Shown here: piece by piece, positions 1 through 29,606 of the stretch
Layout: each line of letters begins with the position of its first letter
How positions within the stretch are numbered: the first letter of the stretch is position 1
IMG/VR virus record: IMGVR_UViG_3300042345_000310
Coordinates: 1 to 29,606 of that record
Source: a virus
DNA: 29,606 bases
Reading direction: 5' to 3' (one strand)
Position numbers and translations under genes: made by a program
The notes under the pieces: generated by a model
Database searches by the model: none
What the model saw: only the letters and a program-made list of their open reading frames with translations
What the model was told of the DNA's origin: nothing

Positions 1-1
1 T

Positions 2-70
2 CATGGCGTTAATGCTATTGAATACGGACACAGATACAGCCTTCCATTATGGGGAAAGTATGTTAAGTAA
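2..70 (+). CDS. 2OG-Fe(II) oxygenase, C-terminal end only (partial)
   Basis: An open frame enters the window from the left and ends with TAA at 68-70. The 22 visible residues begin HGVN and contain GHRYSLPLWG. This resembles the last part of prolyl-4-hydroxylase-like dioxygenases, where a distal iron-binding His is followed by an Arg that binds 2-oxoglutarate and a closing strand ending in LW. The metal-binding HxD pair would lie upstream, outside the window. The gene is convergent with the next minus-strand gene, with no intergenic base. The fragment is short, so the call is tentative. Confidence 0.55.
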   Translation, partial: HGVNAIEYGHRYSLPLWGKYVK

Positions 71-577
71 TTAGTTTTTAATGTATTCTGGTTCAGTATA
101 GAAAAAGAAAAGCATTCCAACTTCATTAGTTTCTGGGTTTGGAAATGATTCTCTCCAGTGCAGGTTGTGAACACCATTAAAAGATAAAGCATCTCCTGGA
201 TTTAAGGTATATGGCTTTCCTTCAACATATACATCCCACGGATCATTTTGATATAGACAAACATCTAGATTATACATACAGTCAAAAGAATTATCCTTAT
301 GCTTTTTTAAATTTGCATCTTTACCAAAATAATGTCCAAATAATACATAGGTTGGTTCTAATGTATTGCTGCCAAAAATCTCTCTGGCTTTATCCCTCAA
401 TTTATTAGAATAGTGCATTAATTCTGGAATTAACGTATCCGTTACAACCATTCTTCCATAATATGGGTCATACTGCAGCAAGTGCTTATTGCTATTAATT
501 AAATTTTTTAATTCTTCAATTTCGCTATTGTTAATAATATTATTTGTGATTACAGGATTAATAACTTTTACGTTCAT
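71..577 (-). CDS. 2OG-Fe(II) dioxygenase-like protein
   Basis: A 168-residue protein with the layout of a small 2-oxoglutarate/iron(II) hydroxylase. An HKD triad at residues 93-95 would supply two iron ligands. It is followed by a NLDVCLY strand, a PGDALSFNG turn (about 127-135) and a VHNLHWRE segment with the likely distal His at 137 or 140 and Arg142. The substrate is unknown; related phage proteins are usually annotated only as oxygenases. There is no ribosome-binding site. A TATAAT box ends 6 nt before the ATG, so the mRNA is probably leaderless. It is transcribed away from the tRNA-Gly/tRNA-Glu pair and ends against the oxygenase fragment at 2-70. Confidence 0.7.
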   Translation of the reverse strand: MNVKVINPVITNNIINNSEIEELKNLINSNKHLLQYDPYYGRMVVTDTLIPELMHYSNKLRDKAREIFGSNTLEPTYVLFGHYFGKDANLKKHKDNSFDCMYNLDVCLYQNDPWDVYVEGKPYTLNPGDALSFNGVHNLHWRESFPNPETNEVGMLFFFYTEPEYIKN

Positions 578-578
578 G

Positions 579-607
579 TTTACATTATAGCAGTTATCTG
601 ATATACT
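579..607 (+). promoter_or_regulatory. Promoter for tRNA-Gly/tRNA-Glu
   Basis: TTTACA at 579-584, a 17-base spacer and TATACT at 602-607. Transcription would start near 614, just before tRNA-Gly. The -35 box abuts the start codon of the divergent gene, and its last base is the first base of that gene's -10 box. Confidence 0.65.
584..589 (-). promoter_or_regulatory. -10 box of a leaderless promoter for the oxygenase at 71-577
   Basis: TATAAT on the minus strand, followed by six bases and then ATG at 577. Transcription would start at or next to the A of the start codon. No convincing -35 box is visible. Confidence 0.6.
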
Positions 608-617
608 TATTTAACAA

Positions 618-691
618 GCGAGTGTTACATAATGGTAGTGTCTCTGCCTTCCAAGCAGATAGTGCCAGTTCGATTCTGGTCACTCGCTCCA
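618..691 (+). tRNA. tRNA-Gly (anticodon TCC)
   Basis: A complete cloverleaf. The acceptor GCGAGTG (618-624) pairs fully with CACTCGC (681-687), followed by discriminator T and an encoded CCA. The anticodon stem TCTGC/GCAGA encloses loop CTTCCAA, giving anticodon TCC. The T-loop is TTCGATT. Of the five tRNAs here it is the only one with an encoded CCA end. The next tRNA follows almost directly. Confidence 0.95.
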
Positions 692-692
692 G

Positions 693-765
693 GTCTCCAT
701 GGTCTAGTGGCCTAGGACTCCACCCTTTCACGGTGGCAACACGGGTTCGAATCCCGTTGGAGATA
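693..765 (+). tRNA. tRNA-Glu (anticodon TTC)
   Basis: The acceptor GTCTCCA (693-699) pairs with TGGAGAT (758-764), with one G-U at the end pair; the discriminator is A. The anticodon stem CCACC/GGTGG holds loop CTTTCAC, anticodon TTC. The T-arm ACGGG-TTCGAAT-CCCGT is perfect. CCA is not encoded. It is probably co-transcribed with tRNA-Gly. Its 3' acceptor strand contains GGAGA, which also sits at ribosome-binding distance from the next gene's ATG. Confidence 0.93.
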
Positions 766-769
766 CGTG

Positions 770-1315
770 ATGAAACAATATAACAATGCGCTACCAGATG
801 AATTATGCAAAGACATATATAACTTTGCAATTGGAACTATCACTGGTAAAAATGTAAATAGTGAAGAAAAGGTAGATGTTTGGACTAATTATGCATGGGA
901 AGAATATCTTGTTCAAAAAAGTTCTGCAGTCATATGCATGAAACTGCCTAAAAACATAACAGATAAAATAACCAATAAACTAGTTGATCTTGGGTTAATG
1001 GACCTTGCAACTGATGCTGATTTTTATAATGGTAGTGGTTGCATGGCTTTTGTTTGGACTCCTGGATCATACATTGGTAAGCATAGTGATGGACCAGATA
1101 GAAAAACAATAACACTCTATTTAAATAAAGATTGGGATATTGAAGATGGTGGAATGTTTCACTGGTATAACGAAAGTCTTAGAGAGTGGAAAACAATTGT
1201 TCCAAAGTATAACTCAATGGTAGTAAATAACGGTGGTCTTATGCATTACACAACTCCAACTCTAAATAAAGATAAGTTTAGAGTTAGTTTGCAGATATTT
1301 ATTATAAAGAAGTAA
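770..1315 (+). CDS. 2OG-Fe(II) oxygenase (prolyl-4-hydroxylase-like)
   Basis: A 181-residue hydroxylase of the 2OG-Fe(II) superfamily. The iron ligands are H105 and D107 (GKHSDGP) and H159 (LMHYTTP). R171 (KFRVSLQIF) would bind the 2-oxoglutarate carboxylate. The pattern is complete, so it is probably active; the substrate is unknown. I chose ATG at 770 because GGAGA at 759-763 gives normal spacing; an in-frame GTG at 767 is the alternative. That ribosome-binding site lies inside the tRNA-Glu acceptor stem. The 3' end overlaps the convergent glycosyltransferase gene by 14 bases. Confidence 0.82.
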   Translation: MKQYNNALPDELCKDIYNFAIGTITGKNVNSEEKVDVWTNYAWEEYLVQKSSAVICMKLPKNITDKITNKLVDLGLMDLATDADFYNGSGCMAFVWTPGSYIGKHSDGPDRKTITLYLNKDWDIEDGGMFHWYNESLREWKTIVPKYNSMVVNNGGLMHYTTPTLNKDKFRVSLQIFIIKK

Positions 1316-2237
1316 GTTTATTAATAACTGGCGCTGCACTGTTGTTACTGTCAAAGCACTCAACTAACTCGTATTCATTATCTAAAAATTTACATATATA
1401 CTTAAATACATCATCGTTTCTAAAATCACTTGTTCTTAACTCAATCAGTTTACATTCATCTGGGGCGAACAATATATTAACTAAACCTGTTCCTGAAATA
1501 CCAACAATTGTTCTTGCGTCTTTATAAATACTTCTCTGCTGATCAAATGTTAGTTCTTCATTATACACAATCTCATATCCAAGGCCAATAAAGTATTCTT
1601 CTATCAACTCCTCATCCTTAATAAACCTTTTATCGCTAATTGCATTTTTTCTAGAAACGTATATGTCTTTAATTGGGCTACCACTCAATCTAAGGGTTTC
1701 TCTTAAAAGTTTAGATGTTATTGAGTAACTTTCTAAATGTATGAGGCTTTTGCTAGATGTGTTAATTGATTTAGACAAACTTAATTCTTTAAATTGAGTT
1801 GTATATAATATATCATCTTGTAAAATTCCAAACTCTTCCCAGTTTGACTTTGAAAATATTAAATTATCTAGATATCCCTGGACCAATATCTTTGTATAAA
1901 AGTCTAAGCCCAAATATCTTAAATACAATACTCTTCCTATAGTTTCATATAAAAAATGCAAATAATTTGAATTATAAACAGACAAGAGGGTTGGATTCTT
2001 TGTATCAACCTTAACTACTTCTTCAACTCCAGAGTCCGTTTCACTTATAATAGTTAAATGATCATATATGTAGAGATTTGGCATTGATGAAGTTACAGAC
2101 TCAATGATAGGTTTGGAGTATCCACCTCTCCAAAAGTTTATATATATATTATATGGGTCTTTATTGATAATATTTGTGGCGTTTGGCTTGTTTTGAACTA
2201 AAAATTTGTCAACTCCCAGATAAAACTCTATACTCAT
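1302..2237 (-). CDS. GT61/DUF563-like glycosyltransferase
   Basis: A 311-residue protein. The C-terminal half has the features of the GT61 (DUF563) group: a DIYVSRKNA strand, an LTFDQQRSIYKDA segment, then the nucleotide-sugar-binding stretch IVGISGTGLVNILFAP followed by LIELR. In most homologues the G-HGA motif has a His; here it reads GISGTGL. The likely role is adding a sugar to a surface or phage glycan. An upstream frame to 2282 exists, but ATG at 2237 lies six bases after a TACAAT -10 box, which points to a leaderless start there. It is divergent from the Hsp20 gene. Confidence 0.68.
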   Translation of the reverse strand: MSIEFYLGVDKFLVQNKPNATNIINKDPYNIYINFWRGGYSKPIIESVTSSMPNLYIYDHLTIISETDSGVEEVVKVDTKNPTLLSVYNSNYLHFLYETIGRVLYLRYLGLDFYTKILVQGYLDNLIFSKSNWEEFGILQDDILYTTQFKELSLSKSINTSSKSLIHLESYSITSKLLRETLRLSGSPIKDIYVSRKNAISDKRFIKDEELIEEYFIGLGYEIVYNEELTFDQQRSIYKDARTIVGISGTGLVNILFAPDECKLIELRTSDFRNDDVFKYICKFLDNEYELVECFDSNNSAAPVINKLTSL

Positions 2238-2266
2238 TTTACAATTGTAGCATACTGTGCTATAAT
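2238..2266 (+). promoter_or_regulatory. Promoter for the Hsp20 gene, overlapping a divergent promoter
   Basis: TTTACA at 2238-2243, 17 bases, TATAAT at 2261-2266. On the opposite strand TACAAT at 2249-2244 is placed for a leaderless start at 2237. An inverted repeat TAGCA-5-TGCTA (2248-2262) lies between them, overlapping both -10 elements, and could be an operator. Confidence 0.6.
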
Positions 2267-2323
2267 ATTTATACCTGCCCAAATGGGGGGTAAATTAACT
2301 TATTCGCTTGAAAGGGGAATAAT

Positions 2324-2728
2324 ATGGTAAAAACAGCACTGGATCTTTTTAATGATCCATTTTTTAACACCTTCTCAAATCTACAGAAGGTAACAACAAC
2401 AACAAACTATCCACCTTATAACCAAATCAAACTAAATGATACAGAGTATATTCTTTCATTTGCTTTGGCTGGGTTCTCTAAGGATGATGTTTCAGTATCG
2501 CTAGACAATCGCAAACTTACAATCAAGGGCGAGAAGCAGGATGCTGAATTGCCAGAGGGCGCAGAGTATCTACACAAGGGAATTGCTGCTCGCAAGTTCA
2601 CAGATATCTTCACCCTTCCTGAGTTTGTAGAAGTTGTTGGGGCTGAATTCAAGGACGGTATCCTAGATATCAGACTTGAAAAGCAGATCCCAGAAGACAA
2701 ACTACCCAAGACTATAGAAATTCTATAG
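2324..2728 (+). CDS. Small heat-shock protein, Hsp20/alpha-crystallin family
   Basis: A 134-residue ATP-independent chaperone. The alpha-crystallin domain spans about residues 32-130: YILSFALAGFSKDDVSVSL, LTIKGEK, the LHKGIAARKFTDIFTLPE strand pair, then a GAEFKDGILDIRL strand. The C-terminus holds a short IEIL tail like the I-x-I oligomerisation motif. AAAGGGGA lies just before the ATG. Hsp20 genes recur in aquatic phages, where they are thought to help fold virion proteins. The coding end contains a perfect 19-base palindrome. It has its own promoter and seems monocistronic. Confidence 0.93.
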   Translation: MVKTALDLFNDPFFNTFSNLQKVTTTTNYPPYNQIKLNDTEYILSFALAGFSKDDVSVSLDNRKLTIKGEKQDAELPEGAEYLHKGIAARKFTDIFTLPEFVEVVGAEFKDGILDIRLEKQIPEDKLPKTIEIL

Positions 2729-2761
2729 TATAATCTAATTGTCGGGGGAGACAGCGACAAT
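2711..2761 (+). terminator. Palindrome and hairpin at the end of the Hsp20 gene
   Basis: ACTATAGAA-A-TTCTATAGT (2711-2729) is a perfect palindrome around the stop codon. It is followed by ATTGTCG...CGACAAT (2738-2744 with 2755-2761), a seven-pair hairpin ending in AAATAA. Either could stop transcription, but neither is followed by a good T-run. TATAAT at 2729-2734 directly after the palindrome could also be a promoter element. Confidence 0.35.
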
Positions 2762-2817
2762 AAATAACTGGTATGGTCCTGAGCATGACTGTAAAAAACT
2801 GCTCATTAAAACTATAG

Positions 2818-2946
2818 TATAATATATAGCATTCCGCTATGAGACTTTAAAAGGTTTTACAACGGATGCTCCTTCGAGTGGAGAGTTGGCAGGAGTCGAA
2901 CCTTCGTGGCTAATAGACCTGAGCAGTCGTCTATAAACTGCTCAAT
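2818..2946 (+). ncRNA. Possible small structured RNA or long leader
   Basis: The 274 bases between Hsp20 (ending 2728) and the micro-gene at 3003 hold no convincing coding frame. TATAAT at 2818-2823 is embedded in CTATAGTATAAT, which also occurs at 2723-2734. Downstream is GAGCAGT-9 nt-ACTGCTC (2921-2943), a seven-pair hairpin followed by AATTTGACTTTTT. That could end a roughly 110-nt RNA just before the next promoter. No known RNA family is recognised, and the -35 region is poor. Confidence 0.3.
2879..2905 (-). other. tRNA 3'-end-like segment (possible attP core or tRNA remnant)
   Basis: Read on the minus strand this resembles a T-arm (GGTTCGACTCC) followed by an acceptor-like strand and CTCCA. 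No matching 5' half of a tRNA is found upstream, and the T-stem has one mismatch. Temperate phages often carry just the 3' end of a host tRNA as their attachment core. No integrase gene is in the window to support that. Confidence 0.22.
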
Positions 2947-2975
2947 TTGACTTTTTAAGTAAGTAGGAGTATACT
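2947..2975 (+). promoter_or_regulatory. Promoter of the micro-gene/nuclease/sulfotransferase operon
   Basis: TTGACT at 2947-2952, 17 bases, TATACT at 2970-2975. The start would be near 2982, ten bases before the AGGAGG ribosome-binding site of the first gene. Confidence 0.75.
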
Positions 2976-3002
2976 TTATATATAACCATTTAGGAGGATA
3001 AC

Positions 3003-3095
3003 ATGATTCACGCACTATTTTTAATTCCCGCTTTTCTTGCGGGATGGGCAGTATGCTACATTCAAATGACATACGGAGTTGATCAGGGTGAGTAG
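3003..3095 (+). CDS. 30-residue membrane micro-protein
   Basis: ATG at 3003 is preceded by a perfect AGGAGG (2992-2997) five bases away, downstream of a good promoter. The product is nearly one hydrophobic segment (ALFLIPAFLAGWAVCYI) with a short polar tail, so a single-pass membrane peptide is likely. Its end overlaps the GTG start of the next gene by eight bases, suggesting coupled translation. Function is unknown. The strong signal and operon position make it a real gene despite its size. Confidence 0.65.
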   Translation: MIHALFLIPAFLAGWAVCYIQMTYGVDQGE

Positions 3096-3192
3096 AGAAG
3101 TTACTTGTCCAAAATGTAAGCGTGGTATAGAAGTTAGATGGGGAATATTTGCAATGGAAACCCTTAATCGTCATATTAAAAAGGAGCACTAA
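3088..3192 (+). CDS. 34-residue zinc-finger micro-protein
   Basis: A GTG-start frame overlapping the preceding stop. Near the N-terminus it has CPKC, and it ends LNRHIKKEH, giving a C-x2-C...H-x4-H set that could hold one zinc ion as in classical C2H2 fingers. The ligand spacing between the two pairs (about 20 residues) is longer than in a classical finger. It may bind nucleic acid or act as a small adaptor. The stop overlaps the next ATG as TAATG. The next gene's ribosome-binding site AAGGAG lies within its last codons. Confidence 0.6.
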   Translation: MSREVTCPKCKRGIEVRWGIFAMETLNRHIKKEH

Positions 3193-3353
3193 TGCGTATA
3201 TACACTATCGATGTTGATTCTAAGTATGAGATTGATGTTCCAGAAGATATTCAACTTAGAATTATTAGAGATTATCTAAAACAATCATATCACTGGGTAA
3301 TTGGTATTGGATCTTTTCTCATTGGCCTTCTAATCGGTTTGTTGGCCAAATAA
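3192..3353 (+). CDS. 53-residue tail-anchored membrane protein
   Basis: ATG in a TAATG overlap, with AAGGAG at 3181-3186. The first 35 residues are charged and soluble. Residues about 36-52 (WVIGIGSFLIGLLIGLLA) form a glycine-rich membrane helix ending at the C-terminus, so it is probably tail-anchored with its N-terminus in the cytoplasm. The TAA overlaps the ATG of the next gene, again as TAATG. I recognise no family. Confidence 0.65.
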   Translation: MRIYTIDVDSKYEIDVPEDIQLRIIRDYLKQSYHWVIGIGSFLIGLLIGLLAK

Positions 3354-3823
3354 TGTATAAAGGCGTTCTTATTTGGGATGTTAAACTACTTTCAACAGCA
3401 ATGGGCATATCTGAAGAAGATACAATAAAGTATTTTACTGATGGAAGGCGCATATCATTCTTAATTGAACGCAGACTTTGCAATGAAGTTGCTTTTGGAA
3501 CCCTGCCAGAATCTGAAGGCGCTCCATATGACTTTAAGGATCACAGCGGTAGGATATGGGAAGTTAGATCAGTTACTAAACAGGGAGTTTATTTTTGCCC
3601 CAGCAATATGAAAGGTAGCGGTAGAAGTTTTGATGAAAAAGGTTTCATTGATAAGTTGGATCTGGTTGATGGGTATTTCCTTGCTGATATTACAACATTT
3701 CCTGTTGTTGAGTATTGGACTGTAACATCTGACGATGTAAAAAATATGTATTTAAATGGAGAACTTAGCAAGACAAGCGATATCTCTAGAGACAAAGTAA
3801 TTAGATTAACTAAGGGGCAGTAG
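3353..3823 (+). CDS. Putative PD-(D/E)XK-like (restriction-endonuclease-like) protein
   Basis: A 156-residue protein. The middle reads APYDFKDHSGRIWEVRSV: D60 followed ten residues later by E70-x-R72. This resembles the D...(D/E)xK centre of restriction-type nucleases, with Arg in place of the usual Lys. FGTLPESEG before it and a conserved-looking GVYFCPSNMKGSGRSF block after it fit small nuclease-like phage proteins. The substrate cannot be read from the sequence. It is the last of four tightly overlapping genes (TAATG with the gene before). Without the Lys, activity is uncertain; a DNA- or substrate-binding role is the alternative. Confidence 0.45.
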   Translation: MYKGVLIWDVKLLSTAMGISEEDTIKYFTDGRRISFLIERRLCNEVAFGTLPESEGAPYDFKDHSGRIWEVRSVTKQGVYFCPSNMKGSGRSFDEKGFIDKLDLVDGYFLADITTFPVVEYWTVTSDDVKNMYLNGELSKTSDISRDKVIRLTKGQ

Positions 3824-3831
3824 ACAATCAG

Positions 3832-4446
3832 ATGAAGCCAATACTTGTTTACACTTTAGAAAGAACTGGAACCCATTTTGTATCACACTGCCTTAATCAT
3901 ATATTTAATGATGTAATAACTACACACAATAAAAGCAAGGACTCTACAATTGGAACAGATATAAACTATAAAGACTACAAGGTATTTGTAACTGCTAGGG
4001 ATCCAAAAAAGACACTAACGTCTTCGTTGCTTTTTGGAATAAATGAGAATGAGTATGGACACGAAGAGGATCTAACTTTTGTTGCTAAACAACTAATTGA
4101 TAGACAGATAGGTTACTTTAATGACATATTAGATAATGAAAATTTTTACATATTGTCATTTGAAGACTTTACAACAAAGACAAAAGATATTTTTATAAAA
4201 CTTGCAATAGACAATAATTTATCAGAAATTCAAAAAACAAAAATAAAAAATAATAACTTTTTTGATAATCCTCTTTCTGAAATATTAAATAGTCTAACTA
4301 CTGATAAAAGAAGATACCCAAGAGACAAATCAGATAAGGGTGTTGAAAATGTTCAAAAAATTTTAGAGTTGAAAGAAATAAAAGAATATCTTTCTATTTC
4401 AGAATCACTTTATAATAAGGTTATTGATAGATATAACAAACAATAG
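3832..4446 (+). CDS. Sulfotransferase-family protein (PAPS-dependent)
   Basis: A 204-residue P-loop protein. The N-terminal ILVYTLERTGTHFVSHCL matches the 5'-phosphosulfate loop of sulfotransferases. VFVTARDPKKTLTSSLL (about residues 52-68) matches the 3'-phosphate-binding element (RDP...S). Such enzymes move a sulfo group from PAPS to a hydroxyl or amine on a sugar, lipid or protein. No membrane segment is seen, so it should be cytosolic. The start lies 8 bases after the nuclease-like gene; the nearest purine-rich site (AAGGGG) is rather far from the ATG. The APS kinase domain at 12437-13198 could supply PAPS. Confidence 0.78.
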   Translation: MKPILVYTLERTGTHFVSHCLNHIFNDVITTHNKSKDSTIGTDINYKDYKVFVTARDPKKTLTSSLLFGINENEYGHEEDLTFVAKQLIDRQIGYFNDILDNENFYILSFEDFTTKTKDIFIKLAIDNNLSEIQKTKIKNNNFFDNPLSEILNSLTTDKRRYPRDKSDKGVENVQKILELKEIKEYLSISESLYNKVIDRYNKQ

Positions 4447-4475
4447 TTGACAATAGCCGCTAGCGACAGTATACT
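4447..4475 (+). promoter_or_regulatory. Consensus promoter for tRNA-Met
   Basis: A perfect TTGACA at 4447-4452, exactly 17 bases, TATACT at 4470-4475. The -35 box directly follows the sulfotransferase stop codon. Initiation would be near 4482, four bases before the tRNA. Confidence 0.85.
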
Positions 4476-4485
4476 TACTGTATAA

Positions 4486-4559
4486 GGAGCAGTAGCCAAG
4501 TTGGTTAAGGCCCCGAACTCATAATTCGGTTATCGTAGGTTCAAGTCCTACCTGCTCTA
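4486..4559 (+). tRNA. tRNA with anticodon CAT (elongator Met, or Ile-CAU if lysidine-modified)
   Basis: Acceptor GGAGCAG pairs with CTGCTCT (one terminal G-U); discriminator A; no encoded CCA. The anticodon stem CCGAA/TTCGG holds loop CTCATAA. The T-arm GTAGG-TTCAAGT-CCTAC is perfect. The D-arm AGCCAAGTTGGTTAAGGC is normal. Initiator features (an unpaired first position, three G-C pairs in the anticodon stem) are absent. Met versus lysidine-Ile cannot be settled by eye. Confidence 0.93.
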
Positions 4560-4599
4560 CTATCTGGTGTATAATAGTATAGACTAGGAAAGAGATTTT

Positions 4600-5937
4600 G
4601 TGAGCAATAAACTTTTTGTTTTTGATTTAGACGGTGTTTTGGTGGATAGTAAAGAAATACACCACCTATCTTTAAACCAAGCCTTAGAGCAGGTTGACCC
4701 TAAATATACTATCAATGAGGATGATCAAAAGAATACCTTTGAGGGATTAACAACAAATCAGAAATTAAAAATACTTACAGATACACGTGGATTACCAGAG
4801 CACTATTACGATCAAATTTGGAAGTCTAAGCAAGAAAAGTCTATATCTTTTTTTGAGATGCTAAAAAAAGATGAAGAACTTATTCAGATATTTACTACAA
4901 TCAAAAATAATAACATAAAGTTGGCAGTGGCAAGTAATAGTATTAATAAAACCCTTAAGGCCTGTCTAACATCTCTTGGAGTTATTGATATAATTGACTT
5001 CTATATAAGCAATGAGGATGTAGTCAATCCAAAGCCGAGCCCAGATATGTATAATGTGTGCATAGATAAACTTGAAGCAAGCAAGCATTCAACAACAATA
5101 TTTGAAGATAGTTACACTGGAAGAACGGCAGCAATACTTTCTGGTGCACGTCTAGTAACAATAAAAAATAGATCAGACCTAACCTTAACAAAAATACAAA
5201 ATGAATTATCTGGTTTAAAACAAAAGCCAAATGTGTTGATTCCAATGGCAGGCGAAGGATCTAGATTTAGATCGGTTGGTTATCATATGCCCAAACCATT
5301 AATAAATGTAAACGATAAAAGTATGATTGAATTAGTCATAGATAATATAGGTATAGATGCTCACTATATCTTTGTTGCAAGAAAAGAAGACGAAGATAAG
5401 CATAATATATCTGGTCATCTGTCTCTAATGTGCAAAGACTTCACCTTAATATTACAAGACGGCAGATTAGATGGTGCTGCAAAATCTGCACTTTTAGCAA
5501 AAGATTATATAGATAATGATTCACCACTTATTATTGCAAACTCTGATCAGTATGTTGTATGGAATAGTAAGAGGACAATAAAAGAATTTATAAGAAGTGG
5601 TATTGATGGGGGAATCCTAACATTTTCTGCTACTGACAGCAAGTGGTCGTTTGTAAAACAAAATAAGTTTGGATTTGTTGGGGCTGTTGCTGAAAAAAAT
5701 GCTATTAGTGATGAGGCTACGTGTGGCATATATTATTGGAAAACTGGAGCAGACTTTATTAAATATACAAATCAAATGATTTCATCTGGAAATAAAACAA
5801 ATAATGAATTTTATATATGTCCAGTCTACAATGAGGCAATTAAAGATGAAAAGATTATTAAATCTGAAAAGATTTATGAGATGTGGGGACTTGGAACTCC
5901 AGAGGACCTTGCAATATTTTTGGAGAAGCACAATTGA
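4600..5937 (+). CDS. HAD phosphatase / sugar-phosphate nucleotidyltransferase fusion
   Basis: A 445-residue two-domain protein. Residues 1-205 are a HAD hydrolase of the phosphoglycolate/beta-phosphoglucomutase type: FDLDGVLVDS (nucleophile D9, acid D11), VASNS, NPKPSPDMY with the motif III lysine, and FEDSYTG. Residues about 209-445 are a sugar nucleotidyltransferase: VLIPMAGEGSRF with PKPL (NTP loop), NSDQ for metal/sugar binding, and GLGTPEDL at the end. It may make an activated sugar while removing or remodelling a phosphosugar. The GTG start follows AGGAAAGAG; TATAAT lies at 4570-4575. Its TGA overlaps the TTG start of the next gene. Confidence 0.85.
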   Translation: MSNKLFVFDLDGVLVDSKEIHHLSLNQALEQVDPKYTINEDDQKNTFEGLTTNQKLKILTDTRGLPEHYYDQIWKSKQEKSISFFEMLKKDEELIQIFTTIKNNNIKLAVASNSINKTLKACLTSLGVIDIIDFYISNEDVVNPKPSPDMYNVCIDKLEASKHSTTIFEDSYTGRTAAILSGARLVTIKNRSDLTLTKIQNELSGLKQKPNVLIPMAGEGSRFRSVGYHMPKPLINVNDKSMIELVIDNIGIDAHYIFVARKEDEDKHNISGHLSLMCKDFTLILQDGRLDGAAKSALLAKDYIDNDSPLIIANSDQYVVWNSKRTIKEFIRSGIDGGILTFSATDSKWSFVKQNKFGFVGAVAEKNAISDEATCGIYYWKTGADFIKYTNQMISSGNKTNNEFYICPVYNEAIKDEKIIKSEKIYEMWGLGTPEDLAIFLEKHN

Positions 5938-6380
5938 TATTAATAGCGCATAGAGGAAATATCTCTGGTCCAAACCCAGAAACAGAAAACACGGTAGATC
6001 AACTAACAAGTGCTATCAACCTAGGGTTTAATGTTGAAGTAGATATTTGGGCAATAGATGGCAAACTATACCTTGGACACGATGAACCTAAACATTTACT
6101 TTCACCAGAAGACTTTTATAGGATATCTAGTCACTCCTGGTTTCATTGTAAAAATCTAGAAGCCTTAAACCATTTCATCAAATATTTTCCAACATACAAT
6201 TACTTTTGGCATCAATTAGATGATTTTACATTAACAAGTAATAACAAGGTATGGACATATCCAGGAATGGAAGTTGGACCCAACTCAATTATAGTTGATC
6301 TAGAAACAACTGATACAAGAAACTACAATAATATTTATGGAATTTGTAGTGATAAGGTATTGCTACTTAAGACTTCTTAG
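5934..6380 (+). CDS. Glycerophosphodiester phosphodiesterase-like protein
   Basis: A 148-residue protein starting at a TTG that overlaps the previous stop (TTGA). It begins ILIAHRGN, the HR pair of the GDPD/PI-PLC fold. EVDIW follows with acidic metal ligands, then LYLGHDEP with the second catalytic His. Family enzymes are usually 220 residues or more. This short form, with WFHCKN, YFWHQLDDFTLT and WTYPG later, looks like a compact variant seen in aquatic phages rather than a broken gene. It may hydrolyse a glycerophosphodiester or sugar-phosphate linkage. A longer ATG frame from 5883 lies inside the preceding gene and was not used. Confidence 0.68.
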   Translation: MILIAHRGNISGPNPETENTVDQLTSAINLGFNVEVDIWAIDGKLYLGHDEPKHLLSPEDFYRISSHSWFHCKNLEALNHFIKYFPTYNYFWHQLDDFTLTSNNKVWTYPGMEVGPNSIIVDLETTDTRNYNNIYGICSDKVLLLKTS

Positions 6381-6498
6381 GGTGCTTTGGTTCATATGGT
6401 GCAATCTTAGACTTAACACGACCATCTTTATATAGTCTTACAATCCATCCATCTTTTATCTGAATTGGATTAAACGCTGTTGCTTTTTTCTTTGGCAT
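6367..6498 (-). CDS. Small basic protein of unknown function
   Basis: A 43-residue protein: MPKKK at the start, a GWIVRLYKDGRVKSKI beta-hairpin-like centre and a PKHPKKS tail. AAGGGG sits six bases before the ATG. Strong basic charge at both ends suggests nucleic-acid or ribosome association. It lies directly downstream of the Cys-rich gene (start codon two bases after that stop) and overlaps the convergent GDPD-like gene by 14 bases. No family is recognised. Confidence 0.6.
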   Translation of the reverse strand: MPKKKATAFNPIQIKDGWIVRLYKDGRVKSKIAPYEPKHPKKS

Positions 6499-6500
6499 TC

Positions 6501-6830
6501 TTACCCCTTAAATAAACTAGTAATTCTTGTATCTTTTGAATAATCTTTTGCATCTTCTTTTATTGCACTAAACAATGATTCATTTTTTTCTACTGGAACG
6601 CAGTTAGGGACTGGGCTACCATCTTCTCCTGGCTTCATCCCACGCTGGACATACCCATCCCAGCACGGATCAGCCTTCCCAATTGATGAGTCATACATGG
6701 CCATAGCAACCTCTGAATCGGCGTTTGGAGAGCATACAGGGCAGTCTGGGCAGTCTACATTAAGTTCTTTGCAGGTCTCACATTCGCAGCCTTGGTATGT
6801 GCTTGTTGGCATTATTGGATTTTCAGACAT
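6501..6830 (-). CDS. Cys-rich phage protein with a CWDGY...GMK...PNCVP motif
   Basis: A 109-residue protein. The N-terminal third has a cysteine cluster (GCECETCKE, then CPDCPVC) able to bind zinc or a metal cluster. The middle carries DPCWDGYVQRGMKPGEDG followed by PVPNCVP, a short motif that recurs in structural and other proteins of aquatic phages and is of unknown role. The C-terminus is charged. No ribosome-binding site precedes the ATG; TATAAT ends six bases upstream, so it is probably leaderless. It is divergent from tRNA-Arg. Confidence 0.68.
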   Translation of the reverse strand: MSENPIMPTSTYQGCECETCKELNVDCPDCPVCSPNADSEVAMAMYDSSIGKADPCWDGYVQRGMKPGEDGSPVPNCVPVEKNESLFSAIKEDAKDYSKDTRITSLFKG

Positions 6831-6836
6831 TTTATA

Positions 6837-6842
6837 ATTATA
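6837..6842 (-). promoter_or_regulatory. Leaderless -10 box for the Cys-rich gene
   Basis: TATAAT, six bases, then ATG at 6830. The -35 region is weak. It is divergent from the tRNA-Arg promoter, whose -35 starts at 6850. Confidence 0.6.
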
Positions 6843-6849
6843 TCACAGT

Positions 6850-6879
6850 TTGACATACAAGACTTCCTGGGTGTATACT
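6850..6879 (+). promoter_or_regulatory. Promoter for tRNA-Arg and the gene at 6984
   Basis: A perfect TTGACA at 6850-6855, 18 bases, TATACT at 6874-6879. Initiation is expected near 6886, two bases before the tRNA, so little or no 5' trimming may be needed. Confidence 0.82.
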
Positions 6880-6887
6880 TAGCGTAT

Positions 6888-6960
6888 ACCTCTGTAGTTC
6901 AGTGGACAGAACGTTGGACTTCTAAGCCAAGCGTCGCAGGTTCAATTCCTGCCAGGGGTG
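6888..6960 (+). tRNA. tRNA-Arg (anticodon TCT)
   Basis: Acceptor ACCTCTG pairs with CAGGGGT (one T-G wobble); discriminator G; no encoded CCA. The D-stem GTTC/GAAC and T-arm GCAGG-TTCAATT-CCTGC are perfect. The anticodon loop CTTCTAA gives TCT. The anticodon stem TTGGA/GCCAA has an A-G mismatch at the pair next to the loop, unusual but tolerable. It reads AGA, a common codon in this AT-rich genome. Confidence 0.9.
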
Positions 6961-6983
6961 CTAGAAAGACTCTAAGGGGGATT

Positions 6984-7682
6984 ATGGACACTTCTGCAGT
7001 ATATTGGTGTATAGATACTGACCTACCCACTTTAGGACCGTCTAAGCCCATCCTGCCACTTTTTAATAGTGTTGTTAGCGAAAGAAATAAGAATACTGAT
7101 CCTGGATCTTCATATTATAAATGTAAGTCTGCACAAGAAATGTTTAATAATACTTTTATACTTCCATCTACAGAAAATCTTCACATATTGTTTAGTGGTG
7201 GTAAATTATTGAATACTAGAGATGCTAAAAAATTTAGACCAAGAATGCCAGTATTTGAAGATGGTCCTGCAGTAGACTACGACTCTAGATGGCTATTCTT
7301 TTCTGAGGATGACATTAATATTCAGTTAACCCCACCATACTTTCATAAGACAAAGGCATCAGAATATGCCACAGTCCTGAGTGGTGAATTCAATATTAGT
7401 AAATGGTTTAGGCCCATTGTTCCAACATTTTCGTTATGGGATTCTTCAAGAGAATTGGTGATATCTAAGGATGATCCTTTAGCCTATGTTAATTTTATTA
7501 CTGACAAAAAGGTTATATTAAAACAATTCAAAGAAACGGAACAAATTAAAAAAATTATGCATGAATGTGTGATGATGAAAGATAAATTCCCAAACTTGCC
7601 TTTGGCTGAAAACTATAATAGATTTATTTTAAATAAAAAGCACAAAGCCCTAATAGAAGAAATTAAAAATAATTTAGTTTGA
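6984..7682 (+). CDS. Phage protein of unknown function
   Basis: A 232-residue soluble protein. ATG at 6984 follows AAGGGGG at normal distance. An open frame runs further upstream through tRNA-Arg and cannot be coding there. Features seen: an N-terminal VYWCIDTDLP strand, PSKPILPLF, a YYKCKSAQEMFNNTF segment, and a lysine-rich C-terminal helical region. I see no catalytic motif. It shares the tRNA-Arg transcript. It overlaps the convergent gene at 7674 by nine bases. Confidence 0.72.
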   Translation: MDTSAVYWCIDTDLPTLGPSKPILPLFNSVVSERNKNTDPGSSYYKCKSAQEMFNNTFILPSTENLHILFSGGKLLNTRDAKKFRPRMPVFEDGPAVDYDSRWLFFSEDDINIQLTPPYFHKTKASEYATVLSGEFNISKWFRPIVPTFSLWDSSRELVISKDDPLAYVNFITDKKVILKQFKETEQIKKIMHECVMMKDKFPNLPLAENYNRFILNKKHKALIEEIKNNLV

Positions 7683-8231
7683 TATAACTATGTTAGACAA
7701 TACAAACTCTGGAACATGGCCAGTAAACAATACTAAAAGAATTGACTGAAATTCGTTAGGTCCTGAAGGAGATATAAACACTTTCTCTCCTGCTTTAATT
7801 AAGGCAGCACGTCCTGATTTAGCAGACAGGATCTCTTCAGCGTTGGTGACATCATTTGTTATTTTTATTTTAGCACTAGACTCATTAACAAAATATATAA
7901 AAAGATGCTGATCTTCTTTTGGTAATTGTTCTTCTAGTGATAAGTCAACTCCATTTAATCCAAAGATATGTAGTTGCGCTTCTGATTCAAGTATCTCCCC
8001 CAACTTTATCATCTTCTCATAACAAAAGTTAGAAAGTATTCTTTTGGATTCGTCTGAAAGTGGGCTCACTGTCTTTTTATCTACAATTGCTTTATGGGTA
8101 AGTCTAAAAATTCCTGATTTAAAATTACTATTATCTATAACCCATGGAAAAAGTGAGTTAGAGTCTTCATAAAAAACCTTTTGTAGTTTTTTAATGTCAT
8201 CTTCATTTAAAAAATTGTCGTTATATAGCAT
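7674..8231 (-). CDS. Degenerate 2OG-oxygenase-fold protein, probably non-catalytic
   Basis: A 185-residue protein that follows the double-stranded beta-helix plan of small phage 2OG oxygenases: an N-terminal FLNEDDIKKLQ segment and FPW, a central HLFIYFVNESSAKI strand pair, GRAALIKAGEKVFIS, and a closing FQSILLVLF strand. The residues expected for catalysis are missing. The HxD position before the IYF strand reads SLEE..., the distal His is replaced in KVFIS, and the 2OG-binding Arg is replaced in FQSILL. It may be a structural or binding relative of the active enzymes. The start is leaderless-type, five bases after TATAAT. Confidence 0.55.
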   Translation of the reverse strand: MLYNDNFLNEDDIKKLQKVFYEDSNSLFPWVIDNSNFKSGIFRLTHKAIVDKKTVSPLSDESKRILSNFCYEKMIKLGEILESEAQLHIFGLNGVDLSLEEQLPKEDQHLFIYFVNESSAKIKITNDVTNAEEILSAKSGRAALIKAGEKVFISPSGPNEFQSILLVLFTGHVPEFVLSNIVISN

Positions 8232-8236
8232 AATTA

Positions 8237-8268
8237 ATTATAGGGGCACCATATTTCAGATGCCCCTA
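8237..8268 (-). terminator. Hairpin terminator fused to a leaderless promoter
   Basis: TAGGGGCA (8241-8248) and TGCCCCTA (8261-8268) form a perfect eight-pair stem with a 12-base loop, just after the stop codon of the gene at 8273. It is followed by TAATTAATT on the minus strand. The -10 box TATAAT of the next gene (8242-8237) begins within the last two bases of the stem, so ending one transcript and starting the next use the same 32 bases. Confidence 0.6.
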
Positions 8269-8272
8269 CCAA

Positions 8273-8548
8273 CTACTTTGCAGCCTTCTTAGGGGCAGCC
8301 TTCTTAGCAGGTGACTTCTTTACTACCTTAGCAGTCTTTACTGCTCTATCCACTTCTTCTACTGATGGCATCTTGCCAAATGCAGTATCTGAAGGGTTTG
8401 CTGCTCTCAATACGACGGGGACAAGTGCTCCAAGTAGTGAGTATGCTAGTGTCTGCGGATCTGTTACTCCAGAGGCATACATTGCTGTTGCTGCTCCAAG
8501 AACTGATCTTCCGTATGACGCTAGTGCTGCTTTGATTTGCTTATTCAT
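8273..8548 (-). CDS. Holin-like membrane protein with a lysine/alanine-rich tail
   Basis: A 91-residue protein. After a short basic N-terminus (MNKQIKAALASYGRSVLGAA) there are one or two hydrophobic segments (VLGAATAMYASGV and LAYSLLGALVPVVLRAA). The tail is rich in PAKKAAPKKAAK, similar to the C-terminus of the endolysin at 15115-15825. The segment around DPQTLAYSLLGALVPVVLRAANPSD resembles small actinophage membrane proteins found near lysis genes. AGGAGG precedes the ATG. A terminator follows directly, marking the end of the long minus-strand gene run. Holin activity is inference. Confidence 0.6.
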   Translation of the reverse strand: MNKQIKAALASYGRSVLGAATAMYASGVTDPQTLAYSLLGALVPVVLRAANPSDTAFGKMPSVEEVDRAVKTAKVVKKSPAKKAAPKKAAK

Positions 8549-8559
8549 ATTTATTCCTC

Positions 8560-8718
8560 CTAGGATATGATTCTTACTAGTATATCATAGCCAAGCCATA
8601 AACCAATAATTCCTGCGACTCCCGCAAAAACTGGTGGTGCTGGCACTGGCAATTTGAATGCAGCAAATATAATGCCACATCCAAAACCTGTTATAACTGA
8701 TAATATAATTTCTTTCAC
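8560..8718 (-). CDS. XapX-domain (DUF1427-like) small membrane protein
   Basis: A 52-residue GTG-start protein with two membrane helices around a loop reading FKLPVPAPPVFAGVAGIIG. The KLPVPAPP turn followed by a glycine-rich helix is the signature of the XapX family, whose function is unknown. AAGGAA lies before the GTG, which overlaps the preceding stop (GTGA). Its own stop lies inside the ribosome-binding site of the next gene, so the three genes are translationally linked. Confidence 0.78.
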   Translation of the reverse strand: MKEIILSVITGFGCGIIFAAFKLPVPAPPVFAGVAGIIGLWLGYDILVRIIS

Positions 8719-8879
8719 TTGTATTCCTTTTCTGCTAACTCTTTATAATGATTTAAACATACATCTCTTATTTGTGTCTCTGTTGAATATAATTTTTCTG
8801 CTTCAAGTTCACATCCTAATACATGACAAGAATAAAATGCATCAAAGGCAAGATCATTATATGACTTAAAGGTTATCAT
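8715..8879 (-). CDS. 54-residue protein of unknown function
   Basis: ATG at 8879 overlaps the previous stop as ATGA, and its TGA overlaps the next GTG. The sequence is mainly helical and acidic (CELEAEKLYSTET, HYKELAEKEYK) with three cysteines (SCHVLGC and VCLNH), which could be metal ligands. No family is recognised. Gapless coupling on both sides is the main evidence that it is real. Confidence 0.65.
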   Translation of the reverse strand: MITFKSYNDLAFDAFYSCHVLGCELEAEKLYSTETQIRDVCLNHYKELAEKEYK

Positions 8880-9313
8880 GTATCTAGTTTACCATAATCC
8901 TCAATAGCCCTAGAGTAATCATCTGGTATAAGTTTTTCAAGATCCTTATAGGCCTCTGATATTTTTTTCATATGATCTGTTAATGGGGTCCATATAGCAT
9001 CTCCATATTTATCAAAGTAGGCTATCTCTGATCCAACCTTCTGAGTAAAATCATATATTCCGCTTTGAACTGTGTAGATATAGTCAAATGCCCAATCCCT
9101 AGACTGATTTAAAAACTTTACAAATCCATCTGTATTTTCAATCTGATCTTTATCATAATTCATACTAATTTTATTTAAAAGCAATTCATTATCAGCATCA
9201 GCCTGAGCAAGTTTTACCAACAACTCCTTTTGATTAATTCTCATTTTTACATTATCAACAATAATTAAAAAGAAAAAAGACATAAACAATATAAAAAAAA
9301 TAAAATCAAACAT
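8876..9313 (-). CDS. Membrane-anchored helical protein
   Basis: A 145-residue protein. An N-terminal membrane helix (FDFIFFILFMSFFFLIIV) is followed by a basic stop-transfer (KMRINQK) and a helical, probably coiled soluble domain with repeated aromatic residues (WAFDYIYTVQSGIYDF). By the positive-inside rule the C-terminal domain should be cytoplasmic. It overlaps the upstream gene by eight bases. Function is unknown; it sits in a run of small genes of the kind found around whiB in actinophages. Confidence 0.7.
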   Translation of the reverse strand: MFDFIFFILFMSFFFLIIVDNVKMRINQKELLVKLAQADADNELLLNKISMNYDKDQIENTDGFVKFLNQSRDWAFDYIYTVQSGIYDFTQKVGSEIAYFDKYGDAIWTPLTDHMKKISEAYKDLEKLIPDDYSRAIEDYGKLDT

Positions 9314-9542
9314 CTTTTCCTCCTTCTCTAACTAGCATTACTATTGCCCCATTGTCTTCAAGAGCCTTTTTTACCCTAATCATGTATTCAACTGCTTGAA
9401 TTTTGTCATCATGTGATAGAACTACAAAGTCTTTTTCAGAAGCACGAACAGTTATAAAGTGATCATTGTCTACAATAGTCAACTTAAAGTTTTTAGGAGC
9501 ACGGATTGAGTGAAATGCCATACGCATTTGTTCTGTATACAT
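9306..9542 (-). CDS. Small protein of unknown function
   Basis: A 78-residue protein. ATG at 9542 overlaps the previous stop as TGATG and is preceded by GGAGAAGAG; an upstream TTG (9560) is less likely. It contains alternating strands and helices: FKLTIVDNDHFITVRA, FVVLSHDDKIQAVEYMIRVKKALEDNGA, then IVMLVRE. The alpha/beta pattern would suit a small binding domain. I recognise no family. Confidence 0.66.
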   Translation of the reverse strand: MYTEQMRMAFHSIRAPKNFKLTIVDNDHFITVRASEKDFVVLSHDDKIQAVEYMIRVKKALEDNGAIVMLVREGGKDV

Positions 9543-9772
9543 CAATCTTCTCTTCTCCAATGTAGGTATGATTTAATATAGACAGCGCCATACGCTACTG
9601 CTGCAAAGATAAAACCATATTGGTCTGTCACTAAGGCATAGGCTATCCATAAACACTCATTGAATAATAGAACAAACCACCCCCAAAGAGTTTTTCTTCC
9701 AACAAAATATATACCAGATACGCCAATACAAGCAAGGACCCAGTGTGCATAGTCAGCAATCCATTGAATCAT
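9542..9772 (-). CDS. Small multi-pass membrane protein
   Basis: A 76-residue protein with three hydrophobic stretches: WVLACIGVSGIYFV, WGWFVLLFNECLWIAYAL and GFIFAAVAYGAVYI, ending in a basic HWRRED. The GRKTLWGW turn and the NECLW...TDQYGFI loop recall a mini-version of PnuC-type transporter ends, but the protein is too short for a transporter by itself. AGGAGA precedes the ATG. It follows the whiB-like gene by four bases, so it is in the same operon. Confidence 0.66.
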   Translation of the reverse strand: MIQWIADYAHWVLACIGVSGIYFVGRKTLWGWFVLLFNECLWIAYALVTDQYGFIFAAVAYGAVYIKSYLHWRRED

Positions 9773-9775
9773 AAA

Positions 9776-10060
9776 TTAATCTCCTAGCGTAAGGGTTTGC
9801 CAAGTTTCAGCCCAGGCTGCCTTGGATCTGTGACGAGAAAACTCTCTAGATATAGAGCCATTTTCTAGATAAACTCCTCCCCAAACTCCCCATTCTTTTT
9901 GTGAAACACCAACAGCAAAGCAGTGTTTCCTTACAGGGCATTCAGAGCATAGCCTATCTATTGCAGGACGAAGTGTCTCATCATCTTCATATTTTTCAAA
10001 AAATAAATTTGTGTCGTAATCTAAACAGACAGCATCATCTTTCCAATCATGCCTTTTCAT
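9776..10060 (-). CDS. whiB: WhiB-like [4Fe-4S] transcriptional regulator
   Basis: A 94-residue Wbl protein. The four cluster-binding cysteines are C12, C38, C41 and C47 in the order C...C-x2-C-x5-C (LCSECPVRKHC). They are followed by the family's turn GVWGGVYLENG (about 58-68) and a basic tail with SREFSRHRSK for DNA contact. Wbl proteins bind the host sigma factor and act as redox-sensitive regulators; they occur only in Actinobacteria and their phages, which is the main host clue. Phage copies may alter host transcription or superinfection immunity. It begins directly after the stop of the gene at 10061. Confidence 0.95.
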   Translation of the reverse strand: MKRHDWKDDAVCLDYDTNLFFEKYEDDETLRPAIDRLCSECPVRKHCFAVGVSQKEWGVWGGVYLENGSISREFSRHRSKAAWAETWQTLTLGD

Positions 10061-10270
10061 TTACATCACATACTTATTTGGAATCTCCCACCCCATGCGT
10101 GAAGGATCAAAAACCTTTTTTAGGTGCCACTTACCGTTAACATAAACACCACTTGCTGATGTTCTACCCTTTTCAGAGCGCTGTAATTCAATAACTGACC
10201 ATCCATCCCACGATAGGATTGGTGACTTAGAGACAATTGTCTCCATTTGTTCTAACGACTTTACTAGCAT
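10061..10270 (-). CDS. Small conserved-looking phage protein of unknown function
   Basis: A 69-residue protein with AGGGAG before the ATG. The core ILSWDGWSVIELQ...GVYVNGKWHLKKVF and closing GWEIPNKYV form a compact, aromatic-rich beta fold without cysteines or catalytic motifs. Its position directly upstream of whiB suggests a linked role, but no function can be assigned. It is probably co-transcribed with the SLOG-like gene eight bases upstream. Confidence 0.66.
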   Translation of the reverse strand: MLVKSLEQMETIVSKSPILSWDGWSVIELQRSEKGRTSASGVYVNGKWHLKKVFDPSRMGWEIPNKYVM

Positions 10271-10278
10271 TTTTCTCC

Positions 10279-10629
10279 CTAGTATCTAAATAATCCAACA
10301 TCAATATTTTTGAGTTGGGCAGTAGCAGCAAGTTTGGAGACTGGCTCTTTTGGGTTTGAAAGAAAAGCAAAGTAATTAACATCCTTTATGTTTTCTTCAA
10401 CCCAACTTGGTGCAACCTTGTATAACTTTATTTTCTTACCACGAGCCTTCATTCCACGCTCAGATAGGTTAGTAAATTCTGATGCCATAGCGTTTATATT
10501 TCCTGGTCCTGCAGAATAAACATAAAAGTATGGATCATCATCTTTAATTGTAGACATCGCTACACCCATTGCTCTTAAAAAGACCTGATAGTCAGCAAAA
10601 GCCTGTGTGCCTTGAATTACAACAATCAC
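10279..10629 (-). CDS. SLOG/YspA-like nucleotide-binding-fold protein
   Basis: A 116-residue Rossmann-like protein. It starts with a strand and GTQAF (residues 7-11) and has VYSAGPGNINAMASEF in the middle, like the strand-GGAxGxD-helix signature of DprA/LOG/DUF2493 (SLOG) proteins, with GPGN in place of GGAKG. Later KLYKVAPSWVEENIKDVNYFAFLS and a third strand complete an alpha/beta unit. SLOG domains bind nucleotides or nucleic acid in DNA uptake, hormone activation and anti-phage signalling. The GTG start overlaps the previous stop (TAGTG). The assignment is by fold logic and is moderate. Confidence 0.5.
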   Translation of the reverse strand: MIVVIQGTQAFADYQVFLRAMGVAMSTIKDDDPYFYVYSAGPGNINAMASEFTNLSERGMKARGKKIKLYKVAPSWVEENIKDVNYFAFLSNPKEPVSKLAATAQLKNIDVGLFRY

Positions 10630-11030
10630 TATTCTGTATCCTTTCTTAGTTCATCCATTATAAAAAGCATCTTATCTAATTCTACCTTATCCATACCCAT
10701 TGTGTCAACTATTGTTGCTTGATCCTTATCTATAAAAAATCCATTCATTGGTGCCATATAAAATGCGTTATCTTTAATCCAATAAGCGATATCATTTACA
10801 ATTAAAACCTTTACATTTATTTTATTTTCATGGTTCTTTGATTGTCGCTTAATTATTTTAGGCTCTTGGTATGATTCAATAAGTGGAAGGATTGGTCTAA
10901 CGATTTCGTGTATATGACTTTGTCTATAAATTATCCCAGTATTTTTCTTAATAGTATTAGTTCTCATTACAAACTTTGTTGCAGCAAAAAATACTATAAG
11001 TGTAGTCATTGCTCCAACAAAATAAGACAT
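10629..11030 (-). CDS. N-terminally anchored membrane protein
   Basis: A 133-residue protein with an N-terminal membrane helix (SYFVGAMTTLIVFFAATKFV), a basic linker (MRTNTIKKNTG) and a soluble domain predicted in the cytoplasm. The domain includes VKVLIVNDIAYWIKDNAFYMAPM and an acidic helical C-terminus. TAATG and TAGTG overlaps couple it to both neighbours. No family is recognised. Confidence 0.66.
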   Translation of the reverse strand: MSYFVGAMTTLIVFFAATKFVMRTNTIKKNTGIIYRQSHIHEIVRPILPLIESYQEPKIIKRQSKNHENKINVKVLIVNDIAYWIKDNAFYMAPMNGFFIDKDQATIVDTMGMDKVELDKMLFIMDELRKDTE

Positions 11031-11359
11031 TAATCCTCCAGCAAAACTCTGATAATTTCTTTAAGGGTATACTGATGTCCCTTTTCTAGTTTAGAAACTG
11101 CTTCTGGATCAAAAGCCTTTTTTGTAACTCTTACTATTGGATTTATATTTGTTATATCCATATCAAGAAATCCATACTCCCATAAAGCCATAGTCTCTGA
11201 AGAAAAATACTTAGAGAATTCATTATGAAGTTTTGGGTTTATATGCTGAAGTTTATTTGTAAAATTGTATAATGGCTCTCCAGTATCAAGGTCAATTCCT
11301 GCTACTTCAAGCGCTCCCTGTAATATAAGATCTTCAATGATCTTTGACTCTTCATCCAT
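11030..11359 (-). CDS. Tandem paralogue A (LLxQGAxEVAGID family)
   Basis: A 109-residue protein. The start is ATG at 11359, in a TAATG overlap; an in-frame TTG at 11374 is less likely. The first half, ILQGALEVAGIDLDTGEPLYNFTNKLQHINPKLH, aligns with the same stretch of the next upstream gene. It continues with an extra domain (about residues 60-109: IVRVTKKAFDPEAVSKLEKGHQYTL). Such proteins could be small DNA- or peptide-binding modules. No known family is recognised. Confidence 0.66.
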   Translation of the reverse strand: MDEESKIIEDLILQGALEVAGIDLDTGEPLYNFTNKLQHINPKLHNEFSKYFSSETMALWEYGFLDMDITNINPIVRVTKKAFDPEAVSKLEKGHQYTLKEIIRVLLED

Positions 11360-11577
11360 TACCTTAGTCTCCAAGTCATTGTTTCTGGTCCACGCTTAAT
11401 TAACCTAAACATATGATGCTCAAATTGATCCCGTAAATCATCGTAAAGAGATGGGCTAACATTTTTAAGTTTGTCGGTTATCTTATAAGTAAGAAGGCCG
11501 TCATTATCAATCCCTGCAACCTCTATAGCACCCTGATTAAGTAGATGCTCAACTAGTGCTTGATTTTTTATATCCAT
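11359..11577 (-). CDS. Tandem paralogue B (LLxQGAxEVAGID family)
   Basis: A 72-residue protein matching the N-terminal part of the following gene: LLNQGAIEVAGIDNDGLLTYKITDKLKNVSPSLYDDL. It ends earlier, with HMFRLIKRGPETMTWRLR. The adjacent related pair points to local duplication followed by divergence in length. It starts two bases after the thioredoxin stop and ends in a TAATG overlap. Confidence 0.66.
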   Translation of the reverse strand: MDIKNQALVEHLLNQGAIEVAGIDNDGLLTYKITDKLKNVSPSLYDDLRDQFEHHMFRLIKRGPETMTWRLR

Positions 11578-11578
11578 T

Positions 11579-11833
11579 TTATCCTTCTATAAAAGTAATT
11601 AGTTCTTCTCTTGTTTTTGCACCATTAGTTCTTCCAACTTCCTTATTATCTTCAATCAATATAAAGGTTGGAATAGATCTAACTCCAAAATCTTCAACCA
11701 TTTCAGTCTCAGAATCAGCGTCAATCATAAAGAATCTAGCAGTTATTTGATCACGGTTTAATTGCTCTACTACTGGCCTTACTTTTTCGCATGGCTTGCA
11801 CCATTCTGCAGTAAAGTATAGGACATGCTTCAC
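11579..11833 (-). CDS. Thioredoxin-like protein
   Basis: An 84-residue minimal thioredoxin fold. The active site WCKPC is at residues 11-15. The cis-proline loop SIPTF is present, followed by an ILIEDNKEVGRTNGAKTREELITFIE ending typical of the family. It would reduce disulphides in the host cytoplasm, for example on a phage polymerase or ribonucleotide reductase not seen here. The CKPC dipeptide differs from the common CGPC and may shift redox potential. It overlaps the nuclease gene by four bases (ATGA). Confidence 0.92.
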   Translation of the reverse strand: MKHVLYFTAEWCKPCEKVRPVVEQLNRDQITARFFMIDADSETEMVEDFGVRSIPTFILIEDNKEVGRTNGAKTREELITFIEG

Positions 11834-12237
11834 TTGCCAGACTTCTTTCTGGCCTTTGCAAGTGCCTCAAAATCCTTAACCTTAGTGTCACCCATATAGC
11901 CCCAGGCATATCCATCATTGATCATCTTATCATTAAGAGATTCTGTATTACCATCTACATATACCCAGCCTAAAATGCGACCATACTTTTCAGATGAGTC
12001 CATCTTCTCAGTTTTGATTACAACAGACTTTGCATCCTTTAGGTGCTTCTTTAGATACTCTTTAGATTCAAGGCCAAGGGCCTTCTCTTTAAGATCCTTT
12101 GTGCGAGACTCTGGGGTATCAATACCCGCCAATCTTACACGGGATTGAAACAAAATATCAAACCCTAAATCAATTAGAACATCAATGGTATCCCCATCTA
12201 CTACGTTCTCTACTTTTCTTACATAATATTCATACAT
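11830..12237 (-). CDS. Staphylococcal-nuclease-like (thermonuclease) protein
   Basis: A 135-residue SNase-fold enzyme. The metal/catalytic set is present: DGDTIDV (residues 14-20), R35, RLAGIDTPE with D40, T41 and E43, and R87 in EKYGRILG. NDKMINDGYAWGY and a C-terminal ALAKARK helix complete the fold. It would cleave DNA and RNA using calcium. There is no signal peptide, unlike secreted homologues, so it acts inside the cell. ATG at 12237 is in a TAATG overlap, with GGGGGAG upstream; an earlier ATG (12252) contains that site and is rejected. Confidence 0.92.
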   Translation of the reverse strand: MYEYYVRKVENVVDGDTIDVLIDLGFDILFQSRVRLAGIDTPESRTKDLKEKALGLESKEYLKKHLKDAKSVVIKTEKMDSSEKYGRILGWVYVDGNTESLNDKMINDGYAWGYMGDTKVKDFEALAKARKKSGK

Positions 12238-12440
12238 TATTTTCTCCCCCATTTAACTTTATTCCAACCACGCTCATGGAAGTAATAAAGGATTGTTTTT
12301 GTAACTACCTCGAAACTTGCGATTGCACCTGCCGTAACTGGCTCTTTGGTTATAAACCAAGCAATAGCAAATGTATCTGCTGTTCCAATTATACGCCAAG
12401 TAATTGCTTTTAGTGCTGATCTTTGTTTGGTTACATTCAT
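12237..12440 (-). CDS. DUF2061 small membrane protein, copy 1
   Basis: A 67-residue protein of the DUF2061 family: RSALKAITWRIIGTADTFAIAWFI, a second helix around GAIASFEVVTKTILYYF, and the characteristic FHERGWNKV ending. Function is unknown; members often neighbour sulfate-activation genes in bacteria. Here it overlaps the APS kinase fusion by four bases (ATGA), repeating that association. A second DUF2061 copy lies at 14030-14230. Confidence 0.85.
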   Translation of the reverse strand: MNVTKQRSALKAITWRIIGTADTFAIAWFITKEPVTAGAIASFEVVTKTILYYFHERGWNKVKWGRK

Positions 12441-13198
12441 ATACCCATCTCCTTGCGCTTTTGTGTAGCAGAGATAGCATGGATATCTGATCCTAAATCA
12501 ACCTGTTCAATATTGTATCCAACATCTCTGCCGTATACAATGTTAGTAATGTTAGGTAGTCTTAGGACTAATGCACCATCCATAAATTCATCCTTGGCAA
12601 TATATTCTTTTACCTGATCAAACTTAAGGGGATCCTTTTCGCTTGTATTGTATGTATTACGGACTCCAAGAAGGACTTGCCCTGTTCTCTTCCCTGCCTC
12701 TTTGTAAAGAGCGTGGTGGCCTTCATGCCAGGGCTGATACCTTCCCAGCATAAGTGTTGTAGGAGCAGACCAGTCGTGTAGCCTAAACTTTTCAATAATA
12801 CGAGATGCCTTTTCTTCAGCGTTTTGTTCATGATTAGTAAAATAGAAATTGGCTTCTTCTGGTCGCTCAAACATTTTATTTGTATCGTCAAATCTACCCT
12901 CAGCAATTGTATCCATAAAAATAAGAATATCTGGCTTACCAAATGCTGCACGAGTTAAATCTGTTGGACAAACAAAATCAACGATTACTGGCGCAACACC
13001 CTGTTTAGAGATAAGTCTTGCTATCTCTCCCATGCGTCGTGCTTGTTCAATTCTATCTTCAGGGCTAAACCCTAAATCTGAATTTACAGTTGCACGGACT
13101 TCATCTGCATTAAGGTGGATAGCATTAATACGCTCTTTTAGGGCTTTTGCTAATTCTGTTTTACCAGAACCAGGTAGGCCAATAATCTGAATAATCAT
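12437..13198 (-). CDS. APS kinase-like / NMNAT-like nucleotidyltransferase fusion
   Basis: A 253-residue bifunctional protein. Residues 1-140 are a P-loop kinase of the adenylylsulfate-kinase type: GLPGSGKT (7-14), LNADEVRATVN for the APS-binding arginine region, and RMGEIARLISKQG. Residues about 147-253 are a cytidylyl/adenylyltransferase: MLGRYQPWHEGHHAL (HxGH nucleotide site) and ISATQKRKEM near the end. The second domain resembles nicotinamide-nucleotide adenylyltransferase more than ATP sulfurylase. The kinase half could make PAPS for the sulfotransferase at 3832. AAGGAA precedes the ATG. It overlaps DUF2061. Confidence 0.82.
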   Translation of the reverse strand: MIIQIIGLPGSGKTELAKALKERINAIHLNADEVRATVNSDLGFSPEDRIEQARRMGEIARLISKQGVAPVIVDFVCPTDLTRAAFGKPDILIFMDTIAEGRFDDTNKMFERPEEANFYFTNHEQNAEEKASRIIEKFRLHDWSAPTTLMLGRYQPWHEGHHALYKEAGKRTGQVLLGVRNTYNTSEKDPLKFDQVKEYIAKDEFMDGALVLRLPNITNIVYGRDVGYNIEQVDLGSDIHAISATQKRKEMGI

Positions 13199-13200
13199 TT

Positions 13201-13422
13201 TTATTCCTTAACTAGTTTTTCTCGCTCATCGATGATGCTAATCATAAACGACATCATGCTGTTATATCCATCTGGGATTGCCATAATTTTATTATAGTGA
13301 TGCCCACAGAATAAAAGGTCTCCGCTAATACCAGTTACCTTAACTAAGGCTTCCGCACTACATCTATCACAACGGTCATGTGGAGATAGTTGCCATTCTT
13401 GCTTAACCTCATCTTTAATCAT
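13201..13422 (-). CDS. DUF7455-type actinobacterial zinc protein
   Basis: A 73-residue protein. DRCDRCSAEALVKV, then DLLFCGHHYNK, give zinc ligands C-x2-C and C-x-H-H. This matches the short DUF7455-type proteins common in Actinobacteria, whose role is unknown. The C-terminal helix (SMMSFMISIIDEREKL) is longer than usual. I place the start at ATG 13422, seven bases after TATAAT, as a leaderless gene; an open frame continues upstream to 13485 but overlaps the FmdB-like gene and lacks a site. It precedes the APS kinase fusion. Confidence 0.75.
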   Translation of the reverse strand: MIKDEVKQEWQLSPHDRCDRCSAEALVKVTGISGDLLFCGHHYNKIMAIPDGYNSMMSFMISIIDEREKLVKE

Positions 13423-13429
13423 TGTAAAC

Positions 13430-13435
13430 ATTATA
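13430..13435 (-). promoter_or_regulatory. Leaderless -10 box for the DUF7455-type gene
   Basis: TATAAT directly after the FmdB-like stop codon, seven bases before ATG 13422. It may restart transcription for the APS kinase/nuclease/thioredoxin part of the gene run. Confidence 0.55.
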
Positions 13436-13621
13436 CTACTTCTTTCTGTTGTCAGTGGAATAATATCCAGAGCCGTTAAAAACAACTCCTACATTAGAGT
13501 ATACACGAACTAGAGTCAGATTGCAAGTCTCACATTTATACCCTGGATCTTCTTCCGAAATAGATCTAATTTTTGTATATCTTGTTCCACAAGGCATACA
13601 GTCATATTCGTATGATGGCAT
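13436..13621 (-). CDS. FmdB-family zinc-ribbon protein
   Basis: A 61-residue protein starting MPSYEYDC, the family signature. It has C-x2-C (CMPCG) and C-x2-C (CETCN) zinc-ribbon knuckles and the typical ending VGVVFNGSGYYSTD. FmdB-like ribbons are of uncertain role, possibly regulatory or RNA-related. The start overlaps the ferredoxin stop as TAATG. The length fits the shorter actinobacterial forms. Confidence 0.9.
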   Translation of the reverse strand: MPSYEYDCMPCGTRYTKIRSISEEDPGYKCETCNLTLVRVYSNVGVVFNGSGYYSTDNRKK

Positions 13622-13926
13622 TACCTATCCTTTATCTCTGGATGATCCATAGTGGTATCTTTTAGTTTGTTTGATCCGTGAAGATTGCCAATCGGTATAA
13701 AAAATTCTTTGTTTATCCTTTTAAATTCTTTTTTATTTTCTGGCAAATCATCTGCCCAATAAATTGCATCTGTCGGACAAGCAGGTTCGCATGCCCCGCA
13801 GTCAATACACTCTTCTGGATTAATGTATAACATTCTTCCACCTTCGTATATACAGTCAACTGGGCATTCTGCAATGCATGATCTATCTTTGACGTCAATA
13901 CATGCGTCAGTTACAACATATGGCAC
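13621..13926 (-). CDS. fdxA: FdxA-type 7Fe ferredoxin
   Basis: A 101-residue ferredoxin of the actinobacterial FdxA type. Cysteines C9, C17 and C21 plus one from the second motif hold the 3Fe/4Fe cluster. C40-x2-C43-x2-C46-x3-C50-P (CIDCGACEPACP) forms the 4Fe-4S site. CPVDCIYEGGRMLYINPEEC is nearly identical to cellular FdxA proteins. It would carry electrons to host or phage enzymes, for example P450s or reductases. The GTG start overlaps the preceding stop (TAGTG). A host-type ferredoxin is an uncommon phage cargo. Confidence 0.93.
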   Translation of the reverse strand: MPYVVTDACIDVKDRSCIAECPVDCIYEGGRMLYINPEECIDCGACEPACPTDAIYWADDLPENKKEFKRINKEFFIPIGNLHGSNKLKDTTMDHPEIKDR

Positions 13927-14030
13927 TACTTCTTCTTTGCTTTAACTGTCCAGACTGGAGCCTTAAGTTGATCCCCGCCCCATTCGTATCCAAGTGCCTT
14001 TACAACAAACTTAATAATTTTAATTCTCAT
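13926..14030 (-). CDS. 34-residue basic micro-protein
   Basis: The frame begins with ATG in a TAATG overlap with the DUF2061 gene and ends in a TAGTG overlap with the ferredoxin. It is basic (MRIKIIKFVVKALG at the start, VKAKKK at the end) with GYEWGGDQL in the middle. No family is recognised. Perfect coupling at both ends supports translation. Confidence 0.62.
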   Translation of the reverse strand: MRIKIIKFVVKALGYEWGGDQLKAPVWTVKAKKK

Positions 14031-14230
14031 TATTTTACCTTATGTCCGAACTTAGCCCAGACCCTCTCATGTAGAAAATATCCAAGGGCTTCCCACCCAA
14101 TATAAATAAGAGCACCTAAACTAGCATACTCCCATTCACCAGTAAATAAATAAATAACTCCAGCAACACCAACAAGGTGAAAGGTTTCCCAACTTGCTGT
14201 TTTTAGCAGTGTTCTTTTAGTTGATTCCAT
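14030..14230 (-). CDS. DUF2061-like small membrane protein, copy 2
   Basis: A 66-residue protein related to the gene at 12237-12440. KRTLLKTASWETFHLVGVAGVIYLF and GALIYIGWEALGYFLHERVWAKF keep the two-helix plan and the HERVW end motif, while the usual TWR is replaced by SWE. It is leaderless-type: TATAAT, six bases, ATG. It heads the ferredoxin/FmdB unit. Divergence from copy 1 suggests separate acquisition or an old duplication. Confidence 0.78.
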   Translation of the reverse strand: MESTKRTLLKTASWETFHLVGVAGVIYLFTGEWEYASLGALIYIGWEALGYFLHERVWAKFGHKVK

Positions 14231-14236
14231 AATACA

Positions 14237-14242
14237 ATTATA
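14237..14242 (-). promoter_or_regulatory. Leaderless promoter of the DUF2061/ferredoxin/FmdB operon
   Basis: Extended TGG-TATAAT, six bases, then ATG 14230. It is squeezed between the oxygenase stop (14249) and the start codon. Confidence 0.65.
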
Positions 14243-14248
14243 CCAGCC

Positions 14249-15115
14249 TTACTTGTCTTTGTCAAGATCAGATAGTGGGCTTACGCCCTTTCTTTGGTGA
14301 ATGTCTGCATCCTCTGCAGTAGGAATTTCAGACCAAGGTATTGGAGGTAAACCAATTTTTGTATTCTCATCTAAATAAAGTTTGTCAAACATGTATCTTC
14401 TTTGCATGGCAAAGTTGTTAAACGCTTCACTTTCTCTAAAAAGTTTACCAAACTGAAACATATCATTAATTTCTTTTGGCCTTGATTGAGTTGGGCTTTC
14501 ATTTGGAACGCACCAGTGATTTTTGTTAATCAAGTGAAAAAATAATGCCTGGTAATATTCGGCTGGATCGTCATTATTCCAAGATGGTCTATAATGATAA
14601 TCAAACTGTGGCTGGCAGATAATAGCCTGATTTGGCTTGGTAATAAAGTTTGTATTACCAGCAACAAATCCCCAGTCACGGTTTCCGCCAATATGTAAGT
14701 CAACCATGTATGGTCCTGGAGCGTGATCAATGTGCAAAGGCAGTCTTGGAACTCTACCTTCAGAGGTTATCTGATGGTGAGCATACATATGATATCCAAA
14801 CTCAACGTCTTCAACACCAACTAAAATCTTAACCTTTTCTACAGCATAATCAATAAACTTTTGAGGTATATTAACTCCCTCTTCCCACTTATTCATCTGA
14901 TGAGAAAAATCTACGTTGTCAAGTTTATATGAGGTTAATATCTCTACTAATTCATCAAACATCTCTTTAGGAAAGAAATCCTCTACCAAGAATGGCTCAA
15001 AAAATACTACATCATCTGTTAGTGTTTTTTCAACAGCAATATACTCTTCCTTAGAAGAATACTTCCAGTCAATGTTATCAGGATTTGGATGATTTGCATA
15101 CAGAGGTGTTATCAT
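14249..15115 (-). CDS. 2OG-Fe(II) oxygenase, long form
   Basis: A 288-residue hydroxylase. LPLHIDHAP gives iron ligands H128 and D130. FDYHYRPSW supplies the distal His near 174 and Arg176. The strands LHIGGNRDWGFVAGN and QALFFHLINK form the rest of the double-stranded beta-helix. About 100 residues N-terminal and 90 C-terminal of the core are family-specific. The substrate is unknown. The start overlaps the endolysin stop (TAATG), so it is expressed with lysis genes; acting on cell-wall or virion material is possible but unproven. Confidence 0.75.
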   Translation of the reverse strand: MITPLYANHPNPDNIDWKYSSKEEYIAVEKTLTDDVVFFEPFLVEDFFPKEMFDELVEILTSYKLDNVDFSHQMNKWEEGVNIPQKFIDYAVEKVKILVGVEDVEFGYHMYAHHQITSEGRVPRLPLHIDHAPGPYMVDLHIGGNRDWGFVAGNTNFITKPNQAIICQPQFDYHYRPSWNNDDPAEYYQALFFHLINKNHWCVPNESPTQSRPKEINDMFQFGKLFRESEAFNNFAMQRRYMFDKLYLDENTKIGLPPIPWSEIPTAEDADIHQRKGVSPLSDLDKDK

Positions 15116-15825
15116 TACTTTGCCTTCTTTTGAGCAACCTTTTTAACTGGCGCTGCCTTTTTAGCAGGGGTAGTTGATGCTCCTGGGCAGTTTCCTGGGA
15201 ATCCACTTGTAGGAACATTTCTTCCAAGTGATGGACAGTATGTTAGTGGAACAACCTCTCCAGTATTAATTTTATCAGAGGCCAACTTGTTTAGTAGTGG
15301 AGCATTTTCTTCACCAGTATAAACTGGGCGACCCCAGCCAACAATGCCATTAATTAACTTCTTCTTGTTGTTCTTGACATATGCACGAGTTTTTTCTACG
15401 CACATTCCGCCGTTGCGTTGATCTCCCTTTGCAGTTCCTGAAGTATTTCCTTCAATAACTTGAATGGTTCCATCTCCGTTATTCTTAATGCAAATACCAA
15501 CGTGTGAAATGCGATTTACACCATCTTCTGGGAAATCAAAATAAATCCAGTCTCCTGGTGTTGGATCATCATTACGAGCATCTGCCCAACGATTATTCTT
15601 CTTAAACCAATCTGATGCTGCTACTGTTGATGCAGACTTTGGATACTTCTTTGCATCTAATCCAGATGTAAATGCACACCAAGAAACAAATGACTGGCAC
15701 CATGGCTGAAAATTCATTCCAGTCCATTTTCCATACTTTGTTTCATTATCTTTTGGACCTTCGATGGTCCCAACTTCTTTCTTTGCAACCTCTATGATTG
15801 CTTCTAGACTACCTTTTGTTGCCAT
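15115..15825 (-). CDS. CHAP-domain endolysin
   Basis: A 236-residue peptidoglycan hydrolase. The N-terminal CHAP amidase/endopeptidase domain (residues about 8-165) has catalytic C43 (QPWCQSFVSW), H108 (ISHVGI) and E125/N127 (VIEGNT), with GDWIYF in between. A linker with YCPSLGRNVPTSGFPGNCPG may be a small wall-binding hairpin; its two cysteines could form a disulphide. The tail is PAKKAAPVKKVAQKKAK, very basic. There is no signal peptide, so release needs a holin. AGGAGG at 15833-15838 is optimal, and a promoter lies at 15853-15858. Confidence 0.92.
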   Translation of the reverse strand: MATKGSLEAIIEVAKKEVGTIEGPKDNETKYGKWTGMNFQPWCQSFVSWCAFTSGLDAKKYPKSASTVAASDWFKKNNRWADARNDDPTPGDWIYFDFPEDGVNRISHVGICIKNNGDGTIQVIEGNTSGTAKGDQRNGGMCVEKTRAYVKNNKKKLINGIVGWGRPVYTGEENAPLLNKLASDKINTGEVVPLTYCPSLGRNVPTSGFPGNCPGASTTPAKKAAPVKKVAQKKAK

Positions 15826-15852
15826 CTTTAGTCCTCCTTAGACCTTTTTATT

Positions 15853-15858
15853 ATTATA
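15853..15858 (-). promoter_or_regulatory. Extended -10 promoter for the endolysin
   Basis: TGG-TATAAT on the minus strand with a leader of about 20 bases carrying AGGAGG. No clear -35 box. Confidence 0.6.
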
Positions 15859-15864
15859 CCATAT

Positions 15865-15954
15865 TTAGTAAATATAATTTGTCGACTTTTTGATTCTTTT
15901 ATATTTTTTGGGGTGTCTGACAACAAACCATAAAAACTTAATCTTTTTTATCAT
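15865..15954 (-). CDS. 29-residue cationic mini-protein, paralogue of 18237-18320
   Basis: It begins with ATG inside the 3' end of the SGNH gene (17-base overlap), with AGGATGGG before it. The peptide is strongly basic and aromatic: an IKKIKFLWFVV start, KKYKRIKK in the middle and a final YIY. The same plan is seen in the mini-gene upstream of the carbamoyltransferase. An amphipathic, membrane-associated or toxin-like peptide is possible. Two similar copies flanking one two-gene unit argue against chance. Confidence 0.5.
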   Translation of the reverse strand: MIKKIKFLWFVVRHPKKYKRIKKSTNYIY

Positions 15955-16819
15955 AGCCCATCCTATTAAACTCATTAATGAAATTTTCTGCGACCCTTTT
16001 ATTCCAGCCAGATCCTGGATGAATCCCATCTTGTGCAACTGACCAATAAGGAACATCCTCATCTATTTTATTTGAATCATACGCCTTATCTTTATCATTA
16101 AACGAAAAAGAACCATCGATCTTAAAGTAATTCCTAAATTTTATATTTTCAAGAACATCGTTTGCTGGCTTACTCCAATTAGACCAAATTAGTTTTATGC
16201 CTAAATAATCACAGACATCCTCTAATATCCTTATATGCTCAATGGCATTAAATGCACCATACTCTTCACGATAGTTTAATGTATAAACTTTGTGAGTTAT
16301 AAACTTTTTGGGAGCGCTTATCCATTGTGGATGAACTAAACAACTGACTATCTTTTTGGATGTTGGGTCATATTGTAAATCTCTTGCAAAATCTGGGAAT
16401 AATACAAATATAAATTTAGGAGAGCCATACTTCCTAATAAAAGTAAGTATATTTTTTACTATAAGTCTTGTAGATGCCCCAGTTGAAGATACATTATAAA
16501 AACTATCTATAGATAGTTCTTTAGAAATTTGCTTATACCACGTCAGATCTTCTGGTAGACCCTCCCCCATAGTAATAGAGCATCCAGCAAAGAGAATGCT
16601 ATCCTTATCTTTGTTGAATTCACTGAAATGATTAGATCTAAAACCATCTTTATTTATTTTATATACAACCTGTGGACCTTCTATAACTCCAAAGCATCCT
16701 ATATTATCTGTATATAAATAATCATTTTCTGTTCTGTGTAATTTTGCATATTCACTTTGTTCTCTTGTTAGTTCTGTCCCAACTAAAAAGTCATCATCAA
16801 ACTCTTTTAAAAAATTCAT
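15938..16819 (-). CDS. SGNH/GDSL hydrolase
   Basis: A 293-residue esterase-type protein. Block I is ILFAGCSITMGEG with Ser81 in GCS. Block II follows as YNVSSTGAS (Gly oxyanion residue), and block V as QDGIHPGSGW carrying the Asp/His pair. Such enzymes remove or transfer acyl groups on carbohydrates. It overlaps the carbamoyltransferase stop (ATGA), so the two probably modify the same glycan. No signal peptide is seen, so it likely acts in the cytoplasm. An N-terminal 70-residue segment precedes block I. Confidence 0.82.
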   Translation of the reverse strand: MNFLKEFDDDFLVGTELTREQSEYAKLHRTENDYLYTDNIGCFGVIEGPQVVYKINKDGFRSNHFSEFNKDKDSILFAGCSITMGEGLPEDLTWYKQISKELSIDSFYNVSSTGASTRLIVKNILTFIRKYGSPKFIFVLFPDFARDLQYDPTSKKIVSCLVHPQWISAPKKFITHKVYTLNYREEYGAFNAIEHIRILEDVCDYLGIKLIWSNWSKPANDVLENIKFRNYFKIDGSFSFNDKDKAYDSNKIDEDVPYWSVAQDGIHPGSGWNKRVAENFINEFNRMGYDKKD

Positions 16820-18237
16820 GTAACTATCCTACTTCCATAATGCACTTCCCATTCAGCAAGATCATTTCCATCATTTAGCAGTGGCTGGCCCTTAATATTT
16901 AAACTTGTATTAAGTAATACTGGAACACCAGTCTGCAAAAAAAATTTATTAAGAACTCTCCATAGGCCGTAGTGTTGTTCTTTTGTAACTGTTTGAACTC
17001 TGGAAGTTCCATCGACATGGACAACTGAAGGTATCTTGTCTGGCTTTAAGCATTTAACCGTATACTGCATATAAGGGCTTTCAAAGTCCATATCAAACCA
17101 TTTATACGCATACTCAGCCATAACTACAGGGGCAAATGGTCTAAATAATTCTCTCTGCTTAATAAGATTAACCTTGTCCTTAATGTCTGGATCTCTTGGA
17201 TCTGCAAGTATGCTTCTGTTTCCCAATGCTCTTGGACCATATTCTGCTCGGCCTGATGCTACTGCTACAATTCCGTCTTTTAATATACCGTCAACTATTT
17301 CCTGAATTGGATATTTTCCTCCAAGATCATAACCAAGATATGGATTCTTCCATTCAAGATGCTTACCATATAATGCTGCTGCTGCTCCTAAAGAACTTCC
17401 AGCGTCTCCAGGGTTTGGCATAATCCAAATCATATCAAATATTTTCCACAGCAAAGTATTGGCTGAAGAGTTAAGGGCACATCCACCCATAAAAACTAAA
17501 TTCTTTTTGCCCGTAATTGACTTTGCCATACGCATAAAATCGTTAAGTCTTTGTTCGTAAACCATTTGGACTGCTGCTGCTATATCAAATTTATCTTCTT
17601 CTGATATCCAGCCCCAATCTGTAATGCCCTTATGAAAGTTATACTTTTGTTGATCGTAAGAAGGAAAATACTCATTAACTTTTTTATAATGCTTTGTCCA
17701 GTCTCCATATGCAGCCATACCCATCATGATGTATTCTTCTTGGTTTGGCATTAGCCCTATAAGTTGAGTAAATGCAGAGTAGAACAATCCAAAACTCACT
17801 GGATAGTTCTGCTTATATTTTAGTTTAATGTTGTTTCCTTCTCCAACCCAAACTGTAGAAGTATTGTATTCCCCCATTGCATCCAAAACAACAATTACTG
17901 CATTGTTAAAATCACTTGTAAAGTATCCTGCTGCTGCGTGTGAATAATGATGGCTAAATGATTTTCTAGGAATTCCTGGTATATTAAATCTAGGTTTCCA
18001 TTCTCCTACACCACCCTTTAGAGCCAGCCTAGAGGCCTTTAGAAGGGGTTTTTCATAGTAAGCAATATGATCTGGTCTACCATACTGCAAAGCATCTTTT
18101 ATTAAACTATCATTGACATACCAGTCATTTTTTTGTTTGCTATATCTTTCTGCATGCCCTGCAAAAAGTATCTCGCCATCCTTAATTAAAGAAACAGATG
18201 CGTCATGAGATGTCTCATTTATGCCAAGTATAATCAC
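16816..18237 (-). CDS. NodU/TobZ-family carbamoyltransferase
   Basis: A 473-residue enzyme that moves a carbamoyl group from carbamoyl phosphate, through carbamoyl-AMP, to a hydroxyl group, usually on a sugar. The N-terminal ASKHA-like domain has GINETSHDAS (H11), HAERYSKQK and SHHYSHAAAGY. GGCALNSSAN and PGDAGSSLGAA bind ATP. The C-terminal part reads SGRAEYGPRALGNRSILADPR and LNTSLNIKGQP. It is shorter than NodU (about 560 residues) because the end is trimmed. The GTG start overlaps the stop of the mini-gene (TAGTG). It probably decorates a phage or host surface glycan. Confidence 0.93.
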   Translation of the reverse strand: MIILGINETSHDASVSLIKDGEILFAGHAERYSKQKNDWYVNDSLIKDALQYGRPDHIAYYEKPLLKASRLALKGGVGEWKPRFNIPGIPRKSFSHHYSHAAAGYFTSDFNNAVIVVLDAMGEYNTSTVWVGEGNNIKLKYKQNYPVSFGLFYSAFTQLIGLMPNQEEYIMMGMAAYGDWTKHYKKVNEYFPSYDQQKYNFHKGITDWGWISEEDKFDIAAAVQMVYEQRLNDFMRMAKSITGKKNLVFMGGCALNSSANTLLWKIFDMIWIMPNPGDAGSSLGAAAALYGKHLEWKNPYLGYDLGGKYPIQEIVDGILKDGIVAVASGRAEYGPRALGNRSILADPRDPDIKDKVNLIKQRELFRPFAPVVMAEYAYKWFDMDFESPYMQYTVKCLKPDKIPSVVHVDGTSRVQTVTKEQHYGLWRVLNKFFLQTGVPVLLNTSLNIKGQPLLNDGNDLAEWEVHYGSRIVT

Positions 18238-18320
18238 TAGTAAATATACCTTTTATTTTTCATCTTCTTTTTATATTTTCTTTGCCAGATATACCATTTA
18301 ATTTTTTTAATTATGCTCAT
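18237..18320 (-). CDS. 27-residue cationic mini-protein, paralogue of 15865-15954
   Basis: ATG at 18320 lies six bases after TATACT (leaderless type) and the TAG overlaps the carbamoyltransferase GTG. The peptide has IIKKIKWYIW, then QRKYKKKMKNK and a final YIY. It shares with the copy at 15865 an I-K-K-I-K start, an aromatic core, a KYK-rich middle and the same last residues. It may act as a translated leader that couples ribosomes to the large gene, or as a functional peptide. Confidence 0.55.
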   Translation of the reverse strand: MSIIKKIKWYIWQRKYKKKMKNKRYIY

Positions 18321-18326
18321 TTAACA

Positions 18327-18332
18327 AGTATA
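18327..18332 (-). promoter_or_regulatory. Leaderless promoter for the mini-gene/carbamoyltransferase unit
   Basis: Extended TGG-TATACT followed by six bases and ATG 18320. It lies eight bases after tRNA-Asn. Confidence 0.62.
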
Positions 18333-18339
18333 CCATTTG

Positions 18340-18412
18340 CTGGGGTGGCAGGCATCGATCCTGCGACATCCGAATTAACAGTTCGGCACTCTACCATCTG
18401 AGTTACACCCCA
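18340..18412 (-). tRNA. tRNA-Asn (anticodon GTT)
   Basis: The acceptor TGGGGTG pairs with CACCCCA; discriminator G; no encoded CCA. The anticodon stem CCGAA/TTCGG holds loop CTGTTAA. The T-arm GCAGG-ATCGATG-CCTGC has A instead of T at position 54, a slight oddity. It lies eight bases downstream of the subtilase gene and has no separate promoter, so it is probably processed from that transcript. Confidence 0.92.
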
Positions 18413-18420
18413 CCACCCTC

Positions 18421-19197
18421 TTAGTTAGAGAGGATTGTCGCCACCTTTAAAGATGGACTGACTGAGTTAGCAGCAACAGCAGCAGTTGCTACTGAAGTTG
18501 AAAACTGAATAGAAGAACCCTGAATAAGGTTTTTAATTGTTGAAGTTTTATCTGGTGTTACAAGAGATGCAAGCATATCTACTTCACCAGTCTTATATGT
18601 TTTTCCATAAATGTATGAGCCAACAGATACTACCTCTGAAACGCATGCTGGAAAATCAATAGGCTTTGATGCAGTATTTCCTGCTGCTGCATATACCTGA
18701 ATACCCTTTGAGTTTAGTGAAACAACAGAAGACTTAACTCGATCAAATCCTGTCTGCGGTGTATATGGTGCTGTGGCTGGTGGGAAACACTGACCTACCA
18801 ACTTCGCAGTAGTGTTGTTAACAAACCTTGAAAAAGAAACAGAAGAAACATTAGATGGATTGCTGTTTACAAAATCAAGTGCGGAGATTAGACCAATTAA
18901 ATTAACCTCTGAAGAGGTTCCCTTCTTGCTTACTGGAGCACCTTGAACTAAAACCAAAGTTGCTGTTGGATTTTGTTGACGAGCAACAAGTGCCATTTGA
19001 GTTCCATGATCCATAGTAGAATTTGTTTTATTGACACATCGATCTGATGCCACGCAAACAAACTCAACACTACCGCTGATCTGAGATAAATTAAATGCAT
19101 TATCAATGATTACAACTCTTTCACCAACTGCTGCTTGTGATTGAACTGGGATTACTACTGAAAATAATACTGCTACTAGTGCTACGATCTTCTTCAT
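18421..19197 (-). CDS. Secreted subtilisin-like (S8) serine protease
   Basis: A 258-residue protease-like protein. A Sec signal peptide (about 1-23, KKIVALVAVLFSVVIPVQSQAA) directs export. The full triad is visible: D32 in VVIIDNAF, H64 in MDHGTQMA and S235 in STSVATAA, with oxyanion N174 in AAAGNTA. It is shorter than classical subtilases (about 275 catalytic residues) and has no propeptide. Cysteines (CVASDRC, QCF, PAC) may form disulphides outside the cell. It may process the exported Ig/PA14 proteins or a host surface protein. AAAGGAA precedes the ATG. Confidence 0.82.
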   Translation of the reverse strand: MKKIVALVAVLFSVVIPVQSQAAVGERVVIIDNAFNLSQISGSVEFVCVASDRCVNKTNSTMDHGTQMALVARQQNPTATLVLVQGAPVSKKGTSSEVNLIGLISALDFVNSNPSNVSSVSFSRFVNNTTAKLVGQCFPPATAPYTPQTGFDRVKSSVVSLNSKGIQVYAAAGNTASKPIDFPACVSEVVSVGSYIYGKTYKTGEVDMLASLVTPDKTSTIKNLIQGSSIQFSTSVATAAVAANSVSPSLKVATILSN

Positions 19198-19213
19198 TTT
19201 ATTCCTTTTCTAT

Positions 19214-19417
19214 TTACGATATCATCAATCTGATGACATGACAACATGGGTCGCCACCTGCGTCCCACTCTTCTAACTCTTCTTCACCCATATATTCGTA
19301 TCCACCATCATGGGTATTGCAATAAGGAGGGGTTACCCAACCTCTATCAATGCCACTTGACAGCCAGATACCAAATTCTTGCTCTTCTGGAGATAAATCT
19401 TCGTGAATGTGATCCAT
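19214..19417 (-). CDS. Small acidic protein with a conserved CNTHDGG motif
   Basis: A 67-residue protein with PPYCNTHDGG, EEELEEWDAGGDPCCHVIRL and very acidic character. Short proteins of this plan (C-x-THDG...EWxxGxDPC) are common in Actinobacteria and their phages and may bind a metal through Cys/His. Function is unknown. TATACT, six bases, ATG: leaderless type. It lies between the two proteases. Confidence 0.66.
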   Translation of the reverse strand: MDHIHEDLSPEEQEFGIWLSSGIDRGWVTPPYCNTHDGGYEYMGEEELEEWDAGGDPCCHVIRLMIS

Positions 19418-19423
19418 ATATAA

Positions 19424-19429
19424 AGTATA
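19424..19429 (-). promoter_or_regulatory. Leaderless -10 box for the acidic protein
   Basis: TATACT followed by six bases and ATG 19417, in the gap after the proteasome-like gene. Confidence 0.58.
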
Positions 19430-19432
19430 CCC

Positions 19433-19957
19433 TTAAAGACTGACAACGTCAACTGGACCCATACAGGATGGGTTAAATTTAATTGCTGCAGTCACCGCTG
19501 AAACAACACGGTTTCTAGCATTTTTTTGTTTATCTGTTGCATACAGAACTCCAAAAGCATATTCTGCACCTGATCCCATAGCCAAATATGGAAGTGAGTA
19601 TTTAGACAAAGACATATCTGCAGAACTGTGTTCGTAGATTTCTCCACGGACTGCGATAATCAAACCAAGATCTCCATCTTTGGATGTGTCAACCCAGAAC
19701 TCATTATAAAATTCTTTAAGTTCTTTAATAAATTTTGTTTGCATAAACTTATCTGTATCTTTAATGTTGGGAGGGGTTGGCTTAAAGTTATAACGGATTC
19801 TTTCTCCGTCCATTGATCCTGCATACCCAATCAGATATGGACCAATCTTCCAAACTTTTGGAGCAGAAAGTGATAGAATCGTTCCATCATCTGATGCTCC
19901 ACGATCTCCAGCCATGTAGATCTTATCTTCATGTTTTACTACAGCAATACAAGTCAT
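19433..19957 (-). CDS. Proteasome-beta/HslV-like Ntn hydrolase
   Basis: A 174-residue Ntn-fold protein. After Met removal Thr becomes residue 1, with Asp17 (MAGDRGAS) and Lys33 (APKVWKIG) at exactly the spacing of proteasome beta subunits. VGYAGS-like IGYAGSMDG and LAMGSGAEYAFGVLYA match the rest of the family. There is no propeptide, as in HslV. It may form a self-contained peptidase or join the host actinobacterial proteasome. It has its own strong promoter, and an inverted repeat covers its ribosome-binding site. Confidence 0.85.
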   Translation of the reverse strand: MTCIAVVKHEDKIYMAGDRGASDDGTILSLSAPKVWKIGPYLIGYAGSMDGERIRYNFKPTPPNIKDTDKFMQTKFIKELKEFYNEFWVDTSKDGDLGLIIAVRGEIYEHSSADMSLSKYSLPYLAMGSGAEYAFGVLYATDKQKNARNRVVSAVTAAIKFNPSCMGPVDVVSL

Positions 19958-19964
19958 GGCATAA

Positions 19965-20020
19965 AGCCCTCTCCAGATAGGTGATACTCAAGTATACCAT
20001 TACCTAGAGAGGGCTGTCAA
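19965..20020 (-). promoter_or_regulatory. Strong promoter nested in an inverted repeat that masks a ribosome-binding site
   Basis: On the minus strand TTGACA (20020-20015), 18 bases, TATACT (19996-19991). AGCCCTCTC (20015-20007) lies in the spacer and can pair with GAGAGGGCT (19973-19965), which contains the GGAGAGGG site of the next gene; AGGT/ACCT extends the stem inward. A transcript reading through from the holin gene would hold both arms, while one starting at about 19984 holds only the right arm. Confidence 0.6.
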
Positions 20021-20036
20021 CTACCGTCAATAATGA

Positions 20037-20321
20037 CTAATTAGCCTTTTTGTCTACCGTCTTAAACGCATCATTGATCTCTGCCAATGTGAGTTTTCCA
20101 TCGTCCAAAAAAGCCCTAGCCAGCCTTTCAACGACTGTTGCTACGCCTAATAGTCCTGCTAAGAATACTGCCTGCATAGTATCAATTCCTACTACTGCTC
20201 CTGCTCCTAGGACTGATAGTCCTGATGCTGCGAATACCGCAAGAATTCTCATCAAGATATTTGTTACTGCTTTTTGTGGGTGTTCTTTCTTTGGGGGTTC
20301 TACTATTTTTTTAGTTGCCAT
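20037..20321 (-). CDS. Actinophage-type holin
   Basis: A 94-residue protein. A basic N-terminus (MATKKIVEPPKKEHPQ) precedes two membrane helices: ILMRILAVFAASGLSVLGAGAVVG and MQAVFLAGLLGVATVVERLARAFL. It ends in DDGKLTLAEINDAF, a C-terminal signature common in holins of actinobacteriophages. It would form lesions that release the endolysin. Unusually the endolysin is about 4 kb downstream, separated by proteases and glycan genes. Confidence 0.8.
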   Translation of the reverse strand: MATKKIVEPPKKEHPQKAVTNILMRILAVFAASGLSVLGAGAVVGIDTMQAVFLAGLLGVATVVERLARAFLDDGKLTLAEINDAFKTVDKKAN

Positions 20322-20322
20322 T

Positions 20323-20529
20323 TTATTTCTCCTTCCTTAGCGGGATTGTAATTAGCCAAATAATTGTTGTTGCCATTACAGCAATTCCAACAATATCTCT
20401 TGCTGATCCCGTCAAAGTTAACCATGCGATAAAGAATCCAAGGAGGGTAAATGCTTGTGCAATTACTTCCATGCCTGCGTCCTTAAGCCATGTGAAGAAT
20501 CCCTTCACAACCTTTGTTATTATTTTCAT
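20323..20529 (-). CDS. Second small holin-like membrane protein
   Basis: A 68-residue protein with an amphipathic N-terminus (MKIITKVVKGFFTWLKDAG) and two helices: MEVIAQAFTLLGFFIAWLTL and IVGIAVMATTIIWLITI, ending in RKEK. It sits next to the holin, one base separating the two frames, so it may be a co-holin or antiholin. The assignment is by position and topology only. Confidence 0.66.
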   Translation of the reverse strand: MKIITKVVKGFFTWLKDAGMEVIAQAFTLLGFFIAWLTLTGSARDIVGIAVMATTIIWLITIPLRKEK

Positions 20530-20531
20530 TC

Positions 20532-22661
20532 TTACCTCCTCATCCCAATCATTACATTTGCAATCTGTGAAACAATGATTACTGGGATAATGACTTCTTG
20601 GGCCTTTTCTCTCTGATCATCTGTCATGTCCATACCTAATTCAGAGAAATTAGATAGGAGTTCTGTAACATCCACTTCAAATACTGCTCCAAATGGGTCT
20701 GCTAAGAATTCTTCTGTTTGCACTTCTGTTACTGCATCTGCTAATGTAAATGGCATTGGGGTTTCTCCTGCATCCCCTGCTCTATCTGAGAACTCAACAA
20801 ATGCTTCTGCAAGTGCTGGGTTAGACTTCATCTGCTCAGCAATCTGTGCAACTTCTGACGGCTTAATACCAAGGTCTTCTGCAACTTCTACTTTTGCTTC
20901 TTGCGTCAATGCTTTGAGTGTTTGACTTACTGCCGTAATTTGTTCAGGGGAAAGAGTAACTAACTTATTATCCTTGCTTGTAAGGTTGGCAATAACTCCA
21001 GATAAATCTTCTGAAGTTCCAGTTCCCTTTTCAGGAATTAGGGCTGCTAATACTTCATCTTTGATTTCTACATCTGGTTCAGTCCAAGGATTATCTTCTG
21101 GCTCTGGATCTGGTCCAGGTTCTGGGGAAGGCTCTGGAGTAGGCTCTTCAGTTGGGTCTACAACTGGCTCTTCAGTTGGTTCTGGATCTGGGGTAACTTC
21201 TGGGGTAGGTTCAGGTGTAGGCTCATCTGTAGGGTCTACTGTAGGCTCTGGAGAAGGCTCTGGTGTAGGTTCTTCAGTTGGGTCTGGGGATGGCTCTGGT
21301 GTAGGTTCTTCAGTTGGCTCTTCAGTCGGTTCTGGAGAAGGTTCTGGGGTGGGTTCTGGGGTAGGCTGATTGGCTGCAGCATTGGCTGCTGCTTGAGCAA
21401 TAGCAGCATTAAGTTCTCTTTCTGATTGCTTATAATAATATTCCCATGCATCACTAATAGCATTATTTAAATCAATTATTGACTGATTGTATATTTCTAT
21501 TCTGCTATTCTTCAAGTCTAAGGCATCTTCTGTATCTGCAATGGCATCAAGATGTTCCTGTGTCTTGGTTTGCAAAACCTGATTCATTGATGACAGTGTT
21601 GTATTCTCAGAGTTGTATACGCTTAGTTTGTCATTGTATACTGCCAATTTATTGTTATAGTTTGTTTGTGCTATAGCCTGTGCTGCAACAGCATCATTGT
21701 AAGCATTTATTTGTGATTGAGTTGGTCCTGATCCAGAAGAAAATGTATTAAGATTACAACTAAAATTTTGTCCCCAGACTCTTGGATTTCCAGCATAATC
21801 ACATCCTGCTCCAGTCCATCCACCAGGTATAGCCCAGCCAAGATGATAGGAACCTGGTCCTCCACCGTTATACCACCATATTTCTACATCTAAAGTTTTG
21901 TCTTCACTAACATCATATACGGGAGAGTAATCGCTCCAAGTTGTCCCTTGCTCTACCCAGTTATCAACAGCAAGTTGCCCGTCAACATACATTCTAAAAC
22001 CATCATCCGTATATCCTGCAAAGTAGGTTTGTGTAAACCATGAAGGGGCTGTTATCTGTCCAGTAAATTTAACTATAAGGTTTTCATATCTATTTCCGCA
22101 CACTGGAAGACTCATATGGCCTGAGTTCCAGGTGCCAGAACAAAGAACAGATCCTGGGGTAGCAACATTACCCTGCCTAACAAGAGTATAAACAGTGTAT
22201 GCCAAACCTGTTCCTCCAGCACTCTGCATACTTGATTGAGTAGTTTGAACATTAATATTGGCTATGCTGAGTGCATCTTGAGCATCATTCTTTTCTTCAA
22301 GGGCGTTGTCTTTATGTTCAAGGGCCAAGGCTACTGTGGCTGTCTGACCATCCACATTTGACTGGGCAAGGTTCTTTGCTTCTAAGGCTGTGGCTTCTGC
22401 CTCTACTGCATCTTCGTGGGCATCATAGGCATCATCTTTAAGTTCCTTCGCATTTGTGGCTAAGGCAAACTTATTTTCTGCTATGTCTATAAGATCTATA
22501 AGGTCATCTTGGTAGCCAAGATCATATACACTATCGTTAAGTTCTTGTATTTCTTGTGCTGCCACTGTTAGTGGATCATCAGAGTGGGCTTCTTGGGGGG
22601 CTATAAGTAGCCAGCCAAAGGCTAAAACTGTGGCTGTTACTATTCTTAGTAGTCGTTTAAT
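20532..22661 (-). CDS. Secreted PA14-domain protein with coiled coils and a Pro/Glu/Thr repeat region
   Basis: A large exported protein, about 709 residues if translation starts at ATT 22661. That start gives a clear signal peptide (KRLLRIVTATVLAFGWLLIA...AHS); the first ordinary start (GTG 22565) would lose it. Alanine/glutamate-rich coiled coil (about 40-150), PA14 carbohydrate-binding domain (about 155-310: GYTDDGFRMYVDGQLAVDNW), second coiled coil, a (T/S)PEP-type repeat region, and a C-terminal domain with a hydrophobic end. PA14 domains bind glycans. It may be a host-surface adhesin or exclusion factor rather than a virion part. Confidence 0.78.
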   Translation of the reverse strand: MKRLLRIVTATVLAFGWLLIAPQEAHSDDPLTVAAQEIQELNDSVYDLGYQDDLIDLIDIAENKFALATNAKELKDDAYDAHEDAVEAEATALEAKNLAQSNVDGQTATVALALEHKDNALEEKNDAQDALSIANINVQTTQSSMQSAGGTGLAYTVYTLVRQGNVATPGSVLCSGTWNSGHMSLPVCGNRYENLIVKFTGQITAPSWFTQTYFAGYTDDGFRMYVDGQLAVDNWVEQGTTWSDYSPVYDVSEDKTLDVEIWWYNGGGPGSYHLGWAIPGGWTGAGCDYAGNPRVWGQNFSCNLNTFSSGSGPTQSQINAYNDAVAAQAIAQTNYNNKLAVYNDKLSVYNSENTTLSSMNQVLQTKTQEHLDAIADTEDALDLKNSRIEIYNQSIIDLNNAISDAWEYYYKQSERELNAAIAQAAANAAANQPTPEPTPEPSPEPTEEPTEEPTPEPSPDPTEEPTPEPSPEPTVDPTDEPTPEPTPEVTPDPEPTEEPVVDPTEEPTPEPSPEPGPDPEPEDNPWTEPDVEIKDEVLAALIPEKGTGTSEDLSGVIANLTSKDNKLVTLSPEQITAVSQTLKALTQEAKVEVAEDLGIKPSEVAQIAEQMKSNPALAEAFVEFSDRAGDAGETPMPFTLADAVTEVQTEEFLADPFGAVFEVDVTELLSNFSELGMDMTDDQREKAQEVIIPVIIVSQIANVMIGMRR
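21087..21370 (-). repeat. Degenerate tandem repeat coding for Pro-Glu-Thr-rich linker
   Basis: About 280 bases of related 12-18-base units (forms of GGCTCTGGTGTAGGTTCTTCAGTTGG on the plus strand), coding for PTPEPSPEPTEEP-like runs. It lies between the second coiled coil and the C-terminal domain of the PA14 protein, as a stiff extended stalk. Such arrays change length easily. Confidence 0.85.
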
Positions 22662-22699
22662 TACCTTTCCCCCTTGCAGACATGATGTCTGATAGGATG

Positions 22700-22705
22700 A
22701 TTATA
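22700..22705 (-). promoter_or_regulatory. Extended -10 promoter for the PA14 gene
   Basis: TGG-TATAAT, then a leader of about 30 bases that ends AAGGGGGAAAGG just before the ATT proposed as start. Confidence 0.6.
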
Positions 22706-22718
22706 CCATTTTATTGCA

Positions 22719-22752
22719 CAAAAAAGGGGACTAGCACTTAGCCAATCCCCTT
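22719..22752 (-). terminator. Rho-independent terminator after the Ig-like protein gene
   Basis: On the minus strand AAGGGGATTGGC-TAAGT-GCTAGTCCCCTT forms a stem of about 12 pairs (with G-U wobbles) and a five-base loop, followed by six Ts. It starts 15 bases after the stop codon and separates the Ig-like gene from the PA14 promoter. Confidence 0.9.
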
Positions 22753-22766
22753 AGTTGTTGGATTAA

Positions 22767-23906
22767 TTACTTAAGTAAAGTAACCTTAGCCTTTGGATTC
22801 TTTGCATTCCACTTCTTAGCAAGTGCATTGAATGATGTCTTAATTGCCTTAAGTGCAGCAGCATTATCTGCAGTCAACTTAGCAATTGTTGCATCCTTAT
22901 CAAGGATAACCTTGTCAGAAGCAGCCTTTGCATCTGCAAGTGCCTTGTCTGAAGCAATCTTTGCATCGGCAAGTGCCTTAGCAGAAGCAGCCTTCTCAGC
23001 AGCAATTAGAGCAGTATGCTCTGCTGTTGCCTTAACAAGTGCAGCATCTGCAGCAGCCTTTGCAGCAAGCGCTGCATCCTTTGCTGCAACCTGTGCAGAA
23101 AGTTCTGATGCTAGATCACGAACTGTAATCTCTGCAAACGGTGCGAGTGTTGGAGCGGTCAAACCTGTTACAGCAGCAGCCACAGCATCTGAAGATGTTG
23201 TTGGAGCAAATGTAATAAGTGAGCGTGTTCCAGTTGTTGGAAGTGTTGCCTTAAATGTAGCAACTCCAAAGTCTGAAAGTGTAGCACCAGTTGTTGCTGT
23301 TGCTGTGTCTAGTGTTGCTGTTGCAGCAAATACTGTTGCAGTAATTGACTTACCAGAAACTTTGTTTCCGAATGCGTCTGTTGCTGTTACAGTGATGTCC
23401 TGCTTTGTTCCAGCAGCGCCAGTTGCAGGTGCTGAAAGTGTAAGGTTATTAATCTTACCAGCAGTTCCCTGAACGTAGTATGTAAATGTAGTTCCCTGAT
23501 TGGTAACTGTTACTGTTCCAATTGCTGTGGTCTTTGTGTATACCCAGAATGTTGCAGTTGTTCCTGTGCCAGTTGCGATTGTCAAAGTTGAAGAACCTGA
23601 TGATGCTCCTACTGGTGCAGCAGATGTGTGTAGTGCAGACACGATTGTTGCGTTTGTTGCTACCACAGAAACGACTGTTCCTGTGTCAACTGTTGCGACG
23701 AACTTTAGTGCGTCAGCAGCGTCAACTGTGTTGTCTGCAGGGACTGGCAATGATGCAGGTGTTGAGATTGATGAAGCGGTTGTATTAGCCGTTCCAGCAA
23801 GATCTACAGCAACTGACATTACAGCAGCACTTGCAGGTGTTGCTACCATTGTGCCCAAAGTCATGGCTGCAACCACGGCTAGTGCGATTTTCTTAAATGA
23901 GTTCAT
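22767..23906 (-). CDS. Secreted Ig-like/coiled-coil surface protein
   Basis: A 379-residue exported protein. The signal peptide is MNSFKKIALAVVAAMTLGTMVATPASA. Residues about 28-270 are Thr/Ala/Val-rich beta structure with a bacterial Ig-like domain (DITVTATDAFGNKVSGKSITATV, about 170-195). Then comes an alanine-lysine heptad-type coiled coil (AAKDAALAAKAAADAAL...ALADAKAASDK, about 275-350). The end FNALAKKWNAKNPKAKVTLLK resembles tails of secreted proteins in aquatic Actinobacteria (recalled, not searched). AAAGGAA precedes the ATG; TATAAT overlaps the terminase stop. No cysteine is seen. A host-wall or exclusion role is inference. Confidence 0.78.
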   Translation of the reverse strand: MNSFKKIALAVVAAMTLGTMVATPASAAVMSVAVDLAGTANTTASSISTPASLPVPADNTVDAADALKFVATVDTGTVVSVVATNATIVSALHTSAAPVGASSGSSTLTIATGTGTTATFWVYTKTTAIGTVTVTNQGTTFTYYVQGTAGKINNLTLSAPATGAAGTKQDITVTATDAFGNKVSGKSITATVFAATATLDTATATTGATLSDFGVATFKATLPTTGTRSLITFAPTTSSDAVAAAVTGLTAPTLAPFAEITVRDLASELSAQVAAKDAALAAKAAADAALVKATAEHTALIAAEKAASAKALADAKIASDKALADAKAASDKVILDKDATIAKLTADNAAALKAIKTSFNALAKKWNAKNPKAKVTLLK

Positions 23907-23924
23907 TTAATTTATTCCTTTTCA

Positions 23925-25706
23925 TTATAGTAGATTTAGTCTATCCAAATAATCTTTTACATCGTTTGGCATAGGTTTATATTGTATCACATTGTCTTCA
24001 GGCCTGTCAACTTGCTTAGGTCGATCACTAATTGTGTGAATATCAACTTCAAGGTTAAGGTCTCTTGGGGTATGTGATATTGCCCCAAATATTGCTCCAC
24101 ACACAGCATCAGCCAAGTCCTTTGACTTTTTGCGGGGGTGGTCAACTCTATCATTTTTCATGATCTTTAGTTGTGTTAGTTCGTCGAACAGAAGTTCAAT
24201 GGCTGGCATAAGAAGTCTTTCTTCATACACTAACATTGCCATATCCTCATAATGTTTTTTAGCAACAGAAACAGTATCAGTTCTCATTCCTACTTGCTTC
24301 AATTCATTTTGAATATCAAAAGATTGCCAACGGTCAAACGAAACCATTCCAATATTAAATCCTAGTCTACGAAGATTTTGGATCCACTGTTTTACTTCTG
24401 AAAGATTTACTGGGCCTTCAACCTTTGGCTCCCACCAAGCAACAGCATCTACTATTACTATGGGTGCGACCTGCTCGTAGTCTTTGATTACCTGAACATT
24501 AACCCATTTGTCAACATGGGCAATAGCAACTGCACACTTGTCATGCTTTTGTGCAAGGTCGGCGTGGACATAGTATATCTTGTTTGGATCTGGCTTAAAG
24601 TTTTCGTCAAACCTTTTAAAGGTATCGATAGGGTTTCTTGACACCATACAGTTTCTTACTTTTTCAATCTGCTTAAAAAATGCATCAGATGCAAACGTAG
24701 GGACACATGCAAAACGCTGCATAGCATCTCCTAGATCAGTCATAAATGCAATCTTAAAATCATCAATCTTGCGTGTTGGATTTACTTCCCAGGTAGGTCT
24801 TTTTAATGCGAATACTCCTGGGTATTTGTATGAAAGAATATGATCTTCATCCCAAGAAATTTCAAAAGTATTATCTGCTGAATCATCTGGCAGTAAAGGA
24901 TTAATAACAAACTTGTGAGTCTTTTCTACAGCCTCTTTTTCAGCAATAACCGCATCATATCTTTCTGAAATAAAGTCACCTGGATATCGTGGGAATGAAA
25001 GCAGTGCAACCTTACCAAGGTCAGGGAAACGAGAGTCTACAGATGCACGGAAAGCCTTGTAGATATTTTCCGCAGTCTTTCCCTGATCATTACCACTTCC
25101 AATTTCAGATGCAAAACCAGAAATCTCATCAAGAACTGCAAGAATAAGGTTCAAACCTTCGTGGGATTCTCTTTCTGAGTGACCAGAATAAACTGTGATT
25201 GACTTATCAAACTCTATAGAGTCAGCCTTTGCATAAAACTTTCCAGCAAACCAGGGAGAGTTTTCAATCTTATTCTTAAATCCTTTAAAGAAAACATTCT
25301 TTGCCTGTTGAGCGTTAATAGCAACGTTAATAAGGTCGATAGCATCTCCGACAGGTTTTCCAAAGTATCTTGCAGGTTCTTTTAGACACAGTAGTTTGTA
25401 TACTATGTATGAGCAGGCTACTGTTGATGTGAAGTCTTTTCCAGATCCCTTGCCAAGTTGCAGAATGATTTCATTTTTAGTATATTTTTCATAATATCTG
25501 GCACCTTCTTCAGCACCCAAAAGATCTATAAGGTCTTCTTTACGATATATCTGGCTCATTGCTTCAACAATATCGTATTGAATATCAGATAGTCCAGGCT
25601 GATTTAGATATTGCTCACCCTCAACAAACGTCTTTGCGTCTACTGGTGTTTCTGCAAAGTGATTATCTTTAAGTGCTTCAAAGAAATCATTAAACTCCGT
25701 GGACAA
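23925..25706 (-). CDS. terL: Terminase large subunit
   Basis: A 593-residue DNA-packaging motor. The ATPase has Walker A LGKGSGKD (about 84-91) and Walker B NLILAVLDEIS (D193, E194). The RNase-H-type nuclease domain has acidic residues in YYVHADLAQKHDKCAVA (about 385), MVSFDRWQS (about 455) and KDLADAVCG (about 543). The start is a TTG overlapping the small-terminase gene by 17 bases; no upstream ATG exists in frame. It cuts phage DNA and drives it into the capsid with the small subunit. Confidence 0.94.
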   Translation of the reverse strand: MSTEFNDFFEALKDNHFAETPVDAKTFVEGEQYLNQPGLSDIQYDIVEAMSQIYRKEDLIDLLGAEEGARYYEKYTKNEIILQLGKGSGKDFTSTVACSYIVYKLLCLKEPARYFGKPVGDAIDLINVAINAQQAKNVFFKGFKNKIENSPWFAGKFYAKADSIEFDKSITVYSGHSERESHEGLNLILAVLDEISGFASEIGSGNDQGKTAENIYKAFRASVDSRFPDLGKVALLSFPRYPGDFISERYDAVIAEKEAVEKTHKFVINPLLPDDSADNTFEISWDEDHILSYKYPGVFALKRPTWEVNPTRKIDDFKIAFMTDLGDAMQRFACVPTFASDAFFKQIEKVRNCMVSRNPIDTFKRFDENFKPDPNKIYYVHADLAQKHDKCAVAIAHVDKWVNVQVIKDYEQVAPIVIVDAVAWWEPKVEGPVNLSEVKQWIQNLRRLGFNIGMVSFDRWQSFDIQNELKQVGMRTDTVSVAKKHYEDMAMLVYEERLLMPAIELLFDELTQLKIMKNDRVDHPRKKSKDLADAVCGAIFGAISHTPRDLNLEVDIHTISDRPKQVDRPEDNVIQYKPMPNDVKDYLDRLNLL

Positions 25707-26223
25707 CAGTTATTACCTCATCCTTTTTAGATACTGCAGATAGTCTACGCATAATGTCATCACGAACCTGTGGATATTCTGCTGCAATGTCTTTTAGAAT
25801 AGACATAAGAACTTCTTGACGCTTTTCAATTTCCATCATCTCTTCAGCCAGTTCTTTGTTTTCAAGCAGTCCAGCCTTTTGAAGCATGTCAATTCTCTTT
25901 GATTCGATATCCATTACAAGTTTAATTGCAGCAGTCTTAGCACTAAGGTTATTAGTCATAGATGCTTCATCAATAACTTCATATGTTCGAGAAACCAACT
26001 TGCTATAGTGTGTATCTGCTGCAGCAAGCGCTTCTTTGGCACGAGCACGAATAGCATCATTAGCAGATGCCATAACCTTCCACTCGTTAATAAGTGTTAC
26101 CACTCTTTGTCTTGGTATCGATAACTGCTTAGAGATTACAGTTGGATCGTTCCCTTTAAGATACTCTTCAACAACAAGGTTGACTTGATCTAAATGCTTA
26201 ACTAAATCATCTTCAGTTGACAT
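25690..26223 (-). CDS. terS: Probable terminase small subunit
   Basis: A 177-residue mostly helical protein. An N-terminal helix-turn-helix (VVEEYLKGNDPTVISKQLSIPRQRVVTLINEW, residues about 17-50) would bind the packaging site. Long helices with alternating charge (about 70-160) could form the oligomerisation region, and the last part is basic. Position immediately before terL, overlapping its start, supports the role. It overlaps the DUF3310 gene by 11 bases. Confidence 0.72.
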   Translation of the reverse strand: MSTEDDLVKHLDQVNLVVEEYLKGNDPTVISKQLSIPRQRVVTLINEWKVMASANDAIRARAKEALAAADTHYSKLVSRTYEVIDEASMTNNLSAKTAAIKLVMDIESKRIDMLQKAGLLENKELAEEMMEIEKRQEVLMSILKDIAAEYPQVRDDIMRRLSAVSKKDEVITVVHGV

Positions 26224-26455
26224 ATTTTCCCTCTAGTCTATTAATTTCATCTTTAATATAGAAAATTGCCTTTTCTAGATCTTGAATTGTTTTTGACTCA
26301 TCTTTGAGTCCTGCTCTCCAAAGATACTTAAAAGCATTACCAATATTAAAGTTACGATGGCGAGTAATTTCAATGCATTCTACACCAGAAGGATCTGTTG
26401 TGTAGTGCTGTGGGTGATTAACTTGATCAACGGTGATGTTTAGGTTTTCACTCAT
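26213..26455 (-). CDS. DUF3310 protein
   Basis: An 80-residue protein: VNHPQHYTTDPSGVECIEI, then NAFKYLWRAGLKD and DLEKAIFYIKDEI. These are the signatures of DUF3310, a small phage family often labelled nucleotide kinase without proof. ATG at 26455 is chosen because it overlaps the previous stop (ATGAGTGA) and starts just before the conserved part. Confidence 0.9.
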   Translation of the reverse strand: MSENLNITVDQVNHPQHYTTDPSGVECIEITRHRNFNIGNAFKYLWRAGLKDESKTIQDLEKAIFYIKDEINRLEGKYVN

Positions 26456-26582
26456 ACGACTCTTCCTCATCGTCTTCCCAATCAAATGCTTCTGGCAAAC
26501 CTCTTAAGGTGTATAGTGCATAGGAAACACCAACGGCACCTGCTATTGTTGCTGCAACAATTACTTTCTGAATCTTATTCAT
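26448..26582 (-). CDS. 44-residue single-pass membrane protein with an acidic tail
   Basis: The ATG overlaps the previous stop (ATGA). One helix (VIVAATIAGAVGVSYALYTL) is followed by DWEDDEEESYE, so the acidic end probably faces the cytoplasm only if inverted topology is used; orientation is unclear. No family. Tight coupling supports a real gene. Confidence 0.64.
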   Translation of the reverse strand: MNKIQKVIVAATIAGAVGVSYALYTLRGLPEAFDWEDDEEESYE

Positions 26583-26734
26583 CGCTTTGATTTCCTTAAT
26601 CCAAATTTAGCAAGGTATACGTAGATAGTTTCTAGACTAACTCCGCACTCCTTTGCAATCTCTTCTGGAGTCTTTTTATCCATAAGATATCTCTTACGCA
26701 TATAGACTTCGCTTGTATATAGTTTAGCAGCCAT
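26579..26734 (-). CDS. 51-residue helix-turn-helix protein
   Basis: A short homeodomain-like HTH: KKTPEEIAKECGVSLETIYVYLAKFGLRK (residues about 20-48), preceded by a basic YMRKRYLMD helix. It may regulate the recombination or packaging operon, or aid the terminase. ATG lies five bases after the RuvC-like stop; its own stop overlaps the next ATG. Confidence 0.75.
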   Translation of the reverse strand: MAAKLYTSEVYMRKRYLMDKKTPEEIAKECGVSLETIYVYLAKFGLRKSKR

Positions 26735-26738
26735 AATA

Positions 26739-27308
26739 CTATTTGTCAACCCCTATTGCCTTGCTCCAGTTTGATAGTGCCCAATGACCAATGCCACAAG
26801 CATCTGCTACGTCGTTATCAGTAATAGTTCTATCATATATAGTATTAATATACCTAATGGTCCTTTGCTTTCTGAGTTCTCTTTCGTGAGATTTTAACCA
26901 AGATTCTGACTTCCCTGGATTTTGTGATTTAATAAACAACTTTTCATCCTTGGATATCTTTTTGTTACCAATAAAGTTTTGCCAAGTAATAGGAGCAACC
27001 TTACCAATTATAGTCGTTCCAGTTTGTCCTGCAGCACCAAGTATAGCCCCTTGGACTAAAGCAAGGTCTGCAGCAGTCTTTGGGCTATTCATAAACACAG
27101 TGTGCTCAATAATAATTGCTTCAAAACCGCCATATATTTCAAGAAATGCTTTTACCTTTTTCCCAGCATCCATAACCTTTTCGTAGGTATCTTTGCCTTC
27201 AAAGGTAATCTTGCCAACACTTATAATTTCTTTTGTAAAAGTATCAAACATAGCAAATGCAAGACTGTTGGTGCTTGCGTCAATAGCGCAAATACGCTTT
27301 GGAATCAT
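26739..27308 (-). CDS. ruvC: RuvC-like Holliday junction resolvase
   Basis: A 189-residue RNase-H-fold nuclease. The four acidic residues of RuvC-type enzymes are D10 (ICAIDAS), E68 (AIIIEHT), and D166 and D169 (DNDVADACGI). LALVQGAILGAAG fits the helix after the second acid. It would resolve branched DNA before packaging. ATG at 27308 has GGGGAA at normal distance; upstream ATGs (27335, 27341) overlap the zinc-finger gene and were not used. Confidence 0.88.
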   Translation of the reverse strand: MIPKRICAIDASTNSLAFAMFDTFTKEIISVGKITFEGKDTYEKVMDAGKKVKAFLEIYGGFEAIIIEHTVFMNSPKTAADLALVQGAILGAAGQTGTTIIGKVAPITWQNFIGNKKISKDEKLFIKSQNPGKSESWLKSHERELRKQRTIRYINTIYDRTITDNDVADACGIGHWALSNWSKAIGVDK

Positions 27309-27321
27309 TTCTATTCCCCAC

Positions 27322-27606
27322 TTATTCTTTACCATTTGCAATACCTTTCATATCTTTTAATGCTTTATTTACTTCTTTTGGATCAACTACGCAGTTGTTG
27401 CAAAGAGATTCATCATTATATATTGATAAATCTAGATCACAACTTCTACATTTCCTATTTTTACCAACACGCTTTTGCCTTCTTGTATATATGTATCTAT
27501 CTGCAATTTTTTGCTTCGTTGCTTGATCTCTACAAGATGTAGAGCAGTATATCTGATAAGATACTGTCGGACTAAATTGGTTATCGCACCAACTACAATG
27601 TTTCAT
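27322..27606 (-). CDS. Double zinc-knuckle protein
   Basis: A 94-residue protein with eight cysteines in two sets: C4-x2-C7...C21-x3-C25 and C53-x2-C56...C69-x2-C72, each able to hold one zinc. A basic stretch (YTRRQKRVGKNRK) joins them. The first set resembles MYM/HNH-associated treble-clef fingers (HCSWCDNQF...YCSTSC). A nucleic-acid-binding role between the exonuclease and resolvase is likely. It overlaps the exonuclease gene by 14 bases. Confidence 0.76.
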   Translation of the reverse strand: MKHCSWCDNQFSPTVSYQIYCSTSCRDQATKQKIADRYIYTRRQKRVGKNRKCRSCDLDLSIYNDESLCNNCVVDPKEVNKALKDMKGIANGKE

Positions 27607-28411
27607 CTTCTAGAGGCTCCAAGGATTTAAGTTTTAACTCTCCTGCGCCTGCCTCTGCACATGCTTTTTGAATTGGACATGACTTACAAATCTTAGAATT
27701 AGATCTATAGTTTTTTGTAGGCAAGGTCTTGTCAACCCAAGCCTTACGAACTGCCCTCATCCAATCAAATGCCTGGTCTACCCACCGACGGTAATGATCG
27801 TTTACTTCTACAGGAAGGACAAGTAGTTCGTGATTATTTTTATTTTCATAAATTAACACTCCCCTTGCCTTCTTGAGAATTTTCATATAAATAAGCAACT
27901 GGACAACGTGACTAGTCTTTGGCTTTTGTTTTGCTTTTCGATACTCAAAGCCTTCATTCATCATGGTTTTTATTTCTCCAACGATCTCTTCGCCATTCCA
28001 GTCAAGCATAGCGTCTCCATATCCAAAGATTGGAGGATCGTCGTGTCTAATCTTAAACTCTGTAGTTGGTTGATTTTCATCATCTCGATAGATTTTAGCA
28101 ATTCCAGAATTCATCATAGCATCCTGAATTCTAGCATGCGACAATGTTCCAGCAGTCATATTTGCTGCACCATATGCATCTGTATTGTCTTCAAATGTTT
28201 GGCCTTCAAATGCAAGATACCAATATCTTGGGCACTCTCCATGACCATAAGCAATTGTAGATGGGGCAAAAGTTTTCTTTTGCGTATGCTTTGGACCTCG
28301 GTTAATGATGTATCCGTGCTGAATTTTTTCAATCATTTCGTTCTTGCCGATTGTGTCCACTGCATCCTTTTCTGCTTTAATCATAACGCCTTTTAGTAAA
28401 TTTTTTGTCAT
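27593..28411 (-). CDS. Cas4/RecB-like PD-(D/E)XK exonuclease with Fe-S cysteines
   Basis: A 272-residue nuclease. The active site is H92, D133 (YGDAML), E146 and K148 (VGEIKT), and Q171 (VQLLIYM). Four cysteines C60 (GECPRYW), C242, C245 and C251 (CKSCPIQKAC) bracket the fold, as in Cas4/AddB proteins that bind a 4Fe-4S cluster. No CRISPR array or other cas gene is present, so it is a phage recombination exonuclease acting with RecA. TATACT lies at 28436-28441 upstream of the start. Confidence 0.9.
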   Translation of the reverse strand: MTKNLLKGVMIKAEKDAVDTIGKNEMIEKIQHGYIINRGPKHTQKKTFAPSTIAYGHGECPRYWYLAFEGQTFEDNTDAYGAANMTAGTLSHARIQDAMMNSGIAKIYRDDENQPTTEFKIRHDDPPIFGYGDAMLDWNGEEIVGEIKTMMNEGFEYRKAKQKPKTSHVVQLLIYMKILKKARGVLIYENKNNHELLVLPVEVNDHYRRWVDQAFDWMRAVRKAWVDKTLPTKNYRSNSKICKSCPIQKACAEAGAGELKLKSLEPLEDETL

Positions 28412-28435
28412 AGCAATTCCATTTCTGTTCTATTA

Positions 28436-28441
28436 AGTATA
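28436..28441 (-). promoter_or_regulatory. -10 box before the Cas4-like gene
   Basis: Extended TGG-TATACT with an 18-25-base leader to ATG 28411. No clear -35 box. Confidence 0.5.
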
Positions 28442-28446
28442 CCAGA

Positions 28447-28752
28447 TTATCTGGTTATATATTTCAAAGCAGAAACAAGATTGTTGATTGACTCTGCAGC
28501 AGTATAGTAAAGGTTCTTCTTTCCACGATCTGACTTGTCTACATTTGCCATCCACGTAGCCTTAAAAGCCATTTTTGCTGCAATGGCCTGCAACCTTACA
28601 ATCTCTACAGTTGCTACATTTAATGGGATATCTGGCTTAATAATTATCTTAGCAATGAAGGTAAGGGCAGTAGTTAACTCTTCATCATCCATATAATCAG
28701 CAATCTCTGCCAACCCATTTATCATCTCTATTGTTGTTTTTTCTTGTTCCAT
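28447..28752 (-). CDS. Helical phage protein of unknown function
   Basis: A 101-residue all-helical protein (MINGLAEIADYMDDEELTTALTFIAKIII, VATVEIVRLQAIAAKMAFKATW, KKNLYYTAAESINNLVSALKYI). It lies within the recombination genes and its ATG overlaps the preceding stop (TAATG). I recall similar proteins next to Cas4-like genes in other actinophages but cannot confirm. It may be a partner of the exonuclease. No catalytic motif is visible. Confidence 0.68.
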   Translation of the reverse strand: MEQEKTTIEMINGLAEIADYMDDEELTTALTFIAKIIIKPDIPLNVATVEIVRLQAIAAKMAFKATWMANVDKSDRGKKNLYYTAAESINNLVSALKYITR

Positions 28753-29033
28753 TATTCCTCCATCATATCTTCTAGTATGCTCATTTCAATTATAGCAAGT
28801 CTTACTTTTGCATTACCCTCGCCCATTACGACCACTATGGCTGGATCCTTGCCATTCTTCATGGCATCTGTAGTAGCCTTAGCCCAAACCTCTTTGTTTA
28901 AGGTAAAAGATTTACCCACCTCTTTAAAGTCTACGACAAAGGTTTTCCAAGAAGCATCACCCTTTTGGGTGTTGCGTCCAGAATTCTTGTGCTGCTTTGC
29001 ACCGATTCTTTTGCTTTCGCTCTTCTCAGTCAT
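28752..29033 (-). CDS. Putative small PD-(D/E)XK (resolvase-like) nuclease
   Basis: A 93-residue protein. NSGRNTQKGDASWKTFVVDFKEVGKSFTL gives D26, D35 and K37, the D...(D/E)xK layout of archaeal-type Hjc and related phage nucleases, with the usual Ser/Asn-rich loop before it. AIVVVMGEGNAKVRLAIIE follows as the last strands. It is shorter than typical resolvases (about 120 residues). It overlaps the upstream zinc gene by eight bases. Position beside RecA, exonuclease and RuvC supports DNA processing. Confidence 0.55.
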   Translation of the reverse strand: MTEKSESKRIGAKQHKNSGRNTQKGDASWKTFVVDFKEVGKSFTLNKEVWAKATTDAMKNGKDPAIVVVMGEGNAKVRLAIIEMSILEDMMEE

Positions 29034-29202
29034 TTCTTTTTACCTTTTTGTATCCTTTTCTAAATAACAATACTTCTGATAAATGTTTTTCTGAGCACAT
29101 CCAAGACGCCATACCAGTTTCCATATAAACTCTCATAGTCTTTACTTCTTTTTTACAAGTCTTACAAGGAAACTTTCCTTCGTATATACTATATTTAGTC
29201 AT
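29026..29202 (-). CDS. 58-residue zinc-binding protein
   Basis: ATG overlaps the RecA-like stop (ATGACTAA), and the end overlaps the next gene. FPCKTCKKEV gives C-x2-C, and WMCSEKH gives C-x3-H, enough for one zinc site; the last third is basic (FRKGYKKVKRND). Probably a small nucleic-acid-binding ribbon. No exact family is recognised. Confidence 0.7.
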   Translation of the reverse strand: MTKYSIYEGKFPCKTCKKEVKTMRVYMETGMASWMCSEKHLSEVLLFRKGYKKVKRND

Positions 29203-29606
29203 TTAACCTAGACTTAATTGATTCTTGCAAGTCAAGATCCTCTCTTACACGATTAACGAATGCTTCTTTACCTTGAACCTTTGTGCCGTCAGGAAGTATA
29301 TACCAAGCACCTGTGCGTTCTACAATGCCATTTAGTTCTGCGGTAGTAACCAAATCACCAATGGTATCAAGACCAATATTGTCACCTCTGAAATAAAAAT
29401 CATACTCACCAGACTGGAACCCTGGAGAGGTTTTGGAGAACTGGAGTTCCCACTTAATAGTTCTACCAATCTTTTCTTCAATTAATTTATCTCCTACCTT
29501 GATCTTGCCCTTAATCGCTTGATTATCTGACTCTGAAGAAAAGAGTTTAACAATACATGAGGAATAAAACTTAGTAGCCTGACCACCAGAAGGCTGCTGG
29601 CTAGTA
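29195..29606 (-). CDS. recA: RecA-like recombinase, C-terminal part (partial)
   Basis: The frame runs off the right edge; 136 residues are visible. It starts with SQQPSGGQATKFYSSCIVKL, matching the RecA stretch after the L2 loop (GG.A..FY...). Later PGFQSGEYDFYFRGDNIGL corresponds to the AEFDI.FG strand, and TAELNGIVERTGAWYIL to the GIIEKSGAWY motif of RecA. The ATP-binding half lies outside the window. It catalyses strand exchange in phage recombination and repair. The acidic C-terminal tail of cellular RecA is short here. Confidence 0.85.
   Translation of the reverse strand, partial: TSQQPSGGQATKFYSSCIVKLFSSESDNQAIKGKIKVGDKLIEEKIGRTIKWELQFSKTSPGFQSGEYDFYFRGDNIGLDTIGDLVTTAELNGIVERTGAWYILPDGTKVQGKEAFVNRVREDLDLQESIKSRLND

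What the first reader, a model, noticed from the sequence alone, without database searches (positions are those of the whole stretch)
3832..18237. Possible phage-encoded sulfation, carbamoylation and glycosylation toolkit
An APS kinase domain (12437-13198) and a PAPS-type sulfotransferase (3832-4446) occur in the same window with a GT61-like enzyme, a HAD/sugar-nucleotidyltransferase fusion, a GDPD-like protein, a NodU-type carbamoyltransferase, an SGNH hydrolase and several 2OG hydroxylases. Families are read from motifs. The inference is that the phage makes or boosts PAPS and modifies a glycan or wall polymer, for example to change receptor properties or protect its virion. A sulfation system in an actinophage would be new to my knowledge.
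Basis: partly seen in the sequence, partly recalled or inferred. Interest (0 to 1): 0.75.

Follow-up and report, generated by a model that had tools for sequence, protein, structure and literature searches.

The report
Phage sulfation operon with compact kinase
This lake phage carries a sulfate-transferring enzyme and a small two-part kinase that, in several unrelated phages and once in a single fused bacterial gene, sits right beside such enzymes, so phages probably make the activated sulfate they need to decorate some molecule with sulfate.

Summary
Both proteins are real. The ORF at 3832-4446 folds as a PAPS sulfotransferase (ST) and keeps the phosphate-binding Arg/Ser. The ORF at 12437-13198 is an APS-kinase-like domain, about 30 residues short, fused to a minimal NadM-like adenylyltransferase; it is common in a lake actinophage lineage. 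My first reading, NAD salvage, fell to a rival. Elsewhere the kinase fusion lies directly beside STs: 14 of 45 ST-bearing kinase loci within 100 bp (1.03 expected), 5 of 11 clusters at 90% identity (0.89 expected, p 0.0002); controls within 300 bp, terminase 0 of 79 and NodU 0 of 80. One Rhizobium gene fuses ST + kinase + adenylyltransferase. No ATP sulfurylase or PAPS reductase was found in 50 kinase-bearing records. Best reading: a compact phage enzyme makes PAPS for phage sulfotransferases. Inferred, not shown: that the NadM-like half makes APS, what is sulfated, and the host. Against it: many kinase loci show no ST, and Casjensviridae pair it with NADAR. Phage cysC and phage STs are in print; I found no paper joining them in ten searches. 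The carbamoyltransferase, GT61 and others are not shown to belong to one system.

The parts
3832..4446 (+). Sulfotransferase (ST), 204 aa; likely 5'-phosphosulfate loop at residues 9-16 (LERTGTHF), 3'-phosphate site Arg56 and Ser64 (roles recalled)
   Evidence: Held-out profile E 3.4e-8; AF2 pLDDT 83.8; all 50 structural rows shown are sulfotransferases, Z up to 12.5; Arg56/Ser64 at least 90% conserved in 26 STs
12437..13198 (-). Kinase-nucleotidyltransferase fusion, 253 aa, common in the lineage
12773..13198 (-). APS-kinase-like domain, residues 1-142 (P-loop GLPGSGKT; Asp32, Arg35, Phe44, Arg49, Phe75 invariant in the family)
   Evidence: Z 15.6-18.2 to APS kinases, gluconate kinase 15.0; invariant in 65 of 65 sequences
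12440..12772 (-). Minimal HxGH adenylyltransferase-like domain, residues 143-253 (GRYQPWHEGH, YGRDVGY, ISATQKR)
   Evidence: NT-only profile: NadM 2qjt E 6.5e-10, MJ0541 8e-10; NMNAT models match 23 of 23 members, far below cut-offs for the window
12237..12440 (-). DUF2061 small membrane protein overlapping the kinase gene end; link to sulfation not shown
   Evidence: PF09834 81.2 bits; within 400 bp of the kinase in 128 of 131 lineage loci with both
14030..14230 (-). Second DUF2061 small membrane protein; link not shown
   Evidence: PF09834 45.1 bits
4600..5937 (+). HAD phosphatase + sugar nucleotidyltransferase fusion next to the ST; possible glycan-precursor enzyme, link not shown
   Evidence: HAD_2 95.3 and NTP_transferase 38.5 bits
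1302..2282 (-). GT61 glycosyltransferase; link not shown
   Evidence: PF04577 59.6 bits; no homologue in 239 lineage loci
16816..18237 (-). NodU-type carbamoyltransferase, common in the lineage; probably a separate system
   Evidence: PF16861 177.6 and PF02543 115.5 bits; ST within 300 bp in 0 of 80 NodU loci

Best explanation
The kinase fusion is a compact phage enzyme that supplies PAPS (activated sulfate) to phage-encoded sulfotransferases. The C-terminal adenylyltransferase half is inferred to join ATP and sulfate into APS, and the N-terminal APS-kinase-like half to phosphorylate APS to PAPS. The sulfotransferase at 3832-4446, or other STs in relatives, then moves the sulfate to an acceptor, most likely a glycan. 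In another phage clade the same pair sits among glycosyltransferase-like genes, in one case behind a tail-spike gene, which points to a virion glycan or a host surface glycan. Shown: ST fold and the conserved Arg/Ser, APS-kinase fold, recurrent adjacency and one natural fusion. Inferred: every reaction, the acceptor, the host, and that the NadM-like half makes APS.
For: Window ST is a sulfotransferase by held-out profile and fold. Kinase half has the APS kinase fold with Arg35/Phe44/Arg49 invariant (that these bind APS is recalled). Adjacency, with an ST profile trained on no ST within 2.5 kb of a kinase and kinase ORFs barred from counting as STs: of 164 kinase loci 45 hold an ST, 14 of these 45 within 100 bp, 1.03 expected, 0 of 5000 placements; by 90% clusters 5 of 11, 0.89 expected, p 0.0002; by 70% clusters 3 of 6, 0.74 expected, p 0.0058; controls within 300 bp: TerL 0 of 79, NodU 0 of 80. 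STs over a Pfam cut-off that end within 57 bases of the kinase start or overlap it: L157, L144, L008, L045, L050. Natural fusion ST + kinase + NT in Rhizobium sp. BK376, three Pfam domains over their cut-offs. Genome G077 of that order: an ST (profile E 1.6e-9) overlaps the kinase-NT gene by 17 nt. From the ST side (seeds biased): 20 of 78 loci hold the kinase, 16 of 20 within 310 bp. 18 long contigs: all 11 with an ST have the kinase, the 3 without kinase have no ST, one-sided Fisher 0.043. PAPS reductase 0 of 50 and ATP sulfurylase 0 of 50 kinase records. acI strains reported to lack assimilatory sulfate reduction (PMC5301498 passages).
Against: The NT half is closest to NMN adenylyltransferases; no ATP sulfurylase appears at E<=1. 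The APS-kinase domain lacks about 30 residues including the C-terminal lid region, which carries APS contacts in classical enzymes (recalled); the Asn of the classical ENxRR motif (recalled) is Gln52 in the window, though L157 and L393 keep Asn. At 300 bp the 70% cluster test is not significant (3 of 6, 1.36 expected, p 0.054). In Casjensviridae the neighbour is a NADAR gene and no ST over a cut-off was found. Two cellular kinase-NT loci have no ST nearby (L350, L354). 119 of 164 kinase loci have no ST in the DNA held; 15 of 27 close records and 4 of 15 kinase-bearing long contigs show none. 58 of 78 ST loci show no kinase in the flank. In the window ST and kinase lie 8 kb apart on opposite strands.
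Confidence: 0.65

Rival explanations
1. NAD salvage: the kinase makes NMN from nicotinamide riboside and the NT half makes NAD, like a reversed NadR, to counter host NAD-depleting defence.
For: NT half is NadM-like; phage NadR joins an adenylyltransferase to a P-loop kinase (PMC9503650 passages); a NADAR gene overlaps the start of the kinase gene in three Casjensviridae phages.
Against: Kinase half is APS-kinase-like; NADAR in 3 of 50 kinase records, all Casjensviridae; repeated ST adjacency and the ST fusion have no place in NAD salvage; best NMNAT match covers only positions 7-72 of 116 of the NT profile.
Confidence: 0.12
2. Sulfur AMG: a phage cysC that boosts host assimilatory sulfate reduction during infection, as freshwater phage cysC is read in print.
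For: 62 cysC genes in freshwater phages were read this way (PMC10914622 passages); the APS_kinase Pfam model hits 48 of 48 members.
Against: PAPS reductase in 0 of 50 kinase records; acI strains reported to lack the pathway, though the host here is unproven; STs as neighbours.
Confidence: 0.1
3. The enzyme makes a different 3'-phospho nucleotide donor, for example a phosphoramidate donor as in the Campylobacter capsule pathway where a CysC-like kinase acts on a CDP-linked compound (recalled), and the ST-like proteins transfer that group.
For: Shortened lid and unusual NT partner leave the substrate open; APS-kinase-like kinases with other substrates exist (recalled).
Against: The structural rows for the ST are sulfotransferases, many solved with PAP or PAPS; the NT is adenylyltransferase-like rather than of the fold recalled for that pathway.
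Confidence: 0.08
4. Kinase and STs are unrelated cargo that share variable islands, so adjacency reflects shared islands, not function.
For: The window's ST has no homologue in 239 lineage loci; in the window the two genes are 8 kb apart; most kinase loci show no ST.
Against: Adjacency test with TerL and NodU controls; fusion; kinase is widespread in the lineage, not island cargo.
Confidence: 0.05

Closest known systems
Animal PAPS synthetase (PAPSS1/2): APS kinase followed by ATP sulfurylase
   Same: Same domain order, kinase first and adenylyltransferase second (order recalled; 1x6v aligns over residues 1-253, with rmsd 16.8); APS kinase fold
   Different: 253 aa against about 600; kinase lid region missing; second half NadM-like, no PF01747 match
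CysC / freshwater phage cysC auxiliary genes (PMC10914622)
   Same: APS_kinase domain in freshwater phages; whether these are the same genes was not checked
   Different: There read as assimilatory sulfate reduction; here linked to sulfotransferases and without PAPS reductase
Phage NadR / NadM NAD salvage enzymes (PMC9503650)
   Same: P-loop kinase joined to a HxGH adenylyltransferase
   Different: Domain order reversed (NadR order recalled), kinase APS-kinase-like, STs as neighbours
Phage sulfotransferases of cyanophages S-SKS1, S-SRM01, S-SCSM1 and OM43 phages (PMC10580990)
   Same: The cyanophage STs are 27-39% identical to the kinase-linked ST of L157
   Different: No cyanophage is among the 9 phage records with a kinase match; function of phage STs called unclear (PMC10580990 passages)

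Membership tests
PAPS-dependent sulfotransferase superfamily | Fold of PAPS sulfotransferases | tested here: met
   Best 2reo Z 12.5, rmsd 3.9, 184 aligned; all 50 rows shown are sulfotransferases
PAPS-dependent sulfotransferase superfamily | 3'-phosphate site: Arg and Ser eight residues later (spacing and role recalled) | tested here: met
   Arg56 and Ser64, at least 90% conserved in 26 STs
PAPS-dependent sulfotransferase superfamily | 5'-phosphosulfate loop, PxSG[ST] type (recalled) | tested here: inconclusive
   LERTGTHF in the window, PRSG/PRTG in many relatives; Glu replaces Pro
PAPS-dependent sulfotransferase superfamily | Pfam curated cut-off for PF00685 | tested here: not met
   18.3 bits against 22; a profile of phage STs, window held out, gives E 3.4e-8
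APS kinase (CysC) | P-loop and APS kinase fold | tested here: met
   57.8 bits against 21.1; Z 15.6-18.2 against 15.0 for the next family
APS kinase (CysC) | Conserved Arg/Phe/Arg that bind APS (recalled from Penicillium) | tested here: met
   Arg35, Phe44, Arg49 in 65 of 65; role recalled
APS kinase (CysC) | Full-length domain with C-terminal lid | tested here: not met
   Match ends at profile 91/152; 143 aligned residues span 176 of the reference chain
APS kinase (CysC) | NCBIfam apsK equivalog cut-off | tested here: not met
   63.6 bits against 138.7
APS kinase (CysC) | PAPS-forming activity | not testable with these tools
   Needs an enzyme assay
ATP sulfurylase (PF01747) | Match to the family model | tested here: not met
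   Not among the 24 families that any of 48 members match; 0 of 50 records
NMN adenylyltransferase (NadM) | Curated family cut-off | tested here: not met
   23.5 bits against 397 and 23.6 against 127 for the window
NMN adenylyltransferase (NadM) | Nicotinamide-binding segment in the later part of the domain (recalled) | tested here: inconclusive
   Best profile match stops at position 72 of 116; no model of the NT half alone was compared
NodU carbamoyltransferase | Both Pfam domains over cut-off | tested here: met
   PF16861 and PF02543

The most novel reading that the evidence does not exclude
The fusion is a complete miniature PAPS synthase of a new architecture, in which a NadM-like adenylyltransferase has become a new type of ATP sulfurylase, so that phages can sulfate their tail-spike glycans or the host surface even in hosts that have lost sulfate activation.
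Probability: 0.37. Interest if true: 0.9.

Novelty: new variant of a known kind. Interest (0 to 1): 0.74.

Why it matters
Phage cysC genes are read in print as sulfur-nutrition helpers, and phage sulfotransferases as genes of unclear function. Linking the two would explain both at once, give a testable 253-residue PAPS-forming enzyme of unusual build, and add sulfate to the chemical modifications that phages make. It also predicts sulfated phage or host glycans in lakes and the sea, which mass spectrometry can look for.

Tried and rejected
NAD salvage was my own first reading, from the NadM-like half and the NADAR neighbour in Casjensviridae; it became a rival when ST-like genes turned up beside the kinase in other phages and NADAR was found in only 3 of 50 records. 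The private window ST (one relative, a contig 99.99-100% identical to the window where both are held; none in 50,697 phage records) first looked like no co-occurrence; that search was too narrow.

The adjacency test was run four times. One search used ST seeds picked because they were adjacent. One search was meant to be trained on non-adjacent STs only, but one search showed that 9 of its 48 training STs lay near kinases in terminase and NodU loci, and one search showed that it counted the kinase ORF of L116 as an ST. One search removed the first fault but kept the second, and gave 7 of 32 within 100 bp (0.63 expected), dereplicated 2 of 7 (0.12, p 0.0072) and 2 of 4 (0.08, p 0.0024), L116 wrongly among them each time. 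removes both faults, starts from Pfam-found STs, and is the one reported. Its distances use the longest start codon, so some 0 values are small overlaps; near-identical contigs are among its 14 loci, which is why the cluster figures matter. The ST-side count is biased, because its five seed STs were kinase-adjacent. The 14 loci were chosen because they hold both genes, so their ST-kinase adjacency is no independent count.

A motif search for STs was too crude. I hoped DUF2061 would tie to sulfate genes in bacteria: an APS-kinase-like neighbour in 0 of the 30 loci returned, so no link. L133 and L111 neighbours are counted nowhere as STs; L351 (kinase-only; next gene PF13469 E 0.043, below cut-off) and L352 (kinase-only, a TPR-ST about 4 kb away) are not counted as support. 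The VIA list for the kinase model barely tests residues after 209, and no model of the NT half alone was made. Host was not determined. In notes I wrote 17 of 20 for a distance count; the figure, 16 of 20, is used. One search counted 239 loci, several from the same contigs.

Odds changed in this check: best explanation 0.66 to 0.65, novel case 0.38 to 0.37, because the clean cluster test is somewhat weaker than the first version claimed; the shared-island rival rose from 0.04 to 0.05.
Full report
WHAT WAS CLAIMED AND WHAT IS THERE. The window is a virus record of 29,606 bases. WhiB and a terminase nearest to Streptomyces phages at about 54-55% identity support an actinophage. GT61, HAD-nucleotidyltransferase and NodU are over their Pfam cut-offs; GDPD is weak; SGNH has no match; one 2OG oxygenase passes.

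THE SULFOTRANSFERASE. Pfam sees it only weakly (18.3 bits, cut-off 22). IMG/VR gave one relative, on a contig 99.99-100% identical to the window where both are held, so probably the same virus; 50,697 phage records gave none. A profile of nine STs from other phages, window left out, gives E 3.4e-8. Its AlphaFold2 model has pLDDT 83.8, and all 50 structures shown are sulfotransferases, best Z 12.5 with rmsd 3.9 over 184 residues. Arg56 and Ser64, the expected 3'-phosphate pair (recalled), are conserved in at least 90% of 26 STs.

THE KINASE FUSION. Residues 2-85 match the APS kinase model, but only its positions 4-91 of 152. The model (pLDDT 89.1) superposes on APS kinases with Z 15.6-18.2 and on gluconate kinase with Z 15.0; 143 residues span 176 of the best chain, so some 30 residues, the lid region, are gone. 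Arg35, Phe44 and Arg49 are invariant in 65 of 65 sequences; that they bind APS is recalled. The C-terminal part is a minimal HxGH adenylyltransferase-like domain whose nearest solved relatives are NMN adenylyltransferases (2qjt E 6.5e-10, 1f9a 8e-10); no ATP sulfurylase appears at E<=1.

CO-OCCURRENCE. Of 27 close records (window included), 12 have a PF13469 or PF00685 match at E<=0.01 and 8 have one over the cut-off; over all 50 kinase records searched it is 16 and 9. Of 18 long contigs, 15 have the kinase and 11 an ST; all 11 have the kinase, and the three without kinase have no ST (one-sided Fisher 0.043). The ST profile used for the 18 included kinase-adjacent STs.

ADJACENCY. STs over a Pfam cut-off end within 57 bases of the kinase start, or overlap it, in L157, L144, L008, L045 and L050. 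For a fair count I trained an ST profile on Pfam-found STs and their relatives, none within 2.5 kb of a kinase, and barred kinase ORFs from counting. Of 164 kinase loci, 45 hold an ST in the DNA held and 14 of these have one within 100 bp; 1.03 are expected and 0 of 5000 random placements reach 14. By clusters of 90% kinase identity it is 5 of 11 (0.89 expected, p 0.0002), by 70% clusters 3 of 6 (0.74 expected, p 0.0058). Within 300 bp the cluster figures are 5 of 11 (2.06, p 0.0116) and 3 of 6 (1.36, p 0.054). Control genes: an ST within 300 bp of TerL in 0 of 79 loci (13 hold an ST, 6 within 1500 bp) and of NodU in 0 of 80 (23 hold an ST). Starting from five kinase-adjacent STs instead, 20 of 78 new loci hold the kinase, 16 of 20 within 310 bp on the same strand; 58 do not.

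FUSION AND CELLULAR COPIES. In Rhizobium sp. BK376 one 555-aa ORF carries Sulfotransfer_2 (31.3 bits, cut-off 22), APS_kinase (55.1) and CTP_transf_like (22.3, cut-off 21) in that order. In cells the family is rare: 4 of 397 genomes of that order, two of them with the kinase half only, and 2 of 398 of that phylum, one genome in both counts. In G077 an ST (profile E 1.6e-9) overlaps the kinase gene by 17 bases; in L350 and L354 no ST was found, L354 lying among polysaccharide-type genes by eye.

A SECOND CONTEXT THAT HINTS AT THE TARGET. I looked at 14 loci of a T4-like clade (11 distinct kinases), chosen because they hold both genes. By homology to L386, a GT9-like gene precedes the ST in 14 of 14 and a small ORF lies between ST and kinase in 14 of 14; two further glycosyltransferase-like genes are found in 10 and 11, a conserved downstream gene in 12 and a terminase in 6. 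In L386 a 1509-aa protein with an S74 tail-spike chaperone domain lies upstream of the block and the terminase downstream is confirmed by Pfam; the three glycosyltransferase-like genes have no Pfam match, so that label is mine from motifs. The L090 clade has a GT25 gene upstream and L157 a GT2 gene downstream. This fits sulfation of a glycan, perhaps on the virion, but does not show it.

WHERE WOULD THE SULFATE COME FROM. None of 50 kinase records has ATP sulfurylase (PF01747) or a PF01507 protein (PAPS reductase, a search that rings in 14 of 14 control genomes); many of these records are fragments. So APS must come from the host or from the NT half. Four acI strains lack assimilatory sulfate reduction (PMC5301498, passages); that acI is the host here is not shown.

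WHAT IS KNOWN. Freshwater phage cysC (62 genes) is in print as an assimilatory sulfate reduction gene (PMC10914622, passages), and deep-sea viral cysC too (PMC9529941, passages). Phage sulfotransferases are in print with function called unclear (PMC10580990, passages). I found no paper joining the two in ten searches of the held library (listings and a few passages seen); those most to the point are, and subscription papers are mostly absent from it.

VERDICT. The enzyme is not a plain APS kinase and the wider toolkit is not shown to be one system. Reactions, acceptor and host remain inferred.

Noticed in passing
window 12237-12440 and 14030-14230: Two DUF2061 small membrane proteins; the first overlaps the kinase gene, and its homologue lies within 400 bp of the kinase in 128 of 131 lineage loci with both. 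DUF2061 genes also follow the kinase in distant phages L125 and L133. Function unknown.
   Followed up: partly
L082, L083, L085 (Casjensviridae): A NADAR gene overlaps the start of the kinase-NT gene; no sulfotransferase over a cut-off was found. The enzyme may have another partner there.
   Followed up: partly
L351:156-644 and L352:7059-7490: Kinase domain without the adenylyltransferase half in bacterial genomes; in L351 the next gene is weakly sulfotransferase-like.
   Followed up: partly
L329:748-2582: Three small, different sulfotransferase-like genes in tandem in a 115 kb phage contig; one of the three is over the Pfam cut-off.
   Followed up: no
L386:10899-11144 and equivalents: A conserved small ORF sits between ST and kinase in 14 of 14 loci of the T4-like set; it could be an acceptor or a scaffold.
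   Followed up: no
window 618-691, 693-766, 4486-4560, 6888-6961, 18339-18412: Five tRNA genes, four of them in the left part of the window near genes with few lineage homologues.
   Followed up: no
window 13621-13926: A 4Fe-4S ferredoxin with a homologue in only 2 of 239 lineage loci.
   Followed up: no
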